Source of the DNA: Thermaerobacter sp. PB12/4term
Lineage (GTDB): Bacteria > Bacillota > Sulfobacillia > Thermaerobacterales > Thermaerobacteraceae
Assembly: GCF_003403315.2 (NCBI RefSeq)
Contig: NZ_CP048407.1
Span: forward strand, 2,294,001 to 2,358,000
Reading direction: 5' to 3'
DNA: 64,000 nucleotides
Below the pieces are notes generated by a model, which saw nothing but the letters and a program-made list of their open reading frames with translations, did not search any database and was not told the origin of the DNA. A program made the position numbers and the translations under genes. Of this stretch, positions 1 to 64,000 are shown piece by piece; position 1 is the first letter of the stretch; each line of letters starts with the position of its first letter.

Positions 1-146
1 TTCGCGCGGGGTGACGGCAAGGTCTACCGGCACCCCACCCCGTTATTGAAGAATTTCCCTCGTCCTTCCTTCCCCGGCGGGCCACTCCACCGGCCGGTGG
101 GCCTTCGCCGGTGGTAACATCGTACTGATACGGGAGGTTCGGAGCC
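1..146. other. Left edge, no assignable gene
   Basis: The plus frame beginning at base 1 is open to a TAA at 115-117 and could be the last 38 codons of a gene cut by the window edge, but the peptide is not recognisable. The only clear signal is a GGGAGG ribosome binding site at 132-137 serving the GTG start at 147. Confidence 0.3.
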
Positions 147-1286
147 GTGGTCCGTAAGCCGCGGGTGACCGGCGAGTTCGTCCGCGTCGACGAGCGGCTC
201 TACCGCCTTCCGGGCGTCTTCGCCCGGTTCGACGGCCTGGTGGCCGCATTCCTCCACGGCAGTTACAGCACCGCGCACCAGACGCCCCTGAGCGACGTGG
301 ACCTGGCCGTGGTCTACCGGGCGGAGCGGCTTCCGGACCTCCGGGAACTCGTGGACCTCCAGGGTGCCGTGGAAGACGCCCTGGACCTCGAAGACGGGTT
401 CGTCACCGTCCTCAACCGGACGCCTTTGCCCTTTCGGTTCCGCGTCCTGGCCAACGGCCGACTGCTCTACGTCACCGATCCCGTGGCCCTGGCGGACTTC
501 CGGGAGCGCGTGTGCAAGCTCTACGGGGATTTCGCCCCCGACTACCGGCGCCTGGCGCTGGACTACGACCGGGCACTCAAGGAGGCCTACGCCCCGATGG
601 TCGAGATAGCGCCTCCCGGTCCCTCAGGCGGTCCCGTTGATTCCGGCGACCAGCGGACCACGGACGCCGACGAGGCGCCGGTTACCCCCTATTCTCCTGC
701 CGGTCTCCCGCGTTCCGATGCCGCGGGTTCCGGCTCTGCAGGTTCCGGCAACCCCGGACCGGCGGACGAACCCGGCCGGCCGACGGCAGGCCCGCGCCGG
801 GACGGCCCCGAGGGCGTGCCGGAAACGCGGCCGACAATGAACGGCGAGCCCCCAACCACCCCGTTGGGCGTCATCGACCGGGAGAAGGTACGGGATAAGC
901 TCGACTTCATTCGGAGGAACCTGGTGCACCTCGAGGCCCTCGCCCGGCGCGGGCCCGCGGCCTTGCGCGACGACAAGATCGCCGAGGCCGCGGCCGTCCA
1001 TATGCTACAGACCTCCATCGAGGCGATGATCGACGTGGCCAACCACGTGGTGGCCCGCCTGGGGCTGGGTGTTCCCAGGTCGTACCGCGAAGCCTTCGAC
1101 CTGCTGGTGCAGGCCGGGATCTTCCCCGCGCAGCACCGGGCCGCCTTCCACCGGATGGTCCGCTTCCGCAATCGCGCGGTGCACCTGTGCGACCGGATCT
1201 CGCCCGAAGAGGTTCATGCGATCCTGGCCCGTCCCATGGGGGACTTCGACCTGTGCATTGGAGCCGTGGTCCGCCGGTTCTTCTAA
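147..1286 (+). CDS. Fused MNT nucleotidyltransferase-HepT (MntA-HepT type) protein
   Basis: Single 379-residue chain joining two modules that are normally separate genes of a toxin-antitoxin pair. Residues 30-130 form a minimal nucleotidyltransferase with GSYS (38-41) and the metal pair D50/D52. Residues 240-379 are an all-helical HepT-like RNase domain with the motif RNRAVH at 341-346. In known MntA/HepT pairs MntA adenylylates a tyrosine two residues after that histidine in HepT; here the position is Cys348, so this route looks unavailable. A Pro/Gly/Arg-rich linker (about 170-235) separates the modules. The GTG start follows GGGAGG. It stands alone, with no partner toxin or antitoxin next to it. 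Family call is firm; activity as a TA system is inference. Confidence 0.82.
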   Translation: MVRKPRVTGEFVRVDERLYRLPGVFARFDGLVAAFLHGSYSTAHQTPLSDVDLAVVYRAERLPDLRELVDLQGAVEDALDLEDGFVTVLNRTPLPFRFRVLANGRLLYVTDPVALADFRERVCKLYGDFAPDYRRLALDYDRALKEAYAPMVEIAPPGPSGGPVDSGDQRTTDADEAPVTPYSPAGLPRSDAAGSGSAGSGNPGPADEPGRPTAGPRRDGPEGVPETRPTMNGEPPTTPLGVIDREKVRDKLDFIRRNLVHLEALARRGPAALRDDKIAEAAAVHMLQTSIEAMIDVANHVVARLGLGVPRSYREAFDLLVQAGIFPAQHRAAFHRMVRFRNRAVHLCDRISPEEVHAILARPMGDFDLCIGAVVRRFF

Positions 1287-1335
1287 CCCTTTGTCTCCTT
1301 GTGTTTTTGTCTCTTTGTCTTTCCCTCTGGTTGGG

Positions 1336-2016
1336 TCATTGACTGCTTCCGTTCGGCTCGAGGGCGAAGGTCACCTCGACCTCGGCGCTGATGTCGTGCT
1401 GGCCGGGGGTGATGGGCGCCGAAGGTGCGTCCCCGGGTTCCGCCGCGTACACCGCGTAGGAATCGCGGTAGCTGTAGCGGCCCCCGCGCCGGCCCAAGTG
1501 CAGGTTCATCTGCACGGGCGGGCCGAGCCGGACCCCAGCCGCTCGGGCGGCCACCTCGGCGCGTTCCCGGGCGTGCCGGACGGCATGCTCGAGGGCCTGG
1601 AGCTCGAGTTCCCGTACGTCCGAGATCTCAAAGGCCCACAAGGTCGCCTCGCTGGCCCCTACCGCCAGGGCGCGGCCGAGCAGCTTGCCTGCCAACTCGA
1701 AGTCCCGCACCCGGGCTTCCAGGACGTACCGGACCTCGTGTTCGATCAGGCGCCGGCGACCTTGGCGATCGGTGTGGTGACGGGTGCTGGTTTCGATGTC
1801 CACGGTCCGCAGGGCGTCGTCGGCGAGCCCCTCTTCCCGCAGGGCGGCGATGACCTGCTGCGCGGCATCGACCGCCGCCCGGTAGGCCGCCATGTGGTTC
1901 GTGGGATGCGTCCTGTAGACGTAGAACCGCAAGACCGCCACGTCGGGCGTGACCGAGACCCTTCCGTAGCCGGTGGCGAAGAGGGTAGGTTGGCGGGATT
2001 CAGCATCCGGCGGCAT
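1336..2016 (-). CDS. SIMPL domain (DUF541, YggE-like) protein
   Basis: 226 residues. Opens with the family signature GYGRVSVTPDVAVLRF near residues 16-31, followed by the alternating helix/strand pattern of SIMPL proteins and a C-terminal strand segment typical of the second half. Most YggE-like proteins are exported, but no signal peptide is visible here, so it is probably cytosolic. Start at ATG 2016 was chosen because GGAGGG lies 9 bases upstream; a longer frame exists but lacks a ribosome site. Family members are linked to stress tolerance, with no biochemical role settled. It is convergent with the MNT-HepT gene. Confidence 0.8.
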   Translation of the reverse strand: MPPDAESRQPTLFATGYGRVSVTPDVAVLRFYVYRTHPTNHMAAYRAAVDAAQQVIAALREEGLADDALRTVDIETSTRHHTDRQGRRRLIEHEVRYVLEARVRDFELAGKLLGRALAVGASEATLWAFEISDVRELELQALEHAVRHARERAEVAARAAGVRLGPPVQMNLHLGRRGGRYSYRDSYAVYAAEPGDAPSAPITPGQHDISAEVEVTFALEPNGSSQ

Positions 2017-2180
2017 GGCGGATCGTCCCTCCGTGATGGGGTATGAAGAAGTGCTACGGCGAGCCGGTTCGCCACGGGGTCGCGGTGGGCCGCAGCGACC
2101 GCACCTTATGGGGTGATCGGTACGGCGGCCGACGGCGTCCACCGGTGGGCAGGTCCCAGAACCTGCATGCGACAAACCGG

Positions 2181-2430
2181 CTACCCCTTGTCAACGAGCC
2201 GGGTGGACTCCAGCACCTCCAGCGCCTTCTCCGCATGACGGCTCGGCGGGATCCCCCGGATCACCTCGAGCACCCGCCCGTCCGGGCCGATCACGAAGGT
2301 CACCCGGTCCACGAGGGGGACGAACCGGCCGATGACGGGCAAGTCCCGCCGCACCCCGTACGCGGCGGCCAGGCGCCGGTCGGGGTCCGAAATGAGCCGG
2401 AAAGGAGCATGCCCAGGGAACAGGCTTCAT
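2181..2430 (-). pseudogene. Peroxiredoxin (Bcp/AhpC-TSA type) C-terminal remnant
   Basis: Reading the minus strand from about 2415 down to the TAG at 2181-2183 gives roughly 77 residues beginning HAPFRLISDPDRRLAAAYGV and continuing through a VTFVIGPDGRVLEVIRG segment, the second half of a peroxiredoxin. The N-terminal half with the peroxidatic cysteine is missing: an in-frame TGA lies about six codons upstream, and the sequence then becomes the end of the neighbouring MFS gene. A deletion has evidently removed the front of the gene. One GGACGAACC copy lies inside (2318). Confidence 0.75.
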
Positions 2431-2491
2431 CGGGGCTTCAGCCCAGTCCGCTGGGCGGTCGGCTGCCGAACGCACCGGTGGCATCGTTCCA

Positions 2492-3787
2492 TTATGGCTC
2501 CCGGATACGAGGGGTACGCCCGTGGCCAACCCCGTGGCCCAAGGGTGACATGACCGACCACCGACGAATCCACGGGGACGCGGCCGCCAGCACCAAGCCC
2601 CAACCCAGCAATGCCCACCGGACACCGACCTCGGCCACGCTGCCGGCCAGGACGCGCCCCAGGGCCCGCACCCCGTCGTCGGCGAGACCGGCCGCCACGG
2701 TGACACGCGCCATTCGATCCTGCGGCGTGACCGCCGTCAACCGGCTGCTCTGCAGTACGAAGGCAGCGGACAGCGCGCCGTCAAGGAGAAAGGCGCCCAT
2801 CAGAACCGCCAGCGTGCTTCGTGCCCCGGCCAGCACCGCAGCGCCCGTACCGGCCAGGGCGACCGCCCCCGTGAAGAGCCGGGACCAGGCCACCCGATCC
2901 ACCAGTCCGCCCAGCAGCAGTACCGCCACCACATTGGCCGCTCCCATGGCCGAGAAGATCCACCCCGTCCGTTCCGCATCCCAATGCAGTTCATCCCGTG
3001 CCAGGACGACGACCCAGAGACCGACGGCCACGCTGGTGGTCGAGAGAAGGCATCCGGCCAGCGCCAGGCGGCGGGCGAGGGGTGCGCGCCAGAGGTAGCG
3101 GAACCCGTCCCAAGCACCGAATCCCGGCCGTTTGCGGCCGTCCCGCAATGCCGCCGCCTCCGGCTGGCTGTATGGGCATTCCTCGCGATGCTGCCGTCCG
3201 GATGCTGCGACCCGGGCCGCCAGCAGGCTGGCCACCGCAAGGAGATCCGTCAGCGCATCGGCAGCCAGCGCCCATCCCGCCCCGTACCGGCCGATGATCG
3301 TCCCTGCAAGCAGCGGCCCCAGCAATGTGGCGACGGCATCAGCTCCTTCGTTGAGGTTGAACGCGGCCGCCAGCCGGGCCCGCCCCACGGTGTGGACGAC
3401 CAGCGGGCGGAACGCGGCGGCGTGAAGCACGTCGGCCGCACCCAGCGACGCGAGGACCAGAGCGATCTCCCACGCCCCCGCTTGACCCCCCAGGACCAAA
3501 CCGGCCACGGCACTCGTGGCACCAAACCGCAGGGTCTCCGCCAGGAGGGCCGCCTTCCACTTGGAACCGCGGTCCACCCAGGCGCCGACGGGGATGGACA
3601 GGACGAACGCCGCCAGCCGGTCGCACGCCAGGACCGCGCCGGTGACCCATGCCGAGCTTGTCGCCTGCAGGAGCAACCACGGCAGGGCCAGGTCCGCCAA
3701 CCGCATACCCAGAAGGGATGCACCGCGCCCGATCCACAGCCATCGAAAAGATGCCTCGCGTAAAAGCCCAAGCATTGGCAGCAGCAT
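2492..3787 (-). CDS. MFS transporter (enterobactin-exporter/MFS_3-like)
   Basis: 431 residues with about twelve hydrophobic segments and charged half-loops of the type GAWVDRGSKWK after TM2, as in the EntS/MFS_3 group of proton-driven exporters. A His/Arg-rich loop near residues 195-225 marks the central cytoplasmic connection. Substrate cannot be read from sequence. The C-terminus abuts the deleted peroxiredoxin, so the tail (about 20 polar residues ending IREP) may be altered by that junction. ATG at 3787 has no convincing ribosome site; ATG 3775 is an alternative. Confidence 0.78.
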   Translation of the reverse strand: MLLPMLGLLREASFRWLWIGRGASLLGMRLADLALPWLLLQATSSAWVTGAVLACDRLAAFVLSIPVGAWVDRGSKWKAALLAETLRFGATSAVAGLVLGGQAGAWEIALVLASLGAADVLHAAAFRPLVVHTVGRARLAAAFNLNEGADAVATLLGPLLAGTIIGRYGAGWALAADALTDLLAVASLLAARVAASGRQHREECPYSQPEAAALRDGRKRPGFGAWDGFRYLWRAPLARRLALAGCLLSTTSVAVGLWVVVLARDELHWDAERTGWIFSAMGAANVVAVLLLGGLVDRVAWSRLFTGAVALAGTGAAVLAGARSTLAVLMGAFLLDGALSAAFVLQSSRLTAVTPQDRMARVTVAAGLADDGVRALGRVLAGSVAEVGVRWALLGWGLVLAAASPWIRRWSVMSPLGHGVGHGRTPRIREP

Positions 3788-4073
3788 CCCGCGACGCGAA
3801 CGTTGTAGCGCCCGGTCACGCGTAGGGGGCCTCTTGGGCTGGAGAGAAGCATCGCGGTGGGGACGTGCATCCTGAAGGTACCCACCGTCAGGTGCCCACC
3901 GTCATCGGGCGGCTCACATCCGTCGATGCGACCGGCCAACTCCACGTGACTCCGCCTTCAGGTCGCTTGGCATCGGGACGCCGGGCACCGCCACCCCTTG
4001 CTGTACCAACGCCCATTCGCCCATTGGACTGCAGTCCGCCACCCTTACGGCGCGACCCGCATGCGCCGCCCCC

Positions 4074-4841
4074 TCATCCGCCCTGCCCCTTGAGCCGCCC
4101 CAGCAACCCCTCGAGGTCCGCCCATCCGTACCCCCACTCCTCCAGGTCCACTCCACCGATCGCGATGGTCCGGGTGCGGACGTGAGTGCCACCCAGGGAC
4201 TCGTAGAAACGCCGGTAAGGGTTTTGGGCCAGTACCCACACCAGCATCGACCGATGACCGCGGGCCAGCAGCTCCCGGACGGCCGCCGCCACCAGCCGCC
4301 GGCCTACGCCGCGCCGCTGGTACTCCTCAAGCACGTAGATGGCGCCCAGCTCCCCGCGAAACTCGGGGTCCCTCGACCGCTCCGGGCCGGCGGCGGCGAA
4401 GCCCACCACCCGCTCCGGCGTTTCCACCGGAGCGTCTCCCTTCCGCGCCAAGGGGCGGACCGCTCCCACCGGGTGTTTCGCCACCGGCCGGCGTTCCGCA
4501 TCCGGTGCGATCCCTTCCTGGTGCGCACCCGTCCCGCCTGCCCGGAATTCGTCGCCGGAGGCACCACCACCGGCCTCCCGGCCCGGGCCGCCCCCGTCGC
4601 CGACCCCAGCATCGCCGCCAAGGGTCACCCCGTCCACCGCCACCACCACGAAGGACGAACCGGCATCTCCCGCATCGCGGGCGATGACGTCCTGCCACCA
4701 CCGGGCCCGAGGTTCCTCCTCCATGGCGTCGAGGTACGCGTCGGGGATCAGCTCCCGGTAGGTGCTGCGCCACGTGGCCACCTGCACCCGGGCGATCCCG
4801 GCCGCATCGGCCGGCATCGCCCGGCGAATCTCGATGCCCAT
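4074..4841 (-). CDS. GNAT family N-acetyltransferase with internal low-complexity insert
   Basis: 255 residues. N-terminal strand and helix IEIRRAMPADAAGIARVQ and the acetyl-CoA binding segment QRRGVGRRL (motif A) identify a GCN5-related acetyltransferase; the region from GELGAIYVLEEY through FYESLGG is the standard C-terminal half. Between the third strand (FVVVAVDG, about 67-74) and the next core strand (VVGFAAAG) sits a 65-residue Gly/Ala/Arg-rich insertion (about 75-142) with no counterpart in the family. ATG 4841 was chosen because the fold begins immediately after it. The acceptor substrate is unknown. One GGACGAACC copy (4653) encodes part of this gene. Confidence 0.8.
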   Translation of the reverse strand: MGIEIRRAMPADAAGIARVQVATWRSTYRELIPDAYLDAMEEEPRARWWQDVIARDAGDAGSSFVVVAVDGVTLGGDAGVGDGGGPGREAGGGASGDEFRAGGTGAHQEGIAPDAERRPVAKHPVGAVRPLARKGDAPVETPERVVGFAAAGPERSRDPEFRGELGAIYVLEEYQRRGVGRRLVAAAVRELLARGHRSMLVWVLAQNPYRRFYESLGGTHVRTRTIAIGGVDLEEWGYGWADLEGLLGRLKGQGG

Positions 4842-5028
4842 GATGTTGCCTGCCCCCGCGATGTTCCTGCCCCCGTGGTCCGGACCGCACCACGCCGAGG
4901 GTCTGTAGTGCAAACACCGTCGGCACTCGGTCCGTTACCGCGTCCCGTACTACCCTCTGCTTTCGCGCTTACGGACCGGGCTACGACCGGATCGGTAGAT
5001 GACGTCGCACTGGTCGACCCTTATCGGC

Positions 5029-5364
5029 CTAGATCTGGCCCGTGATCACGGCCAAAACCAGCATCCACGCCAGGATAGCGACCAGCGGTACCGTCGCCAG
5101 GGCCGCGGCGGCCCGCACGTCCCCCTTCCTGCGGAGCACCAGCACCGCCACGATGGCCAGCACGATGCCCACCGGTGCCACGTACTGAAAGCGCGGCGTG
5201 GCGGCAAAGTAGACAAGGGGTCCGATGGCGAACAGCGCTGCCGCATAGACCCACCCTGCCCGGCGGGTAACCAGCGCCGCCAGCCCGCACCCGATGGTCA
5301 GCACCCAGCCGGGAATCCCCAGCAGGGCGCCAAGCAGCAGAGTGTCCAACGCCTCCAGCGGCAC
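5029..5364 (-). CDS. Small integral membrane protein, unknown
   Basis: 111 residues from GTG 5364, selected because GGGAGGGG ends 8 bases upstream. Three or four hydrophobic stretches (near residues 8-30, 38-53, 58-76 and 88-108) separated by short Arg-rich loops make this almost wholly membrane-embedded. No family recognised. It stands between the acetyltransferase and the sigma/anti-sigma pair and reads in the same direction as both, with gaps of several hundred bases, so operon membership is unlikely. Confidence 0.6.
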   Translation of the reverse strand: MPLEALDTLLLGALLGIPGWVLTIGCGLAALVTRRAGWVYAAALFAIGPLVYFAATPRFQYVAPVGIVLAIVAVLVLRRKGDVRAAAALATVPLVAILAWMLVLAVITGQI

Positions 5365-5673
5365 AGGCCTCACCCCTCCCGGCGGCCAGCGTCCCTCATC
5401 CAGATCATACCTCCGCCGTGGCCAGCGGGAAACGCGCACGGCCGCCTGCTCCGGCAGGGAGACGACGCTGACCGCATTCGCCGGTGGGGCAACGAAAGCG
5501 GCGCGGGCGGCCGGATTCCGGCCCCGCCGGAATCCGGCCGCCCGCGCTCGAGCGTCCCGGTCGCGCCGCAGCCACCCTGACTTGCAAGGCCGGCGTGCCG
5601 GTTGTGCCGCCTTGGCCTTGACTCGTCCCGGCCCTTTTTGTCCCGCCTCGTCCGTTCCTCTTGTCCGCTTTCC

Positions 5674-7431
5674 TCACGACCCGCGCGGATCGTAGCCCAC
5701 CACCGTCCAGATGCCCGTCTCGTCCTGGCGCACACGGCGCTCGAGGTACACCCGCGCGACCGGGCCGACCTGGACCTCCACCACGGCCCGCCTGCCGTCG
5801 TTGTGGACGACGCGGATGTGCCGGTCGACCAGGGCTCCGGGGCCGCCCATCTGCTCGCCGAACCGCCCGAGGAGGAAGGCGCCCGCCACCTGGACGGGAT
5901 CCAGCATCCACGGGGAGTGACCGGCGTCCACCTGCTGCTGCGAACCGCGTTCCACCTCCATGTCGACGGAGACCTCGACCTCGGGGTCGAAGCCGGTTCC
6001 GACGCCGGGATCCCGGTTCGGATCGGGGAGCTGGATGTCCAGTGCCAGGGCCCGGGCCAGTTCCACCCGCCGCGGCCCCTCGACGGTGATCTCGAGCCCC
6101 TGCTGGCGCCAGCGCAGCCGCGCGCCGAACACCTCGAGCAGGCCGTCCTGGCCGGCGGAGCCGAGAGCGGCGTTCGGCTGGGGCTCGAACGGGCCCTGGG
6201 CCGGTTCTTCCACAATCACCGTCTCACCGTAATCCAGGACCACCCGGTCCCGAGCCGCCAAGATCCGGCGGGGCGCCTCGTCCGGCAGCAGCGGGGTGAA
6301 GCCGGCGATGGCCGCCGCCTCCGCGGGCGTGTCCACCAGCTGCCCGGGGTTCTCCTCCTCCACGCGGTAGCCCGCCGGCACGTGGAAGCGAAAGCGGGAC
6401 GGGTCGACCGCCACATTGGCCTCGAACCGGACGAAAGTGGTCTCGGTCTGGATCCCGTTCTGCATCGCCGTCCGCAGGCGCAGGGGCAGGTGGGACTCGG
6501 CGTCGACCCAGAGGTCGTAGGGCAGCCCGCCCGGCGGTTCGATGCGCAGCCGGATCACCTCGCGTCCCGCGACCTGCTCGTGGCCCACCACCCGGTGGGG
6601 GTAGCGCAGGGCGGCGCGCGCCTCGTCCTCCAGGTCGAAGGGGCGCACGTCGGGCAGCGGGGGCAGCACCGCCACCACCCGATCGGCGGGACGAACCTGC
6701 CACTTGCGCCGGCCGTCGTGCACCGTGACCACGCCCGTGTCGTCGCGCGTCACGTAGCGGTCGCCGTCGACCCAGATCTCGATCCGGCGGACCAGCCAGG
6801 TCTCGCCGGCGGCGTTGGTGGTGCGCTTCTCGAGAACCGCGTGGTAGCTGTGGAGCTGGGCGACGGCCCGCTCCATGGCGTGGACCACGTCGGTCTCCGG
6901 CGCCGGTCCGAGCCCCAGCTGCGCCCGGAGCCACCCGCCGAGGCCGGGGATCCCGGGCCACGGCGCGAAGACCGCCGCCAGCGCCAGCCCGGCGACCAGG
7001 GCCGCCGCGGCAATCCCCACGCGCCGCCGGCGGCTACGCGTCCAAGCGCCCTCCCGCTCCCTGGCCCGGGTGTCGTCCTGTTCCTTGGCGCCAAGGGCGC
7101 CGGCACCCTCCCCCTCCCCGGCGCCGGCGAGGCGCCGCTCCTTGGCGCCGGCGTCGAGGGCGTGGAGGGCGTCAAGGGCGCCGATTGCCTCGAGCCCTCT
7201 TCCGGCGGCGACCAGCGGCCTCCACCCCTCCGCCGGCTCCGGCACGCCGCGCAGGCTCTTCAGCATGCGGGCCACCGCCAGGAGCTCCGCCTCCTCGGGC
7301 TCCGCCGGCGCCGGGGGACGACGCTCCTCGTTCAGGGCGTCGATCATCCGGTCGAGCCGCTCCTCGCGGAGGGCCCGCAAGCGACGCCGGTTCCAGTCGC
7401 GCCAGGAAGCCATCGGGCCCTTCCCTTCCAT
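5674..7431 (-). CDS. Membrane-anchored anti-sigma-like protein with LolA/RseB-type extracytoplasmic domain
   Basis: 585 residues. A cytoplasmic N-terminus (1-135, with Arg-rich helices and a Gly/Ala-rich patch) precedes one transmembrane segment (about 138-157) and a large extracytoplasmic part. Residues 180-350 have the beta-rich pattern of the LolA/RseB/MucB fold (VEKRTTN-like opening, a WVDGDRYV strand and a LPYDLWVDAESHLPLRLR strand), followed by a second beta domain. Its ATG shares one base with the sigma factor stop, so the two are translationally coupled. Such partners usually hold an ECF sigma factor inactive until an envelope signal arrives; that role is inferred from order and topology, since no classical zinc anti-sigma HxxxCxxC motif is visible. 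Confidence 0.72.
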   Translation of the reverse strand: MEGKGPMASWRDWNRRRLRALREERLDRMIDALNEERRPPAPAEPEEAELLAVARMLKSLRGVPEPAEGWRPLVAAGRGLEAIGALDALHALDAGAKERRLAGAGEGEGAGALGAKEQDDTRAREREGAWTRSRRRRVGIAAAALVAGLALAAVFAPWPGIPGLGGWLRAQLGLGPAPETDVVHAMERAVAQLHSYHAVLEKRTTNAAGETWLVRRIEIWVDGDRYVTRDDTGVVTVHDGRRKWQVRPADRVVAVLPPLPDVRPFDLEDEARAALRYPHRVVGHEQVAGREVIRLRIEPPGGLPYDLWVDAESHLPLRLRTAMQNGIQTETTFVRFEANVAVDPSRFRFHVPAGYRVEEENPGQLVDTPAEAAAIAGFTPLLPDEAPRRILAARDRVVLDYGETVIVEEPAQGPFEPQPNAALGSAGQDGLLEVFGARLRWRQQGLEITVEGPRRVELARALALDIQLPDPNRDPGVGTGFDPEVEVSVDMEVERGSQQQVDAGHSPWMLDPVQVAGAFLLGRFGEQMGGPGALVDRHIRVVHNDGRRAVVEVQVGPVARVYLERRVRQDETGIWTVVGYDPRGS

Positions 7432-8093
7432 CAGCGGTCCACCTCCCGCAAAAGGTCCCGCAGCGCCTTCAGAGCCCGGTACTGCAAACCGCGGATGGCG
7501 GCCTCGCTGCGTCGCATCTGGCGGGCGGTCTCGGCCCTCGACAGCCCGACGACGATGCGCCAGTGCAGCACCTCGCGGTATGCGGGCGGCAGTCGGCGCA
7601 GCAGCTCCTCCAGACAGACGCGGTCGACGACCACGGCCGCGTCGGCGTCGCCTGCGGCGCCATCGCGGGTTGGGGCAGCCGCCTGCAACAGGGCCTCTTC
7701 GAGAGGCACGGTCGCCCCGTCCCGCCGCTGCCGCCGCCAGCGATCGCGGATCAGGTTGAGGGCGATGGTGCGGACCAGGGCGTCGGGCGGGGGAAAGCCC
7801 GTCTGCCCCGCCTCCGCCATCGCCTCCACCATCGCGGGCCTCTTGGCCCCGGAACCGGACGCATCGTCACCGCAGGCAGCGCGACCGGACGCACCGGAGC
7901 CACCAGGGCCCGCGGCCCGTCCACCCCGCAGGACGCGCAGCACGGTCTCCTGGGTCACGTCCTCGGCCTCCTCGCGGTTCTGGACCCGGGCGTAGACGAA
8001 CCGGTAGAGCCAGGGCCAGGTCGCGTCGTACCAGCGCCGGACCGCGTCCTCGCCGGCTGCAGGCGGCGACCCGGCATTCGCTCGTTCGGGCAT
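7431..8093 (-). CDS. ECF-type RNA polymerase sigma factor
   Basis: 220 residues. Region 2 begins at WYDATWPWLYRFVYARV (21-37) with the EDVTQETVLRVL helix, and region 4 (about 163-215) carries LPPAYREVLHWRIVVGLSRA and the recognition helix QMRRSEAAIRGLQYRA. An Ala/Gly/Ser-rich insert of about 45 residues (59-103) splits region 2 ahead of VRTIALNLIRDRWRRQ, an unusual place for an insertion because this helix contacts the -10 element. ATG 8093 is taken since the conserved region starts about 20 residues later. Operon with the membrane partner downstream. Confidence 0.85.
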   Translation of the reverse strand: MPERANAGSPPAAGEDAVRRWYDATWPWLYRFVYARVQNREEAEDVTQETVLRVLRGGRAAGPGGSGASGRAACGDDASGSGAKRPAMVEAMAEAGQTGFPPPDALVRTIALNLIRDRWRRQRRDGATVPLEEALLQAAAPTRDGAAGDADAAVVVDRVCLEELLRRLPPAYREVLHWRIVVGLSRAETARQMRRSEAAIRGLQYRALKALRDLLREVDR

Positions 8094-8495
8094 CCCTGCA
8101 CCTGCTTTCCCAACCGTGGCCTTGGGGAGGCACCTCCAAAGGGTAGAACGCGGGGACACGGGGGACGTCACGCGGCGGGACTGGAAAGATGCGGGAGGTG
8201 ACGGGTGGCGAGGCGGGTGTGCGTTCCCTGCCGCCCGCCGGGAACCGCGGGATCGCGGGGCGAACATCGCACCGATGGCCGCTGCCGCGACAGCGCAAGC
8301 CCCCCTTGCCTGGCTGCGACGCGGTCCGGTGACCGCCGTCTTCGCAGGGGGCGTGGTTCGGCGACGCCCTCGGCGAACACGGCAAGGAGCGGCCGGCGGT
8401 GGCGCCCGGCGCCGGGTTCGTCCGCATCAGACCCCCGGCCTGCGGTGCACGCCGGGGAGGCGGGAAGGGGACCGCCGCCCCCCTCCCCAAGACCT
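8094..8495. other. Intergenic region upstream of the sigma factor, no gene seen
   Basis: About 400 bases between the ends of the TetR gene and the sigma gene. No convincing frame on either strand. It should contain the sigma operon promoter, but no clear consensus was found. One GGACGAACC copy on the minus strand (8415-8423) lies outside any gene. Confidence 0.5.
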
Positions 8496-9578
8496 TCAGG
8501 AGGGCTTGTAGAGACCGTCGCGGACCAGTACCAGATAGCGTTCCCACTTCTCGACCCACTGGTCGAGGTCGGCGTAGCCGAGGTCGGGGCGCTGGCGGAT
8601 GGCAGCGAAGATGCGCGGCAGGAGGCCGTCGCCGACCAGCATCAACAGCTCGACGGCCTGCTCCACCGTCACCCCCGGCCGCAGGCGGCTGGTATCGACG
8701 TCACGGTAGAGCAGCTCCTGGCTCCGGGCCGCCGCTTCGGCCAGCCGCTGGCGGAACTCGGCGGACACGGCCGGGTCGACCATCGACCGGACGATCAACC
8801 GGTAGGCGTCCGGGCGGTCCCGGTAGACCTGGAGCTTGATCGCCCCCAGCCGGCGGAGCCGCTCGAAGAGATCCCGCGGTAGGTCCGGCTCCGCCTCCTC
8901 AAGGGCCGCTTCGATCGGCTGCAGGGCACGGTCCACCGCCGCCGAGTAGAGTTCGTCCTTGCTGCCGAAATAGTAGAGCACAAGGCTCTTGGCGACGCCG
9001 GCCCGCCGGGCGATGCGGCTCAGGGACGCCCGCAGGTAGCCGTGGTCCGCGAACTCGGCCACCGCCGCGTCGAGGATGCGCTCGCGGGGACTGGCATCGG
9101 CCGTACTCGCCGGGCCGGTCCCCTCCTCGTTCCGCCGGGCCGATGCGGCGGCCGCGCGGCGACGGCCAGTGCCCCGGTGACGAGCGCCGCCCGCCCGGCG
9201 GTCGCCGGCGGTGCCGCTATTGGGGACCCCTCCGTCGCTCCGGGCGGGAGCACCGCCGGCGGTGCCGCTGCTGGGGCTCCCGCCGCCGCTCCGGGCCCGA
9301 GTCCCGTTGGCGGTGCCGCTGTTGGGGGTCCCGGCCGTCCGGGCGGGAGCCCCAAGGCTAGTGCCGGTGCTGGGAGTCCCGCCGTCACTCCGGGCGGGAG
9401 CCCCGCCGCCGTTCTGGGCGCGAGCAGTCCCGCCACCGCTTCCCTGGCGGGTCGTCCCGTCTCCGTCCCCTCCGTCCGCGTCGCGGCGAGTCCCGCCACC
9501 GATCCGGCCACCGGCAGTCCCACCACCATGCCCGGCGCGGGACGTGCCGTCACCCTGGGAAGTGGCGTCGCCTGCCAT
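8496..9578 (-). CDS. TetR family transcriptional regulator with repetitive N-terminal tail
   Basis: 360 residues from ATG 9578. The DNA-binding helix-turn-helix is at about 163-215 (RERILDAAVAEFADHGYLRA, then RIARRAGVAKSLVLYYFGSK), followed by an ordinary TetR ligand/dimer domain ending LYKPS. Ahead of it lies an exceptional 160-residue Gly/Ser/Thr/Arg tail that includes four 17-residue repeats (residues 59-125). Last gene of an ATPase-permease-regulator operon, 23 bases after the permease stop; it probably represses that operon through the palindromes near 11473-11532. A shorter product from an internal start cannot be excluded, but no good internal ribosome site was found. Confidence 0.82.
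   Translation of the reverse strand: MAGDATSQGDGTSRAGHGGGTAGGRIGGGTRRDADGGDGDGTTRQGSGGGTARAQNGGGAPARSDGGTPSTGTSLGAPARTAGTPNSGTANGTRARSGGGSPSSGTAGGAPARSDGGVPNSGTAGDRRAGGARHRGTGRRRAAAASARRNEEGTGPASTADASPRERILDAAVAEFADHGYLRASLSRIARRAGVAKSLVLYYFGSKDELYSAAVDRALQPIEAALEEAEPDLPRDLFERLRRLGAIKLQVYRDRPDAYRLIVRSMVDPAVSAEFRQRLAEAAARSQELLYRDVDTSRLRPGVTVEQAVELLMLVGDGLLPRIFAAIRQRPDLGYADLDQWVEKWERYLVLVRDGLYKPS
9207..9410. repeat. Four in-frame 51-bp tandem repeats inside the tetR gene
   Basis: The DNA repeats GGCGGTGCCGCT at 9207 and 9258, with further diverged units to about 9410, period 51 bp (one unit 48). On the minus strand each encodes a unit of the type GAPARSDGGTPSTGTSL. Period and frame are kept, so copy number can change without breaking the gene. 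Confidence 0.8.
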
Positions 9579-9601
9579 GGACGAACCCCCGTCTAGCCCT
9601 T

Positions 9602-10420
9602 TCAGGAGAAGTCCTTCCGCTCGAGGATCATCGTACCGGCCAGCGAGCCCACCAGGAAGACCGCGACCAGGACGAGCAGGCCGCCCACGTCGGGATCCCC
9701 CGCCGCCGCCCGGTCGAGGGCGGCGTAGCGCTGCAGGCTGAGGTAGCCGATGGGGCGCAGCCGGTCGGCGAGCTGACTCAAGGCGTGGAGGACGAAGGAG
9801 GCCAGCCCGACGCCGACCCCGGCGGAGATGGCCGTCTGGGCCCGGGGGAAGAAGGGCGCGAGGACGAACCCGGCGCCGCCGGCAGCCAGGGTAGCGCAGA
9901 ACCCCGCCAGGTGCGTCCACCGCTGGCGCCCGAGGTCGTAGGCGTCGCCGGCCACCGCCCATCCCACCAGCGTGCTGACGGCCAGGATCGCCACCCAGAG
10001 GACCACCGCCGCCACGACGAAGGCGGCGATCTTGGCGACCGTCACCTGACGCCGGGTCACGGGTCGAGTGTAGAGGAACTCCACCGCCCCCAGGTCCGGT
10101 TCGCGGGCCACGCTGCCGCCCGCATGCATCAGGCCGTAGATGGTCGCCAGGAGCACCAGGTAACCCATGATGTACACGCCGTAGTAGCTGTTGACGTCGG
10201 CGATCATCGCCGGGGTGAAGCTGAAGGCCTTGAGCAGGCTCTCGGGCATAGCCTTGAGCGCTTCCACCATCACCGGCTCCTGGATGGACTCGAACAGGCT
10301 CAGGTAGAGCGCGACGACGCCGACCAGGACGGCGGTCCAGATCAGCAGCGCGCGACGCGCCAGGCGCAGCTCCATCCGGGCCACGTGAAGGATCATCCCC
10401 AGGGAGCTACGGCCGTTCAT
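9602..10420 (-). CDS. ABC transporter permease (ABC-2 type)
   Basis: 272 residues with six hydrophobic segments and the ABC-2 features of a large loop after TM1 and the cytoplasmic EFLYTRPVTRRQVTVAK stretch (about 113-129) that in this family contacts the ATPase. ATG 10420 follows GGAGG and overlaps the ATPase stop by 14 bases, so the pair is coupled. Drug or lipid export is typical, but the substrate cannot be read. Ends 23 bases before tetR. Confidence 0.83.
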   Translation of the reverse strand: MNGRSSLGMILHVARMELRLARRALLIWTAVLVGVVALYLSLFESIQEPVMVEALKAMPESLLKAFSFTPAMIADVNSYYGVYIMGYLVLLATIYGLMHAGGSVAREPDLGAVEFLYTRPVTRRQVTVAKIAAFVVAAVVLWVAILAVSTLVGWAVAGDAYDLGRQRWTHLAGFCATLAAGGAGFVLAPFFPRAQTAISAGVGVGLASFVLHALSQLADRLRPIGYLSLQRYAALDRAAAGDPDVGGLLVLVAVFLVGSLAGTMILERKDFS

Positions 10421-11366
10421 CCCGTCGTCCTCCCATCGTGGCCGTCGGGGCACCATCTGGTTCGCCGTTCCCCGACCGGTAGAGGGTGAGGAACACGTCC
10501 TCGATGCCCGGCTCGGCGATGTTCAGATCCTCGAACGCCAGCGGGGCGAGGGCGGCCACCAGCTCCTGCACCGGCGCCCGCACCAGGACACGGTACGTGC
10601 CCGGCTTGCCGGGCACCGGCTCGGGCCGCGGGTCGCCCAAGCGGGCCAGCAGCTCACCCGGCAGCGGCACACCCCCCGCCAGCCGCAGGGTCACAATCTT
10701 CATGTGCCGCCCGGGCAGATCGTCGACGGGCGCCACTTGCAGCAGGCGGCCGTCGCGGATCATCGCCACCCGGTGGCAGAGCCGGTCGACCTCCTCCAGC
10801 ACGTGGGTGGAGAAGAAGATGGTCGTCCCGCGCGCGTTCACCTCGCGCAGGATCTCGAACAGCTCCGCCCGGATCAGCGGGTCCAGGCCACTGGAGGGGT
10901 CATCCAGGATGAGCAGCCGCGGTCGGTGCAGGAGGGCCTGGACGATGCCCAGCTTCTTGCGGTTGCCCAGGGAGTAGGTGCGGACGGGGCGGGAGAGATC
11001 GAGCTGCAGGCGCTCCACCAGCCGGGCCACCCACCGCCGGTCGACCCTCGGGTAGAACCCGGCGGCGTAGGCCAGGAGCTCCTGGCCCGTCATGTCCGGG
11101 TAGTAGGCGACCTCGCTGGGCAGATAGCCCACCTCGGCCAGCCAGGCGCCGCCGCCCGGCGGCACCGGCTGCCCGAACACGTGCACGCTGCCCGACGTGG
11201 GACGAACCAGCCCCAGCAGCGTGCGGATGGTAGTCGTCTTCCCGGCGCCGTTGGGGCCGATGAAGCCGAAGATCTCGCCCTCTGCCACCTCCAGGTCGAG
11301 GTCCTCGACGCCGCGCGTCCTGCCGTAGTACTTGGTGAGCCCACGGATGGCGATGGCGGCGGGCAT
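10407..11366 (-). CDS. ABC transporter ATP-binding protein
   Basis: 319 residues. Walker A GPNGAGKTTT, Q-loop region, Walker B LLILDDPSSGLDP and switch STH are all present; the signature is the variant SLGNRKKLG rather than LSGGQ, as in many ABC-2 exporter ATPases (CcmA/NatA-like). The last 80 residues form the extra C-terminal domain usual in this group. ATG 11366 has GGAGG ten bases upstream. First gene of the exporter operon, transcribed from the promoter near 11500. Confidence 0.88.
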   Translation of the reverse strand: MPAAIAIRGLTKYYGRTRGVEDLDLEVAEGEIFGFIGPNGAGKTTTIRTLLGLVRPTSGSVHVFGQPVPPGGGAWLAEVGYLPSEVAYYPDMTGQELLAYAAGFYPRVDRRWVARLVERLQLDLSRPVRTYSLGNRKKLGIVQALLHRPRLLILDDPSSGLDPLIRAELFEILREVNARGTTIFFSTHVLEEVDRLCHRVAMIRDGRLLQVAPVDDLPGRHMKIVTLRLAGGVPLPGELLARLGDPRPEPVPGKPGTYRVLVRAPVQELVAALAPLAFEDLNIAEPGIEDVFLTLYRSGNGEPDGAPTATMGGRRDERP

Positions 11367-11472
11367 GGGAAGGGGCCTCCCCGCACCGGATGGTTTGACC
11401 GGATCGTGGGGCCGGATCACTTGGTGGGCCCGATCGCTGGGATCGTTGGGATGGCGGGGCACCCACCGCGGT

Positions 11473-11532
11473 TTGACCGGCCGGTCAATTCGGTGCAAGA
11501 TGACTCTAGCGCGGGGCTGACCGGATGGTCAA
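11473..11532 (-). promoter_or_regulatory. Promoter with two TetR-type operators for the exporter operon
   Basis: TTGACCGGCCGGTCAA at 11473-11488 is a perfect 16-bp palindrome; CTGACCGGATGGTCAA at 11517-11532 is a one-mismatch-per-arm copy 44 bp away. Read on the minus strand, -35 TTGACC (11527-11532) and -10 TAGAGT are 18 bases apart, with the outer palindrome on the -35 and the inner one downstream of the start. A third half-site (TTGACCGG) lies near 11395-11402. The layout fits repression by the TetR protein encoded in the same operon; binding itself is inference. Confidence 0.72.
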
Positions 11533-11609
11533 GACAGGTCGTCCCATCGGACAAGCCGAGATACGAGCCGTAATAAAGAAGGCATTATCAGCAGACGACC
11601 AAGATGCAA

Positions 11610-11930
11610 TTACGTCGGATCGTGCAAATAAGCTCGCAATAAAGCTCGAAACAGCGGTCCATGATTTGGTACCTTGAGATGGAGGAGCTCGTGCACGATG
11701 ACTTCTCGCCTGAACGCCGCACTTTCCTTGAGAAGGTCTGAATTGAAGGTCAGTCTGCCTTTGGAGGAACAACTCGCCCACTTCTTCTTCATCGGGCGCA
11801 CGTGGACCTCTCGCGGCTCCACCCCGATCCGCCGGGCCCAAGCAAGCACCTCGGCCTTGAATACGTCAACGGGCACCGCCTCTTCTAATCCGACCCACCG
11901 CGTGTTTGGATTCACCCGTCCTTCCTCCAT
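11610..11930 (-). CDS. YgjP-like zinc metallopeptidase (M48/DUF45), short form
   Basis: 106 residues. Carries HELLHL (HExxH zinc motif) and the third-ligand region PNHGPLFRALL, after the family segment RPMKKKWASCSSKGRLTFN. Full-length YgjP proteins are about 230 residues; this one keeps only the catalytic half. ATG 11930 lies inside the 3' end of hsdR (19-base overlap), so it is the last gene of the restriction operon. Small YgjP-like proteins are often seen beside type I restriction genes; their role there is not known to me. The gene and the bases after it are less G+C-rich than the surroundings. Confidence 0.78.
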   Translation of the reverse strand: MEEGRVNPNTRWVGLEEAVPVDVFKAEVLAWARRIGVEPREVHVRPMKKKWASCSSKGRLTFNSDLLKESAAFRREVIVHELLHLKVPNHGPLFRALLRAYLHDPT

Positions 11931-14803
11931 AACAGCTTCAGTAGACGCTCGGCTACCTCGATGACCGTCTCGATACCGGCCTCGATCAACACCTTGTAAA
12001 GGGCGATACGCAGTTCACGCCCCTGCTCCTCGCTCAGACACCAGTGGGGATATCGCTCCAGGGCCTCACCGACGCGGCGTGCCACCTCTTCGGCCTCCGC
12101 AACCCCTTCCTTGCGGAGGAACCAGTATACGGCAAAGGCCTCGGGAGACAGTTTGATTTGACTCTGGGCGTCCCGAGCCTTGCGGTATTCCTGTACCAAC
12201 ATCTGAAGCTCCCGTAAGGTTTCCTGGGTTGTTGCCTGCCGATCCTGATAGGCCTGAGCGATCGCTTCCGCCCGGTCCCCGATGGAGATCAGGAACGGCG
12301 AACGCCCGCCCTCCTCCTCAACGAGATCCCGAATGGCCTTGAGAAGGTTGAAAACCTTGACGGTGTCGGGTTGATCCGAGGCGGCAAGCCTCTCCAGGGC
12401 CTCGACGGTCAGCTCGGCCATGCCCTTGGGCGGGCCGACGAAATACGTCTCCGTGTGCTCACGAACAAGCTGCTCCGTCTTACGCAAGAAGCCCCGGTCG
12501 ATCAGGATGCCCTGCTCGTACGCCGAGCGCAACAGCCGGTACATGCGCGCCAATTCTTCATAGTCGGCCATGTATGGCCGCAGGAACGGATCAGGCGAGA
12601 GGATCTCGTAGAGTTCTTGCAGTTCCCGAAAGAACTCGAAGAACCTGTGGCGCTCCTCACTGTCCCGGAAATGCTCCAATACGGCCTCGGCCGCCCTGTC
12701 GTGCGGCTTCCCGGACACCAAGGAGAGCAGGTCACGTCGGGCTTCGGCCATCATGGTCGCGAAGCGTTCCTTGAGGATGTCGATCCCCTGGACCACCGAC
12801 TGCACGTCCTCCGAGTCGAAGGCCAGGGCCTTCTCCAGGTTGTCGAAGATGCCCACGAAGTCCAGCACGAACCCGGCCGGCTTCTTCCGTCCCTCCTCGT
12901 CCTCGTAGGGACGGTTGACGCGGGCGATGGCCTGGAGCAGCACGTGATCGCGCATGGGCTTGTCCAGGTACATGCAGTAGAGGATGGGCGCGTCGTACCC
13001 CGTAAGCAGTTTCTCCGTCACGATGAGGACCTTGGGCAGCGCATCCGGCCGACGGAAGGCCTTGCGGATCTCCTGCTCCTTCTCCGTCGTAAGGTGCCAG
13101 CGGGCCAATTCCGGCGGGTCGTTGTGGCCCCGGCTAATGACCACTGCCGAATAATCCGGTGGCAAGTACCGGTCCAGTGCCTCCTTGTACAGGGCGCAGG
13201 CCTCGCGGTCCACCGCCACCAGGAACGCCTTGTAGCCCATCGGCTCGACGGTCTCCCGGAAGTGCTTGGCCACGAAGGCGGCCACCCGGTCCACCCGATC
13301 CGGGTTCTTGAGCATGTTCTTCAGGGTGACCGCCCGTTCCAGCACCCGGTTCAGTTCTTCGACGTCACTGACCCCTTCCAGCTCCGCGAGGTCCAAGAAC
13401 TCGCGTTCCAGAATCTCCCGGTCCACCCGCAGGTCGTTGGGCGCCAGGGCGTAGTGGAGCGGCACGGTGGTCCCGTCTTCGATGGACTCGCGGATGGAGT
13501 ACTTGTCCAGGTAGCCCTTCGGCTGGTCGTCGACGCCGAAGACCTTGAAGGTTCCCTTGCCGTGGGCCGTCTTGTCGATGGGGGTGCCCGTGAACCCGAG
13601 GTAGGTGGCGTTGGGCAGCGCCCCCATGAGATAGTTCCCCAAGTCGCCGCCCGTGCTGCGGTGTGCCTCGTCCACCAGCACGAAGATGTTCCGGCGCGTG
13701 TTCACGTTAGGCGGCATGTCATCGAATTTATGGATCATGGAGACGATGAGGCCGCGTTGATCCGAGCGGAGGAGTTCGTAAAGATGCCGCTTGGACTGGG
13801 CGACTGTGACGTGCCCGAAGCCGACCGCCTCCAAGTTGGTGAACAGCTGCTGCTCCAGCTCGTTCCGGTCCACCAACATGAGCACCGTGGGATTCCCGAA
13901 GGCGGGGTTCTCCAGCAACCGCTTGGCCACGGTGATCATCGTGTAGGTCTTCCCCGACCCCTGGGTGTGCCAGATCAAGCCCCGCCGCTTCTCCGGGTCC
14001 CGGCACCGCTGCAGCACCCGCTCCACGGCTCGCATCTGGTGGGGCCGCAGCACGACCTTGCTGAGCTCGCCGTCCTTGCGGGCGAAAAGAATGTAGTCCG
14101 TGAGCATCCGCAGGACGCGCCTGGGGGCGAAGAAGTGCTTCACCAGGGTCTCGAAGTCGCCGGCCTGCTCGTCCCGCCAGTTGTACAGGTCCTTACGGGA
14201 CAGGCTCCACGTGGCGCCGTAGTAGAACCGGACCAGGTGCGTGAGGGCGTGCACCTGGAGGACGGCCAGCAGCTCCGGCCCCTCCCGGTGGTACCGGCGG
14301 ATCTGGTCGAACGCCTCGGCGATGCCCTCGACGCGGTGCGCCGCCTTCGTCTCCACCACGATGACAGGGATGCCGTTGACAAAGAAGACCGCGTCCGGCC
14401 GGATGCTTTTCGTTCCGCTGATGAACCGCAGCTCGTCCGTCACGTGAAACGTGTTTGCCTCCAGCTTGTCGGGGTCGAGCAGCCGGACGTTGCGCTCCCG
14501 TCGCTCAGCCTCCACGAAGACTGTCTTGAGGCCCTTCAGCCACTCCCAGGCCTGCAGGTTGCCCTCGATGCTGGGCATGACACGGGTCAGTCGCCCGACG
14601 ACTTCCTCGGCCTTGACCACGTCGTCTATCACGCCGGGGTTGAGCCGCTGGAGCTGCCGGACCAGGACCTCGTGCAGCACGATGCCCGTCTCGCCCCGCC
14701 GCAGGCGAAGGGCCTCGTCCGGCGGCAGGTACCTCCAGCCAACCTCCTCGGCGTAGCGGATAAGAGGATTTTGCACCGCAGCACGCTCATTCCCGAGAGG
14801 CAC
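11912..14803 (-). CDS. hsdR: Type I restriction enzyme R subunit
   Basis: 963 residues, a normal length for HsdR. The nuclease site is D137 with E151/K153 in PDAVFFVNGIPVIVVETK; the motor has QGSGKT (281-286), DEAH (378-381) and the helicase motif FTGTPID just after. A coiled, charged C-terminal part would dock on HsdM/HsdS. All catalytic motifs are intact, so cleavage should be functional. GTG 14803 overlaps the end of hsdS by 17 bases, and the metallopeptidase overlaps its own end. Order on the minus strand is hsdM-hsdS-hsdR-protease. Confidence 0.93.
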   Translation of the reverse strand: MPLGNERAAVQNPLIRYAEEVGWRYLPPDEALRLRRGETGIVLHEVLVRQLQRLNPGVIDDVVKAEEVVGRLTRVMPSIEGNLQAWEWLKGLKTVFVEAERRERNVRLLDPDKLEANTFHVTDELRFISGTKSIRPDAVFFVNGIPVIVVETKAAHRVEGIAEAFDQIRRYHREGPELLAVLQVHALTHLVRFYYGATWSLSRKDLYNWRDEQAGDFETLVKHFFAPRRVLRMLTDYILFARKDGELSKVVLRPHQMRAVERVLQRCRDPEKRRGLIWHTQGSGKTYTMITVAKRLLENPAFGNPTVLMLVDRNELEQQLFTNLEAVGFGHVTVAQSKRHLYELLRSDQRGLIVSMIHKFDDMPPNVNTRRNIFVLVDEAHRSTGGDLGNYLMGALPNATYLGFTGTPIDKTAHGKGTFKVFGVDDQPKGYLDKYSIRESIEDGTTVPLHYALAPNDLRVDREILEREFLDLAELEGVSDVEELNRVLERAVTLKNMLKNPDRVDRVAAFVAKHFRETVEPMGYKAFLVAVDREACALYKEALDRYLPPDYSAVVISRGHNDPPELARWHLTTEKEQEIRKAFRRPDALPKVLIVTEKLLTGYDAPILYCMYLDKPMRDHVLLQAIARVNRPYEDEEGRKKPAGFVLDFVGIFDNLEKALAFDSEDVQSVVQGIDILKERFATMMAEARRDLLSLVSGKPHDRAAEAVLEHFRDSEERHRFFEFFRELQELYEILSPDPFLRPYMADYEELARMYRLLRSAYEQGILIDRGFLRKTEQLVREHTETYFVGPPKGMAELTVEALERLAASDQPDTVKVFNLLKAIRDLVEEEGGRSPFLISIGDRAEAIAQAYQDRQATTQETLRELQMLVQEYRKARDAQSQIKLSPEAFAVYWFLRKEGVAEAEEVARRVGEALERYPHWCLSEEQGRELRIALYKVLIEAGIETVIEVAERLLKLLWRKDG

Positions 14804-16142
14804 CGGACGCCACTCCCTCCGTCTCGGGAAGGGATAGGTCCTTGACCCGAACTCGGCCAGTCATGAGGAGGTGGAGTAGTGCCTTGAACAGAACATCAAG
14901 CGCATGTTTGAACACTTCTTCCGCTTGGATCTTGTCGTCGACGGTTCTAAGGATAGAGGCGATTCCCTTTTGTTCCGAGAGTGGGGGCAGGGGGATAAGC
15001 CCCCGCAGCACGTCCCCGTCTGTCACCGCAGGATAGCTGGACCCACGTTGGTATTCGGAGATAGAATCTACAAATCGGTCATGACTAACTGCTGAGAAGA
15101 GATAATTCGAAATAACAGACCGACCATCGGCACGAAGCACACAAAAAGCCGTGGAACATATCTGCCCATCGTATTCAGGAGTAACCAAAGCAATACGTTT
15201 AAGATATGGGCGGACAGTTGCAAAGATTACGTCTCCTGCTTTGATAAGTTTCCGGGCTCGACTAGGAGCATACTTGCCTAGCACATCTTGGTGCCCTACG
15301 ACACGTAGCTGTTGGTTGTCAATACTGGACACATCTATATATCTGAAGCGCTGTTCTGGAAATTTCTTGGGATCAATTTGCTTAATGGGCCGAACAACAT
15401 CCTCTAGCCGTACTATCTGCCAATGTTCAGGCACCAGCCCAATTTCCGTTTCCTTCAGCGGCACCCGCTCGGCCTCTTCCACCGGCACCGGTCCGTAAGT
15501 GAAGAGGTGCCGCATGAGACTCTTCTTCAGCTCCCGCGTGGCGGCGAGGACTTTCTCGGTGGCTTCCTTAGCTTGGCGAACAATGTGCAAAACATAGGCA
15601 ATAGCGCATTGCTCAGAGGGAGTAGGAAGAGGGATAGGCAATTGCTTTAGTTTTTCCGTGTTTAATGTTTTGCCTTTGACATAAGAATCAAGAAGAGGAT
15701 CAAAGTTGTAACCTTGAAATAGGTAGAACAAAAAGTCTTTATGCACCAGCCTACCAGGGTACACTGAAGCAATTGCCTCGTTGTGTACAGCAGGAATGCC
15801 TAACAGCCCAACTTTCCCGACGGTCAGCTTAAAACTTAGAAGAAGAGTTCCCACGGGCACAAACTTATTCCGAAATATCTGCTCATGAGCAATATCTGTT
15901 ATTTTTTCGGCTGTCCTCATAACAATGCCGTTGTTGAGATCTGAGATTGTAACCCACGGTATTGTTCCGCCATCCCAGTATCGAGAGTCCTTCCTTGGAG
16001 GCGTTCGACCCAGCCTAAGTTCTGCTACTTCACCCAGGCGCACCACCTGCCAGTCCTGTGGTAGCGGTCCAAGTTCCGTCTTCTTGAAACCGTCGGGAAG
16101 TTCTGCCGTTGCTTCGGTGCCCAACTCCACCGTCTCAGCCAC
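14787..16142 (-). CDS. hsdS: Type I restriction-modification specificity subunit S
   Basis: 451 residues with two target-recognition halves. Each opens with the same phrase (PQDWQVVRLGEVAELRLG near 27 and PEHWQIVRLEDVVRPI near 240) and closes with a conserved helical arm (LPIPLPTPSEQCAIA and LIPLPPLSEQKGIA). Start GTG 16142 is preferred over 16151 because GGAGG is eight bases upstream; it overlaps hsdM by eight bases. The target-recognition DNA is strikingly A+T-rich (a 60-base line at 15061 is about one third G+C), a sign of recent exchange. The recognition sequence cannot be deduced. Confidence 0.92.
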   Translation of the reverse strand: MAETVELGTEATAELPDGFKKTELGPLPQDWQVVRLGEVAELRLGRTPPRKDSRYWDGGTIPWVTISDLNNGIVMRTAEKITDIAHEQIFRNKFVPVGTLLLSFKLTVGKVGLLGIPAVHNEAIASVYPGRLVHKDFLFYLFQGYNFDPLLDSYVKGKTLNTEKLKQLPIPLPTPSEQCAIAYVLHIVRQAKEATEKVLAATRELKKSLMRHLFTYGPVPVEEAERVPLKETEIGLVPEHWQIVRLEDVVRPIKQIDPKKFPEQRFRYIDVSSIDNQQLRVVGHQDVLGKYAPSRARKLIKAGDVIFATVRPYLKRIALVTPEYDGQICSTAFCVLRADGRSVISNYLFSAVSHDRFVDSISEYQRGSSYPAVTDGDVLRGLIPLPPLSEQKGIASILRTVDDKIQAEEVFKHALDVLFKALLHLLMTGRVRVKDLSLPETEGVASGASRE

Positions 16143-17685
16143 GGACAGCACCTCCCAGCCCCAGGAACTCCAGGATCCTCTGCAGTTCGCGGTCGGCAGC
16201 GACCCTCTCCTCCTCTGCCTCCTGGAGTCGCAGGACCGCCTCTTCCAGCGGAAGGACCTCCTCGCCGCCGTTCTGGGCCACGTACCGGCTCGGCGAGAGG
16301 TTGTAGTCGTTGCGGACGGCTTCTTCGAGGGAGATGATCGTGGAAAGCCCTTCCTCCGCCGTCCAGCCGTGGTAAACGGCGACGATGCGCTCCACGTGCT
16401 CCTCGCCGAGGTAATTTTTGGGCCGGCCCTTCAGGAACAGCTTCGAGGCGTTGATCAGCAGGATCTCGCGCGGGTGCCTCTTGGCCTTGTTGATCACCAG
16501 AATGATTCCTGGAGCCGTCGTGTTGTAGAAGAGGTTTTCCGGGAGCAGGATGACGGCTTCTATCAGGTCCTGCTCGACGAAGGCCTTCCGGATGTCCCGC
16601 TCCCGGTTGGAACCTTGGTTGCCGCTGCCCCGGCTCACCGCCCCGGTGTCCAAAACCACTGCCATGCGGCCGCCGTCCTTGAGGGAGGCGTACATGTGCT
16701 GGATCCAGCCCCAGTCGGCCGTGGACGCCGGCGGCATCCCGAACCGGAACCGGTCGAAGGGATCGTGTTCGTAGGTCTCCAGCGGGAACTTCTGGTTCCA
16801 CATGGGGTTGGCCGCCACCAGGTCGAACTGCTGCAGGCGCCCGTCTGGCGCCCGGAACGCCGGGCGGCGCATGGTGTCCCCGACCACGATGTCCGCCTCG
16901 ATGTCATGGATGAAGGCGTTCATCCGGGCCATGGCAAAGGTCGTGGGGATCCATTCCTGGCCGTAAACCTTCAAGGGAGCCACATGGGACGGCAGCTTCA
17001 GGCGCCCGTTCTCCCGCACCCCGTAGCGTTCCAGAAGCCGCAGGTGGCACTTGATGAGCAAACCGCCGGAACCGCAACAGGGGTCGTACGCCGTCATGCC
17101 CGGATCCGGCTCCAGGATCCGAGCCATGAGGATGGCCACCTCGCGCGGCGTGTAGAACTCGCCAGCGCTCTGTCCCTGCCCCTCGGCGAACTTGCGTAGC
17201 AGGTATTCGTACGCACGGCCCAGGATGTCCGGCTCGACGTCGTTCAAGCCCAGCCGGTGCCTGCTCAGCACCTCGATAAGCCGGGCCAGCGGTCCGTCGT
17301 CGATGATCCGCTGGCCGGCGGCGGTAGCGTTGAAGTCCACGGCGTCGATGACGCCCTGGAGCTTCGGGTTCTCCCGCGCCACAGCCCGCATGACGTCCGT
17401 CAGATACTCGCCCAGGCCTGTGGTGCGCCGGCGGATGGCGTCCCAGCGGGCTTCAGGCGGAAGGTAGAACCGTACCAGCTTGTGGTCCTGCTCCACCAGC
17501 CGGGCCGCCGTCTTCACGTCCCCGAACTCGTGGGCCAGGTGCGCCACCTCGTCCTCGAAAACGTCCGACAGCCGCTTAAGGAAGATCAGCGGTAGGATGT
17601 AATCCTTGAACTTCGGCGCGTCCACCGCCCCGCGGATCGAGCAGGCCGCTTCCCAAAGCCAGTTCTCCAGAGTGGAGAGTTCCAT
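16135..17685 (-). CDS. hsdM: Type I restriction-modification methyltransferase subunit M
   Basis: 516 residues. N-terminal helical domain, then GEFYTPREV (175-183), AdoMet motif I DPCCGSGG (201-208) and catalytic NPMW (293-296), a known variant of NPPF/Y in N6-adenine HsdM enzymes. ATG 17685 has a textbook GGAGGTG seven bases upstream. It heads the restriction operon; a damaged gene on the same strand lies 127 bases upstream. The frame stays open for 590 codons upstream of this start, but only because of high G+C. Confidence 0.93.
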   Translation of the reverse strand: MELSTLENWLWEAACSIRGAVDAPKFKDYILPLIFLKRLSDVFEDEVAHLAHEFGDVKTAARLVEQDHKLVRFYLPPEARWDAIRRRTTGLGEYLTDVMRAVARENPKLQGVIDAVDFNATAAGQRIIDDGPLARLIEVLSRHRLGLNDVEPDILGRAYEYLLRKFAEGQGQSAGEFYTPREVAILMARILEPDPGMTAYDPCCGSGGLLIKCHLRLLERYGVRENGRLKLPSHVAPLKVYGQEWIPTTFAMARMNAFIHDIEADIVVGDTMRRPAFRAPDGRLQQFDLVAANPMWNQKFPLETYEHDPFDRFRFGMPPASTADWGWIQHMYASLKDGGRMAVVLDTGAVSRGSGNQGSNRERDIRKAFVEQDLIEAVILLPENLFYNTTAPGIILVINKAKRHPREILLINASKLFLKGRPKNYLGEEHVERIVAVYHGWTAEEGLSTIISLEEAVRNDYNLSPSRYVAQNGGEEVLPLEEAVLRLQEAEEERVAADRELQRILEFLGLGGAVRG

Positions 17686-17812
17686 GGCGCCACCTCCACA
17701 CACCTCGGGACCGTAACGGACCGCACGGGCGGCTCTCGACTTGGGTTCGTCCGCGGATCCCATGCCCCAAGTATCGGGGTGCCTACCCGAGCCGGCAAGC
17801 CCAGTTGCCTCC

Positions 17813-18302
17813 CTACTGCAGGTCCCCGAACGTGATATCCCGCGGGTGTTCGAGCCTGGTCCCGGATGCAGCACCTCGCGAAGACCAAGCAAGAATGTCG
17901 CGGGGCGTAAGACTTGCGTCCCCCGCTCCCCCGGCCATCCCACAGAAACCACCCACGTCACCGTCTTGCCGTTGGCCAGGGTCCGCCGCTCCGTGGTCCT
18001 CTCGTCGTCTCCCAGCACCATGTCGAGCAGAGAGCGGACGTACTGGTAGGCGATGTCGTTGCGGTCCGTCCACTGGGCGGACAGGAGCTCTTCGATGGTC
18101 CGGGTCACCATCCACCCCGACACGCCCTGGGCCTTGAGCTCGCGAACGGAGGCGGCATCGTTGGCGAGGCTCCTCAGTGCACGGTCAACATGGCGGCGGA
18201 GGACGTCGTCGTCCCCGGAACCGGCCCCGCCGCGTGGCGTCTCGCCGTTTTCACCCGTTGCCTCGTCGCCGCCTCCAGTGAGGATATGACACGATTTGTC
18301 AT
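17813..18302 (-). pseudogene. Unknown protein, probably frameshifted, between hsdM and helicase
   Basis: Three overlapping minus-strand frames each look coding for part of this stretch. ATG 18302, with CAGGAAG just upstream, gives MTNRVISSLEAAT; a second frame then gives DVLRRHVDRALRSLANDAA through RSLLDMVLGDDERTTERR and VTWVVSVGWPGE; a third frame, joined in a G-run near 17925-17940, gives DASLTPRDILAWSSRGAA to the stop after FGDLQ at 17813. Joined they would make about 160 residues of plausible soluble protein. I do not recognise the family. Either two indels have broken it, the assembly has errors in G-runs, or expression uses frameshifting. Confidence 0.55.
18286..18302. promoter_or_regulatory. 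Inverted repeat ATGACA-n5-TGTCAT in a divergent intergenic region
   Basis: Perfect 6-bp arms at 18286-18291 and 18297-18302 around a 5-base spacer, covering the start codon of the damaged minus-strand gene and lying 86 bases before the helicase start. Possibly a shared operator, but no matching regulator is encoded nearby. Confidence 0.35.
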
Positions 18303-18387
18303 CTTCCTGTCCGTACGCTGTGGTCGGAGCCCGCCATCGCCTCGGTGGCTCCGAGTCGTGGCTTGGCGCCGGAACGGAGGATTGGGG

Positions 18388-21138
18388 ATGGAACAAGGAG
18401 ACAGCGCCCCGCTCCTGCACCTTTTGCAACAGCACGGCTTTCGTGTCGTCTACCGGACCCGCCGGCCTGGACGAACCCAGGAGGTCTTCCCCTTCGACCG
18501 GCTCGGCTTGACGGAAGCGACCTGCCGGTTTCTGTCCGCCCGGGCGCCCCAAGGTCTGTACCTGCACCAGGTCGAGGGCATCACCCGGAGCCGCAGGGGC
18601 GCGGACGTCGGCGTCACGACCCGCACGGCTTCGGGGAAGACGCTGGTGTTCCAGGCGGTGGCTCTCGAACACCGGGCGCGCGATCCACGGGCTCGGATCC
18701 TGGCCGTCTACCCGCTCAAGGCGCTCGCCCGAGAGCAGGAGGCACGCTGGCGACAGGCCTTTCAGGCAGCAGGATTGGACCCCGCGACCGTCGCCCGGAT
18801 CGACGGCGACACCCACGCTGCGGAACGGCTGCAGCAGCTGCGCCGGGCCACGGTGCTGCTCGCGACCCCGGACATCCTGCACGCGTGGCTCGTCCCCAAC
18901 GTCGGCGACAACACCGTGTGGTCGTTTCTCACCGCACTCCGTCTGGTGGTGGTCGACGAGGTTCACGTCTACACCGGTGTGTTCGGCTCCAACGCCGCCA
19001 TGCTGTTCCGCCGTCTCGAGCACCTGTGCGCGCTGGGAGAGCGGCGTTACCACTACCTGGCAGCCTCGGCGACCGTGCGCGACCCCCGCCAGCACTTCAG
19101 GGCCCTCTTCGGCCGGCCCTTCGACGTCATCGACGACGCCTTCGACACGTCGGGCCAACAGGAAGTCGACCTCGTCCTCGTCGAGACCTCGCCGACGGAA
19201 GACCTGATGAGCCGCCTGTCTGCCTTTCTGGCGGGGATCGTCCGCTCCACGGACCACCGGTTCATCGCCTTCGTGGACAGCCGCAAGCAGACGGAACTCC
19301 TCGCAACCATCATCAAGCGGGAGCGTGCCGGGGCTCGGGGCGGGGATGCAGGTGGGGAGGCAAGCGGGGACGGCATCCTCGACGATGGAGGGGATGGAAC
19401 GGGCAGCCTCGGAGCGGTCGAACCCTCCCCGGACCGCCGCAAGGGGCGCCGCAGCCAAGAGTGGACCGCTCTCGACGTGCTACCTTACCGGGCCGGCCTC
19501 GAGGAGGTGGACCGCGCGCTGATCGAGCAGCGCCTGGCCACGGGCAACCTACGCGGTATCATCAGCACCAGCGCGCTGGAGCTCGGCATCGACGTCCCCC
19601 ATCTGGACGTGGGAGTGCTGGTCGGGGTCCCCCACTCGGCGACCAGTCTGCAACAGCGGATGGGCCGCATCGGGCGACACGGTCCGGGCACGGTCATCAT
19701 CGTCAACAACCGGGATTTCAACAGCGAGATGGTCTTTCGACACCCGGAGACCATCCTGAACCTCCCCCCGGCGGAGAGTGCCCTGTACCTGGAGAACCCA
19801 CGCATCCAGTACATCCACGCCATGTGCCTGGCGCGTCCGGGCGGCGAGCACGACCAGGCCGCCGTCCGTGCCGGATGCACTGAGGATGGGGCAGGCTTCT
19901 CATCACCCGTGGATTGGCCGGAAGGCTTCCTCGAACTGTGCCGCCGGGAACGCGTGGGTGAGACGCCACCCAACTTGCAGCCCATGAAGGTGGAGGCCGG
20001 AGATGCTCCGCATACCGTGTTCCCCCTGCGGGACGTGGACGCCCAGTTTCACATCGAGCTCCACGTGGGCTGGGAACGAGAGGATCTGGGTTCGATCTCC
20101 CATGGGCAGTTGATGCGCGAGGCCTATCCCGGCGCGATCTACTACTACTTGACCCAGCCCTACCGGGTCACCCAGGTCCACCGCACCCGGCGCGTGGTCA
20201 AGGTTCGTCGCGAACACCGTCACTACACGACCCGGCCTCTCGGTCCGGTCTCCATCGTCCGACCGTACCTGCAACCCGGCGAGGTCTACCGGGCGAAGCG
20301 ATGGGGCGAGCTGGTGCTGCTCGAGACGCAGGTGCAGATCCAGGAGAAGGTCGAAGGATACCGGGAACGCAGGGGCAGCACCGAGGTCACGGAGCGGTAT
20401 CCACTGCCGTTGGAGAAGGGCTACTTCCGGCAGCCGGCCTTCACCCGGTACTACTACACGACAGGCGTCGTCCTCTTTCACCCCGGCTTACAGGACGATG
20501 TGGAACTGACCCGGCTCGCGCAACGGATCTACGATGCCTTCCTGCTGATTCTGCCCTTCGAGCGCCAGGACATCCACTACGCCGCCGGCCAGTTGGGCGG
20601 CACGCCGCCCCGTCCCCTCTACTCGGGCGCTCGTTTCATCGCCATCTATGACCAGACCTACGGAAGTCTGCGGCTCAGCGGGAGGCTGGCCGAACCCGAG
20701 GTGGTGCACCAGGTCCTAGCCAAGGCCGCCGAATCCGTCGATGTGTCCGGAGGTCTGAGCCGGGCCAGCGCCGCCTGGCTCGAAGAGGCCCGGCGACTGG
20801 TGGAGACCCACGTGCCCGTCGATGTCCTGGAGCTGTTGGCTCCCGAAGCCGCACCGACCCAGGACCCGTCGGATGACCACGTCGTCGAGGTCATCCTGCC
20901 CGGCAGCGTCGGGCTCGACGCGATGCGCAACCATGAGGAGTTCTTCGTCGAGGCGGTCGTGTTCAATGCCGTTGCGGGAACGCTCTGTTACCGAGGCCGC
21001 CACACCTCGACACCCGCCGGCGACCCCACCCTCATCACCCTGGTACCTGTGACCAATCTGGTCCCTATTCCCGGTGAGAGCCGCCTGGGCCTGTACAACC
21101 TGATGGATGGCACCATCACGCCACGCTCTTCATCCTGA
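18388..21138 (+). CDS. DEAD/DEAH-box helicase, YprA/MrfA-like
   Basis: 916 residues. Motif I has the YprA-type form TASGKT (80-85), motif Ia YPLKALAREQ, motif II DEVH (190-193) followed by VYTGVFGSNAAMLFRRL, motif III ASAT and motif VI QQRMGRIGRHG. A Gly/Asp-rich insert near 312-350 interrupts the second RecA domain. MrfA-type helicases end in a four-cysteine MZB (DUF1998) zinc domain; here the matching region (YDQTYGSLRLSGRL) is recognisable but the cysteines are absent. GGAGG at 18376-18380 supports ATG 18388. It diverges from the restriction operon and probably belongs to the same defence island; a pure repair role is the alternative. Confidence 0.78.
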   Translation: MEQGDSAPLLHLLQQHGFRVVYRTRRPGRTQEVFPFDRLGLTEATCRFLSARAPQGLYLHQVEGITRSRRGADVGVTTRTASGKTLVFQAVALEHRARDPRARILAVYPLKALAREQEARWRQAFQAAGLDPATVARIDGDTHAAERLQQLRRATVLLATPDILHAWLVPNVGDNTVWSFLTALRLVVVDEVHVYTGVFGSNAAMLFRRLEHLCALGERRYHYLAASATVRDPRQHFRALFGRPFDVIDDAFDTSGQQEVDLVLVETSPTEDLMSRLSAFLAGIVRSTDHRFIAFVDSRKQTELLATIIKRERAGARGGDAGGEASGDGILDDGGDGTGSLGAVEPSPDRRKGRRSQEWTALDVLPYRAGLEEVDRALIEQRLATGNLRGIISTSALELGIDVPHLDVGVLVGVPHSATSLQQRMGRIGRHGPGTVIIVNNRDFNSEMVFRHPETILNLPPAESALYLENPRIQYIHAMCLARPGGEHDQAAVRAGCTEDGAGFSSPVDWPEGFLELCRRERVGETPPNLQPMKVEAGDAPHTVFPLRDVDAQFHIELHVGWEREDLGSISHGQLMREAYPGAIYYYLTQPYRVTQVHRTRRVVKVRREHRHYTTRPLGPVSIVRPYLQPGEVYRAKRWGELVLLETQVQIQEKVEGYRERRGSTEVTERYPLPLEKGYFRQPAFTRYYYTTGVVLFHPGLQDDVELTRLAQRIYDAFLLILPFERQDIHYAAGQLGGTPPRPLYSGARFIAIYDQTYGSLRLSGRLAEPEVVHQVLAKAAESVDVSGGLSRASAAWLEEARRLVETHVPVDVLELLAPEAAPTQDPSDDHVVEVILPGSVGLDAMRNHEEFFVEAVVFNAVAGTLCYRGRHTSTPAGDPTLITLVPVTNLVPIPGESRLGLYNLMDGTITPRSSS

Positions 21139-21165
21139 ATGGGCCACGCTCTTCATCCTGAATGG
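21120..21165. repeat. Perfect 23-bp tandem duplication at the helicase 3' end
   Basis: Two identical adjacent 23-base copies, each starting GCCACGCTCTTC and ending CTGAATGG (21120-21142, 21143-21165). The first contains the helicase stop codon (TGA 21136-21138). Confidence 0.9.
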
Positions 21166-21533
21166 CGCGGGCGTTGCCGGTCATGGATCGCGAGCATCGA
21201 CCTGCCGTCCCCTGGACGCGCCCGCGTGACCGCCCGCGGGCCGCGGGTGTTGGGGACGAACCGACCCGCGGCCGTGGGACGTTGGGATCCCCTCCGCGCG
21301 TCGGGATCCCCTCGCTTGGAGCACGCGAAACCTGGCTGCCCAAGCCCACGCCCCACCGAAGGCCGGTGGCCGCGCTTGGTGGCAGCAGCCCAGTAGACAG
21401 CGGTCCGTCGATGACGTAGGATGAAGGGACTCGTCGCGCGGCCGCCGGCTCGGGGCGAGGGAGATGCGGTGCGGGAAGCACACCGGGAGTCGAGCCCGCC
21501 AGGCCTGCGCTGCAAACGAAAGGACGCCGAGAC
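21166..21533. other. Intergenic region, no gene seen
   Basis: About 370 bases between helicase and desaturase. No convincing frame on either strand; one GGACGAACC copy (21254-21262). A GAAAGGA about eleven bases before 21534 is the only ribosome-site-like element. Confidence 0.5.
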
Positions 21534-22772
21534 ATGCCGACGACGCCGGGACCACGGCGCCGCCCCCACGGATCCCCGGAGGGCCTCCCGTCCTCCGCCG
21601 GAACCCACCCCGACGACGGAGATGCTCTCACACCCGAGGCAACGGCCGCGACTTCGCTCGAGGCAACTCTCCGGCCCCTGGGCGACTACACCCGCACCTT
21701 GAAGCGCGTCTTGCCCCGCCACATCTTCCATCCCGAGCCGTGGCGGATCCTCTGGTTGCTCCCGCTGCTGGCCGTCGCGGTGGCGGGCATCGTCGCGGTC
21801 GCCCGGTTCGACCTGCACTGGGGCATCGATCTGGTCCTGGCGGTGGTCATCGGCCAGACTTTCGCGAGCCTGGGCCTGTTCGGCCACGAGGTGCTGCACG
21901 GCAGCGTGGTGCGCACGCCCTGGCTGCGCAACCTGGCCGGCCAGGTCTGCCTCTGGCCCTTCGCCATCGGGCCGCGGCTCTGGCGGCGTTGGCACAACGT
22001 CGAGCATCACGGTCACACCCAGGAGCACGGCGAGGACCCTGACGCCATGCACACCCTGGAGGAGTTCCACGCCCGCCCGGCCCTGCAGTACGTCTACCGC
22101 ATCGCGCCGCCGGTGCGGGCGATGCTGACGCTGCTCTCCCTCAGCGTGTGGTTCTCGCTGCACTCCGTCCAGATGTTGCGGCGCTTCCTGCCCGAGATGC
22201 CCCGCCGGGAGCGGCCGGTGGTGGTGGCCCAGTTCCTCCTGCCGGTGGCGACCTGGGTCGCCCTGGGCGCCTGGATCGGGTTCCGTGACTGGGTGTTCGC
22301 GTACCTGGTGCCGCTGCTGGTCGCCAACTTCACCGTCATGAGCTACATCGTGACCAATCACCTGCTGAGCCCGCTGACGCCGGTGAACGATCCCCTGGCC
22401 AACAGCCTGTCGGTCACCGTCCCGCGCTGGGTCGACGTCCTGCACTTCAACTTCTCCCACCACACGGAGCACCACGTGTTCCCCGGCCTTAGCAGCAAGT
22501 ACGCCCCGCTCGTCAAGCGCTGGTGCAAGACGCTGTGGCCGGAGCGGTATCACGAGATGCCCCACTGGCGCGCCCTGTGGCTGGTGTGCACGACGCCGCG
22601 GGTCTACGAGCGGCCGACGGCCCTGATCGACCCGGTGCGGCAGCAGGTGTATCCGGTTCTCGGCCACGGGCTCGAGCGGCTTGCCCGGCGCGGTGAACGC
22701 GACGCGGACGCCGTACCAAAGCCCCCCGCGCATCTATGGTCGATCGGGCAGCCGCAGGAGCCGCCGGGCTAG
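21534..22772 (+). CDS. Fatty acid desaturase family membrane enzyme
   Basis: 412 residues. Three histidine clusters of membrane di-iron desaturases are complete: HEVLH (118-122), HNVEHH (154-159) and HTEHH (310-314), with four hydrophobic segments placed as in the family (about 72-92, 99-117, 195-213, 232-275). It likely introduces double bonds into acyl chains of membrane lipids or acts as a related hydroxylase/ketolase. An unrelated 45-residue polar leader precedes the domain. Transcribed alone; its 3' end overlaps a small convergent membrane gene by 39 bases. Confidence 0.88.
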   Translation: MPTTPGPRRRPHGSPEGLPSSAGTHPDDGDALTPEATAATSLEATLRPLGDYTRTLKRVLPRHIFHPEPWRILWLLPLLAVAVAGIVAVARFDLHWGIDLVLAVVIGQTFASLGLFGHEVLHGSVVRTPWLRNLAGQVCLWPFAIGPRLWRRWHNVEHHGHTQEHGEDPDAMHTLEEFHARPALQYVYRIAPPVRAMLTLLSLSVWFSLHSVQMLRRFLPEMPRRERPVVVAQFLLPVATWVALGAWIGFRDWVFAYLVPLLVANFTVMSYIVTNHLLSPLTPVNDPLANSLSVTVPRWVDVLHFNFSHHTEHHVFPGLSSKYAPLVKRWCKTLWPERYHEMPHWRALWLVCTTPRVYERPTALIDPVRQQVYPVLGHGLERLARRGERDADAVPKPPAHLWSIGQPQEPPG

Positions 22773-22982
22773 CTTCCGGGAATCGGTGAGCTCGCCCGGC
22801 AGGCGCAGGTAAAGGGCGACGTCCAGCACGACGAGAGCCAGCGCGAGGGCGAGGTAGCCCCACCCGACGCGGTCGCGGATCAGGAGGGGCTTGAGCGGGA
22901 CGAAGGCGATGGCCAGCTGCAGCCTCACGACGAGGCCCAAGGCCGCCCACTGGGCGAGGGCGAGCATCACTGCAAGCGGCAT
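22734..22982 (-). CDS. Small two-helix membrane protein, unknown
   Basis: About 82 residues from ATG 22982; a TTG at 23003 after a GGAGG is an equally possible start. Two hydrophobic helices (around residues 3-25 and 38-60), then a basic tail RKLARRLLRLPDRP. No family recognised. The gene overlaps the convergent desaturase 3' end by 39 bases, so one of the two frames there may be over-extended. Confidence 0.5.
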   Translation of the reverse strand: MPLAVMLALAQWAALGLVVRLQLAIAFVPLKPLLIRDRVGWGYLALALALVVLDVALYLRLPGELTDSRKLARRLLRLPDRP

Positions 22983-23160
22983 CAAGAGCCGTTGTCTCAA
23001 GGTCGTCCCAGGCACCTCCCGGGCCGCGCCTGCGACGGGTTGCGGCCCGCTTCCGTTGGTTGAGGCGCGAAGAGCACCAAGCTCGCCCGCCCGGCTCCAG
23101 GGCGTGAACACCCCTGAAGCAGGCGACCTTCCGCAATCTTCGCCCCTGCCGATCCTACCT

Positions 23161-24180
23161 TCACGCACCTGCAGAGCCCGCACCCGGTTCCTGGGAGGCG
23201 AGGCGGCTGGCGACTTCCCCGGCCGGCACCTGCAGCCGCTCCGTGGCCTCCCGCAAGGCCGCAGCGGCCTCGTCCACCATGCGCCGCAGCAGCTCGGCCA
23301 CCGTGGGGATGTCGCGGATCAGGCCCACCCCCTGGCCCGCCCAGACGAAGCCCTCGTCCAGCTTGCCCTCCAGGGCTGCCCGGGTGTTGGCCTTGCCGGA
23401 GATCAGGGGCAAGAGCTCGTCGAGCCCGGCCCCGCGGGCCTCGGCTTCGAGAATTCGCTCCGGCCATGGACCCCGCAGCACCCGGCCCGGCCGGCCCAGG
23501 CTGCGCTCGATAACCACCGTGTCGGTCTCCCGCGCCTCCACCAGCGCCTGCTTGTAGGCGGGATGGGCCGGGCACTCCACCGTGGCCACGAAGCGGGTTC
23601 CCATCTCGATGCCGTCGGCCCCCAGCACCAGGGCCGCCGCCAGCCCCCGGCCGTCGACGATCCCGCCGCTGGCCAGCACGGGGATCTGGACGCTCTCCAC
23701 CACCCGCCGCACCAGCACCAGGGTGCCGATGTCGTCCCGGCCGATGTGGCCGCCCCCCTCGACCCCCACGGCGATCACGGCGTCGGCGCCCAGGGCTTCG
23801 GCCTTCTGGGCCTGCCGGACACCAGCCACCAGCACCATCTTCAACACGGGGTGGCCCTCGAAGGCCTTGAACAGGGGTTCGGGGTTGCCGCCCGTGACGC
23901 TGATGACGGGAACCCTTTCCTCGATGGTGACCCGGACGAACTCCGACAGGTCCCGGTGCCCGATGGCGAAGTTGACGCCGAAGGGCCTGCCGGTCCGCTC
24001 CCGGACGCGCCGGATCTCCTGGCGCAACACCTCGGGCGATTCCATGGTGGCGGCGGTGAGCTGGCCCAGGCCCCCTGCCGCGGACACGGCGGCGCAGAGC
24101 TCGCTGCGGGCCAGGTAGGCCAGTCCTCCCTGGACGATGGGCAACTCCACTCCAAAACGCTCGGTAAAGCGCGTCCGCAA
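23161..24180 (-). CDS. Nitronate monooxygenase / FabK-like FMN enzyme
   Basis: 339 residues. A TIM-barrel flavoprotein of the 2-nitropropane dioxygenase group: opening GVELPIVQGGLAYLARSE, ISVTGGNP, the active-site segment GVEGGGHIGR and phosphate-binding VLASGGIVDGRG and LGADGIEMGTRFVAT. Members oxidise alkyl nitronates or, as FabK, reduce enoyl-ACP; the two are not safely separated by eye, though no fatty-acid genes adjoin. The TTG at 24180 is preferred over GTG 24189 because GGAGGGG is correctly spaced only for the TTG and the family N-terminus begins there. Confidence 0.85.
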   Translation of the reverse strand: MRTRFTERFGVELPIVQGGLAYLARSELCAAVSAAGGLGQLTAATMESPEVLRQEIRRVRERTGRPFGVNFAIGHRDLSEFVRVTIEERVPVISVTGGNPEPLFKAFEGHPVLKMVLVAGVRQAQKAEALGADAVIAVGVEGGGHIGRDDIGTLVLVRRVVESVQIPVLASGGIVDGRGLAAALVLGADGIEMGTRFVATVECPAHPAYKQALVEARETDTVVIERSLGRPGRVLRGPWPERILEAEARGAGLDELLPLISGKANTRAALEGKLDEGFVWAGQGVGLIRDIPTVAELLRRMVDEAAAALREATERLQVPAGEVASRLASQEPGAGSAGA

Positions 24181-24307
24181 CGCTTTCACCCCTCCGGGCT
24201 GCCGATCCAGGGCCGGTGCGGGACCGGAGATCGGGTATCATGGCAATGGTTTCGTGGGCTGGCCCGGGACTCCTTGCCGTGCCGGCATCGGGAAGGAGGG
24301 CTGCGAG

Positions 24308-25741
24308 GTGCAGGTGCAGGGCAACCCTGCATTGATCCGGCTGCTGATGGACGAGATCCGGCGCCAGGGGGCGATTCCCTTCGCCCGCTACATGGACCTG
24401 GCCCTGCACCACCCCCAGCACGGCTACTACGCCCAGGCCCGCCCGCTCATCGGCCGGGAAGGAGACTTCCTCACCGCCCCCTCCTTCCACCCGGCCTTCG
24501 GCCGTACCATCTGGCGCCAGGTCCGGGAGATGCTCCACATCCTTGGCTTTTCGCCCCGTCGGGGCCTGCCGGCCCGCCCCGCCCGCATCCTGGAGATCGG
24601 TGCCGGAGGCGGCCACCTGGCCCGGGACCTGCTGCTGGCGGCCCGGTCCGACGGCTACGGCCCCGGTCATTTGGAGTACGTGATCGTCGACGAGAGCCGC
24701 CCGCTGCAGGAGCGGCAGAGGGATCTCATCACCGCGGCCTGGCCCGAGGCTCCTGTCCGCTGGGTCCCCCGGGTCGAACAGGCCGGCCCGGTCCACGTGG
24801 TGCTGATGAACGAGCTGATGAGCGCCTTTCCCGTCCACCGCCTGGTGCGCAGGCCGGCGGGGCAGGTTGCCCCGGCCGCCTCTTCGCCTGCAGATACCGT
24901 GCTCCCAGCCGGCCGCCAAGCCGCGGCGGGCGCCACCGGCGGCCCAGCGGCCTCCAGCGGCGGCAACGGTGGTGCCAACGGCAGCTCGCCGTTCGGGCCC
25001 GGTGCCGGAAGCGACCAGGCGCCGGGCCGGTGGGGACCGGAACGCAGTGGTGATCACCGGCAGCCTTTCGAGTGGCGGGAGCTGTACGTCACGGTGCAGG
25101 GCGGCCGGTTCGTCCAGGTGGAAGGGCCGGTCAGCGAGCCGCGGGCCGTGGCCATCCTGCGGGAGGAGGGGATCGAGCCTCAGCCGGGCCAGATCGTCGA
25201 CGTCAACGTGGGGGCGGGGGACATGCTGCGGGCCATTGCGGGTGTCCTGGCCCGGCGGGCTTTCGTCATCACCATCGACTACGGCGGCCCGGCGGAGGTG
25301 GTCTACAACCCCCAGCGCCCCCGGGGTACCGTCCGCGGCTACTACCGGCAGCGACTGCTGGACGACCCCTTCGCCCGGCCCGGGGAACAGGACATCACCG
25401 CCGACCTGGACTTCACCTACCTGCAGCGATTGGGCCGGCGGCTGGGGCTGCGGGACCTGGGGCTGCTGCCCCAGGGGGCCTTTCTCCTGAACCTTGGCAT
25501 TGAGGAAAAGGAGGCCCTGCCCCTGGCCCGGCGGGCCTGGCAGGGGGATCTGGAGGCCGACCAGGCGCTGCAGCGGGTCTATGCCCTGTACGCCCCGGAA
25601 GGGCTGGGCGAGTCCTTCTGGGTGCTGGTCCAGGCCCGGGGCTTCCGCTGGCGGGCGCCCCGCCTGCAAGGGGTGCGGGTGCCGTGGCCGGAGCCGAAAC
25701 CCCTGGCAGAACTGCTGGCTCTGGCCCGGGATCAGCAATAG
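24308..25741 (+). CDS. MidA/NDUFAF7-like SAM-dependent methyltransferase
   Basis: 477 residues from GTG 24308 (GGAGGG ten bases upstream). Family hallmarks: IPFARYMDLALHHPQHGYY, GREGDFLTAPSF (49-60), AdoMet motif LEIGAGGGHLARDL (95-108) and the NExxxAxP box. In that box the usual NELLDALP is NELMSAFP (168-175), so the near-invariant aspartate is serine. A Gly/Ala/Ser-rich insertion of about 65 residues (184-250) follows at once. The mitochondrial relative dimethylates an arginine in complex I; bacterial substrates are not established. It diverges from the nitronate monooxygenase. Confidence 0.83.
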   Translation: MQVQGNPALIRLLMDEIRRQGAIPFARYMDLALHHPQHGYYAQARPLIGREGDFLTAPSFHPAFGRTIWRQVREMLHILGFSPRRGLPARPARILEIGAGGGHLARDLLLAARSDGYGPGHLEYVIVDESRPLQERQRDLITAAWPEAPVRWVPRVEQAGPVHVVLMNELMSAFPVHRLVRRPAGQVAPAASSPADTVLPAGRQAAAGATGGPAASSGGNGGANGSSPFGPGAGSDQAPGRWGPERSGDHRQPFEWRELYVTVQGGRFVQVEGPVSEPRAVAILREEGIEPQPGQIVDVNVGAGDMLRAIAGVLARRAFVITIDYGGPAEVVYNPQRPRGTVRGYYRQRLLDDPFARPGEQDITADLDFTYLQRLGRRLGLRDLGLLPQGAFLLNLGIEEKEALPLARRAWQGDLEADQALQRVYALYAPEGLGESFWVLVQARGFRWRAPRLQGVRVPWPEPKPLAELLALARDQQ

Positions 25742-25763
25742 GCAAGGCCGCTCGTCCCTGTAT

Positions 25764-25898
25764 TTAAGCTTCGCCTGCTTCGTCTACCTCTTTAATTGGC
25801 AGGCGACGTGTCCAGACCAAAATACCAGCGCCAATGATGGTCAATAGGCCACCAACCGCTGCCGTATCGGTGTCACCGTAAAGCAGACCAGTCCTTAC
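25764..25898 (-). pseudogene. C-terminal fragment of a membrane transporter, A+T-rich remnant
   Basis: Minus frame ending at TAA 25764-25766 reads GLLYGDTDTAAVGGLLTIIG, then AGILVWTRRLPIKEVDEAG. This looks like the last transmembrane helix and tail of an MFS-type permease. No start or upstream part exists: the frame runs straight into the end of the DUF255 gene. Its base composition (roughly half G+C) and A/T-ending codons contrast with everything around, suggesting a decayed foreign gene. Confidence 0.5.
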
Positions 25899-28636
25899 CC
25901 ATGCGCCCGTTCCAGCTCGCGCCGCAGCCCCTCCCAGTCCACGAGGGGCAGGGAGCAGGTGAAGTTGCGGCAGACGTAGGCCACGGGGCGCCCGCCCACC
26001 GGGTCACGGCCTTGCCACACAGCCCGGCGCTCGGTGCCGGCACCGGGCGGCCGGATCGTCAAGAGGAGCCCCGGCAGGTAGAACCCGGCCAGCCGCCGGC
26101 GCCACTCCGCCAGCGCCCGGGTGTCAGGATCGCCCACCAGGGTCACCTCCGTATACCCCTCCAGCCGGTCGGCCTCGACCCACACCGTCCGGGCCATGGC
26201 CAGGGGCTGCTCCGCCGCCAGGGCCCTCACCCGGTCGAGAAACCGGCCGGCCACGCGGCGGTAGCGCTCGTCACCGGTGATCACCGCCAGCCGCGCCAGG
26301 ACCCCGGCCGCCACAGCCGGGCCGGCCGGCACCGCCTGGTCGAACAGCTCCACCGGCCGGGCCAGGGGGGTCTGTGCCTCCAGGGGCGCGTCGTAGAAGA
26401 GGCCACTGTCCTCGTCCCAGAAGGTCTCGATCATGACCCCTGCCAGCCGGTCCGCCTCATCCAGCCAGCGGGAATCGCCGCCGGCGGCGTGCAGCGCCAG
26501 TAGCCCTTCGATGAAAAAGGCGTAATCCTGCAGGAACCCGGGCACCTCCAGGGCTCGTCCCCGGTAGGCGTGAACCAGCCGCCCGTCGGGCCGGCGCAAG
26601 GCCCCCAGGACGAACTCGGCCGCCCGGCGGGCCGCCTCCGCGTAGCCGGGTTCGTCCAGCACCGGTGCGGCCTGGGCGAAGGCGGCAATCATCAGGCCGT
26701 TCCAGCCGGCCAGGATCTTGTCGTCCCGGGCCGGCGGGGTGCGGCGGCGCCGGGCCTCCAGCAGCCGCTTGCGGATGGACTGCAGCCGGCGGTCCAGCTC
26801 GGCGGGTTCCAGGCCCAGGCTGCGGGCCAGGGCCGGGCGTTCCTCATCGGCCACCGCCCGGTAGAGCACCGTGGTGCCGTCCTCGAAGTTGCCCTCCTCG
26901 GTCACGCCGAACCAGCGGGCCGCCAGAGCCACGTCGACCGAGGCGGCAGCGGCGGGCTCCGCCCTGGCGGGTTCGACCGGTCCCGTGGGACTGTCAGCGG
27001 CGGGTGCGGTCCTTGCAGGCGCCCCATTGGCGGGGTTGCCCCCGGCAGGGCCGGAGCCGGACAGACCGGCCTTGGCTCTAGCGGGCCTGCCAGGTTCTCC
27101 TGCGGCGGGGTCACTTCCCTCCGCGAGCCCCGTGGCGGCGAGGGTGCTCCTGGCAGGCCCCCCTTCGGCGGGACCCATCCGGGCGCCGGACGCGACCGAA
27201 CCCTCCAGCGCCTCCCGGAGCTGGGCGGGCGTCCAGACGTAGTAGGCCCCCTCGCGGCCGTCGCTGTCGGCATCCAGGGTGCTGATGAACCCGCCCTCGG
27301 GGGCCGTCATTTCTTCGCGGACGAAATCCAGGGTGCGCCGCGCCACCCCGGCGTAGAAGGGATCCCCCGTGATCCGGTAGGCGTCGAGGTACAGGGGCAC
27401 CAGCTGCGCCTGGTCGTAGAGCATCTTCTCGAAGTGGGGGATCAGCCACGCCCGGTCGGTGGCGTAGCGGTGGAACCCGCCCGCCAAGTGGTCGAACAGG
27501 CCCCCCAGGGCCATGGCCTGCAGGGTGTGCAGGGCCATGTCGAGCCAGCGCCGGGAACCCGGGCCGGGCCCCTGGCCTCCCCCGGCCGGATGCCGGCCTG
27601 CCGAGGCGGCCGCCAGGCCCGCGCCAGAGCCACGCTCTGGGCCAGCCTCAGCGGCCGGCGCCCGGCCGTCCCCGGCTCCATCCTGAGCGTCCCGACCGGT
27701 CCCCGTCCCGGGTCCCCCAGGGTGGTGCACGCCGCTCCCGGCGCCGGCCCGCAGCAGCACCGCCACGGCCGTGGCCTGGGGGAACTTGGGGGCCCGGCCG
27801 AAGCCACCGTACTGCGGGTCATAGCTGCGGGCGATGCGGGCGGCAGCCTGCTCCAACCACCGCCGTGCCGCCTCCCGGCCTGCAGCACCATCAGGCGCGA
27901 GACCCAAGGCCACGCCTCCCCCGCCGGGCTCCTGAGTCCCGGCCCCGTCGCGCCCAGGGGCCGCGCCCGCCTCCCGGGCCGCTTCCCCTTGCCCAGAGGC
28001 CTCGCTGGGCCCCGGGGCCGGAGCCCCACCGGCTTCACCGGCAGCGCCCTCCGGTCCCGGACCCCCGGGACGGCCGGCCGGTTCGCCCGTCCCCCGGTCC
28101 AGCAGGCCGGCACCGCTCACCGAACGGCGCAGCACCTCCGCCACCTGGCCGGCCACCCGCTCCACCTCGTCCCGGCGGCGGCGGTAAGCGTCCAGCACCG
28201 CCTCCAGCACCTTAGGGAACCCCGGCAGCCCGTGGCGGTCTTCCGGCGGGAAGTAGGTGCCGGCGAAGAAGGGCTTGAGGTCCGGCGTCACGAACACCGT
28301 CAGCGGCCAGCCGCCCCCGGAACCCAGGATCTGCGCCGCCGTCTGGTAGATCTGGTCCAGGTCCGGCCGCTCCTCCCGGTCGACCTTCACGTTGACGAAC
28401 CCGGCGTTCATCCGGGCCGCGATGGCCGGGTCTTCGAAGCATTCCCGCTCCATCACGTGGCACCAGTGGCAGGCCGCGTAGCCGATGCTGAGAAGGATGG
28501 GCCGGTCTTCCCGCCGCGCCCGTTCCAGCGCCTCCGGCCCCCAGGGGTACCAGTCGACGGGGTTGTAGGCGTGCTGCTGCAGGTAGGGTGAGGCTTCGTG
28601 GATCAGCCGGTTAGGCCGGCGGCCGCTGCTCGCCAT
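25895..28636 (-). CDS. DUF255 thioredoxin-domain protein (YyaL/SSP411-like)
   Basis: 913 residues, longer than the usual 650-700. N-terminal thioredoxin fold with CHWC (56-59) in the family phrase [19 protein letters not shown], then an alpha/alpha-toroid glucosidase-like domain ([40 protein letters not shown], and [13 protein letters not shown]). The excess length comes from Gly/Ala/Pro/Glu-rich inserts at about 185-255, 310-370 and 510-580. Family function is unsettled (redox or sugar-epimerase-like roles have been suggested). ATG 28636 follows GGGAGG. Confidence 0.87.
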
Positions 28637-29304
28637 AGGGGGCGCCTCCCTTCGCCGGGTACCTCCCGGACCGCCGGTGCCGGGGCGGGCCGTCACCGTC
28701 GTCCCGCTGCCGTCACGCCGGCGCCTTCGTACCAGAGCCTTCATGCGGTGCCTTCAGGCCTGTTCCTCAACCCTTCACGCCGGGGCCTGCAACCCACTGG
28801 CCTGCAACCCGCTGCTTTCATCCCGCAACCGATCCTGCCGCTACCTTCGTATTCCAATCCTAACATGCCGGCGGATGGGGGTCCCGGCGGGCAGGGGCGG
28901 CCGAGCCGGAACTCTCTCCTCCTCCTCTCCCTCGCCTTCCCTTCACCGCCCTCCCGCGGGTCACGGTCCTGGCACTGGCCTTGGCTTCCATGCCTCCTTG
29001 CCCTCGGCCCCCGCCGCCCCGGGGCCGCACCCGATCTCCACCGGATGATTCCCCGATTCACCTCCGGATACAGATGGGGCAGACCCCGGCGATATACTGG
29101 GACCGGAACCGGGTGCGGGGGACCGGGGCGGGATTACGGGGACCCGTGCCGGACCACGGGGACCGAAGCCGGGACACGGGTACCGGCACCCGCATGGCGC
29201 CCCGGCCGCGCCGGTACCGGCGGGCAGGCCGCAGGTCCGGCGGGGAAGAACCGGCCGCCCGGCCAGATCGTACCTGAGCCGCCGGGCTGCAAAGGGGGAC
29301 CGCG
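28637..29304. other. Intergenic region without a supportable gene
   Basis: About 670 bases between divergent genes. Plus-strand frames are open but look like shadows. A possible -10 TATACT lies at 29094-29099, and just after it the repeat block at 29099-29195. The region must hold promoters of the flanking divergent genes, but none is clear beyond that -10. Confidence 0.5.
29099..29195. repeat. Degenerate 20-21-bp tandem repeat upstream of the thioredoxin gene
   Basis: Five successive units of the form GGGGACCGnnGCCGGGnnACG run from 29099 to 29195 (for example GGGGACCGAAGCCGGGACAC near 29158). It begins directly at a TATACT box, so it would be part of the leader of the thioredoxin transcript. 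Confidence 0.7.
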
Positions 29305-29973
29305 ATGGACAGCCGCCGCCGTATCGCGCTCGTAGCCGGGTTGTTGCTGGTGGTGGCGGGTCTGGCCGCCGGCATCGCCGTCCTGAACAGGGACGAACCG
29401 GCCGCGCCGGGCCCGGGCGGAAGCCCGCCCGTCGGGCAGGCACCGGCACCCGGTGCCCCGAACGCGGGCACCCCGGGTGCCGGGCAGAACCCGCCAGGTT
29501 CGTCCGGACAGGTGCAGGCTCCCGCCGAAGGGCCTGTGGTGGCCCCCGGCACCCAGGCCCCCGACTTCACCCTGCGGGACCTGGAGGGCCGGCCGGTCAG
29601 CCTGTCGAATTTTCGGGGAAAGGTGGTCTTCCTCAATTTCTGGGCCAGCTGGTGCTACCCGTGCCGGCAGGAGATGCCGGAAATCCGCAAGCTGGTCGAC
29701 CGGATGCCGGGCGACGTGGTGGTGGTGGGTGTCACCACCAGTGACCCGGCCAGCCCGCAGGAGATCAAGGCCTACGTGGAAGAGAACGGGTATGACTGGG
29801 TCTTCGTCTACGACGAGGGCAGCCGGGTGGGGCGGCAGTACCGCATCGTCTACCTGCCGACCAGCTACTTCATCGACCCGGATGGGGTGGTGCGGGCGCG
29901 ACACATCGGCCCCATGACGGCCGAGCAGATGGAACGTTACATCCAGCAGGCCCGGCCGGGCGGCGATTCGTAG
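29305..29973 (+). CDS. TlpA/ResA-like membrane-anchored thioredoxin
   Basis: 222 residues. N-terminal signal anchor (6-26), a Pro/Gly/Ala-rich extracytoplasmic linker (30-80), then a thioredoxin fold with WCYPC (C117, C120) in the TlpA phrase VVFLNFWASWCYPCRQEMPE and the cis-proline region YLPTSYFID. It likely acts outside the membrane as a thiol-disulfide reductase, as ResA does in cytochrome c maturation; no cytochrome genes adjoin. ATG 29305 has AGGGGG nine bases upstream. Two GGACGAACC copies (29391, and reverse at 29497) fall in the linker, in different codon frames. Confidence 0.9.
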   Translation: MDSRRRIALVAGLLLVVAGLAAGIAVLNRDEPAAPGPGGSPPVGQAPAPGAPNAGTPGAGQNPPGSSGQVQAPAEGPVVAPGTQAPDFTLRDLEGRPVSLSNFRGKVVFLNFWASWCYPCRQEMPEIRKLVDRMPGDVVVVGVTTSDPASPQEIKAYVEENGYDWVFVYDEGSRVGRQYRIVYLPTSYFIDPDGVVRARHIGPMTAEQMERYIQQARPGGDS

Positions 29974-30181
29974 GCCCCCGGCCAGGCCTGGGAGCCCGCC
30001 CAAGGGCCCGCCCAACGGCTGGCACGGCGGCCCTGGCGGGAGCCGTTGGGCCGGCCCGCTTGGCGGCGGTGCGCATACCTGCGCATACCTTCACAGCAGC
30101 CGGTGTGGGACCTGCGCGGCGGCCGGCGCGGTCCGGACCGGGCAGGCGCCCGTGCACAGGGGGAGAGGGGGAGAGGCGCCC

Positions 30182-30613
30182 ATGATCAACGGAGGCGGCG
30201 AATCCCGGAGCTGGGCGGTGGCCTGCCACCTGGCGGCCCTGGCAGGCATCTGGATTCCTCTAGGCAATCTGCTGGGCCCGCTGGTGGTCTGGCTGGTCAA
30301 GCGGAACGACGACCCCTTTGTCGACCAGCAGGGCAAGGAAGCCGTCAACTTTCAGCTCAGCGTCACCCTGTACTTCATCGCCCTGATTGCCCTGGGCATT
30401 CTGGCCCTGGTGCCCATGGGCATGGCCGACATCCTGGTGGGCCCCATGGGCGGCCCGGGCCCGCGGGCCCTCACCTTCCTCCTCTTCGTGCTGCTCGCTT
30501 TGCTGGCGGCGGCCGTGTCCCTGGGGTGGCTCGTGCTGGTGATCGTCGCCGCCGTCCGGGCCAGCCGGGGCGAGGCCTACCGCTATCCGCTGACCTTGCG
30601 GCTGGTGAGGTAA
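30182..30613 (+). CDS. DUF4870-type small membrane protein
   Basis: 143 residues with three hydrophobic segments. The phrase SWAVACHLAALAGIWIP followed by WLVKRNDDPFVDQQGKEAVN is the DUF4870 signature, and the C-terminal ASRGEAYRYPLTLRLVR is typical of the family. Function unknown; members are often found near stress or secretion genes. ATG 30182 follows a GGGAGAGG ribosome site. The last 31 bases overlap the convergent thioesterase gene. Confidence 0.85.
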   Translation: MINGGGESRSWAVACHLAALAGIWIPLGNLLGPLVVWLVKRNDDPFVDQQGKEAVNFQLSVTLYFIALIALGILALVPMGMADILVGPMGGPGPRALTFLLFVLLALLAAAVSLGWLVLVIVAAVRASRGEAYRYPLTLRLVR

Positions 30614-31176
30614 GGGCCCGCCTCCGCCAGAGGCCGGGCGGGCTGGCTGGGGTCGGGCGAAGGGGGCATGTACCGCCCCAGCGCTTCCCGCCAGGGTGCA
30701 GGAAGGGGTTCGGGGCGACCCTCCCGCCCCACGTGCACGGCCACCACCCGGCCGCGCACCAGCTCCTCCCGGCCGGGCAGCCGCACCACCCGGTGGCCGA
30801 AGGTGATGCTGGTCCGGCCGAGGGCTTCGATCCAGGTCTCGACCTCCAGCCGGTCGTCGAACCGGGCGGAGGCCCGGTAGTCGCACTCGGCGTGGACCAC
30901 CATCAGGGCGTGGACGCCGCCGCCGGGCTCCACCGCCGCTTCCTGCCCGCCTTCCGGCTCGCCGGCGCTCCCCGCTCCCTGGGCCGTCGCTCCCTGCGGC
31001 CCGGCCCCCCGCGCCTCCCGCAGTAGGTCGACCCGGCCGACCTCGAAGTACACGAAGTAGTTCCCGTAATAGACCACCCCCTGCGCGTCGGTCTCGGCAA
31101 ACCGAACCCGCAGGGGGGAGCGCACCACGCGCCCGGTCTCCTCGGACGCAAGCCGGTCCAAAGGCCGATCGCCCAA
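30583..31176 (-). CDS. 4HBT hotdog acyl-CoA thioesterase (YbgC-like)
   Basis: 197 residues from TTG 31176. The hotdog active-site segment RFAETDAQGVVYYGNYFVYFE (D30 is the expected catalytic aspartate) and the later strands ECDYRASARFDDRLEVETWI and TSITFGHRVVR place it among YbgC/4-hydroxybenzoyl-CoA thioesterases, which hydrolyse acyl-CoA. A 30-residue Gly/Ala/Glu insert (about 53-84) interrupts the loop after the long helix. The TTG is chosen because GGAGGCGAGG precedes it by about eight bases; GTG starts further in are possible. Confidence 0.83.
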   Translation of the reverse strand: MGDRPLDRLASEETGRVVRSPLRVRFAETDAQGVVYYGNYFVYFEVGRVDLLREARGAGPQGATAQGAGSAGEPEGGQEAAVEPGGGVHALMVVHAECDYRASARFDDRLEVETWIEALGRTSITFGHRVVRLPGREELVRGRVVAVHVGREGRPEPLPAPWREALGRYMPPSPDPSQPARPLAEAGPYLTSRKVSG

Positions 31177-31357
31177 ATCGATCCCTCGCCTCCGCCTCCA
31201 TCCCGCGCTGGCGCCGCACCGCCTGGCCCGGTGCCCCATGAGGCACCGGGACCATCTCCCGGCCCGATCAGGCCATGGCCTGTTCCGGTTTCCGGTTTCC
31301 GGCTCCCGGCCCCCGCGGCGCGCCCCGCCCCGCCGGGTGCTGGCCGCGGGGGCGGGA

Positions 31358-31663
31358 TCAGAACCCCAGCAGCATCCGCGCCCGCTCCGACATCATCTCG
31401 GGCCGCCAGGGCGGGCTCCAGACCAGCCGGACCCGGGCTTCCTTCACGCCATCCAGCCGCTCGATGGCCTGCTTGGCCTGGCTGACGATCTGGTCGCCCA
31501 GGGGGCAGCCGATGGCCGTCAGGGTCATGTCGACCTCGACCACGCCCTCGTCGTCCACCTCGCACCGGTAGACCAGGCCCAGGTCCACCACGTTGAGCCC
31601 GATCTCCGGGTCGATGACGTCGGTCAGGGCCTCGCGGACCTGTTCTTCCGTCACCTTCGCCAT
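31358..31663 (-). CDS. MIP18/DUF59 family metal-sulfur cluster assembly factor
   Basis: 101 residues, the whole length of the domain. DVIDPEIGLNVVDLGLVY (15-32) and the conserved cysteine C53 in TLTAIGCPLGDQI are diagnostic for the SufT/PaaD-like group, which helps deliver Fe-S clusters. Start is certain: GGAGGTGATCCC directly precedes the ATG. No suf genes adjoin. The transketolase pair starts divergently 200 bases away. Confidence 0.9.
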   Translation of the reverse strand: MAKVTEEQVREALTDVIDPEIGLNVVDLGLVYRCEVDDEGVVEVDMTLTAIGCPLGDQIVSQAKQAIERLDGVKEARVRLVWSPPWRPEMMSERARMLLGF

Positions 31664-31866
31664 GGGATCACCTCCCGCTGCCGGGGGCCGAACCAGCTCC
31701 ACCTGAGGCAACCGGCCCAACCCCAGGCTCAACCTTAAGGATACCGCATCGCCTCACGGGCGGTCCCGTTCGTGTATCCTAGGGGAAGGTTGTAGGGGAA
31801 GTTTGCGGCATCCACCCCAGATTCCCGTACCGGCCGGCGCTCCGCGGCGCGCGGCCGCAGGAGGCG

Positions 31867-32727
31867 ATGCACGTGCCTGCACCGACCGTTCCGGCAGAGA
31901 CGCTGGCGTCGCTGGAAGAACGGGCACGCCGGCTCCGCCGCCACGTCATCCGGATGATCGCCCGGGCCGGCTCGGGTCACCCGGGCGGCTCCCTGTCCGC
32001 TGCGGAGATCGTCACCGCGCTGTACTTCCATGTGATGCGCCATGACCCGGCCCGCCCCAGCTGGGACGACCGGGACCGGTTCGTCCTGAGCAAGGGGCAC
32101 GGCGTGCCCATCGTGTACGCCGCCCTGGCAGAGGCGGGCTATTTCCCCGAGGCCTGGCTGGAGCGGCTGCGCCAGCTGGACAGCCCGCTGCAGGGGCACC
32201 CTTCCCGGCGGGACTGCCCGGGCATTGAGGCCTCCACCGGCTCCCTAGGTCAGGGCCTTTCCATCGCCGCGGGCATGGCCCTGGCAGGCAAGCTGGACGG
32301 CAAGGACTACCGGGTGTTCGTGCTGCTGGGCGACGGGGAGATCCAGGAGGGTCAGGTGTGGGAGGCGGCCATGTTTGCGGCCCACCACCGCCTCGACAAC
32401 CTGATCGCCATCCTGGACTACAACCGCTACCAGCTGGACGACGCGGTGGACGCCATCGTCCGCCTGGAGCCGCTGGCCGACAAGTGGCGCGCCTTCGGCT
32501 GGGACGTGGAGGAGATCGACGGCCACGACCTCGGCCAGGTGGTGCCGGCGCTGGAACGGGCCCGGGCCGGCACCGGGCGCCCGGTGATGATCATCGCCCA
32601 CACCGTCAAGGGCAAGGGCGTGTCCTTCATGGAGAACAACAACGAGTTCCACGGCCGGGCGCCGACCCCCGAGGAGACCGAAAAGGCCCTGGCGGAGCTG
32701 GGGGACGAACCGGCCGCTGCCCGTTGA
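31867..32727 (+). CDS. Transketolase N-terminal subunit
   Basis: 286 residues. Thiamine diphosphate site GDGEIQEGQ (155-163) with the partner asparagine N186, SGHPGGSLSAAE (36-47), SKGHG (75-79) and GSLGQGLS (125-132) are all in place. It supplies the pyrophosphate-binding half of a two-gene transketolase of the pentose phosphate cycle. ATG 31867 follows GGAGG by five bases. The partner subunit is 126 bases downstream. Need for thiamine diphosphate links it to the thi genes later in the window, but no riboswitch precedes it. Confidence 0.92.
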   Translation: MHVPAPTVPAETLASLEERARRLRRHVIRMIARAGSGHPGGSLSAAEIVTALYFHVMRHDPARPSWDDRDRFVLSKGHGVPIVYAALAEAGYFPEAWLERLRQLDSPLQGHPSRRDCPGIEASTGSLGQGLSIAAGMALAGKLDGKDYRVFVLLGDGEIQEGQVWEAAMFAAHHRLDNLIAILDYNRYQLDDAVDAIVRLEPLADKWRAFGWDVEEIDGHDLGQVVPALERARAGTGRPVMIIAHTVKGKGVSFMENNNEFHGRAPTPEETEKALAELGDEPAAAR

Positions 32728-32838
32728 CCAGCGGCAGCCTGCTGACCGTCTGCCGCTGACCGGCCGCGGTCCGCTGACCGGCTGCAGCCTGCTGGCCACC
32801 CGCAGCCGGCGGACCGGGCGCAGCCCGCTGACGAGCGC
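32725..32838. repeat. Degenerate 18-bp tandem repeat between the transketolase genes
   Basis: About seven units resembling TGACCGGCTGCAGCCTGC fill nearly the whole 126-base spacer, beginning at the stop of the first gene and ending just before the AGGAGG of the second. One unit is shortened to 14 bases. Confidence 0.72.
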
Positions 32839-32853
32839 GAGGAGGATCCTGCC

Positions 32854-33834
32854 ATGTTCGGCCTTCCAACAGGCAAGCCAACCCGCCAGGCCTTCGGCGA
32901 GGCGCTGGTGGAGCTGGGCCGCCGGCATCCCGAGCTGGTAGTGCTGGACGGCGACCTGTCCAAGTCGACCTACACCCGCTACTTCGCCCAGGAGTTTCCC
33001 GACCGGTTCTTCAACGCCGGCATCGCCGAGGCCAACATGGTCGGCCTGGCGGCGGGGCTGGCATCGTGCGGAAAGATTCCCGTCTGCGCCAGCTTTGCGG
33101 CCTTTCTGATGTGCAAGGCCTTCGACCAGATGCGCATCGGCGTGAACTACGCGGGGCTTAACGTGAAGTTCGTCGGCAGCCACGGCGGCATCAGCATCGG
33201 CGAAGACGGCGTCTCCCAGATGGCCGTGGAGGATGTGGCCCTGGCCCAGGCGCTGCCGGGCTTCGTGGTGCTGGTTCCCGCCGACGAACATGCCACCCGC
33301 AGGGCGGTGGAAGCGGCCGTGGCGCACCCGGGCCCGGTGTACATCCGGGTGGGCCGGCCCAAGGCCCCCCTGGTCTACGACACCCGTCCCTGCGACTTCG
33401 CCATCGGCCGGGCCATCCTGGTGCGGGACGGCGGCGACCTGACCATCGCCGCCAACGGGCTGATGGTGGCGGCGGCCCTAGCCGCGGCCGAGCAGCTGGC
33501 GGCGGAGGGCATTGAAGCCCGGGTGCTGGACTTTGCCTCCGTCAAGCCGCTGGACCGGGACGCCGTGCGGGCGGCGGCGGAAGAGACAGGCGCCCTGGTG
33601 GTGGCGGAAGAGCACCTCAAGGCCGGCGGCCTGGGCAGCGCCATCGCCATGGCCCTGGCGGAGACGGTGCCGGTGCCGGCGGAGTTCGTCGCCCTGCAGG
33701 ACACCTATGCCGAATCGGGCGCCCCAGAGGACCTGATGCGCAAGTACGGGCTGACCCCGGAGGCCATCGCCATCGCCGCCCGCCGGGTGCTGGAGCGCAA
33801 GCGGGCCGGCGTCGTGGGTACCGCCCACCGCTGA
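32854..33834 (+). CDS. Transketolase C-terminal subunit
   Basis: 326 residues forming the pyrimidine-binding and C-terminal domains: ELVVLDGDLSKST, FFNAGIAEANMVGLAAGLA with the catalytic glutamate, GSHGGISIGEDGVSQMAVED, and the Rossmann-like C-terminal part LEARVLDFASVKPLD-type strand. It completes the enzyme begun by the upstream gene. ATG 32854 follows GAGGAGG. A short tail (ERKRAGVVGTAHR) runs into a 15-bp direct repeat around the stop codon. Confidence 0.92.
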   Translation: MFGLPTGKPTRQAFGEALVELGRRHPELVVLDGDLSKSTYTRYFAQEFPDRFFNAGIAEANMVGLAAGLASCGKIPVCASFAAFLMCKAFDQMRIGVNYAGLNVKFVGSHGGISIGEDGVSQMAVEDVALAQALPGFVVLVPADEHATRRAVEAAVAHPGPVYIRVGRPKAPLVYDTRPCDFAIGRAILVRDGGDLTIAANGLMVAAALAAAEQLAAEGIEARVLDFASVKPLDRDAVRAAAEETGALVVAEEHLKAGGLGSAIAMALAETVPVPAEFVALQDTYAESGAPEDLMRKYGLTPEAIAIAARRVLERKRAGVVGTAHR

Positions 33835-34173
33835 CGGGGCGCTCCACCGCTGACGGGGCCGGCGACCCGGCCGGGCCCCACGGCCTTGAGGGGCCCCACC
33901 CGGCCCCGACGGACGATCAACCGGCGCCGATCGGGGCGGACCCGGCTTGAACCAGGCTCGCTGAGGCTTGGTGGGAGTGCCCGGCACCATGGGGGCGAAA
34001 CGAGCACTCCTCCGCAGTGACACCTGACGGGCCGGCCCTTCTTGCGAGGGGACCCAGGGGTCTGCGTGCGGGCCTTCGTCGGACCGACCCGGGGGCCGGC
34101 CCTCCTTCTGCGGCCCCACTACCCGGTGGGGGCCCCCCTACCTGGTGGGAGTCCGTCCTTTCCTCGTCCGTTC
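33835..34173. other. Intergenic region with short repeats, no gene seen
   Basis: About 340 bases between converging genes. CACCGCTGACGGGGC occurs twice around the transketolase stop (from about 33826 and 33846), and GGGGGCC/GGTGGGA-type tracts follow near 34120-34150. No clear U-tract terminator was recognised. Confidence 0.5.
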
Positions 34174-34851
34174 CTATTGGGAGCCGGCCCCCTCCGCGGG
34201 GGCCCCGGTTCCTTCGTCTTCCTTTCCGGCTTCCGTTCCGGCACCGGCCTCTCGGGCGGCGGCCCCCAGCACGTCGCTGGCCAGGGAATCCTCGCCTTCC
34301 AGCGTCAGCGTCGCCGCCCAGTAGTCCCGGCTTCCGCCGGGGACGGTCTTATGGTTGAACACGAAATAGTCAAGGTCGTGGATGATCCGGTGGGCCGTGC
34401 GGATCAGGCCCGCCTGCCGCTGGCGGTAGCCCTGCTCCAGCGCCCAAAAGAAGGCTTCGAGGTCGCGCCCCACCGTGGATGGTTGCAGGCGCGGCGCCAC
34501 CTCCCGCAGGAACTGGGCCGTCGCGCCTGTCAGAACGGCTTCCACCTCGGCCCAAGCCGGGCTTTGGGCGTCGCGCAGGGCCGACAGGTGGCCCCAGCCG
34601 GTGATCTGGTTCATCCGCTCGTGGATCGCGTGAACGTTGTTCTTTGCCCGCTCCAGCTCCTCGGCCGTGGCCGCCGCCAGCTGGCGGCTGACTTGCGTCA
34701 GCTGGTCCGGGTCGGGCTCCCGAGCACCTCCCAGGCCCTCCAGGGCCTGCTGCCACCACGCGGTGCCCGACGGGGTGAAGGACCAAGCCACGACGCCCGC
34801 CACCGCCACGACGGTCAGCCCGGCCACCACCCAGCGCCACCCAGGCCGCAC
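34174..34851 (-). CDS. Unknown membrane-anchored helical protein
   Basis: 225 residues from GTG 34851, chosen because GGAGGAGGGAAAG precedes it; an ATG at 34923 lacks a ribosome site. One N-terminal hydrophobic anchor (about 5-25), then a helical extracytoplasmic domain with recurrent His/Glu (NVHAIHERMNQITGWGHL; AHRIIHDLDYFVFNH) and a Gly/Glu tail. The histidine pattern and the position just downstream of a metal ABC importer operon suggest metal binding, but this is only a guess. It ends convergent with the transketolase genes. Confidence 0.6.
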   Translation of the reverse strand: MRPGWRWVVAGLTVVAVAGVVAWSFTPSGTAWWQQALEGLGGAREPDPDQLTQVSRQLAAATAEELERAKNNVHAIHERMNQITGWGHLSALRDAQSPAWAEVEAVLTGATAQFLREVAPRLQPSTVGRDLEAFFWALEQGYRQRQAGLIRTAHRIIHDLDYFVFNHKTVPGGSRDYWAATLTLEGEDSLASDVLGAAAREAGAGTEAGKEDEGTGAPAEGAGSQ

Positions 34852-35060
34852 CCTTTCCCTCCTCCCGGAAAGGAACCGTCCCGGTGGGGGACCGCCCCTA
34901 AAGGAATAACCTGCCAGACCCATGTTACCCGGAAGGGGTCTGGCGGGAAAGACCGGCTGGGGTCCTTCCGCCGCGCATGGGGAGCCGGTTCGGGCGCGCA
35001 TTGGAATCCGGTCATTGGAATCCGGTTGACCGGCGTGACCTTGGACCCGGCTGGCCAAGG

Positions 35061-36212
35061 TTAGGGCCGGCCGGCGTCTCCTACCGGCGACGGCCGGGGT
35101 GTCCGTAGGGCTTCTGTAATGACCCGCACGTTATGGCGCATCATGCCCAGGTAGGTCTCGGCACCGCTCCCCCGCGGACCCACCGAGTCGGCGTAGAGCC
35201 GGCCGCCGATGGGCACGCCCGCCTGGGCGGCCAGTTCTTCCATCAGCTTGGGGTTGATGGTTGACTCCACAAAGGCCGGCACCCCGTACTGCCGCAGGTG
35301 TCCCATGAGCCGGGCCAAGTCGGCAGCGGCCGGTTCTTCCTCGGTGCTGACCCCCCACACGGTGTCCACCACCCGCAGGCCGTAGCGGCGACCGAAGTAG
35401 CGGTAAGCGTCGTGGGTCGTCACCAGCAGCCGCCGCTCGGGTGGAACCGCTGCCACCTGGCGGGCGATCCAAGCATCCAGCCTCCTCAGCGCCGCCTGGA
35501 GGGCGGCCGCCCGCTGCCGGTAGAACGCGGCCCCCGCCGGATCGGCGGCCGTGAGGGCATCGCGGATCGCATCAACATAGCCCATGACCAGCACCGGGTC
35601 CATCCACAGGTGAGGGTCGACCTTGGTGGGATCGCCCGGCCAGGGCAGAGCCACTCCGGCGGGCAGACCTTCCGCCACCCGGACGACCAGGGGACCGGCC
35701 TGCCCCCGACGGGGCTCGCCCGCACGCCACAGCGCGGACCCGCCGGGCGCGCCCTTGGCCTGGGGCGTCGCGGCAGCGGCCCGGGGCGGGGGTTGGGGCG
35801 ACCCGATCGGCGGAGACACCGTGGGGATGGCAGCGGGTGTTGGCGATCCGGACGGCGTGACCGGCTCCGGCAGCCCCTGTAATAACCGCTCTGCCCAGAG
35901 GTCGATGCCGTAGCCGTTCAGCAGCACCACCTGGGCCCGGGCGAGCGCCAGGGCATCCCGCGGCACCGGCTCATAGCTGTGGGGATCCTGGCCTGGGGCC
36001 AGCAGGCTATGCACCCGCACCCGCGGCCCACCGATCTGGGCCGCCAGGTCGGCCAAGATGGTGGTGCTGGCCGCCACCAGGGGGCGGGGGTCACCGGGAC
36101 CCATCACCTGGTCCCACCAGACTCGCCCGGCGGCCAGCACCGAGCCAAAACCGAGGAGAAGCACCAGGGCCATCACCAGGACGGCCGTCGGCAGGGGGCG
36201 GGGCCGCCTCAT
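35061..36212 (-). CDS. Metal ABC transporter substrate-binding protein (TroA/MntC/ZnuA family)
   Basis: 383 residues with an N-terminal signal/anchor (8-28). The four metal ligands of the family are visible: H78 (GQDPHSYEP), H201 (VDPHLWMDP), E316 (FVESTINP) and D342 (YADSVGP). A His-His-Glu-Asp set is typical of manganese (or zinc) receptors. A Pro/Ala/Ser-rich insert (118-175) lies between the first two ligands, where zinc receptors carry a His-rich loop; here it holds no histidines. The ATG overlaps the permease stop in an ATGA, and it is third in the operon. Confidence 0.88.
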   Translation of the reverse strand: MRRPRPLPTAVLVMALVLLLGFGSVLAAGRVWWDQVMGPGDPRPLVAASTTILADLAAQIGGPRVRVHSLLAPGQDPHSYEPVPRDALALARAQVVLLNGYGIDLWAERLLQGLPEPVTPSGSPTPAAIPTVSPPIGSPQPPPRAAAATPQAKGAPGGSALWRAGEPRRGQAGPLVVRVAEGLPAGVALPWPGDPTKVDPHLWMDPVLVMGYVDAIRDALTAADPAGAAFYRQRAAALQAALRRLDAWIARQVAAVPPERRLLVTTHDAYRYFGRRYGLRVVDTVWGVSTEEEPAAADLARLMGHLRQYGVPAFVESTINPKLMEELAAQAGVPIGGRLYADSVGPRGSGAETYLGMMRHNVRVITEALRTPRPSPVGDAGRP

Positions 36213-37939
36213 GCCTTCTCACCCTCACCCCGGGTAGACCGCCCTTCGTCGCCCTCCGGCTCCAAGGCGTAAACGCGGAGAGCCGCCGCGGCGGCGTGGT
36301 CCAACCACTGGCGCCTCGGCTCAACCGGGGCGGCGAAGGGATCCGGTCGCTGTTCCGGTGCCTCCCCAGGTACCGTCCTGCGCACCCACAGGCCGCCACC
36401 GGCCCGGCCGAGGACCTCCAGCCGGGTACCCGGCACCAGGCCGGCCCGGCGCAGGCGAGCCAAAAGATCGGGGTCCTCATCGTCCACGCGGGCGATCAAG
36501 GCGCGGTGCCCCGGTGATAACTGGGCCAGCGTCAAGGGGGGCTGCTGGTCGGCGGGGACCTCCCCTGCAGCGGTGGGGATGGGAGCCCCGTGGGGGTCGT
36601 GGGCTGGATGGCCGAGGGCTTCGGCCATCTCTTCGGCCAGGTGGGGCGGGGTGGCGTGCTCCAGCTCATGGGCCACCTGGTGGACGTCCTCCCAGGCCAT
36701 CCCTGCCACGTCGGTCAGGTACCGCTCCCACAGCCGATGGGTGCGGATCAGCCGGCGCGCCTCCCGCACGCCCGCCGCCGTCAGCCGGGCGCCCAACGGC
36801 GGCGCCCCAACCCAGGCCCCCGCCCGGCGGGCACGGGTGGCCTTGGGCGCGGGGTCCCAGGCCGCTAGTCCCCGGGCGACCAGCCGGGCCACGGCCCCTT
36901 GCACCTCCCGCCGGCTGAGGCCGGTCCAGCCCGCCAACACGTCCAGGGGAACGCCCCGCGGGCCCATGGCCGAGGTGCCCTCGAACGCGACCGATGCGGC
37001 TGGCACCGCCTCCTCGCCATCTTCCAAGCCCAGCTCGTGCAGCCCTTTGAGCACGTCTTCCGCGGCCACCACCCGAGCCATGCGCCGCCGCTCCAGCGCC
37101 CGGGCCAACAAGCCCTGCTCGGGGGCCAGGGCCAGGGCCAGCGCGAATCCGGCCATGGCCACCAGCACCATGGCCGGGCCCGACGCCACGTTGAGATAGA
37201 AGGAAAGGTACAGGCCGGTCACCGCCGACACCGCGCCTAGCACCACCGCCAGGCCGATCAGGGCCGGGAAGCGCCGGGTCAGCAGGTAGGCGGTGGCGGG
37301 CGGGGTGACCAGCATGGCCAGGGCCAGCACCACCCCCACAGCCTGCAGCGCCGCCACCAGCGTGGCCGACACCAGCACCATCATCAGGTAGTGAAGGGTG
37401 CGGACGGGCAATCCCGCCACCTCCGCGGTGACGGGATCGAAAGCCCACAGCTGCAGCTCCTTGAAGAGGAGCACCACCAGCCCGGCGGCCACCGCCGCCA
37501 CCGCGGCCATCAGCACCAGGTCCGCGCGGGCTACCCCCAGGACGTTGCCGAACAGGATGTGGAACACGTCCACGCTGCTGCGGGCACGGCTGAGGATGGC
37601 CAGCCCCAGGGCAAAGGCGCCGAGGAAGAGCAGGCCCGTAGCGGCGTCGGACTTGAGGCGGGTGTTGCGCTCAAGAAAGCCGATGCCGGCTGCTGTGAGC
37701 AGGGCGCTGGCCAGGGCACCGGTGAAATAAGGCCAGCCCAGCAGGTAGGCGATGGCCACGCCCGGCAGCACGGAGTGGGAGATGGCATCGCCCAGCAGCG
37801 ACCAGCGCCGCACGAGGAGGAAGCTGCCCGTCACGGCCCCGGCCACGGCCACCAGCACCCCGGCCAGCAGGGCCCGCACCATGAAGGGGTAGCGCAGCGG
37901 TTCCACCAGGATGGCCAGCCAGCCCGGTTCCCCCGTCAT
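36209..37939 (-). CDS. Metal ABC permease fused to a DtxR/MntR-like metalloregulator and FeoA-like domain
   Basis: 576 residues. Residues 1-275 are a complete eight-to-nine-helix ZnuB/MntB permease (SLLGDAISHSVLPG at 47-60 is the family signature). Residues 290-365 form a winged-helix region, 386-445 a DtxR-type dimer/metal domain and 468-525 an SH3/FeoA-like domain. The metal ligands match the DtxR scheme: H401, E405, H420, H424, E427, H428. A DNA-binding metal sensor would thus be tethered to the transporter it regulates, or may sense cytoplasmic metal to gate transport. Coupled by ATGA overlaps on both sides. The fusion is one uninterrupted frame. Confidence 0.87.
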   Translation of the reverse strand: MTGEPGWLAILVEPLRYPFMVRALLAGVLVAVAGAVTGSFLLVRRWSLLGDAISHSVLPGVAIAYLLGWPYFTGALASALLTAAGIGFLERNTRLKSDAATGLLFLGAFALGLAILSRARSSVDVFHILFGNVLGVARADLVLMAAVAAVAAGLVVLLFKELQLWAFDPVTAEVAGLPVRTLHYLMMVLVSATLVAALQAVGVVLALAMLVTPPATAYLLTRRFPALIGLAVVLGAVSAVTGLYLSFYLNVASGPAMVLVAMAGFALALALAPEQGLLARALERRRMARVVAAEDVLKGLHELGLEDGEEAVPAASVAFEGTSAMGPRGVPLDVLAGWTGLSRREVQGAVARLVARGLAAWDPAPKATRARRAGAWVGAPPLGARLTAAGVREARRLIRTHRLWERYLTDVAGMAWEDVHQVAHELEHATPPHLAEEMAEALGHPAHDPHGAPIPTAAGEVPADQQPPLTLAQLSPGHRALIARVDDEDPDLLARLRRAGLVPGTRLEVLGRAGGGLWVRRTVPGEAPEQRPDPFAAPVEPRRQWLDHAAAAALRVYALEPEGDEGRSTRGEGEKA

Positions 37940-38769
37940 GGCCGCACCCCTCCCGAAAGCGGCAGGGCCACGCTGTCGAGATAGGTCAGGCGGCCGCCGT
38001 AGGTCTCCCGCAGCCGCTCGGCCGTCATGACCTCCGCCGGCGGGCCGAAGGCGATGACCCGGCCGTTGATCAGCGCCACGCGGTCGTAGTGATCGATGCC
38101 CGAAAGATCGTGGTCCACCACCAGGATCGTCTTGCCCCCATCTCGCAGCCGGGCGAGAAGCCGCCGCACCACCTCCTGGGTGGCGGCATCCACACCGGCA
38201 TAGGGTTCGTCCAGCAGGATCAGGTCGGCATCCTGGGCCAGAGCCCGGGCGATGAAGACCCGCTGCTGCTGGCCGCCCGAAAGGGCCGCCAGGGGGCGCC
38301 GGGCGTAGGCCGCCATGCCCACCTCCTCTAGTGCTTCTTCGACCCGGCGGTGGTCCTCCGGCGCCGGGCGCCGCAACCAGCCCAGGCGCGGCACCCGCCC
38401 CATCATCACCACGTCGGCCACCGTGGCCGGAAAATCCCAGTCGATCAGCTCCCGCTGGGGCACGTAGGCGATCCGGCGCCGCTGGCGCTCCACCGGCTGA
38501 CCGAAGATCCGCACCGTGCCCGCGGCCGGCCGCACCAGCCCGAGAATCGCCTTGAAGAGGGTCGATTTCCCGGCCCCATTGGGTCCCACGAAGGCCACCA
38601 GTAAGCCCGCTGGTACCGTCAGCCGGACGCCCCGCAGGACGGGCCGGTGGTCATACGCCACGTAGAGATTCCGTAGGTCCACGGCGGCCGCCGCCGCGTT
38701 CTCCTGCCCCGTGGCCATCCCTCCATTTTCCTGTCTCGAGGTCACCGCTACCGTCTCCTCGGGTCCCAT
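37936..38769 (-). CDS. Metal ABC transporter ATP-binding protein (MntA/ZnuC-like)
   Basis: 277 residues. Walker A GPNGAGKST, signature LSGGQQQR, Walker B DLILLDEPYAGVD, switch VVDHDLSG; the segment QRELIDWDFPATVADVVMMGR is characteristic of manganese/zinc importer ATPases. ATG 38769 is taken because GAGGGGG lies about six bases upstream; 38775 is possible. First gene of the ATPase-permease/regulator-receptor operon and 4-base overlapped with the next gene. One reverse GGACGAACC copy (38204) falls on the Walker B LDEP codons, where it may be coincidental. Confidence 0.92.
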   Translation of the reverse strand: MGPEETVAVTSRQENGGMATGQENAAAAAVDLRNLYVAYDHRPVLRGVRLTVPAGLLVAFVGPNGAGKSTLFKAILGLVRPAAGTVRIFGQPVERQRRRIAYVPQRELIDWDFPATVADVVMMGRVPRLGWLRRPAPEDHRRVEEALEEVGMAAYARRPLAALSGGQQQRVFIARALAQDADLILLDEPYAGVDAATQEVVRRLLARLRDGGKTILVVDHDLSGIDHYDRVALINGRVIAFGPPAEVMTAERLRETYGGRLTYLDSVALPLSGGVRP

Positions 38770-38909
38770 CCCCATCCCCCTCGGTGGGCTCGCCCGCCCT
38801 TCCAACCCCCGCGTCCGGGCGGACCCGGTACGGCCGTTGACCGGGGTTCAGGACGAAGGGGGGCGGGTTTGCCGGCACCAGGCTAGCGTGTTTTCCCTCC
38901 AACAACAGT

Positions 38910-38925
38910 TTTGTATTAATGCAAA
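38910..38925 (-). promoter_or_regulatory. Candidate DtxR/MntR-type operator upstream of the metal transporter operon
   Basis: TTTGTATTAATGCAAA is a 16-bp near-perfect palindrome in a short A+T-rich island about 140 bases before the ATPase start. It resembles manganese-regulator boxes of Bacillota (TTTGC-TTAA-GCAAA style). Read on the minus strand it overlaps TTGCAC and TACAAA, 16 bases apart, a plausible promoter. The likely binder would be a DtxR-like protein, possibly the domain fused to the permease. Confidence 0.55.
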
Positions 38926-39134
38926 TTCGGGGTGCAAGACCCGCTTCCAGCGTAAGCCCCTGCGTCGCCTACCCCGCCCGAGCCGCCCCATCGGGGCGCA
39001 GGCGCCGGCCTTGTGGTTTATAACACCCCAGGCGTCAGGCTCGCTGCTCGTCGGCGGACCGGGGGGCGGTTGAGCGACCGACGGTGGCAGCCGTGGCAGC
39101 CTCAGGCCTCCGCGGCCGCTGGCTCTGGCAGGCC

Positions 39135-39707
39135 TCAGTCCGGCTGCCGAAGGCCCCCCAGGCCCGTCGGCACCCGCCCGTTGCGGCCGGGTTCTGACAG
39201 CCCGGGACGGACGGTAACCCGGCCCGGCGGCGCAGGAGCGCCGTCCTCCGGTGGGCGGGCGTTGGGCCGCGGCACCTCGATGACGGCAATCTCCATCCAG
39301 CGGCCGTCCATCCAAGTATTGGCGTAGATGAGATCGGGTTGGCCGTCGGCGTCAAGCCGCGGATACAGGTGAAAGCGCAACCCCGCCACATCCGCCGCGT
39401 TGTAAAAGCCGGAGTAGTAGAGGATGTCCAGCACCTGCTCAGCCAGGGCTAGGGCTTCGCGCCGGTCCGGGCAGATGACGGTACCGTCTTCGCGCAGGGT
39501 GGTCTCCATGAACACCTGGGCCAGGTCGCTCAGGACCTTAGCATCGTACGGATGGTCGCGCCGCGGTCGGGAATAGCCCTGGCGGGGCAGCCGACGACCC
39601 TCCTCTGGGGACTCTCCGGGCCCCGTCGGCTGGGGCGATTCGCCCTCCTCGGCGTGGAGGTGGTCATGGGACGGCCCGGCATCATCGGGCCGGTCGTCTC
39701 GGTCCAT
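39135..39707 (-). CDS. Unknown protein with disordered ends
   Basis: 190 residues. The middle (about 50-150) has the look of a folded domain: YDAKVLSDLAQVFMETTLRE, DRREALALAEQVLDILYYSG, FHLYPRLDADGQPDLIYANT and WMEIAVIEVP. Both ends are Pro/Gly/Asp/Glu-rich. No family recognised. ATG 39707 has AGGCG upstream. It lies alone between the metal importer and the Mur-like ligase. Confidence 0.6.
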   Translation of the reverse strand: MDRDDRPDDAGPSHDHLHAEEGESPQPTGPGESPEEGRRLPRQGYSRPRRDHPYDAKVLSDLAQVFMETTLREDGTVICPDRREALALAEQVLDILYYSGFYNAADVAGLRFHLYPRLDADGQPDLIYANTWMDGRWMEIAVIEVPRPNARPPEDGAPAPPGRVTVRPGLSEPGRNGRVPTGLGGLRQPD

Positions 39708-39847
39708 GGGGTTCGCCTCGCTCCCCGGTGGCTCGCGGTGGCTCGCCGCCTGCTGACGGCGGACGATCCTTGGCCTCGGCGCGGCCGGCAACGCCCAGCA
39801 CCGGGCTGTGCCGTCCGGCTAGCGATTTATCATAACACAGCGCCCGG

Positions 39848-41821
39848 TCAGAGACCGCCCCCTGGCGGGGAAAGACCACCCGGCTCGCCGGCCGCGGTGC
39901 CCGATCGCGTAGGGGACGGCAAGGACGGGGAGATGGGGACGTCGGCTCCGCACTCCGGACGGGTTTCCAGTCGGTGGGCAGCAAGGGGCTCCGGTGTCAA
40001 CACGGGACGAACGGGGTCGAAGGACCTGATCCCAAGGGCGCCCGCTGAGCCCGCCACCGCCCCAGCGGCGGTCAGGGGGGCGGGGAGGCGGTCGCTTCGG
40101 GCATGATTTGCCGCGGGATGGGTGACGACCGGCGCCCCGGCCCTGGCCGCGGAGCCAAGTCCGTCCTGGCTGGAACCGGAGGGTTGGGCTGGACCCGCCC
40201 AGGAAACTCGACGGGTTTCCTTGAGAATCTGTTTCAGGTAGAAGGCGCCCGCGTCCATCCCCTGGGCTCCGAGAAGCAAAAGCAGATCCCCTTCACCCAG
40301 CCGGGACACGGCCGCCGCCACCGCATCCCCCAGCCGGGCAAAGGTGGAGACCTGGGGCCGCTCGAGACCGCCCGCCTTAAGTCCGGCCAGGCATGCTTCC
40401 CATTCGGCCGGCCGCACCATGTCCCGGGCCGACGTGTCTCCAGCGCTGGCCGTGACGACAACCGTGGCTTTAAACCGCCGGGCCTCGCAGGCCAGCTGCA
40501 ACCCGTTGGCGTAGTTGATCGCCTCACCCCGACCGCCCCGGACCGCGTAGACCACGGCCATTCGGCGGTGGGGGATCTGGGCCGCAACGGCAAAACAGGC
40601 GGCCAGGCTATCCGGTCGGCCGACCGTATCGTCGATCACGGTGAAGGGTTGACGCATCAAGACTTGGGTACGGCGTCGCGGTGCAGCGAAAGAGGACAAG
40701 GCGCGCGCCACCAGGGCGAGGCCTAGGCCAAGCCACAGGGCCGCTCCCACCGCCGCCACGGCGTTCAAGGCGTGGTGGGGGCCCAGCATCTGCGTCTTCA
40801 ACCACACCTCGAGATCCGACGCCACGCTATGCCCATCGGCAGCGTGGAGCCAACCAGCCGGCCAAGGAACCAGGCCAGTCAGAACCTGCCCTAGGCGCCC
40901 GGTGGGCCCCGGCGGCCAAGCCGACGGCAGCCGCAGGCGCAGCCGGTTCGTCCAGAGGGCGGACGGCCCTTGGCTAGGGAACGGGGAATCGGCCGCAGCG
41001 ACTCTTTCCTCCATAAGGCGTAGGGCGCTCTCGGGCCCGCGCCCAAACAGGACCACCGGCGCCTGGGCATAAGGACCGAGGCGCAAGGCGGCCTCCCCCT
41101 CGTGCATCAGCATCCCGCCGTCGGGCGGGACCATGGCGACGAACCGCCCCTTGGCCGCGGCGTAGTGCTCGTAGGTGGGGTGGTATTCCAGGTGCTCCAG
41201 GGGGGCCAGATTGGTCACCACGCCCAGATCGAAGGCCACGTCGTCGACCCGTCGCTGGTCGACGCCCTGGGATGAGACCTCCATCACCGCCACCCGACAG
41301 CCGGCGTCGACCATGGCCCGCAGGTAGCGGTGCAGGTCGAGGGGGTCGGGAGTGGTCAGGTTGCCGGGGCCACGGTGGCCGCCGGCGCGCACCTCCAGCG
41401 ACCCGATAAGGCCCGTCGGGATCCCCGCGGCGCTCAAAAGGTGGTAGAGCAGCAGGGTGGTGGTCGTCTTGCCGGTGGTCCCGGTGACGCCCACCACCAC
41501 CAGCTGGCGGGACGGGTGGCCGTAGCGATTGGCCGCCAGGCGAGAGAGGGCCGAGCGGGCACAGGGCACCTCAAGCCAGCTGACACCGGGAGGCAGCGTC
41601 TGGGCCGGGGGCTGTTGGGCCATCACCACCCGCGCGCCGCGGCGCAGTGCCTCTCCGGCGAAGGCGGCGCCGTCATGGCGGCGGCCGGGGATGGCGACGA
41701 ACAGGTCGCCGGGTTCCACCCGAGCGGAGTGGGAGCGGATCTCACCGACCCGTGGGGGAAGGGGATCACCCGTCAGATGAAAACGCAGCCCTGCCAGCAG
41801 TTGGCCAACGTCCAGCGCCAT
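39848..41821 (-). CDS. Mur ligase family protein, MurE-like
   Basis: 657 residues against about 490 for MurE. N-terminal substrate domain with EIRSHSARVEPGDLFVAIPG, ATP site VTGTTGKTTTT (112-122), LTTPDPLDLHRYL and MEVSSQGVDQRRVDDVAFD, the MurE-type central pattern. The DNPR motif that reads diaminopimelate in MurE is not visible, and the C-terminal 110 residues are a Pro/Ala/Ser-rich tail. It probably joins an amino acid to a nucleotide sugar or a cyanophycin-like acceptor; calling it the cell-wall MurE itself is unsafe, since no mur or mra genes adjoin. Start ATG 41821 agrees with the domain onset. Confidence 0.75.
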   Translation of the reverse strand: MALDVGQLLAGLRFHLTGDPLPPRVGEIRSHSARVEPGDLFVAIPGRRHDGAAFAGEALRRGARVVMAQQPPAQTLPPGVSWLEVPCARSALSRLAANRYGHPSRQLVVVGVTGTTGKTTTTLLLYHLLSAAGIPTGLIGSLEVRAGGHRGPGNLTTPDPLDLHRYLRAMVDAGCRVAVMEVSSQGVDQRRVDDVAFDLGVVTNLAPLEHLEYHPTYEHYAAAKGRFVAMVPPDGGMLMHEGEAALRLGPYAQAPVVLFGRGPESALRLMEERVAAADSPFPSQGPSALWTNRLRLRLPSAWPPGPTGRLGQVLTGLVPWPAGWLHAADGHSVASDLEVWLKTQMLGPHHALNAVAAVGAALWLGLGLALVARALSSFAAPRRRTQVLMRQPFTVIDDTVGRPDSLAACFAVAAQIPHRRMAVVYAVRGGRGEAINYANGLQLACEARRFKATVVVTASAGDTSARDMVRPAEWEACLAGLKAGGLERPQVSTFARLGDAVAAAVSRLGEGDLLLLLGAQGMDAGAFYLKQILKETRRVSWAGPAQPSGSSQDGLGSAARAGAPVVTHPAANHARSDRLPAPLTAAGAVAGSAGALGIRSFDPVRPVLTPEPLAAHRLETRPECGADVPISPSLPSPTRSGTAAGEPGGLSPPGGGL

Positions 41822-42023
41822 GGTCCTTGTTCGCCCCCCCGTTTGGGGTTCCCCGATAGGCGTATGTCGCATGCCCCGGGCAGGTGTCACGGAGGGCGCA
41901 ACGGAGTAAGGGAAAAGCTGGGCAACGGGGTCCCCGACAAGCGGGGGACCCGACAAACGGGGTCCCGGACCGGGGGGTGGGTGGCGCTGGAAACTGAAAA
42001 CAGGGGCCTTGACCGGCAAGGGC

Positions 42024-43295
42024 TTAAAAGCCCGCCAGCCAGCTGATCAGGGCGGGGGCCAGCAGGGTGAGGATGAGCCCGTGGACGAAGGCCAGGGCCG
42101 TGGTGCCCGCATCCCGCGCCGCCGCGGCGATGATGGGCAGGGTGGTGTCCATGGTGGTGGCGCCGCCCGGCAGGACGGCGAGCCAGCTCCGCCGGCCTGC
42201 CAGGCGCGCCAGAAAGGGCACCGCCACCACCGTCAAAAGCTCCCGCAGCACGTTGGCCAGGAAGGCTAAGGCGCCGGCGGCCGGTCCCCACAGCTGGGCC
42301 ACCAGTACCCCTGCCATGCTGTACCAGCCAAAGGCGGCCGCCACGGCCAGGGCCAGGGCGGGCGGCTCGCCGGTCAGCCGGCCCGCCAGCCAGCCCCCGG
42401 CCAGGCTGCCCATCCCGCCCAGGAGGGGCAGCAGGAGGGCCTTCCCCCGAACGGCCCGGAGGCTCTCCCGGGTGGCCGGCCACTGGCGTCCGAACTCGCA
42501 GCCGTAGAGCACCATGAGCAGGATCAGGGCGTATCCGGAACCGGCCGTCGCCAGCCGCCCGGCGGTGGCCACCAGCTGGGGCGACGCGGCCGCCCCGGCG
42601 GCCATCGCCGCCGTTTCTCCGGCCATGGCCGCCTTCCCACCGGCCATCGCTGCCGTCCCCTCGGCCATCGCCGCCCCGGCACCGCCGTCCACCAGGCCGC
42701 CCGCCCAGTGGACGAACCCGCCCCCCGCCAGCCACCCGCCCACGACCGCCAGGACGGCTGCCGCGCTGAGGCGCAGGGCTTCGCCGGGTCGGCCAGGGTC
42801 CGCGGCGGCCGCGGCCTGCCCCGCGGCGCCGGGATCGCGACGGATCGGGTCCTGCCGAGCGGTCTTTCCCTCGGGGGCGAGACTCCCCTGGGCGGCGCGA
42901 TCCGGAGGGATCAGGTGCGGGCCCGCCGCCTTCCCAGAGCGCTCGAAGGGACGGGGCCGGGTTCGACTGCGCACCTCACCGGGCTCGGCGCCGGCCCGGC
43001 CGGACCGGCGCGAGGCGGTGCGGGCGCGGAAGGCGGCCCCCAGCGCCCAACCGAGCAGTCCCGCCAGCAGGGCCCCTCCTGCCGTGGCCACGGCAAAGGT
43101 CGCAGCCCGGCCGCCCAGCCGGGCCAGCCCGGACCCCACCTGCGGGTCAAGGCCAAGCCGCAGGCCCATGAGGAAAAGCAGCATCCGCAGGGTCCAGCGC
43201 GATGCCGCATTCCACCAGGCCGCCGGAATCCGGTTGCCGAGGCCGCTCAACCCCGCCGCCATGCCGGCAGCCAGGGCCACCAGCACCGCGGTCAC
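42024..43295 (-). CDS. LysO-like lysine exporter family protein
   Basis: 423 residues. The C-terminal half carries the LysO signature [13 protein letters not shown] (about 385-397), preceded by [11 protein letters not shown], and the N-terminal half has three hydrophobic segments like the first LysO domain. Between them lies a long Arg/Pro/Ala-rich and then AMA-repeat section (about 95-245, with [20 protein letters not shown] periodicity of eight), not present in ordinary LysO proteins (about 300 residues). LysO exports lysine and its toxic analogue. The GTG at 43295 forms a GTGA overlap with the preceding small gene. Confidence 0.8.
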
Positions 43296-43633
43296 GGGCG
43301 ACCTCGCTCCTTGCCTAGGCTCCCGCGGGCGGGCTCCTTTTCGCTTGCCCCGGGCCAGCGCGTTCCACCCGAAGAACCCCTGCTCGCGGCGCCCGCGTGG
43401 CGGCTGGCGGGACCGGCCCTTTCGCCGGTGGCACGGGTACGCCTGCCGCTCTCAAGCACGCCCATGAGCCGCGCAAACCCCAGGGCGCCCAGCAGGATGA
43501 CGCCGGCGAGGGACACCGTCATCCCCAGCAGCCCGGCCACCGATCCGCCCGTGCGGCGCTGCCACAGGGCGGCGATCACCACAAACAGCCCCAGGGCCAT
43601 CGCCCGGACCACCGGCTTCAATCGCTCGCGCAA
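43292..43633 (-). CDS. Small two-helix membrane protein coupled to the LysO-like gene
   Basis: 113 residues from TTG 43633, supported by GGGGG seven bases upstream. Two hydrophobic helices (about 9-26 and 34-55) are followed by a 55-residue basic, Gly/Ala/Arg-rich tail. Four-base GTGA overlap with the LysO-like gene means joint translation. In many bacteria LysO is encoded as two short pieces, so this could be a helper subunit, but no sequence similarity supports that. Unrecognised family. Confidence 0.62.
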
Positions 43634-43841
43634 GCTGGTTCCCCCGTTTCTCCCTGCTTTCGTGTCCACGCCCGGCACCGCCGCTAAGCGGGACCGCCCT
43701 TGGCCCGGGCCGGCCGCGGACCGAGGTCCCTTCCCCGACACCCTCTGGCGCCGGATCTCTGGCGCCGGATCTTCCGCGGGAGGGCTGGCGGGCACCCCGT
43801 TGACCTGCTCAGGCGCGGGCCGGATACTGGAGATGATGGTA

Positions 43842-43938
43842 GCACCGTGGGGGTGCTGGCGCCACGCCGGCTGAGACGAGCCAACCGGCTCGAACCCCTC
43901 GAACCTGACGTGGGTAATGCCACCGGAGGGAACGGTGC
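43842..43938 (+). ncRNA. TPP riboswitch (THI element)
   Basis: Conserved blocks are in order: P1 GCACCGT (43842-43848) pairing with ACGGTGC (43932-43938), CTGAGA at 43871-43876, CTCGAACCTGA at 43898-43908 and GGTAATGCC at 43913-43921, then GGAGGGA. It precedes thiD and, with the terminator below, should switch off the thiamine salvage operon when TPP is plentiful. Confidence 0.95.
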
Positions 43939-43980
43939 GGTCCCGCTCCAACGAAGCTTCTGGATCGCTTCCTGGCGCCT

Positions 43981-44008
43981 GGGCCGCGTTCGTCCCGCGG
44001 CCCCTTTT
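43981..44008 (+). terminator. Intrinsic terminator of the TPP riboswitch
   Basis: GGGCCGCG (43981-43988) pairs with CGCGGCCC (43996-44003) around the loop TTCGTCC, followed by CTTTTC. Its place between aptamer and thiD marks it as the expression platform. The loop and first stem base spell a one-mismatch version of the GGACGAACC family on the minus strand. Confidence 0.85.
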
Positions 44009-44087
44009 CGTTGCCGGCCGCACCCTGCCCTGCCGCGGCACCCGCCCGCGCCAGCCCGCACCACCCGTGGGAAGGGAGCGATCCACC

Positions 44088-45041
44088 ATGCCCACCCCTG
44101 CTGAGTCCCGTCCCGGTGCGCCCCGTCCGGGTGCTCCCCGCCCGCATGCGCCCGGCCCGGGCACCCCACCGCAGGCCCCCCCGCCCCGAGCCATGACCAT
44201 CGCCGGCTCCGACAGCGGCGGCGGCGCGGGGATCCAGGCGGACCTGAAGACCTTCAACGCTCTGCGGGTCTTCGGCACCTCGGCCATCACCGCCCTGACG
44301 GCCCAGAACACCGAGGGGGTGCGGGACGTCCACCTGGTCCCCCCCGAGATGGTGGCCGCCCAGATCGACGCCGTGCTGGACGACATCGGCACCGACGCCG
44401 CCAAGACGGGCATGCTGGGCACCACCGCCATCGTGGAGGCCGTGGCCGAGCGCATCGGCTACTGGCGGGACCGGCTGGGTCCCTTCCCCCTGGTGGTCGA
44501 CCCGGTGATGATCGCCAAGAGCGGCGCCCCCCTCCTGGACGAACCGGCCCGGGAGGCGGTGCGGCGGCTGCTCCTGCCGCTGGCGACGGTGATCACGCCG
44601 AACCGCCACGAGGCGGAGGAACTGGCCGGCGTCCCCATCCGGACGCTGGACGACGCCCGCCGGGCGGCCCAGGTCCTCCACGGGCTGGGGCCGGCCTGGG
44701 TGGTAGTCAAGGGCGGTCACGTGGCGGAAGATTCCGCCGAGGCCGTGGACGTGGTCTACGACGGTCGGGAATGGCACCTGCTGCGGGCGCCTCGCATCGC
44801 CACCCGCTCGACCCACGGCACCGGCTGCACCTTCTCGGCCGCCATCACCGCCTACCTGGCCAGGGGGTACGGGGTGCTGGACGCCCTGCAAGCCGCCAAG
44901 GTTTACATCACCGGGGCCATCCGCCATGCCCCCGCCATCGGCCGCGGCCACGGCCCCACCTGCTCCTTTTACCCCTGGGAGGCCGCATCCGGGGCAGCTG
45001 ATGCGCCGGGCCGGCCGGCCGAAGGCGGTGAGGAGGGGTGA
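44088..45041 (+). CDS. thiD: Hydroxymethylpyrimidine (phosphate) kinase
   Basis: 317 residues. Ribokinase-fold kinase with [17 protein letters not shown] (40-56), [10 protein letters not shown], the Mg/phosphate segment [22 protein letters not shown] and the anion-hole [14 protein letters not shown]. It phosphorylates hydroxymethylpyrimidine to the pyrophosphate for thiamine synthesis. A Pro/Ala/Gly-rich 33-residue leader precedes the enzyme; ATG 44088 has GGAAGGGAG upstream. It ends in a GTGA overlap with thiW and lies below the TPP riboswitch. Confidence 0.94.
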
Positions 45042-45640
45042 CGGCACCTCAGCCCACCGCACCCCCCGGCCGCACCCGGCGGCTGGTCCGGGCCGCCATG
45101 CTGATCGCCCTGGGCACCGTCCTGGCCGGCATGGTCCGAGTCCCGGTGGGGGTGGCCACCGCCACGCCGGTGCAGCATGCCGTCAACGTGCTGGCCGCCG
45201 CCTGGTTCGGCCCGGCGGGCGCCGTGACCGTGGCGTTCCTCATCAGCCTCCTGCGCAACCTGCTGGGGCTGGGCACCCTGCTGGCCTTCCCGGGCAGCCT
45301 CTTCGGCGCCGCCCTGGCCGGTCTCGCCTACCGGGCCGCCCGGCGCCCCGCCGCGGCCATGGCGGGCGAGGTGGTGGGCACAGGGCTGGTGGGCGGCCTG
45401 GCCGCCTTCCCCGTGGCCCGGTGGCTGCTGGGCCAGGCAGAGGCGGCCTGGTTCTTCTACGTGGTCCCTTTCACCCTCAGCAGCTTGCTGGGCGCCCTGG
45501 TGGGAGGCCTGCTGCTGCGCTGGCTCCCCGCCCCGGCCCGGGAGAGCGACGGGGAGCCGGTTCCCGCCCCGGGTCGTGAAGGCTCCCAGAGCCCGCGCTC
45601 CCGCCGCGGGGGACCGCGCTCCCCCCACGGCGAACCGTAA
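45038..45640 (+). CDS. thiW: ThiW, thiazole-specific ECF transporter S component
   Basis: 200 residues with five hydrophobic segments. The phrase GVATATPVQHAVNVLAAAWFGP followed by FLISLLRNLLGLGTLLAFPGS is characteristic of ThiW. It would capture hydroxyethylthiazole and use shared ECF ATPases and T component encoded elsewhere. GTG 45038 overlaps the thiD stop, so it is coupled. The last 35 residues are a polar Arg/Pro/Ser tail. Confidence 0.88.
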   Translation: MTAPQPTAPPGRTRRLVRAAMLIALGTVLAGMVRVPVGVATATPVQHAVNVLAAAWFGPAGAVTVAFLISLLRNLLGLGTLLAFPGSLFGAALAGLAYRAARRPAAAMAGEVVGTGLVGGLAAFPVARWLLGQAEAAWFFYVVPFTLSSLLGALVGGLLLRWLPAPARESDGEPVPAPGREGSQSPRSRRGGPRSPHGEP

Positions 45641-45723
45641 TAACCCGGCTCCGCCGGGTCCCCGGGCCGGTGGGAGCGCCGGGGCCAGGCGGGTTGCCCG
45701 GGTATGGCAAAGGAGGGATCCCC

Positions 45724-46617
45724 ATGACGGCGGGCGCTCCCCAGCCGCAGGCGCCGGAAGCGTTCACCCCCTTCACCCCCGGAACCTGGGAGGAGGAAGC
45801 TGCCCGGGTTCTAGCCCGGATCCGCCAACAGCGGCCGCTGGTCCACCACCTGACCAATTATGTGGTGATGAACTGGACGGCCAACATCACCCTGGCCCTG
45901 GGGGCATCCCCCTTGATGGCGCCGGAACCTGAAGAGTTCCCCGCCATAGCTACGGCGGCGGGGGCCCTAGTCCTGAATATCGGCAGCCTGCGGGCAGGGG
46001 ATGAAGCCGTCTTCAAGGCGGCCCAGGCCGAGGCCCTCCGCCACGGGCGGGCCGTGGTGGTCGATCCCGTAGGAGCCGGCTTCACCCCCTTGCGTACCCG
46101 GCTGTGCCTGGACCTTCTGGCCGGGGGCGTTACCGCCGTGCGCGGCAACGGCGGCGAGATCCTGGCCCTGGCCGGGGCGGGAACCGGCCGGACCCGGGGC
46201 GTCGACAGCGGCGCGGTGGAGGAAGGGGAGGTGCTGGAGGCGGCCCAGGCACTGGCCCGGCGCTTTCGCTGCGTGGTGGTGGCCAGCGGCCCGGTCGACC
46301 TGGTCACCGACGGCCGTCAGGTCTGGCGGGTGGCCAACGGCCACCCCTGGCTGGCGGCGGTCACCGGCGGCGGCTGCGGGGCCACCACGGCGGTGGCGGT
46401 GTTCCTGGCGGGCTCGGAGGCGCCCCTCAAGGACGCCACCCTGGCCATGGCCGTCTACGGCCTGGCCGCCCAGCGGGCGGCGGAACGCACCCCGGGGCCG
46501 GGTTCGTTCCAGGCAGCGTTCCTGGACGAGCTGTACCACCTGGGGGCGGGGGGCACGGCAGATCCGGAAGGGCTTTCCATTCTACCGGGAACGCAAGATG
46601 GGTCCCAGGAAAGGTGA
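45724..46617 (+). CDS. thiM: Hydroxyethylthiazole kinase
   Basis: 297 residues. PLVHHLTNYVVMNWTANITLALGASPLMA (about 38-66) is the ThiM opening; VVVDPVGAGFTPLRT, VRGNGGEI and VTGGGCGATTAV (ATP anion hole) complete the ribokinase-like site. It phosphorylates the thiazole brought in by ThiW. A 20-residue Ala/Pro leader is extra. ATG 45724 follows AAAGGAGGG. Fits a salvage route thiW-thiM-thiD-thiE rather than de novo synthesis, as no thiC or thiG is present here. Confidence 0.93.
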   Translation: MTAGAPQPQAPEAFTPFTPGTWEEEAARVLARIRQQRPLVHHLTNYVVMNWTANITLALGASPLMAPEPEEFPAIATAAGALVLNIGSLRAGDEAVFKAAQAEALRHGRAVVVDPVGAGFTPLRTRLCLDLLAGGVTAVRGNGGEILALAGAGTGRTRGVDSGAVEEGEVLEAAQALARRFRCVVVASGPVDLVTDGRQVWRVANGHPWLAAVTGGGCGATTAVAVFLAGSEAPLKDATLAMAVYGLAAQRAAERTPGPGSFQAAFLDELYHLGAGGTADPEGLSILPGTQDGSQER

Positions 46618-46943
46618 ACCGCGCGGATGCAGCGGCGCCGGGGGTTGCGGGCCGGGGCCGGCTGCAGCCGGAGTTCCCGGCTCACCCTGGCGTGCGGCTC
46701 GGTGCTGCGCCGTGACCGCTTTTGCCCCCGTCGGGTCCGCCTGGCGCCGGCCTCCTGGGGGTGGGGTGGCCACCCGGGGCCGGCCAGGGCGGGCATCCAG
46801 AGCGAGGGGGGCACCTGGGGTCAGAGTGGGCCCCTGGGGCAGCGCCGCCACCCGCGGCCAGGGCGGGCACCTAGGGTCAGAGCAGGAACGTGGGGGCGAA
46901 GCGGACCCCTGGATCCCGGCGGGTCCTCACGGGAGGTGATCCC
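46618..46943. other. Intergenic region with imperfect direct repeats, no gene
   Basis: About 330 bases between thiM and thiE. GGCCAGGGCGGGCA occurs near 46788 and 46856, each followed within about 35 bases by GGGTCAGAG; GGGCACCTGGGG and GGGCACCTAGGG are related. No riboswitch or clear terminator was found, so thiE is probably in the same transcript. Confidence 0.5.
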
Positions 46944-47666
46944 ATGACGGGTGATTCCATGACCGGGAAGGATGGGGCAGGTCGGGGCGGGACCCACCTC
47001 CCGTCGCCGGCAGGCGTCCCTGCAGAGCGCACGATCCCCACCGGCCCCGAAACCGGCCTGCTCAAGGTCTACTTCATCTACGACCTGGGCCTTATGGGCA
47101 CCGCCGACCCTGTCCCTCTGCTGGAGCAGGTGCTGGCTGCCGGGGTCCGGGCGGTACAGTTCCGGGCCAAGGCGGTGGCCGACCGGGTCGCCTACGACCT
47201 GGCCCAGGCGGCTCGCGGAGTCACGGCCCGCTACGGTGCCCTCCTGGTCGTCAATGACCGGCTGGACCTGGCTCTGGCGGTGGGTGCCGACGGCCTGCAC
47301 GTGGGGCAGGATGACCTGCCGGCGGAGGTGGTGCGCCGGCTGTGGCCCGGGGGACTGCTGGGCGTTTCCGTTCGCAGCCCCGAGGAGGCCCGGGCGGCCG
47401 AGGCCGCGGGGGCGGACTATGTGGGCGCCGGGGCGCTGCGTTCCACCTCCACCAAGGACGATGCCCGGGTCATCGGCCTGGAGGGGTTGAAGGCGGTGGT
47501 GGCCGCCACCCGCCTGCCCGTGGTGGCCATCGGCGGCATCACCCTGGACGACCTCCCGGCCCTGCGCCGGGCCGGCCTGGCCGGGGTCGCCGTAGCCTCG
47601 GCCATCGCCCGGGCGGGCGACCCGAGCGGGGCGGCGGCCGCCTTCGTGAAGCGGTGGGGTGCGTGA
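46944..47666 (+). CDS. thiE: Thiamine phosphate synthase
   Basis: 240 residues, a TIM barrel. AVQFRAKAVADRVAYDLA, LLVVNDRLDLALAVGADGLHVGQDD, VSVRSPEEARAAEAAGADYVGAGALRSTSTKDD and VVAIGGITLDDL are the substrate and phosphate sites of ThiE, which couples HMP-PP and thiazole phosphate. The usual VQLR(E/D)K is VQFRAK here, so the acidic residue is alanine. ATG 46944 is fixed by GGGAGGTGATCCC. A 40-residue polar leader precedes the barrel. Last gene of the thiamine salvage cluster. Confidence 0.93.
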   Translation: MTGDSMTGKDGAGRGGTHLPSPAGVPAERTIPTGPETGLLKVYFIYDLGLMGTADPVPLLEQVLAAGVRAVQFRAKAVADRVAYDLAQAARGVTARYGALLVVNDRLDLALAVGADGLHVGQDDLPAEVVRRLWPGGLLGVSVRSPEEARAAEAAGADYVGAGALRSTSTKDDARVIGLEGLKAVVAATRLPVVAIGGITLDDLPALRRAGLAGVAVASAIARAGDPSGAAAAFVKRWGA

Positions 47667-47987
47667 GTGTATGACCCCGGCCATCTTCTCTTGCCGCAGG
47701 GCACCCTCCGCGGCCCGTCGTGCTACACTCCCGTTGTAGTGCTTGCCCAGCCCGTTGTAATGCTTGTTCAGGCCCGGCGGCGGCCGATGCGGACCCCGGC
47801 CCTGGAACAGCAAGCGGCTGTGGTTAGTCCCGGGTGGTTTGCAATCGCAAACCGTCATGGGCCCGCCGTCCATGGGCCCGCCAACAGTTGGCCCGCCCGC
47901 CGGGACCGGCCGGCCGCGGCCCAACCCGCCGCGGCGGCGGGCGAAAGGGGCCGGGCAAGCTAACCCGACAACAGGAGTTGACCTGCC
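47667..47987 (+). promoter_or_regulatory. Upstream region of the MFS gene with direct and inverted repeats
   Basis: Two 20-bp near-identical direct repeats (CCGTTGTAGTGCTTGCCCAG at 47731-47750 and a three-mismatch copy at 47752-47771, period 21) include plausible promoter elements. GGTTTGCAATCGCAAACC (47836-47853) is an inverted repeat with 7-bp arms, about 135 bases before the start codon. A regulator site for the exporter is likely, but no regulator gene adjoins. Confidence 0.5.
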
Positions 47988-49625
47988 GTGTCCGACCGCC
48001 AGCGAAGCACGAGCACCGCCTCCGGCGCCGGTTCGTCCCGGACGAACGCCTCCACGGGCGGGCTGCCAGAGCCTGGCCATGATGCCCAATCCGGCACCGG
48101 CGGCCGACAGAAGGCTCCCACCGGACCCACCGGTCCGACTGGTCCCGGCGGTCCCGGCAGTGCCGGCGGCTCCTCCACTTCCGCCCGCCCCTTCACTCCC
48201 GCCGGCCCCGCTGGCAGCGCTGGTGCCGCTGGCCGCACCGGTGGCGCGGATCCCCAGGGACAGCGCGTGCTGGGCGTCCTGCTGCTCGGCGTGTTCCTGG
48301 GGGCGCTGGACATCGCCATCGTCGGCCCGGCACTGAGTGCCATCGGCCGGGACTTCGCCATCAGCGAGCGGCAGCTCAGCTGGGTCTTCACCATCTACGT
48401 GCTGTGCAATCTCGTTGGCAACCCGCTGATGGCCCGGCTCTCCGACCTGCGGGGACGGCGGCCGATTTACATGCTGGATGTGGCGCTCTTCGGCCTGGGT
48501 TCGGTGGTGGTCGCCGCCGCACCCTCCTTCCCCGTCCTGCTGGCCGGGCGGGCGATCCAGGGCCTCGCCTCGGGCGGCATTTTCCCCGTGGCCAGTGCGA
48601 CCATCGGCGAGACCTTCCCGCCAGAGCGTCGCGGCCGTGCCCTGGGGATGACGGGCGCCATGTTCGGGCTGGCCTTTTTGCTGGGGCCCGTGATCGGCGG
48701 CGTGCTGTTGCCCTTTGGCTGGCAGTGGCTCTTTTTGATCAACGTACCCCTGGCCGCTCTGGTGCTGGTCTGGAGCCGCCGGGTTCTTCCGGCGCCGCGG
48801 CCGGCGGCTCGGTCCGCCTTTGACCTGCCCGGCATGGTCCTGCTGGGGTTGGGTCTTGTGGCCCTGGCCCTGGCCATCAACCGCATTGACAGCCAGCAGG
48901 TTTTGGCGAGCCTCACTTCGCCAGGGGTGTGGCCCCTTTTGCTGGCTGGGCTCGTGCTGCTCGCCGCCTTCCAGCGGGTGGAGGCCACCGCCCCCGCGCC
49001 GCTTATCGACCCCGGCCTGTTGGCCAATCGCCAGCTGGCCGTGGCCAACGCCCTCTCCGGCCTGAGCGGCCTGCTCCAGGCGGGGCTGGTCTTCGTCCCC
49101 TCCCTGGCCGTCGCCGCCTTTGGGGTGGACCCCTCCACGGCCGCCTACCTGCTTGGCCCGGCGGTGCTGGCCAGTGCCGTGGGGGCGCCGCTGGTGGGCC
49201 GCCTGCTGGACCAGGCCGGCTCCCGGGTGGTCCTTTCAGCCGGAACGGCGGTGCTGGCCGCCGGGCTGCTCCTGATCCCCCTGGCCACCCGGAACGTGGG
49301 GCTGTTCGTGGCGGACGGCGTCGTGGTAGGCCTCGGCCTGGCCAGCCTGACGGGCGCTCCCCTGCGGTATGTGGTTCTGAACGAAGCCGGGGCCGGCCAC
49401 CGGGCGGCCGCCCAGTCCCTGCTCACCGTGGCCAGCAACATGGGCCAGATCGTGGGCAGCGCCGCCATGGGCGCCATCGTGGCCTCCCACGCCGGCGACC
49501 TGGCGGGGTACGAGCAGGCGTACGTGGTGCTGGGCGTGCTGGCGGCCCTGGGCGTCCTGGCTGCCCTTTCCTTGAAGAACCGGGAGGAAGAGCGCCGCAC
49601 GGCGCTGAAAAACAGCCCTGCTTGA
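47988..49625 (+). CDS. MFS drug exporter, DHA2 (EmrB/QacA) family
   Basis: 545 residues with about fourteen hydrophobic segments. LGALDIAIVGPALSAIGRDF (TM1 motif D1-like), ARLSDLRGRRPIYMLDV (motif A) and LGPVIGGVLLPFGWQWLFLI (motif C) are clear. The first 90 residues are a polar Ser/Thr/Gly/Pro leader with collagen-like GPT triplets (APTGPTGPTGPGGPG), absent from relatives. GTG 47988 follows CAGGAG by about ten bases. Substrate unknown. Confidence 0.88.
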   Translation: MSDRQRSTSTASGAGSSRTNASTGGLPEPGHDAQSGTGGRQKAPTGPTGPTGPGGPGSAGGSSTSARPFTPAGPAGSAGAAGRTGGADPQGQRVLGVLLLGVFLGALDIAIVGPALSAIGRDFAISERQLSWVFTIYVLCNLVGNPLMARLSDLRGRRPIYMLDVALFGLGSVVVAAAPSFPVLLAGRAIQGLASGGIFPVASATIGETFPPERRGRALGMTGAMFGLAFLLGPVIGGVLLPFGWQWLFLINVPLAALVLVWSRRVLPAPRPAARSAFDLPGMVLLGLGLVALALAINRIDSQQVLASLTSPGVWPLLLAGLVLLAAFQRVEATAPAPLIDPGLLANRQLAVANALSGLSGLLQAGLVFVPSLAVAAFGVDPSTAAYLLGPAVLASAVGAPLVGRLLDQAGSRVVLSAGTAVLAAGLLLIPLATRNVGLFVADGVVVGLGLASLTGAPLRYVVLNEAGAGHRAAAQSLLTVASNMGQIVGSAAMGAIVASHAGDLAGYEQAYVVLGVLAALGVLAALSLKNREEERRTALKNSPA

Positions 49626-49765
49626 CGCAGCTTGCCAGAAAGCAGCCCTTTTTGACGCAGGATGGCAGGAAAGCACCCCTGCTAGACGCAGGTTGCTGGA
49701 GGGCAGCCCTGCTGGACCGCAGGTTGCTGGAGAACAGCCCTCTGGACGCAAGGGGCTGCAGAACA
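49611..49765. repeat. Five degenerate 30-31-bp tandem repeats after the MFS gene
   Basis: Units resembling CAGCCCTGCTGGACGCAGG plus TTGCTGGAGAA repeat from 49611 to about 49765; weaker copies continue to 49870. The first unit contains the MFS stop codon (TGA 49623-49625). The rest of the gap to 50027 holds no gene. Confidence 0.75.
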
Positions 49766-50027
49766 GCGGCGGCTGGCGCAGGCTGCTTCAGCACGGCCCT
49801 GGGTAACGCCCGTGGCGCCGGTTGTAAGGGTTGCAGCAGAGCCGGCCCTGCTGGACGGCTCGTCCTTAACAGCCCGGCGTGACGACGCTTTGTGTTTGCC
49901 GGCAAGCCGCCCTGCATCAACCAGGCAGGCGTAAGGCGCCGATCGGACCCGGGCCGCAGGTGCCGGGCCATCCGGTCCCCTGGGGCGGCATGTCCCCCGG
50001 ACCCGGCGACCGGCAAGGAGGGTGGAC

Positions 50028-51605
50028 GTGACTCCCCGGCGGATTCGCACCCCCATGATGCGTCTCGCCGTCCTTTTCGCGGCAACCCTGCTGGTGTTCG
50101 GCGGCGGGTGCGGTCCCCTGGCCGAATGGGCGGGCCTGGCACCGTGGGGGAACCCCTCCGCCGTGGATCAGCCCGGCGACGGGCCGCGGGGCGGGCAGCC
50201 CCCTGGCGATGGGCCGCCTGGTGGACAGGCTCCCGTCGGTGGGATTTCGGCCCTTCCTGGCGCCGCCGAACCCGCCGGTCCCCAGGGTGGCCCCGGCGGC
50301 GGCCGGGTTCTTCCCGGGGCGGGAGACGAACTCGGCCCCGGGGACGGACCGGACGGCCTTGCCTGGCAGCGGGCCAGCCTGGCCAGCGTGGGGGATGTGC
50401 TGATCCACAACACCCTGCTGGCGGCGGCCCGGCAAAAGGACGGGACCTACGATTTCGGGCCGGCCCTGGCGGCTGTGACCCCGGCCTTACGGGCCGCGGA
50501 CCTGGCGGTGGCCAATCTGGAACAGCCCGTCACGGGCGCCGACCTGGGGGGCTACACGGGGTATCCCCAGTTCAACTCGCCCCCGGAACTGCTGGAGACC
50601 CTGCGCCAGGCCGGCTTCGACGTCCTGACCAATGCCAACAACCACACCCTGGATCGGGGCCGGCGGGGAGTGGAGCGCACCTTTGCCAACCTGGAGCGCT
50701 TTGGCTTTATCCATGCCGGCACCGCCCGCAACGCCGAGGAACGGGACCGTATCGCCGTGGCCGACGCGGGCGGCATCCGCATTGCCTTCCTGGCCTACAC
50801 CTACGGCACCAACGGCATCCCCCTGCCGGCCCCCTATCTGGTCAACCTGATCGATCCCCAGCAGATCGCGGCGGACATCGCCCGGGCGCGGCGGGCGGGG
50901 GTCGATCTGGTGTCGGTCTCCCTGCATTTCGGCAACGAATACGAGACCGAACCCAACCGCCAGCAGGAGGACCTGGTCGACCAGGTCCTGGCAGCAGGCG
51001 CCGATATCGTGCTGGGCCACCATCCCCACGTGCTGCAGCGGGCCGAGTTGCGCCCGGCCGGGGGGGCCGAGGGAGAGGCAGCGCCGGGAGAGCCAGGGCC
51101 GGGGGAGCAAGCTGGGAGAGAGGCTCGCACCGCAACGGCCGGCGCCCCCGCTGGAGGGGCCCCCGCTGCCGGGTCTGACGGTTCCTGCACCGGGCGCGGG
51201 CCCGGGCAACCCGCCGGGCAAGCCGGGCAAGCCGGCCGGCGGCCTTGCCTTTACAAAGCGGTGCTGTTCTCCCAGGGCAACTTCCTGGCCGGGCAAATCG
51301 GGGAAGACCGCATGACCTCCGCCCTCTTCTGGCTGGACCTGGCCCGCGATCCCCTCACCGGCAGGGCAGGGGTAACGGGAATCCGTTACGTGCCCCTGTA
51401 CATCCACAAGGGCAGGGTAAACGGGCGCTGGCTCTGGCGCCCCCTGCCGGCCCGGGAGGCGGCCGGCGATCCGGCCCGGTACCAGGTTCCTCAAGCCGAC
51501 GTGCCCCTGCTGGAGCGGGCTTACCGGCGGGCGCTACAGCGCCTGGAGGCGCCGGGCGTAAGCTGGGTCCCCATGGAGGAGCTGGCACCCGCGCAGGGGC
51601 AGTGA
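50028..51605 (+). CDS. CapA family (poly-gamma-glutamate synthesis-like) lipoprotein
   Basis: 525 residues. Signal sequence of a probable lipoprotein (hydrophobic 10-24, GGGC), a Gly/Pro-rich linker (about 40-110), then a CapA metallophosphatase-like domain: SVGDVLIHNTLL, VANLEQPVTG, NANNHTLDRG, SVSLHFGNEYE and LGHHPHVLQ with the expected metal ligands. A second low-complexity insert (about 345-400) precedes YKAVLFSQGNFLAGQ. CapA proteins take part in poly-glutamate or capsule export and some are hydrolases; no capBC genes adjoin. GTG 50028 is preferred over 50022 because AAGGAGG is then correctly spaced. Confidence 0.87.
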   Translation: MTPRRIRTPMMRLAVLFAATLLVFGGGCGPLAEWAGLAPWGNPSAVDQPGDGPRGGQPPGDGPPGGQAPVGGISALPGAAEPAGPQGGPGGGRVLPGAGDELGPGDGPDGLAWQRASLASVGDVLIHNTLLAAARQKDGTYDFGPALAAVTPALRAADLAVANLEQPVTGADLGGYTGYPQFNSPPELLETLRQAGFDVLTNANNHTLDRGRRGVERTFANLERFGFIHAGTARNAEERDRIAVADAGGIRIAFLAYTYGTNGIPLPAPYLVNLIDPQQIAADIARARRAGVDLVSVSLHFGNEYETEPNRQQEDLVDQVLAAGADIVLGHHPHVLQRAELRPAGGAEGEAAPGEPGPGEQAGREARTATAGAPAGGAPAAGSDGSCTGRGPGQPAGQAGQAGRRPCLYKAVLFSQGNFLAGQIGEDRMTSALFWLDLARDPLTGRAGVTGIRYVPLYIHKGRVNGRWLWRPLPAREAAGDPARYQVPQADVPLLERAYRRALQRLEAPGVSWVPMEELAPAQGQ

Positions 51606-51895
51606 TCGAGGGCTCTTCCCTGACCTCCCGCAATCCAGATTCGGCGGTGTGTGCCCCGGACAAGCCGCCCCCAAGGAGCGCAAGACGCGCGTCCCCCGGC
51701 ACCCCTGCCCACAGCCCGTGGTCCCCCACCGACCGCGCCCTGCGGATCGCCCTGCTTCGCCGGCGAAGGCCTGCGGTTTCCTCTCCCCTTCCAGGCGATC
51801 TATGTCATGCGATTGCAACCAACCGGAAACGGAGAATCATGGCTTTCCTGGTAGACTTGTATCGTGCGCGACGGGATGCGAGGGGGGGACAGGCG

Positions 51896-52468
51896 ATGTC
51901 GAAGACCCGGCGACTCACCGTGCTGGCCTTAGCTAGCCTGGCCGTCGCCCTGGCGATGGCCGGCTGCGGGGCCCAGCCCCAGGATCCGAACGACGTGCAA
52001 ATTATCGAAGACGAGGAGCAGGTCTACATTTTTCCGGATGGCACACGGGTCACGGGCGACAAGGCAAGATGGACGGAACAGGTGGTCCATCGCCTGATGG
52101 CATCGGCGAGCACCTGGCGGGAGGCGGATCTGAACACAGCAGAGTTCCTGCAGCATGTGTCCATTCCCGCAGGGTTCCACCTGGCAAAGACCGCCACCAA
52201 TGGGGAGGTGACCCGTGCCATCTACGTCGCTCCCGACGCCCAACGGGTTTTTGTACTGAATGCCTGGCATCCGGGCGGTCCGGGCCGCGGGTGGACGATC
52301 ACCCCCAACTGCGTGACGGAAACCGAGGCAGGCCAGCCGATCCAGCCCTGGCTGGATCACCTCTGCCGTGCGGAATATCGCGTCGACGGGTGGCAGATCC
52401 AGATCGACGTGGCGACCGGCGACATGGAATCCAGCCGGCACCTCATCGTCGCATCCGTTGAACGTTGA
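51896..52468 (+). CDS. Small lipoprotein, unknown
   Basis: 190 residues. Signal peptide with lipobox AMAGC (C24), then a mature domain of about 165 residues with no recognised family: IIEDEEQVYIFPDGTRVTGD, READLNTAEFLQHVSIPAGF and WQIQIDVATGDMESSRH. Two cysteines (in NCVTE and HLCRAE) could form a disulfide. Start ATG 51896 follows AGGGGGGG. It is preceded by 290 bases without a gene, after the CapA-like gene, and is convergent with the sugar ABC operon. Confidence 0.72.
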   Translation: MSKTRRLTVLALASLAVALAMAGCGAQPQDPNDVQIIEDEEQVYIFPDGTRVTGDKARWTEQVVHRLMASASTWREADLNTAEFLQHVSIPAGFHLAKTATNGEVTRAIYVAPDAQRVFVLNAWHPGGPGRGWTITPNCVTETEAGQPIQPWLDHLCRAEYRVDGWQIQIDVATGDMESSRHLIVASVER

Positions 52469-52509
52469 CGGCCCGGACGCGGCCGCAGAAACCCGCGGCC
52501 CCCTCCGCC

Positions 52510-53778
52510 TTATCCGGCTGTCCCTGCGCTCTCTTCGGCCGGTTCGTCCGCCACCGTGTCGCCCGGTGCGGTCGCCAGCGATCCTGCCAGCGGCCGGCGC
52601 GCTGCGCCCGGCAGGGCCACACGGCCGCCGTCGGACAACCGGAACAGATGGAGGCGCGACACCGGCAGCCGGACGCCCACCGCCTCCCCTTCGACCACCG
52701 CCGCGTCGGCCGGCACCAGGGCCTGCAGGCGCACGGTCCCCCGCGCAGCGCCCCGGTCGCCGGACGTTCCCGAGGCCCTGGCCGCCCCGCCCGCCGCGTC
52801 GCCCCCCGATCCGGCCACCGCCACCCCGGCCGTTCCCGGCGCCGCCCGGCCCGCCTCCACGGTGACCAGCTTCTCGTGCCCGAGGAGCTCGATCATGGTC
52901 ACGGCGCCGTCCAGGTGCCCGCGCCCCGGCGCCACCAGCTGCACGTGGTGCGGCCGGATACCGATCTCCACCTCGCCGTCCCGCGCCGCCGCCGGCAGCG
53001 GCAGGTACACGGGGAGGCCGTCCACCTGCAGGCGCGTGCCGCTCACCCGGCCCTGGAGCCAGTTCATGGGCGGGTGGCCGATGAAGGAAGCGGTGAAGCG
53101 GTTGGGCGGCGTCTGGTAGAGCTCGTACGGCGTGCCCTGGGCGACGCAGCGGCCGGCGTTCATCAGCACGACCCAGTCGGCGATGGTCATCGCCTCGGTC
53201 TGGTCGTGGGTGACCAGCACCGCGGTCACGCCCAGCTCCCGCTGGATGCGGCGGATCTCGGCGCGCATGGCCTGGCGCAGCTGGGCGTCCAGGTTGGACA
53301 GGGGTTCATCCAGCAAGAGCAGGGCCGGCCGCTTGACCAGGGCGCGGGCCAGCGCCACCCGCTGCTGCTGGCCGCCCGAGAGCTGTTCCGGCCGCCGGTC
53401 CAGCAGCGCCTCGACCCGCACCAGCTCCGCCATCTGGCGGACGCGCCGCCGGATCTCGGTCTCCGGCACCCGCTGCATCCGCAGGGGGAAGGCGATGTTC
53501 TCGAACACCGTCATGTGCGGGTAGAGGGCGTAGCTCTGGAAGACCATGCCCACGTTGCGCCGCTGGGGCGGCACGTCGTTGACCCGCACGTCGTCGAAGT
53601 AGATGTCGCCCGCCGTCGGCCGCAGCACGCCGGCCAGCATGTAGAGGGTGGTGGACTTCCCGCAGCCGGACGGCCCCAGCAGCGCCACCAGCCGGCCGGG
53701 CTCCAGGTCCAGGGTCAGGCCGTCGACGGCCGTCACCGCACCGAAGCGCTTGGTCACGCCGTCCAGCCGGATCCTCAC
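52510..53778 (-). CDS. Sugar ABC transporter ATP-binding protein (MsmK/UgpC-like)
   Basis: 422 residues. Walker A GPSGCGKST (35-43), LSGGQQQRVALARAL, LLLLDEPLSNLDAQLR and THDQTEA, then regulatory OB/TOBE domains with IGIRPHHVQL. A Gly/Ala/Ser insert lies in the TOBE part and the C-terminal 30 residues are an acidic/Ala tail. The GTG overlaps the permease stop in a GTGA. Last gene of the importer operon; such ATPases drive uptake of maltose-, glycerol-phosphate- or oligosaccharide-type substrates. Confidence 0.92.
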   Translation of the reverse strand: MRIRLDGVTKRFGAVTAVDGLTLDLEPGRLVALLGPSGCGKSTTLYMLAGVLRPTAGDIYFDDVRVNDVPPQRRNVGMVFQSYALYPHMTVFENIAFPLRMQRVPETEIRRRVRQMAELVRVEALLDRRPEQLSGGQQQRVALARALVKRPALLLLDEPLSNLDAQLRQAMRAEIRRIQRELGVTAVLVTHDQTEAMTIADWVVLMNAGRCVAQGTPYELYQTPPNRFTASFIGHPPMNWLQGRVSGTRLQVDGLPVYLPLPAAARDGEVEIGIRPHHVQLVAPGRGHLDGAVTMIELLGHEKLVTVEAGRAAPGTAGVAVAGSGGDAAGGAARASGTSGDRGAARGTVRLQALVPADAAVVEGEAVGVRLPVSRLHLFRLSDGGRVALPGAARRPLAGSLATAPGDTVADEPAEESAGTAG

Positions 53779-54611
53779 CGCTTCACACCCCCCGTGTACA
53801 ACACCATCAGGTACCGCTGCAGGAACAGGTAGACCAGCATCACCGGGATCATGTAGAACACGGCCACCGCGGTCACGGTGCCGTACCGGGCCACGTCGGC
53901 CTGGGAGAGCAGGGAACCCAGGTACACCGGCAGCGTCTGGACGTCGGCGCCGGGCGCCAGGACGTACGGCAGCAGGAACTCGCTCCACCCCGAGAGGAAG
54001 GCGAAGACCGCCGACGCCATGAGCCCCGGCCGGATGATGGGCAGCACCACCCGCCACCAGGCCACCAGCCGGGTGGCGCCATCCAGCAGCGCCGCCATTT
54101 CGTGATCCCAGGACACCTGGTCGTAGAAGCCCTTGAGCACCCAGACGTGGAAGGGCAGCTCCAGGGCGATCTTGGCCAGCACCACGCCCGCCAGGGTGTC
54201 GTACAGGCCCAGCTGCCGCAGGAGCAGGAAGAGCGCGACCAGCAGCGTGATCCCCGGGAAGGCGTGGAGCACGATGAGCATCGCCAGCCAGAGCCGCCGC
54301 CCCGGCACGGGCAGGCGGGAGAGGGCGTAGGCGGCCGTGCTGGCCAGCAGCACCTCACCCAGGGCCACCAGGACGGCAAAGAGGAAGGTGTTCAGCGTCA
54401 GCTGCCCGATGCCGGGCCCGAAGGGATCGGGCTGCCACAGGAACGACCAGTTCTCCAGGGTCCAGCCCAGGGGCCGGAAACCCTCCATGCCGTCGCTCCA
54501 CGAAGCCAGAAGAAGCCACGCGTACAGCAGCAGCACGGGGAGCGTGACCGGTACCAGGAGCAGCCACGCCCACCGCGCCGGCCGCTGGGTCTCGCTCAGG
54601 CTGCCGAGCAC
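53775..54611 (-). CDS. Sugar ABC transporter permease (MalG-like)
   Basis: 278 residues with six transmembrane helices. The EAA loop that docks the ATPase reads EMAALLDGATRLVAWWRVVLPIIRPG (about 170-195). LNTFLFAVLVALGEVLLASTAAYALSR is typical of the MalG half. GTG 54611 is preceded by GGAGGTGACGGT. It is separated from the other permease by 318 bases, unusual for a pair of this kind. Confidence 0.9.
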   Translation of the reverse strand: MLGSLSETQRPARWAWLLLVPVTLPVLLLYAWLLLASWSDGMEGFRPLGWTLENWSFLWQPDPFGPGIGQLTLNTFLFAVLVALGEVLLASTAAYALSRLPVPGRRLWLAMLIVLHAFPGITLLVALFLLLRQLGLYDTLAGVVLAKIALELPFHVWVLKGFYDQVSWDHEMAALLDGATRLVAWWRVVLPIIRPGLMASAVFAFLSGWSEFLLPYVLAPGADVQTLPVYLGSLLSQADVARYGTVTAVAVFYMIPVMLVYLFLQRYLMVLYTGGVKR

Positions 54612-54929
54612 ACCGTCACCTCCTCTCCGACCCCCACCCCGGCAAGCCCGTGGCGTCCCACCGCCGTCCCGTCGTCGTTGCCCAACCCTGGGACCGTGCC
54701 GTCCTCGTGGTACCGGGCGGCGGCGTCCCTCGGCTTCTCGCCGCCACCGGTGCCGCGCGGCGGGCGCCGTACGGTGGGGGACCCGCGGCGTACTGCGCGC
54801 CCTGGCCCCCTCGCCGCCCGGCCGCGCGGGCCGGCCGGACCCGGCCGGGCCAGGACCGGCCCGGCCGGGCTGGTTCGTCCCGAACGGTGAAGCGGCGGGC
54901 GGCTCCCGCGCCGGGCGCTCGGCCGTCCG
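54612..54929. other. Gene-free gap inside the sugar operon
   Basis: 318 bases between the two permease genes with no convincing frame. Contains GGCCGG-rich runs and one reverse GGACGAACC copy (54872-54880). It looks like inserted filler rather than a promoter, although a ribosome site for the downstream permease lies at its low-coordinate end. Confidence 0.5.
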
Positions 54930-55919
54930 TCAGCTGACCTCGATCCGGGGCTGCTGCGTCAACTGCCGGAAGTTGAAGAAGCGCAGGTAGAGCACCGACG
55001 CCACCAGGCCGATGAGCACCAGCACCGTGGCCAAGGCGGCACCGAGGCCGTACTGGGCGTTGCCGAAGTAGTTCGAAAGGGCCGTGTGGAAGGCGTACAG
55101 CGCCCAGACCTCGGTGGTGTAGAAGCCCGGACCGCCGTCGGTGGCCAGCAGGATGTACTCGTACGACGCCAGCAGCGACAGCGTCTGGTAGGCGGCCACG
55201 AACAGCGCCGGCCAGCGCAGCTGGGGCAGCACCACCCGCCGCACCAGCGCCCAGGTCCCCGCACCGTCCACCTGGGCGGCGATGAGCTGTTCCCGCGGGA
55301 TGGCCTGGATGGCGGCGCTGAAGATGATCATCCCCATGGACGCCCCGACGAACCCGTTGATGGCGATGACCATCGGCCACGGGTGCTCGTAGAGCCAGTT
55401 GCCGGCCGCCGGCAGCCCCAGTGCGGCCAGCACCTGGTTGATCACCCCGTAGGGCCGCTCGGCGGCGAAGTACTTCCACATCAGCACGTAGACCACCGAC
55501 GGGGTGATGCGCGGAAGCAGCCACACCGCGCGGAAGAACCCGCCCCACCGCCCGGGCAGGAAGGCCGTGGCCAGCGCCAGCACCAGGGCCAGCCCGACGT
55601 TGAACAGCGTCAGGGTGGCACCCACATAAAGCAGGGTGTTGCGGAGCACCAGCCCCGCCACCGGGTCGGTGACGACGCGCTGATAATTCTCCAGGCCCAC
55701 CCAGCGGAACCCGCGCAGCCCCGTGGCCACGCTGACGTCCGTCAGGCTCAGGATCACCGTCAGGACCGCCGGGACCAGGAAGAACACGGCCACCACCAGC
55801 GCAAAGGGCAGGAGGAACCCTGCCCCCAGGCACCACGGCGCGGCTGGACGGGCGGCCGCGAGGGCTGCGGCCCCCGCGCCGCCGGCGGCCGGTTCCACCA
55901 TCCGGCGAACCCGGCTCAC
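54930..55919 (-). CDS. Sugar ABC transporter permease (MalF-like)
   Basis: 329 residues with six main helices after a 30-residue Ala-rich leader. LLPFALVVAVFFLVPAVLTVILSL (first helix) and the EAA loop EQLIAAQVDGAGTWALVRRVVLPQLRWP (about 213-240) are diagnostic of binding-protein-dependent sugar permeases. The GTG overlaps the stop of the binding-protein gene in GTGA, so both are coupled. Partner of the MalG-like permease. Confidence 0.9.
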   Translation of the reverse strand: MSRVRRMVEPAAGGAGAAALAAARPAAPWCLGAGFLLPFALVVAVFFLVPAVLTVILSLTDVSVATGLRGFRWVGLENYQRVVTDPVAGLVLRNTLLYVGATLTLFNVGLALVLALATAFLPGRWGGFFRAVWLLPRITPSVVYVLMWKYFAAERPYGVINQVLAALGLPAAGNWLYEHPWPMVIAINGFVGASMGMIIFSAAIQAIPREQLIAAQVDGAGTWALVRRVVLPQLRWPALFVAAYQTLSLLASYEYILLATDGGPGFYTTEVWALYAFHTALSNYFGNAQYGLGAALATVLVLIGLVASVLYLRFFNFRQLTQQPRIEVS

Positions 55920-57382
55920 CGGATGATCACCTCGTCGCGGAGCTGCGCCTGCAGCTGCTTCACCACCGTGTCGACGGCCTGCTCCGGCGTCATCTGCCCG
56001 GCCACCACCGCCGACAGCCCGCGGTAGATGGCCTGGTCGTAGTTGCCGAACTGCGCGTGCAGCGGGACGAACCCGGCGTATTCGACCATGTACGCGAGGT
56101 CGCCCAGCAGCCGGTTCTCCTTGTACTCAGGCTGCTCGAGCTGGGACTTCAGGATCGCCAGGTGGTTGCTCTCCACCGCATGGCGCGTGTTGAACTCGGG
56201 GTTCGTCGCCTCCAGGATCAGCCGCGCCGCCAAGTCGGGGTGCTGGGAGTACTTCGTCACCATGTAGACCAGCGGGTGGGAGAGGGTGACCCCCGGCTTG
56301 CCCTTCTCGCCCGCCGGCAGCAGCGCGTAGCCCAGATCCTGGACATCGGCGTCCGTCAGGCCGTACTGGTCCTGCCACTCGGCCACCTGCCACGAGCCGC
56401 CGACGAACAGGCCCACCTGCTTGCCCGTCACCGTGCGGTGCCAGATGGACCAGTCGGTGCCGAGCAGCGACGGCTTCAGCACGCCCAGTTCCCGCGCCCG
56501 GGCGAAGAACCGGTACTCCTTCAGCAGCGCCTCCTGATCCAGCACCAGCTTCCCCGTCGCCGGGTCCTGCATCCGGCCGTCGTAGGCCAGGTAGAACATG
56601 TAGAAGTCGACGCCCGGCTGCGGCCGGGTCCAGAACCCCTGGCCGGCCGGCACGATGCCGCGGTCCTGGAGCTGCTTGGCGAGATCCAGCAGGTCGTCCA
56701 GGGTGAAGTCGCCGCTCCTGATGCGCTCGGGCAGCTGGGCGATCTGCTGGTCGGTCCAGCCCAGCTGCTTGAGGTGCGACTTCCAGAAGTAAAGGGGCCG
56801 CGCCTCGGTATCCTGCGGGATGCCCCAGATCTTGCCGTCCAGGGTCACGGACTCCCACAGGGTCGGGAACACGTCCCGGTACACCGGGCTGTCCTTGACG
56901 TACTCGTCCAGGGGAACGATGTGCCCGGCCGCCGCCCACGGCGCCACGTCCTCGTGGCCGCTGAGGATGATGTCCGGCGCCTTGCCCGCCTCGGCTGCCA
57001 GGATGAACCGCTGCTTGTACTCGTCCCACGGGCGGTCCTCGTGGGTACCTTCCAGCTGGACGCGGACGTTCGCCCCCTCCTGCTCGAGCTTCTGGTTGAG
57101 GCGCTCCACCGCGTCCTTCAGGTTGTCGAACCGGTAGCGCTCCGTGGGCTTGCCGATGGTCATGGCCCGCAGGGTGACGGTCTGGACCCCCTGCTCCCCG
57201 CCGGACGAACCGGCCCCGCCCGCAGCCTGATCGCCGGCCGCGGGCTGGCCGCCTGAACCGCCGCACCCAGCCAGCACCAGCAGGCCCGCCACCAGGGCCG
57301 CCGCCAGCGCCCGCCGCAAGGCGCGGCTGCGGGCGAGCCGGCCCATGCACCCGATGACGCCATTCGTCCACCGATCCAGCAC
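55916..57382 (-). CDS. Sugar ABC transporter substrate-binding lipoprotein
   Basis: 488 residues. Signal peptide with lipobox VLAGC (C40), a short Gly/Ser linker (41-66) and a two-lobed extracellular solute-binding fold of family 1 (APDIILSGHEDVAPWAAAGHIVPLD; WGIPQDTEARPLYFWKSHLKQLG). A long aromatic-rich pocket (WTRPQPGVDFYMFYLAYDG) suggests an oligosaccharide. GTG 57382 follows GGGAGGTGACC. First gene of the importer operon, which starts at the promoter near 57845-57873. Confidence 0.9.
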   Translation of the reverse strand: MLDRWTNGVIGCMGRLARSRALRRALAAALVAGLLVLAGCGGSGGQPAAGDQAAGGAGSSGGEQGVQTVTLRAMTIGKPTERYRFDNLKDAVERLNQKLEQEGANVRVQLEGTHEDRPWDEYKQRFILAAEAGKAPDIILSGHEDVAPWAAAGHIVPLDEYVKDSPVYRDVFPTLWESVTLDGKIWGIPQDTEARPLYFWKSHLKQLGWTDQQIAQLPERIRSGDFTLDDLLDLAKQLQDRGIVPAGQGFWTRPQPGVDFYMFYLAYDGRMQDPATGKLVLDQEALLKEYRFFARARELGVLKPSLLGTDWSIWHRTVTGKQVGLFVGGSWQVAEWQDQYGLTDADVQDLGYALLPAGEKGKPGVTLSHPLVYMVTKYSQHPDLAARLILEATNPEFNTRHAVESNHLAILKSQLEQPEYKENRLLGDLAYMVEYAGFVPLHAQFGNYDQAIYRGLSAVVAGQMTPEQAVDTVVKQLQAQLRDEVIIR

Positions 57383-57803
57383 GAACGGTCACCTCCCGTC
57401 CCTGTGGACCCGTGGCGCGGCGGGCGGATCCGATCCCGTGGCCTGCAGGCGGCCGTACCTGACCACGGCCGGTGGGACGGTGCCGGCGACGGGCCGGCAA
57501 GTGCGCGCGGCTCCCGCCCGCGGCACGCCCGGGTCTGGCCTTGACCGGTCCCGATCCCCGAACCCGGCCGGCACCGCCCGGCAGGCACCCCCTGCGGACC
57601 GGCACGAACATGCCGGAGGTGCCACCGCTGCCGGCACGGCACGGCCCGCGCGAACCCACCGCTCGCCGGGCCCGCCAGGGGGTTCGGGTTCCCATGCTGG
57701 CAAGCGGGTTCGTCCCTAAAACCCGTGGATGCGACCTCTGTTGTTCCCGTTTCGAGCCTCGTTGGAAGGCGCTTTGAAGGTGACCGGCCCGTTGGGGCCG
57801 GCC
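57383..57803. other. Long untranslated leader of the sugar operon, no gene seen
   Basis: About 420 bases between the operator and the receptor gene. No frame stands out. Contains one reverse GGACGAACC copy (57707-57715) and a GGAGG serving the receptor gene. Possible leader regulation was looked for but no terminator or known riboswitch pattern was seen. Confidence 0.45.
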
Positions 57804-57873
57804 TGTTAGCAGATGAGAACGACGAGTGCTAACAAGCAATTGGAATATATCCTCAGACTTAGCGGGATGTCAA
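57804..57873 (-). promoter_or_regulatory. Sigma-A promoter with CIRCE-like operator for the sugar ABC operon
   Basis: On the minus strand -35 TTGACA (57868-57873) and -10 TATATT (57844-57849) are 18 bases apart. Just past the expected start lies an inverted repeat TGTTAGCA...TGCTAACA (57804-57834, 15-base spacer). Read as minus strand it is TTAGCACTC, nine bases, ATCTGCTAA: the left arm is identical to the HrcA operator CIRCE and the right arm matches six of nine. The transcript would have a leader of about 450 bases before the receptor gene. Confidence 0.75.
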
Positions 57874-57886
57874 GTTAAGGTACCAC

Positions 57887-58354
57887 CTAATCCGGCAAGC
57901 TGCGGAACAGGTTGGCCATCTCCAGGGCCGCCAGGGCGGCCTCGGCCCCGCGATCGCCGGCTCGCAGGCCCGTGCGGTCCAGCGCTTGTTCCAGCGTCTC
58001 ACAGGTCAGGACGCCGAAGATCACCGGCACGCCCGTCGACAGACCCGCCTGTAACAGCCCCTGGGCCGCGGCACCGGCCACGTATTCGAAGTGGGCCGTC
58101 TCCCCCTTCAGGACAGCCCCCAGGGCCACGATGGCGTGATAGCGGCCCGACGCCGCCAGGCGCCGGGCCGTCACGGGCAGCTCGAAGGAACCGGGCACCC
58201 ACACGACGTCGACCGCCTCGGCCGGTACCCCCTGGCGGCGCAGCGCGTCCTGCGCCCCGGCCAAGAGGGCGGCCGTCACCGGCCGGTTGTACCGCGCCAC
58301 GACCACGGCAAGGCGAACGCCCGCAGGATTCAACGTTCCCTCGTAGACGGCCAT
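57887..58354 (-). CDS. ribH: 6,7-dimethyl-8-ribityllumazine synthase
   Basis: 155 residues, normal length. VVVARYNRPVTAALLAGAQDAL, VPGSFELPVTARRLA, ALGAVLKGETAHFEYV with the catalytic histidine, and VIFGVLTCETLEQALDR are the lumazine synthase core, which condenses the pyrimidinedione with dihydroxybutanone phosphate. ATG 58354 follows GGAGGTGAC. It lies 50 bases after ribD on the same strand, so both are under the FMN riboswitch; ribE and ribBA do not accompany them. Confidence 0.95.
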   Translation of the reverse strand: MAVYEGTLNPAGVRLAVVVARYNRPVTAALLAGAQDALRRQGVPAEAVDVVWVPGSFELPVTARRLAASGRYHAIVALGAVLKGETAHFEYVAGAAAQGLLQAGLSTGVPVIFGVLTCETLEQALDRTGLRAGDRGAEAALAALEMANLFRSLPD

Positions 58355-58404
58355 TGGTTGTCACCTCCTGCCCGGCCGGACCGTGGCGGCCGCGCCGGGG
58401 ACGT

Positions 58405-59688
58405 TCACGACGGGCCGTCCGCACATCCCCTCCCCCCGCTCGCCCCCCTCCCGCCGGCCGGGTCCCCGCCGGTCTCTTCCGGGCTCGTGGGATCATACAG
58501 ATAGCCGCCGATGAGCCAGTCGCTGCCCAGCCGCCGGGCGAAAACCCGGCGGAGCACGGGCGCGTCGGCCATCCGCTCCACTCCGGGCCCGGCGATGGGC
58601 CCGGGCGCCTCCGCCCCGCCGGCCAGCTTGGGGGCCACCAGCGCCACGACGCGGTCCACCAGCCGTGCGCCGAAGAACGCCCCGTGCACGGTGGCGCCTC
58701 CTTCCACCAGCAGGTGGACGACGCCCTCCGCGGCCAAAAGCCGCAGCAGGTGGGGGAGGGAGACCCGGCCATCCGGCCCGGCGGGGAGGGTGACGATCCG
58801 TGCCCCCGCCTCTTCCAGGCCCCGGACCCGCGCGGCCGGTGCGCCGGGGGTGACGGCCACCCAGGTTGGCGCCGGCGACAGACGGGCCACCTGAACCACG
58901 CGGGCCGTGGGAGGTGTGCGGGCGTGACTGTCGAGGACGATGCGCAGGGGATCCCGGCCGCCCGGATGGAGGCGGACGGTCAGCAGCGGATCGTCGGCGA
59001 GGACCGTGCCGACCCCGACCAGGATGGCGTCCACCCGGTCCCGTAACCGGTGGGCCCACCGCCGGGCGCGGATCCCGGTGACCCAGCGGCTGTCGCCCCG
59101 GGCGGTGGCGATGCGCCCGTCCAGCGTCATGGCGTACTTCGCCGTGACCATGGGGCGGCCCAGCCGCCGGTGGACGATATACGCCTCATTCAGTCGCCGG
59201 GCGGCTTCCTCTTCCAGCCCGACGGCGACTTCGATGCCGGCGGCCGCCAGCGCCGCGATCCCGCGACCGGCCACCCGCGGGTCCGGATCCACCATGGCCA
59301 CCACCACCCGGCGGACGCCTGCCGCCATGATGGCACCGGTACACGGCGGGGTGCGGCCGTAATGGCAGCAGGGCTCCAGCGTGACGTAGAGGGTAGCTCC
59401 CCGCGCCCGTTCACCCGCCGTCCGGAGGGCCTCGATCTCGGCGTGGGGCTCTCCCGCCCGCCGGTGAAAGCCTTCCCCGACCACCTCCCCGTCCCGGACG
59501 ATCACGGCACCGACAATGGGATTGGGATGGGTCCGGCCGCGGGCCCGGGCGGCCAGCCGCAAGGCACGACGCATGAACGCCCGGTCGGTCACCGGCCAGT
59601 CGTCACGACGGCAAGCGGCGAGGACGCCGGAGGGCTCACCCGCTGGCGGGGCTCCCCGGCCACCGGTCCCGGCGATGGACGGCGTCAC
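58405..59688 (-). CDS. ribD: Bifunctional riboflavin deaminase/reductase
   Basis: 427 residues. Deaminase domain with THPNPIVGAVIV, zinc ligands H82 (HAE motif), C107 and C116 (EPCCHYGRTPPC), then the reductase domain (TAKYAMTLDGRIATARGDSRWVTG; ILVGVGTVLADDPLLTVR; LLVEGGATVHGAFF). It carries out the second and third steps of riboflavin synthesis. GTG 59688 after GGGGGTGAGG is preferred; GTG before TDRAFMRRAL is an alternative start without a ribosome site. A Gly/Arg tail of 25 residues is extra. Preceded by an FMN riboswitch. Confidence 0.93.
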   Translation of the reverse strand: MTPSIAGTGGRGAPPAGEPSGVLAACRRDDWPVTDRAFMRRALRLAARARGRTHPNPIVGAVIVRDGEVVGEGFHRRAGEPHAEIEALRTAGERARGATLYVTLEPCCHYGRTPPCTGAIMAAGVRRVVVAMVDPDPRVAGRGIAALAAAGIEVAVGLEEEAARRLNEAYIVHRRLGRPMVTAKYAMTLDGRIATARGDSRWVTGIRARRWAHRLRDRVDAILVGVGTVLADDPLLTVRLHPGGRDPLRIVLDSHARTPPTARVVQVARLSPAPTWVAVTPGAPAARVRGLEEAGARIVTLPAGPDGRVSLPHLLRLLAAEGVVHLLVEGGATVHGAFFGARLVDRVVALVAPKLAGGAEAPGPIAGPGVERMADAPVLRRVFARRLGSDWLIGGYLYDPTSPEETGGDPAGGRGASGGRGCADGPS

Positions 59689-59913
59689 GCACCTCACCCC
59701 CTGGCGGCAGGACCGGCGGCCCGCCCTGACGGGCCTGCGACACCCGACCAGCCGGGCGGACGCGCACCGTTCCCAGCCAACCTCCTCGGGAGCAGGGAGA
59801 TGGGGAAAGAATGGGATGGGCCCCAAAGCCTCAGGTGCTGTCGGGACCGCACGAAGGGGACGAAGGGGGAACCGTGGACTGACCGGTCGACGCGGGCAGC
59901 CTCAGCCCCTGCC

Positions 59914-60105
59914 TCCTTCTCCCATCCGGACTGTACCGTCGGCGCCGGGATCGCACCGGCTCCTGCCCCGAGCGGCATCGGAGAAGCCGCCCCGGCGGCT
60001 CGCGGGCTCGTCGTGGCGCCAGGGGCGCCACGCATCACCGCCGGTCGGGAATTGGTCGCCGCCTCCGGCTCGTACGGACCGGCGACCTCACCCTGCCCCG
60101 AAGGA
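59914..60105 (-). ncRNA. FMN riboswitch (RFN element)
   Basis: On the minus strand: P1 TCCTTC (60100-60105) pairing with GAAGGA (59914-59919), GGGGCAGGGTGA, a GGTCGCC/GGCGACC hairpin, TTCCCGACCGGCGGTGATGC, and the closing CAGTCCGGATGGGAGAAGG. All conserved RFN blocks are recognisable. It lies about 225 bases before ribD and should shut ribD-ribH when FMN is high; no clear terminator was seen, so the mechanism is open. Confidence 0.93.
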
Positions 60106-60210
60106 GACATGGAACGACCTTTCCACAATCAATCGGGTTTGTGAAGCGAGTCACAATCTGCCGCGATGGCCGTATTCGCCGCGCCGGCCCGGAATCCTCC
60201 CGCCCCTGAA

Positions 60211-60903
60211 TCACGGGGCCACGGGCCAGCGGAGGGTCCGATAGGCCTGGTCCCAGAACATCCACTCGTATCGCAAGCTGCGCAGGAACCATTGATGCAT
60301 CAGGCGGCGCTCGTCAGCACCGGCCAAGGTGGCCAGGCGGTCCACGAGGGCCAGCTGTTCGTCCACGCTGCGGTGGAATTCCGGACTGGCATACGCGAGA
60401 ATCCACTGCCGGTACACATCGTGGTCGGGCAGCCGGCGTGCCAGCCGTTCGCCGACCCGGGCGTAGACCCAGTAACAGGGAAGGACCGCGGCGACCAGTT
60501 CCCCCAACGTGCCCGTATGGGCCACCCGGAGCAAGTGATCGGTGTACGCCACGGTGACCGGCGCGGGTTCCTGTTGCCTGACCGCTTCCACGTCCAAGCC
60601 GATGCGTGGCGCCAGGTCCTCATGCAGCCGCTCCTCGACCCGCCCCACGTTGGCCGCGTGGCGGAGGAACATCTCGCGGGTTACCGGCGTGTCCGCCAGC
60701 GTCGCCCCCCGGGCCAGGACCCGGGCGAACTGATCCAAATAGAGCACGTCTTGGGCGATGAAATTGGCAAATCTCTCCAGCGCCAGCGTCCCGTCCCCCA
60801 CTTCGCGGACGAAGGGAAGCTCGAAGATCGCATCCCATACGGGCCGGCTGCGTTCCTCCAGCTGCTGGTGAAACGGTGCGGTTCCGCCTGCATCGGTGAC
60901 CAC
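60211..60903 (-). CDS. tenA: TenA family thiaminase II / aminopyrimidine aminohydrolase
   Basis: 230 residues, all helical. ANFIAQDVLYLDQFARVLA, the catalytic cysteine C143 in AAVLPCYWVYARVG, and the terminal YEWMFWDQAYRTL with a conserved glutamate mark TenA, which recovers hydroxymethylpyrimidine from degraded thiamine. GTG 60903 has AGGA about eight bases upstream. A TPP riboswitch with terminator precedes it, so it is controlled with thiD-thiW-thiM-thiE though 14 kb away. Confidence 0.92.
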   Translation of the reverse strand: MVTDAGGTAPFHQQLEERSRPVWDAIFELPFVREVGDGTLALERFANFIAQDVLYLDQFARVLARGATLADTPVTREMFLRHAANVGRVEERLHEDLAPRIGLDVEAVRQQEPAPVTVAYTDHLLRVAHTGTLGELVAAVLPCYWVYARVGERLARRLPDHDVYRQWILAYASPEFHRSVDEQLALVDRLATLAGADERRLMHQWFLRSLRYEWMFWDQAYRTLRWPVAP

Positions 60904-60940
60904 TCGTCCTGATGCCCCCTTCCTCCATGGTCGAACTCGG

Positions 60941-60973
60941 GAAAAGGAAACGCCGCCGAAGGGCTCGGCGGCG
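60941..60973 (-). terminator. Terminator of the tenA TPP riboswitch
   Basis: Minus strand CGCCGCCGA / TCGGCGGCG (60965-60973 and 60951-60959) around a 5-base loop, followed by TTTCCTTTTC. It lies between aptamer and tenA start, so it is the switch platform. Confidence 0.85.
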
Positions 60974-61010
60974 GGAAGCAGGCGATGGAGCGGTGATTGG
61001 CTCGCCATGC

Positions 61011-61114
61011 GACCGCATTCCCGACGCCGGCATGATCCGGATCCGGTGATGGGGGTCGGCGACGCCGTCCCAGTCGCCCTCTCAGCCCGGTTGCCCCGGA
61101 CTCCCCCCGCGGTC
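61011..61114 (-). ncRNA. TPP riboswitch (THI element) of tenA
   Basis: Minus strand: P1 GACCGC (61109-61114) pairs with GCGGTC (61011-61016); CTGAGA at 61079-61084; then GACCCCCATCACC, GGATCATGCCGGCG and a GGGA-type close. The canonical GAACCTGA and GGTAAT blocks are altered (ATCACCGGA, GGATCAT), as in divergent THI elements. A perfect GGGGTAT/ATACCCC hairpin (61121-61136) lies just upstream of the aptamer. Confidence 0.85.
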
Positions 61115-61288
61115 TCTTTAGGGGTATTCATACCCCACGGCGCCCTACACTCCTTCCCGGGTCTCCGCGAGGCCGGCGGCCTGGCAGGAAATCGGCCTCC
61201 ATCTCACCCACGCGCTTCCAGGTGGCAGGATGCTCCCATCGCGATCTAGAAAGGGGTGGGCAGACCAACGTCGATGGGGGATGCGTCC

Positions 61289-62059
61289 ATGGAGCAGGAA
61301 GAACGGCGTCCCGTGCCCCTCTGGCGGGCGCTGGGCGGGATGCTGGCGAACCCCACCGCCACCTTCGCGGCGTTCCCGGCGAAGCAGCCGTGGTTCATGC
61401 CGCTGCTGCTGTTCGGCGTCATTGGCGCCGTGGGCGGCTGGGTGGTCGCCTCCGCGACGTCGGATGTCGTGCTTGCCCGGATCGAGGAACTGTCCGGACA
61501 GGCCGGGAATCCGATGGGCGACCCCAGCGCCGTGGCCTCCTTCGCTGGCACCGTGATGATGGTGAGCGCGACGGCGTCGGGTTTCTTCGGGCCCTTCCTG
61601 GATGTCCTGATGACGGCCGCCGTGACGTGGATCGTGGCAGCCGCCGCGCGGGCGGTCTTGCCCTTCTCGCAACTCTTCTCCCTGACGGCGTATGCCCATC
61701 TGCCCCACGTCTTCGGAACGGTGCTCTTGGCGGTCCTGGTCGCGTCCGGCCTGTTCGACCCGCTGGCCATGCCCGGGGTGGTCCCGACGAGCCTGGCCGT
61801 CGTCGTGCCCGGCGAGCCGGGGTCGTTTCTGGCCGGAGTTTTCGGGCACGTCGAGCTCTTCACCCTCTGGAGCACGGTCTTGCTGGGGATCGGCCTCGGG
61901 GCCGCGGCGCGGCGGAGTGCGCGCTGGGGCATCGGCGTCGCGGTGGCCGGGTGGCTGCTGATCGCGGTGGTCAGCGCCGGGCTGGGGAGCCTGCTGCCGA
62001 ACCCCGGTACCTTGCCGGCGGCCCCCGGAGGCGTGCCCGGCAGCGGCGTGCCCCAGTAG
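61289..62059 (+). CDS. Yip1 domain membrane protein
   Basis: 256 residues with five hydrophobic segments (about 37-55, 89-110, 121-140, 154-170 and 190-235). The opening LWRALGGMLANPTATFAAFPAKQPWFMPLLL is the Yip1-type entry (an RxxxxNPxxxF pattern before the first helix). Function of bacterial Yip1 proteins is unknown; they often precede MacB-like exporters, as here. ATG 61289 has GGGGG eight bases upstream; GTG 61256 and ATG 61274 are weaker starts. Confidence 0.78.
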   Translation: MEQEERRPVPLWRALGGMLANPTATFAAFPAKQPWFMPLLLFGVIGAVGGWVVASATSDVVLARIEELSGQAGNPMGDPSAVASFAGTVMMVSATASGFFGPFLDVLMTAAVTWIVAAAARAVLPFSQLFSLTAYAHLPHVFGTVLLAVLVASGLFDPLAMPGVVPTSLAVVVPGEPGSFLAGVFGHVELFTLWSTVLLGIGLGAAARRSARWGIGVAVAGWLLIAVVSAGLGSLLPNPGTLPAAPGGVPGSGVPQ

Positions 62060-62131
62060 GCACATTGCGCATGTGACGCACACTGGGGCCGTACGATGGG
62101 AGCCCATGCCCACCGATAGCAGGAGGCGGAC

Positions 62132-62290
62132 GTGGTGCCCGTCGGCGTTCCCGGGTGGATCTTCACGGTACTGGCCCTCTCGGCTCTCTTCGTCGTTGGA
62201 TGGAAACTCGATCGGGCCATGTTCCCCAGGCGGAAGACCCGATGGTCGGGCACGGGTTGGGGTGGCCGCGACGGGGAGGAACCGGCTTGA
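62132..62290 (+). CDS. Small single-helix membrane protein in the MacB operon
   Basis: 52 residues, GTG start after AGGAGG. One hydrophobic helix (WIFTVLALSALFVVGWKL, about 9-26) and a basic tail ending RDGEEPA. The stop overlaps the TTG start of the MacB permease (TTGA), so it is translationally coupled. No homologue recognised. The Shine-Dalgarno, the helix and the exact junction argue that it is a real gene despite its size. Confidence 0.6.
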   Translation: MVPVGVPGWIFTVLALSALFVVGWKLDRAMFPRRKTRWSGTGWGGRDGEEPA

Positions 62291-63504
62291 GTCTTGGGGA
62301 GGCGTTCCGTGCCGCATGGCAAGGGGTGTGGGCGCACAAGTTCCGTACCTTCCTGACCATGCTGGGGGTGGTCATCGGCGTCGCGGCGGTGATCGCGGTC
62401 GTGGCCATCGGCGACGGCGCTCGCCACCGGATCACCGCCACCCTGCGGGCCGTCGACGCCCAGGCCGTCCAGATCCTCCCCGCAGACTTCGACGAACTGG
62501 GCAATTCCCAGGGGCTTTTGACCGAACAGACCCTGGAGCAGGTGAGCCGCCTCCCCGGGGTGCACGGGGTCGTCACCGCCGACGTGACCGCCGCCACCGC
62601 CCGCTTCCGGGGCGAAGAGGTAGAGCTGACGGTGACGGGCACCACCTTTGCCTACCCGCTGACGGACCCCCTGGAATTCCTCGCCGGGCGGTTCTGGGCC
62701 GAAGCCGACGACCGGGGCGCCCGGCGCGTCATCGTCCTCGACGAGACGGCGGCCGGCCGGCTGTTTCCGGGTGAGGATCCCGCGGCGGTGGTGGGGCAGG
62801 TGATCCGGGTCGACGGCATCCCCTACCGGGTCGCGGGCGTCGTCCGCTCGCAGGTGCCGGCGGCGCTGGCAGGCTTCGTCTCGGCACTAGGGGAAGGATT
62901 ACGGGGTAGCGGCTACGTCCCCCTCTCCACCTGGCCCACCCTGACGGGCCGGTCCCCCGTGGTCGCCTACGTCGCCGTGGTGCCGGAACCGGGCGAGGAT
63001 CGGGACGTCATTGCCCGGCGCACCATCGCCCACCTGGAGCGGGTGACGGGTCAGCGCGGCGCCTTCCGCACCCTGGACCTGTCCGAGCTGGCAGGCGCCA
63101 TCGGCCAGGTGACCGCCCTCTTGACGGTGGTCGTCGGGTCCATCGCCGGGATCGCCCTGGTGGTGGGAGGCGTCGGCGTGATGAACATCATGCTGGTCTC
63201 GGTCACCGAACGCACCCGGGAGATCGGGTTGCGGATGGCCCTGGGGGCCACGCGCGGCAACATTCTTCTTCAGTTCCTCATCGAGGCGATGTTGATCACC
63301 GGGACGGGAGGGCTCGTCGGCATCGGCCTGGGATCCGGACTGGCCTGGGTCATCGCCGCCCTGGCGGGGTGGCCGCCGCGGGTGTCGGTTCCCACCGTGG
63401 TGGTGGCGGTGCTGTTCTCGCTCTTCGTCGGGGTGGTCTGCGGCATCTACCCGGCACGGCGGGCGGCGGGCCTCGACCCCATGGAGGCACTTCGCTATGA
63501 ATAG
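62287..63504 (+). CDS. MacB-like ABC transporter permease
   Basis: 405 residues. N-terminal helix HKFRTFLTMLGVVIGVAAVIAVVAIGDG, a large extracytoplasmic MacB periplasmic core domain (about 50-270), and the C-terminal three helices with GGVGVMNIMLVSVTERTREIGLRMALGATRGNILLQF and YPARRAAGLDPMEALRYE, the FtsX/MacB signature. TTG 62287 follows GGGGAGG. It has no fused ATPase; one is expected beyond the window. Partner of the adaptor protein that overlaps its end by eight bases. Confidence 0.93.
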   Translation: MSLGEAFRAAWQGVWAHKFRTFLTMLGVVIGVAAVIAVVAIGDGARHRITATLRAVDAQAVQILPADFDELGNSQGLLTEQTLEQVSRLPGVHGVVTADVTAATARFRGEEVELTVTGTTFAYPLTDPLEFLAGRFWAEADDRGARRVIVLDETAAGRLFPGEDPAAVVGQVIRVDGIPYRVAGVVRSQVPAALAGFVSALGEGLRGSGYVPLSTWPTLTGRSPVVAYVAVVPEPGEDRDVIARRTIAHLERVTGQRGAFRTLDLSELAGAIGQVTALLTVVVGSIAGIALVVGGVGVMNIMLVSVTERTREIGLRMALGATRGNILLQFLIEAMLITGTGGLVGIGLGSGLAWVIAALAGWPPRVSVPTVVVAVLFSLFVGVVCGIYPARRAAGLDPMEALRYE

Positions 63505-64000
63505 ACGGGTTTGGCGGCTGTTGGTGGTCTATCTGCTGCTGGCGGCGGCAGCGGCAGGCACGGTCGGCGTGGCCATCGCCCGGTCCCGCCATCCAGACGG
63601 CCGTCCCATCCAGGCCGTTCACCCCCAGCGACGCCCCATGGAGGACGTCATCTTCGCCAGCGGCCGCGTCGCCCCCCGCCACCAGCAGAAGGTGCTGCCC
63701 CGGCCGGGGCTAGCGGTCGAGTCGATCCCGGTGGAGGAAGGCCAGACGGTCAAGAAGGGTGACGTCCTGGTCCGGTACGCCGCCGGCGAGCTGGAGGGTC
63801 AGGTGCGCCAGGCCGAACTCGCCCTGCAGCGGGCTCAGCTTGAGCACCGGCGCGCCCGAGGCCAGCTGGAACGAGCCAGGGCATGTGCCCGCGAGAACGG
63901 CAGCCGCGGCGAGGCCGCCCAGGGTCCACGGGACGAACCGGCCCCGCCGGACACCTGCATCGGCAGCGTACCGGAGGAGGAGGCGGAGCTGCAGGTGGAG
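63497..64000 (+). CDS. MacA/HlyD-like membrane fusion protein, cut by window edge
   Basis: 168 residues visible. N-terminal signal anchor (about 8-28), barrel-sandwich start (EDVIFASGRVAPRHQQKVLP), biotinyl-lipoyl-like GLAVESIPVEEGQTVKKGDVLVRY and a coiled coil (VRQAELALQRAQLEHRRARG) identify a periplasmic-adaptor type protein of a MacAB-like efflux pump. Inside the coiled coil a low-complexity stretch with GGACGAACC (63931) begins. ATG 63497 overlaps the macB-like stop by eight bases. Confidence 0.88.
   Translation, partial: MNRRVWRLLVVYLLLAAAAAGTVGVAIARSRHPDGRPIQAVHPQRRPMEDVIFASGRVAPRHQQKVLPRPGLAVESIPVEEGQTVKKGDVLVRYAAGELEGQVRQAELALQRAQLEHRRARGQLERARACARENGSRGEAAQGPRDEPAPPDTCIGSVPEEEAELQVE

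What the first reader, a model, noticed from the sequence alone, without database searches (positions are those of the whole stretch)
764..63939. Dispersed DNA word GGACGAACC, about one copy per 2.4 kb: candidate uptake or Chi-type signal
I count 27 exact copies (16 plus, 11 minus). With about 72% G+C and independent bases roughly one copy is expected over both strands. Copies occur in intergenic DNA (8415, 9579, 17744, 21254, 54872, 57707) and in coding DNA in several frames (DEP, GRT, TN, GFV, GSS, LVRP), often in low-complexity linkers, so the signal is at DNA rather than protein level. The density and 9-base length resemble the uptake sequences of Haemophilus and Neisseria; Chi sites or a regulator or methylase target are alternatives. 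Many copies extend to GGACGAACCGGC. I know of no description of this word in Bacillota.
Basis: partly seen in the sequence, partly recalled or inferred. Interest (0 to 1): 0.88.

Follow-up and report, generated by a model that had tools for sequence, protein, structure and literature searches.

The report
Genome-wide DNA watermark in Thermaerobacter
A bacterium that appears to be a heat-loving Thermaerobacter, together with its closest relatives, carries hundreds of conserved copies of one short DNA word that resembles the self-recognition tags two families of Gram-negative bacteria use when taking up DNA; if experiments confirm that role it would be a first for this branch of life.

Summary
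The word is real and genome-wide. The window holds 28 copies of GGACGAACC (0.9 expected); the 2.82 Mb genome holds 653 (backward control 28), three congeners 650-921, a sister genus 209; 56 other genomes of the order and class hold 4-73. The 12-mer GGACGAACCGGC occurs 280 times here and at most 6 times in any of 295 non-congeneric genomes of a 299-genome phylum draw. Codon choice does not explain it: 180 copies in genes vs 31 after synonymous shuffling. It is as dense between genes as inside them and about 2-fold better conserved between species than flanks or permuted words. It has no replication polarity (105:117), against 45:15 for E. coli Chi counted alike. This genome has a PilT-driven type IV pilus operon and ComEC; the two wordless sister-family genomes have ComEC but only Tad-like pilus hits. 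Best reading: an uptake-sequence-like self-DNA tag, which would be the first outside Neisseriaceae and Pasteurellaceae. Function is inferred, not shown; a word-bearing sister-genus assembly in which I found no pilus or ComEC counts against it. Chi is disfavoured, not excluded.

The parts
764..772 (+). word copy, followed by CGGC; in gene 147-1286 (+), reads ADEP
2318..2326 (+). word copy, followed by GGCC (12-mer form); antisense in gene 2181-2354 (-)
4653..4661 (+). word copy, followed by GGCA (12-mer form); antisense in gene 4074-4841 (-), reads GSS
6689..6697 (+). word copy, followed by TGCC; antisense in gene 5674-7431 (-), reads QVRP
8415..8423 (-). word copy, followed by CGGC; between genes
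9579..9587 (+). word copy, followed by CCCG; between genes
9862..9870 (+). word copy, followed by CGGC; antisense in gene 9602-10420 (-), reads GFVL
11200..11208 (+). word copy, followed by AGCC; antisense in gene 10407-11366 (-), reads LVRP
18469..18477 (+). word copy, followed by CAGG; in gene 18388-21138 (+), reads GRT
21254..21262 (+). word copy, followed by GACC; between genes
25107..25115 (-). word copy, followed by GGCC (12-mer form); antisense in gene 24308-25741 (+)
26649..26657 (-). word copy, followed by CGGC; in gene 25895-28636 (-), reads LDEP
29391..29399 (+). word copy, followed by GGCC (12-mer form); in gene 29305-29973 (+), reads RDEP
29497..29505 (-). word copy, followed by TGGC; antisense in gene 29305-29973 (+), reads GSS
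32078..32086 (-). word copy, followed by GGTC; antisense in gene 31867-32727 (+)
32703..32711 (+). word copy, followed by GGCC (12-mer form); near the 3' end of gene 31867-32727 (+), reads GDEP
38204..38212 (-). word copy, followed by CTAT; in gene 37936-38718 (-), reads LDEP
40945..40953 (-). word copy, followed by GGCT (12-mer form); in gene 39848-41821 (-), reads WTNR
42710..42718 (+). word copy, followed by CGCC; antisense in gene 42024-43295 (-), reads GFVH
44537..44545 (+). word copy, followed by GGCC (12-mer form); in gene 44193-45041 (+), reads LDEP
48030..48038 (-). word copy, followed by GGCG (12-mer form); between genes
52541..52549 (-). word copy, followed by GGCC (12-mer form); near the 3' end of gene 52510-53778 (-), reads ADEP
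54872..54880 (-). word copy, followed by AGCC; between genes
56065..56073 (+). word copy, followed by CGGC; antisense in gene 55916-57382 (-), reads GFVP
57203..57211 (+). word copy, followed by GGCC (12-mer form); antisense in gene 55916-57382 (-), reads GSS
57707..57715 (-). word copy, followed by CGCT; between genes
63931..63939 (+). word copy, followed by GGCC (12-mer form); in gene 63524-64000 (+, cut by the window end), reads RDEP

Best explanation
GGACGAACC, with its 3' extension S-G-S-C (best form GGACGAACCGGC), is a genome-wide self-recognition tag of this genus (Thermaerobacter, by recall) that works like a DNA uptake sequence: a pilin of the PilT-driven type IV pilus binds double-stranded DNA carrying the word in either orientation, the pilus retracts, ComEA and ComEC import a strand, and recombination lets word-bearing alleles replace wordless ones, so the word accumulates where the local sequence tolerates it. 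Shown here: the word, its abundance, strand neutrality, DNA-level enrichment, conservation and restriction (in the genomes searched) to this family; PilT, prepilin peptidase, PilB-like, PilC-like and pilin genes and ComEC in this genome; ComEA beside ComEC in a congener (G003). Inferred: that the word is recognised during uptake, that a pilin is the receptor, and that recombination drives its spread.
For: Abundance: 653 copies in 2.82 Mb, 650, 861 and 921 in three congeners, backward-word control 28, 27, 36 and 31; first among 9-mers with 20 or more copies by third-order Markov z-score in an 864 kb sample, 222 vs 21; 12-mer 99 vs 1.4. DNA level: 180 coding copies vs 31 (largest 43) in 40 synonymous-codon shuffles, all six frames used; intergenic 42 vs 4.6; density 0.262 per kb in genes vs 0.238 between genes, P = 0.62. 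Orientation-neutral: 105 leading vs 117 lagging, 95% interval 0.41-0.54. Maintained: words intact in 20 of 23 (G001), 43 of 61 (G002) and 21 of 32 (G003) aligned sites vs 48%, 31% and 32% for flanking same-phase 9-mers and 50%, 31% and 34% for permuted words, as reported for neisserial DUS (PMC2397512, passages). Less enriched in low-GC bins: 11 vs 2.4 expected (4.5-fold) in 12 bins below 70% GC, 11-12-fold in the other 74. Machinery: pilus operon in L020 with PilT (464 bits, cut-off 319), prepilin peptidase, PilB-like and PilC-like proteins and a pilin over Pfam cut-offs; ComEC in 6 of 7 genomes; ComEA beside ComEC in G003 and G006. N-methyl pilins and PilC of this class were found in 4 of 4 congeners and not in the 2 wordless sister-family genomes. 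The pilins of G000 and G002 match Pfam ComP_DUS over nearly its full length, but below cut-off (24.6 and 23.7 vs 27.3 bits): a lead only.
Against: No uptake or transformation data. The sister-genus genome G004 has 209 copies and AddB, yet ComEC, N-methyl pilins and PilC of the pilus class were not found there; it is a 580-contig, 91% complete assembly, and about 26% of the 68 kb I sampled reads N (from the N count), so the absence is weak but counts against. Density (one per 3.2-4.5 kb) is nearer E. coli Chi (60 in 200 kb) than Haemophilus USS (spacing about 1 kb; PMC7811141, passages). Copies are not enriched between genes, and inverted pairs within 30 bases are few: 10 hairpin-type vs 6.5 expected (P = 0.13) and 12 of the other type (P = 0.035) in four genomes. 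Word density shows no clear trend with local identity, and in G002 comparisons is highest, not lowest, in the most conserved genes. The G003 pilin does not match ComP_DUS; the G001 pilin was not tested. NCBIfam's own PilB, PilC and PilM models score below their cut-offs. No secretin was found in 7 genomes, so uptake would be through a monoderm-like envelope, where I know of no such tag.
Confidence: 0.55

Rival explanations
1. It is a Chi-type site: AddAB stops degrading and loads RecA when it reads the word on one strand, so copies are selected across the genome for break repair.
For: AddB matches in 7 of 7 genomes searched (over the NCBIfam cut-off in 2; ADDB_N and PDDEXK_1 over Pfam cut-offs in G000), including G004, which has the word but no detected pilus or ComEC. 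Density, one per 4.3 kb, is like E. coli Chi (60 in 200 kb). Copies lie in genes at full density.
Against: Chi is read in one direction and is polarised along replication (PMC8022716 and PMC5443536, passages). Here 105 leading vs 117 lagging; E. coli Chi in the same kind of count gives 45 vs 15 (Fisher P = 0.0001). Third-order Markov enrichment is 10.5-fold for the 9-mer and 6.0-fold for its best 8-mer vs 2.1-fold for the E. coli Chi 8-mer. The word extends to 12-13 bases, longer than the 5-8 bases I recall for known Chi sites. AddB is also present in wordless G005 and G006. Not decisive: one study also lists unpolarised candidate motifs.
Confidence: 0.17
2. It is the binding site of an unknown chromosome protein (nucleoid, segregation or another genome-wide role) that needs many copies.
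For: Strict bases (2, 6, 8) beside tolerant ones (3, 4, 9, 10) in the 12-mer, near-random spacing (variance to mean 1.00 in 81 bins above 68% GC) and strand neutrality fit a duplex-binding protein.
Against: No candidate protein was found or sought; FtsK/SpoIIIE guides are polarised by general knowledge and this word is not; there is no excess at the origin (0 copies in the first 20 kb) or terminus in the sampled stretches.
Confidence: 0.2
3. It is a methylation target or HIP1-like methylation-linked repeat.
For: Genome-wide, strand-neutral over-representation limited to one lineage, as for HIP1 in cyanobacteria (recalled).
Against: HIP1 and most over-represented methylase sites are palindromic and 4-8 bases (recalled); this is a non-palindromic 9-13 base word. 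No methylation data and no methylase survey were made.
Confidence: 0.05
4. It is an artefact of composition, codon use or an Asp-Glu-Pro-rich proteome.
For: 85 of 180 coding copies read Asp-Glu-Pro, and synonymous shuffles still give 31 copies, so codon use contributes.
Against: 180 vs 31, intergenic 42 vs 4.6, backward-word control 28 vs 653, conservation about twice that of permuted words.
Confidence: 0.02

Closest known systems
DNA uptake sequence (DUS) of Neisseriaceae
   Same: Many copies of a short non-palindromic word, conserved above its surroundings, family-restricted, in a carrier of a type IV pilus and ComEC (PMC2397512 and PMC12616744, passages).
   Different: Unrelated sequence; mostly inside genes here, mostly between genes in Neisseria; sparser than in Neisseria (their density recalled); hairpin-type pairs not enriched; no ComP match above the family cut-off; no secretin found; uptake untested.
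Uptake signal sequence (USS) of Pasteurellaceae
   Same: 9-base core with a further downstream extension; scarce in acquired segments in Haemophilus, less enriched in low-GC bins here (PMC7811141, passages).
   Different: Extension is G+C-rich, not A+T tracts; about a quarter to a third of the density; few inverted pairs. Five exactly abutting inverted pairs in G002 and G003 recall the -/+ pairs of Haemophilus, but the one read in context lies in a called gene.
Chi sites (RecBCD/AddAB)
   Same: Similar density; AddB present.
   Different: No strand polarity, stronger Markov enrichment, longer consensus.
HIP1 of cyanobacteria (recalled)
   Same: Lineage-specific, genome-wide, DNA-level repeat word.
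   Different: HIP1 is palindromic; this word is not.

Membership tests
DNA uptake sequence (DUS/USS) | Short (9-12 base) word hugely over-represented genome-wide | tested here: met
   653 copies, backward control 28; first 9-mer by third-order Markov z-score
DNA uptake sequence (DUS/USS) | No preferred strand relative to replication | tested here: met
   105 vs 117 of 222 sampled copies; origin from dnaA at base 1, terminus taken as 1.32 Mb from GC skew
DNA uptake sequence (DUS/USS) | Word conserved above its flanks between related species | tested here: met
   43 of 61, 21 of 32 and 20 of 23 intact vs 31%, 32% and 48% of flanks
DNA uptake sequence (DUS/USS) | Word sites lie in more permissive regions | tested here: inconclusive
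   coding identity 12-60 bases from a word 0.844 vs 0.862 at 60-150 in G002, 0.845 vs 0.839 in G003, 0.901 vs 0.904 in G001; 11, 11 and 19 words in rising terciles of gene identity
DNA uptake sequence (DUS/USS) | Inverted pairs used as terminators at gene ends | tested here: not met
   hairpin-type pairs within 30 bases: 10 in four genomes vs 6.5 expected; of six pairs of either type read in context, five overlap called genes. Common in the known cases; I do not take it as defining
DNA uptake sequence (DUS/USS) | Carrier has a retractable type IV pilus and ComEC | tested here: met
   in G000: PilT over cut-off, PilB-like, PilC-like, prepilin peptidase, pilin, ComEC; not found in word-bearing G004
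DNA uptake sequence (DUS/USS) | ComP-family receptor | tested here: inconclusive
   ComP_DUS below cut-off in G000 and G002, no match in G003, G001 not tested
DNA uptake sequence (DUS/USS) | Word raises DNA uptake or transformation | not testable with these tools
   needs a bench assay
Chi site | Leading-strand polarity | tested here: not met
   105 of 222 here vs 45 of 60 for E. coli Chi
Chi site | Cognate RecBCD or AddAB present | tested here: met
   AddB in 7 of 7 genomes, over the NCBIfam cut-off in 2; ADDB_N and PDDEXK_1 over Pfam cut-offs in G000; AddA not searched
Chi site | Word attenuates AddAB in one orientation | not testable with these tools
   needs purified enzyme
FtsK/SpoIIIE guide (KOPS-type) | Strong polarity towards the terminus | tested here: not met
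   105 vs 117
Transcription-factor or terminator element | Concentrated between genes | tested here: not met
   42 of 222 between genes on 176,704 of 864,000 bases, P = 0.62
Methylase target | Modified base in the word | not testable with these tools
   no read data

The most novel reading that the evidence does not exclude
A third, independent origin of a DNA uptake sequence, the first in Bacillota and the first in a carrier with no detected secretin, recognised by a pilin of a PilT-driven pulling pilus, in a 72% G+C thermophile.
Probability: 0.5. Interest if true: 0.92.

Novelty: new variant of a known kind. Interest (0 to 1): 0.82.

Why it matters
[quoted passage not shown] A third convergent case in a distant phylum would suggest that pulling pili readily evolve sequence preference, and would give a new system in which receptor and word can be matched. 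If the function proves to be Chi-like instead, it would be an unusually strong and unpolarised Chi, which also needs explaining.

Tried and rejected
Asp-Glu-Pro or codon-use artefact: rejected by 40 synonymous shuffles and intergenic counts. Composition: rejected by backward-word controls and third-order Markov models; the maximal-order model does not single the word out because its sub-words are enriched too. Chi and KOPS polarity: not found. Terminator-type inverted pairs: not enriched overall. A dialect of the word in the sister family: k-mer ranking of 138 kb (G005) and 133 kb (G006) showed no comparable word; in 68 kb of G004 the same word appears (8 copies), too few to rank. Secretin: none in 7 genomes. 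Recombination-tract enrichment of words: small counts, no trend. Word density by gene identity with G002: 11, 11 and 19 words in rising terciles, against the permissive-site expectation. Structure prediction was not attempted: the pilin lies outside the window, in a locus from a source that tool does not list. Not done: AddA, DprA, ComFA and methylase surveys. Prints: the exact-string search returned 152 papers, 20 of which I saw listed, none on a bacterial genome motif; others (0 papers; 13 of 13 listed; 9 of 9 listed) gave no Bacillota uptake word; some searches listed 20 of 11,708, 10 of 1,275 and 10 of 542, none about it. These are listings; passages were read only in PMC5217627, PMC5031613, PMC12616744, PMC2397512, PMC8022716, PMC5443536 and PMC7811141.

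My note gives the window strands as 17 and 11 and the class background as 4-67; the outputs give 16 and 12 and 4-73, used here. Mended after the filing check: density range, which 12-mer bases are strict, 'depleted' changed to 'less enriched' for low-GC bins, cut-offs of pilus and AddB models, the limits of the paper listings. A filing attempt with wrongly shaped fields was returned and is filed again with the same content.

Full report
What is there. The window holds 28 exact copies of GGACGAACC (16 on +, 12 on -); shuffles give 0.9. The genome, one contig of 2,820,915 bases, holds 324 + 329; the same word read backwards gives 14 + 14. Three congeners have 650, 861 and 921 copies; a sister genus of the family (G004) has 209 (backward control 24). 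The 56 other genomes of the order and class have 4 to 73, with backward controls of 5 to 89; a few stand several-fold above their control (G035 43 vs 5, G039 38 vs 6, G037 55 vs 13), but none comes near the 220-310 copies per Mb of the four congeners. The 12-mer GGACGAACCGGC occurs 280, 274, 429 and 525 times in the four congeners (G000 to G003), 33 times in G004 (control 6), 3 and 3 times in the sister family, and at most 6 times in any of the 295 non-congeneric genomes of a 299-genome draw from the phylum. In the genomes searched, the signal belongs to one family.

Whose genome. G002's contig is 2,844,696 bases long, which I recall as the length of Thermaerobacter marianensis DSM 12885; NCBI places Thermaerobacter in Bacillota. 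The naming rests on that recall.

Anatomy. In a sample of 864 kb (40 stretches of 20 kb spread round the genome, plus the window) the word has 222 copies against 21 from a third-order Markov model and ranks first by z-score among 9-mers with at least 20 copies; the 12-mer has 99 against 1.4. Under the maximal-order model it is not among the eight best listed, because its 8-mers are enriched as well. The consensus runs on 3' as S-G-S-C. After the core, GGCC follows in 196 and CGGC in 99 of 604 copies pooled from the G000, G002 and G003 samples. With the rest of the 12-mer fixed, bases 2, 6 and 8 show little or no excess of substitutions, while base 4 is tolerant (46, 71 and 16 copies vs 3.0, 3.6 and 2.2 expected), as are base 3 as T (44 vs 4.2) and bases 9 and 10. 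That looks like a site read by a protein with some weakly contacted bases, though decayed copies would also add to such variants.

DNA level, not protein level. By a gene caller I wrote (706 genes; its calls at the origin fit dnaA, dnaN, recF, gyrB and gyrA by my reading of the translations), 180 copies lie in genes and 42 between genes, at equal density (0.262 and 0.238 per kb, P = 0.62). All six frames are used; 85 of 180 read Asp-Glu-Pro. Shuffling synonymous codons within each gene leaves 31 on average and 43 at most in 40 rounds. Between genes the Markov expectation is 4.6.

Orientation and spacing. dnaA is at base 1 and GC skew turns near 1.3 Mb. Copies point along the fork in 105 cases and against it in 117 (95% interval 0.41-0.54). 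As a yardstick I counted Chi in four 50 kb stretches of E. coli K-12, replichores assigned from recall: 45 leading, 15 lagging, and 2.1-fold above a third-order Markov model; the best 8-mer inside the present word is 6.0-fold above. Spacing is close to random (variance to mean 1.00 in the 81 of 86 10-kb bins above 68% GC). Low-GC bins are less enriched (11 vs 2.4 expected, against 11-12-fold elsewhere). Inverted pairs within 30 bases number 10 (hairpin type) and 12 (other type) in four genomes against 6.5 each expected.

Maintenance. Aligning congener stretches to the sample (G001 46 kb, G002 210 kb, G003 90 kb aligned), the word is intact in 20 of 23, 43 of 61 and 21 of 32 aligned sites; same-phase 9-mers in the flanks are intact in 48%, 31% and 32%, and permuted words of equal composition in 50%, 31% and 34% (Fisher P from 5e-10 to 2e-4 against the flanks, rough because flank windows overlap). 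The excess holds in the antisense frames; between genes it is 6 of 10 vs 28% in G002, but 1 of 1 in G001 and 0 of 1 in G003. Word density does not trend clearly with local identity and is highest in the most conserved third of genes, so I cannot tell selection from biased recombination.

Machinery. Stretch L020 of this genome carries a type IV pilus operon: PilT (464 bits, cut-off 319), a prepilin peptidase, a PilB-like ATPase with an MshEN domain, a PilC-like protein, a pilin, weaker pilin-like genes and a PilM-like gene. PilB-like, PilC-like, peptidase and pilin pass Pfam cut-offs; the NCBIfam PilB, PilC and PilM models do not pass theirs. N-methyl pilins and PilC hits of this class are found in 4 of 4 congeners; in G004, G005 and G006 only lower-scoring T2SSF pairs, as in Tad systems, were found (the Tad label is my reading). 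ComEC is in all four congeners and in G005 and G006, not found in G004; ComEA stands beside it in G003 and G006. No secretin was found in 7 genomes. The pilin at L020 15379 and its G002 counterpart match Pfam ComP_DUS almost end to end but below its cut-off; the G003 one does not, and the G001 one was not tested. AddB is in 7 of 7.

Reading. Published marks of uptake sequences, from passages I read, are genome-wide abundance, conservation above the surroundings and scarcity in acquired DNA (PMC2397512; PMC7811141). This word has the first two and perhaps the third, with strand neutrality. Published marks of Chi include polarity (PMC8022716; PMC5443536), which it lacks. A PilT-driven pilus in this genome, PilC and pilins of the same class in its congeners, and their not being found in the wordless sister family fit an uptake tag. 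Against this, G004 has the word and AddB but no detected pilus of this class or ComEC; that assembly is in 580 contigs, 91% complete, with many N, so I weigh it lightly. Function is inferred; I put the uptake reading at 0.55, Chi at 0.17, another chromosome protein at 0.2.

Known or new. [quoted passage not shown] My searches showed no report of this word or of an uptake word in Bacillota (listings, several of them capped, and the library holds open-licence papers only). I file it as a new variant of a known kind, with membership unproven.

Noticed in passing
G003:C1:1606373, 1907677, 2428421 and G002:C1:832299, 1034391: The word abuts its own inverse exactly (GGTTCGTCCGGACGAACC), five times in two genomes where about 0.2 are expected over four genomes; the one whose context I could read lies inside a called gene.
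   Followed up: partly
G002 stretches (L072-L075, L080-L087): The base-4 variant GGAGGAACCGGC is itself enriched in G002 (16 vs 0.5 in the 240 kb sample), perhaps a second accepted form of the word.
   Followed up: partly
G000:C1:1-20000 (L009), 840001-860000 (L021), 1890001-1910000 (L036): Three of 41 sampled stretches have no copy: the origin region with dnaA to gyrA, a 57% GC stretch and a 68% GC stretch; the last two may be acquired DNA.
   Followed up: no
window 43839-43948 (+) and 61001-61117 (-): Two TPP riboswitch aptamers (Rfam RF00059, 71.9 and 56.4 bits).
   Followed up: no
G000:C1:1436585-1445534: Two pairs of T2SSF matches, Tad-pilus-like, so this genome seems to carry a second pilus system beside the PilT one.
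   Followed up: no
window against G002: Identity between species is patchy: one G002 stretch is 96.5% identical over 10 kb, the one before it 78.6% over 13.8 kb, which suggests recombination between species.
   Followed up: partly

Follow-up and report, generated by a model that had tools for sequence, protein, structure and literature searches.

A fused MntA–HepT protein without the acceptor tyrosine in Thermaerobacter sp. PB12/4term and the recurrence of this loss among related fusions

The window, i.e. the whole stretch of 64,000 nucleotides of Thermaerobacter sp. PB12/4term that was analysed, contains a gene in which an MntA-type nucleotidyltransferase (MNT) and a HepT-type ribonuclease are encoded head to tail (Table 1). 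As the original prediction stated, both modules belong to one chain, translated from an open frame of 379 amino acids. The HepT domain is matched by NF047751 over residues 251–368 with 102.3 bits (cutoff 60), and the MntA domain by NF047752 over residues 30–131 with 62.4 bits, just over the threshold of 60. The Pfam assignments, Polbeta/NTP_transf_2 and HepT-like, agree with those of NCBIfam. Two further predicted features were confirmed: the nucleotidyltransferase signature GSx10DxD is complete (G38-S39-x10-D50-V-D52), and the RX4HxY motif of HepT reads R341-N-R-A-V-H346-L-C348, with cysteine at the position of the AMP-acceptor tyrosine. The fused protein is present as a single copy in the 2.82-Mb single-contig genome.

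Table 1. Features of the fused MntA–HepT gene, in positions of the window
Feature	Position	Strand	Remark
Fused MntA–HepT gene	147..1286	+	379 aa, GTG start, TAA stop, open frame
Shine-Dalgarno-like GGGAGG, ~9 nt upstream of the GTG start	132..137	+	read from sequence
MntA-type nucleotidyltransferase domain, aa 30–131	234..539	+	NF047752, Polbeta; fold match 6m6u_A and 8xeo
GSx10DxD catalytic motif, aa 38–52, intact	258..302	+	
Phe85, position of the third metal ligand (SoMntA D71)	399..401	+	alignment mapping; PMC7641770
Linker, Pro/Gly-rich, predicted disordered, ~aa 152–240	600..866	+	length varies between species
HepT RNase domain, aa 251–368	897..1250	+	NF047751, PF01934; fold match 5yep_C, TMt 0.91
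RX4HxY motif, here RNRAVHLC	1167..1190	+	Arg341 and His346 kept
Cys348 (TGC)	1188..1190	+	Tyr (TAC) in relatives
TTG codon right before GVIDREKV	862..864	+	possible, weak internal start for free HepT

An AlphaFold model based on a 73-sequence alignment shows two well-folded domains with a mean pLDDT of 82.9, separated by a linker in which the pLDDT falls below 50 at residues 171–233. The helix of the MntA domain runs on to residue 148. Foldseek matches were 5yep, 7bxo, and 7ae2 for the HepT half and 6m6u_A and 8xeo for the MNT half. The model is a monomer and is silent on contacts between the domains.

The fusion was also predicted to fix the ratio of the modules at 1:1. This part stands less firmly, as ratios of 2:6 or 2:2 are known from two-gene complexes (PMC11586414) and an internal start could release additional HepT. 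The codon directly before the HepT domain is TTG in the window gene and in one congeneric species (G136), and ATG in another (G138); no clear Shine-Dalgarno sequence was seen upstream of it in any of the three species. Another ATG, at residue 230, lacks conservation in G138. Judged by these sequences, an internal start yielding free HepT is possible but weak.

The fusion does not stem from an assembly error, as it is common to three species and the genome consists of one contig. G136 and G138 carry the same in-frame fusion, with 79% overall identity between the G136 and window proteins, and both read RNRAVHLY. The codon at the acceptor position is TAC in these two species and TGC in the window gene, and the change is private to the window species. 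Conservation of Cys348 across the homologous fusions, which the original prediction put up for checking, is therefore rejected: the sisters have tyrosine, the very outcome named there as refuting, and the cysteine is a point mutation and not a trait of this fusion family. The nearest species by the neighbouring SIMPL gene (97% identical), G137, retains only the first ~70 MNT codons. In that congeneric genome, the truncated MNT is followed in frame by an RsgA-type GTPase, itself complete, and the two form a chimeric frame of 464 amino acids (L011:1498–2892).

In the nearest relatives outside the genus (G074, G007, and G009), MntA and HepT are encoded by separate genes that overlap or are spaced by a few bases, and the tyrosine is present. 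The closest unfused relative found is the pair of the metagenome-assembled genome Clostridiales bacterium RBS10-35 (G074, L031), with 67% identity in MNT and 62% in HepT; unlike the window protein, it is encoded by overlapping separate genes and reads RNRAVHLY. From the states of these relatives, the order of events is two genes, followed by in-frame fusion in the ancestor of the genus, followed by the exchange of tyrosine for cysteine in the window species only. Neither phage records nor viral contigs yielded relatives in the scans run for a mobile or phage origin.

Two observations concern the surroundings of the gene. Immediately before the window begins, a gene similar to 3-hydroxyisobutyrate dehydrogenase (L034:4627–5586) is seemingly frameshifted, as its NAD_binding_2 match begins only at profile position 88; the corresponding frame in G137 is continuous (L011:1–828). 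Downstream, a short frame at 2190–2400 on the minus strand (RLISDPDRRLAAAYGVRRDLPVIGRF...) resembles the C-terminal remnant of a peroxiredoxin of the AhpC/TSA (Bcp) type, with a sub-threshold PF00578 score of 22.3 bits (cutoff 26).

The relation between fusion and loss of the tyrosine was surveyed across one phylum with a profile that joins MNT to HepT head to tail. A second fused family was collected with its own profile, and plasmids were covered by tblastn. In-frame fusions without a stop codon were separated from ordinary gene pairs before the tyrosine column was read. This yielded 17 readable distinct fusions: the window gene (G000), G136, G138, G079, G198, nine members of the second family, G644, G646, and an open reading frame on a Cytobacillus plasmid, in which the tyrosine is present. 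Among the unfused loci, 123 of 136 HepT frames reach the motif, the other 13 being truncated or frameshifted before it.

The tyrosine is missing from four of the 17 fused proteins and from none of the 123 unfused ones, the latter being the best matches within the phylum surveyed (Fisher's exact p 1.6e-4, or 1.3e-3 when the window gene that prompted the survey is left out). The residue is cysteine in G000, G079, and G585, in each case through a TAY to TGY change, and deleted in G198; phenylalanine never occurs. Two of these four, G079 and G198, are draft genomes. In G079 (L017) the motif is RNRAVHIC, while the 303-residue frame of G198 (L039) reads RNRAVHI-DE. In the latter, the GS motif of MNT has become RS, and DxD as well as the HepT arginine and histidine remain. 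G585 (L107) is a single-contig genome and belongs to the second, more compact family, which comprises G397, G443, G484, G585, G588, G590, G593, G601, and G602. It reads RNAIVHVC, compared with RNAIVHVY in the other eight. An alignment of seven members shows no variation around the motif apart from the tyrosine, with cysteine in G585 alone. Since 13 of the 17 fusions keep the tyrosine, fusion does not force its loss.

General decay of the fused HepT domains was considered as the cause of the tyrosine loss and is not supported, as other invariant positions are kept. Asp296, His300, Arg341, Asn342, and His346 are retained in all 17 fusions. When ten HepT columns with at least 90% conservation among the unfused proteins were compared, the tyrosine was the sole column to deviate strongly in the fusions; a leucine column (Met364 in the window protein) deviates weakly. 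According to a HepT tree built without the tyrosine column, fusion arose about six times and the tyrosine was lost four times, in every case on fused branches; these account for 8.2% of the tree length. An independent-pairs test of the association had four to six pairs, too few to reach significance. In the sequences surveyed, acceptor loss tracks fusion, not general decay.

The leading, though tentative, reading is that the window protein derives from a type VII toxin–antitoxin system as a chromosomal single-chain form, in which fusion would make AMPylation dispensable and control would be exerted by contact in cis. With clearly more reserve, it can be proposed that the joining of MntA and HepT converts an AMP-controlled toxin–antitoxin pair into a contact-controlled single-chain RNase switch, from which the acceptor is repeatedly lost while the RNase site is kept. 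The ancestral pair was joined in frame through a flexible linker of ~80 residues before the genus diversified. The MNT domain, together with its long C-terminal helix, could then occupy the HepT cleft at a very high local concentration, which would remove the strict need for AMP transfer to the tyrosine. The acceptor would thereby be free to go, and the survey shows its loss on at least four occasions, always in fusions. In the window genome, a recent TAC-to-TGC change arose on a branch under little constraint, where phenylalanine has also taken the place of the third metal ligand. As G198 suggests, the MNT active site may sometimes be lost along with the acceptor, which makes this protein a candidate for pure contact control.

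Contact control in cis was one of the options in the original prediction. It predicts that the RNase residues are kept and the acceptor is lost, and the survey pattern matches this without proving it. Several observations count against the single-chain explanation, namely the weak constraint on the window gene (see below), the truncation in G137, and data on the Shewanella oneidensis system. There, MntA transfers three AMPs to Tyr104 of HepT, MntA D39E/D41E still binds HepT and neutralises it poorly, and HepT Y104A stays toxic and is poorly neutralised. Binding without transfer was judged insufficient, in measurements performed in trans (PMC7641770). Moreover, the RX4H residues of a Legionella system were reported not to form the RNase site (PMC11586414), so the retained arginine and histidine need not mean RNase activity.

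A considerable, if lesser, possibility is decay of the gene in the window species: a tyrosine-bearing fusion would once have been functional, selection on it would since have relaxed or ceased, and Cys348 would be one of several random changes without a new mechanism. Such a history would fit the private nature of Cys348 and the G137 copy, broken after codon 70. Within the genus, pairwise dN/dS is 0.22–0.39 for the MNT half and 0.36–0.54 for the HepT half, with 0.22–0.42 for neighbouring genes. The branch leading to the window genome carries ~10.5 silent and ~17.5 replacement changes, and its pN/pS of 0.53 (MNT) and 0.74 (HepT) is not distinguishable from neutral. Two of the replacements, S85F and V84G, lie next to the metal site. 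At position 85, D, N, S, E, or Q occurs in all but one of 116 unfused MNTs (115), and both sister fusions have serine. The protein in this genome may be drifting. Against decay, the frame of 379 residues is free of stop codons, with every RNase and GSx10DxD residue preserved. Neutral loss would also leave unexplained why the acceptor disappeared from four fused proteins and no unfused one with Arg and His kept throughout. In favour of the single-chain reading, G585 shows a dN/dS of 0.14–0.27 against its sisters despite its cysteine; an acceptor-less fusion can therefore occur in a constrained family. Taken from sequence, the window protein is probably no longer an AMP-controlled toxin–antitoxin; it would be either kept quiet by contact or on its way to becoming non-functional.

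Domestication as an enzyme, argued for MNT-HEPN fusions in general by Anantharaman et al. 2013 (PMC3710099), is improbable here. Domesticated proteins of the kanamycin nucleotidyltransferase and GlnE/GlnD type resemble the window protein in combining a nucleotidyltransferase with a HEPN-like helical domain, but their HEPN part is typically devoid of RNase residues (PMC3710099), whereas R341 and H346 are present in the window protein and their equivalents in all 17 fusions. The MNT of G198 has, in addition, lost its GS motif while its HepT domain retains both residues. Least probable is a role of Cys348 as a new acceptor, with AMP on the thiol, or as a redox switch replacing the tyrosine: three of the four losses did lead to cysteine, a nucleophile, but a TAY to TGY transition is a single step that mutation alone easily provides, so no such role is needed to explain it, the fourth loss is a deletion, and Phe85 occupies the third metal-ligand position of the window protein.

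That HEPN domains of the DUF86 type are "occasionally fused to MNT" was already known (PMC3710099), and this general statement is the only mention of fused HepT/MntA in the literature searched, in which repeated acceptor loss in fusions was not found. What is new against this literature is the acceptor-less form, not MNT-HEPN fusion itself. Taken alone, the window protein is a minor oddity, and the interest lies in a recurrence confined to fusions. Fusions without the acceptor but with the RNase site represent an evolutionary experiment on the share of MntA action that is chemical (AMP transfer) and the share that is due to binding. The G585, G079, and G000 proteins, placed beside their tyrosine-bearing relatives, make this question directly testable.

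Among characterised systems, HepT/MntA of S. oneidensis (SO_3166/SO_3165; PDB 5yep, 6m6v, and 7bxo) shares with the window protein the domains, the MNT-first order, the folds, RX4H, and GSx10DxD. The window protein differs in forming one chain with a linker of ~80 residues, in having Cys348 in place of Tyr104, and in having Phe85 in place of D71. The hetero-octamer of S. oneidensis, with six HepT and two MntA, cannot form from the fused chain by itself. HEPN-MNT of Aphanizomenon flos-aquae (PDB 7ae2 and 7ae9) has the same folds, and its 2:2 complex corresponds to the stoichiometry expected of a fusion; it differs in being encoded by two genes, bearing the acceptor tyrosine, and being controlled by AMPylation. 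In the second fused family, the same two domains were joined independently, and one member, G585, likewise has tyrosine replaced by cysteine. This family lacks the long linker, shows ~20–25% identity to the window protein, and has kept the tyrosine in eight of nine members. A further case of joining is Cmr1-MntA (PDB 9z7q, chain I), a solved chain that unites an MntA domain with a type III-B CRISPR subunit; this suggests that MntA has been recruited into other complexes by fusion, too.

Compared with type VII toxin–antitoxin systems as a class, the window protein has the HepT-family RNase domain, the MntA-family adenylyltransferase domain, RX4H, and GSx10DxD. The third metal-binding carboxylate is replaced by Phe85 and may be non-essential, since N or S is found at this position in the wider clade. 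The antitoxin-first order is kept, but in one continuous frame instead of two separate adjacent genes, and the acceptor tyrosine of RX4HxY is Cys348 (codon TGC). As both the acceptor and the separate genes are missing, the window protein is, as far as its sequence tells, best called a fused, acceptor-less derivative of the type VII systems rather than a member of them.
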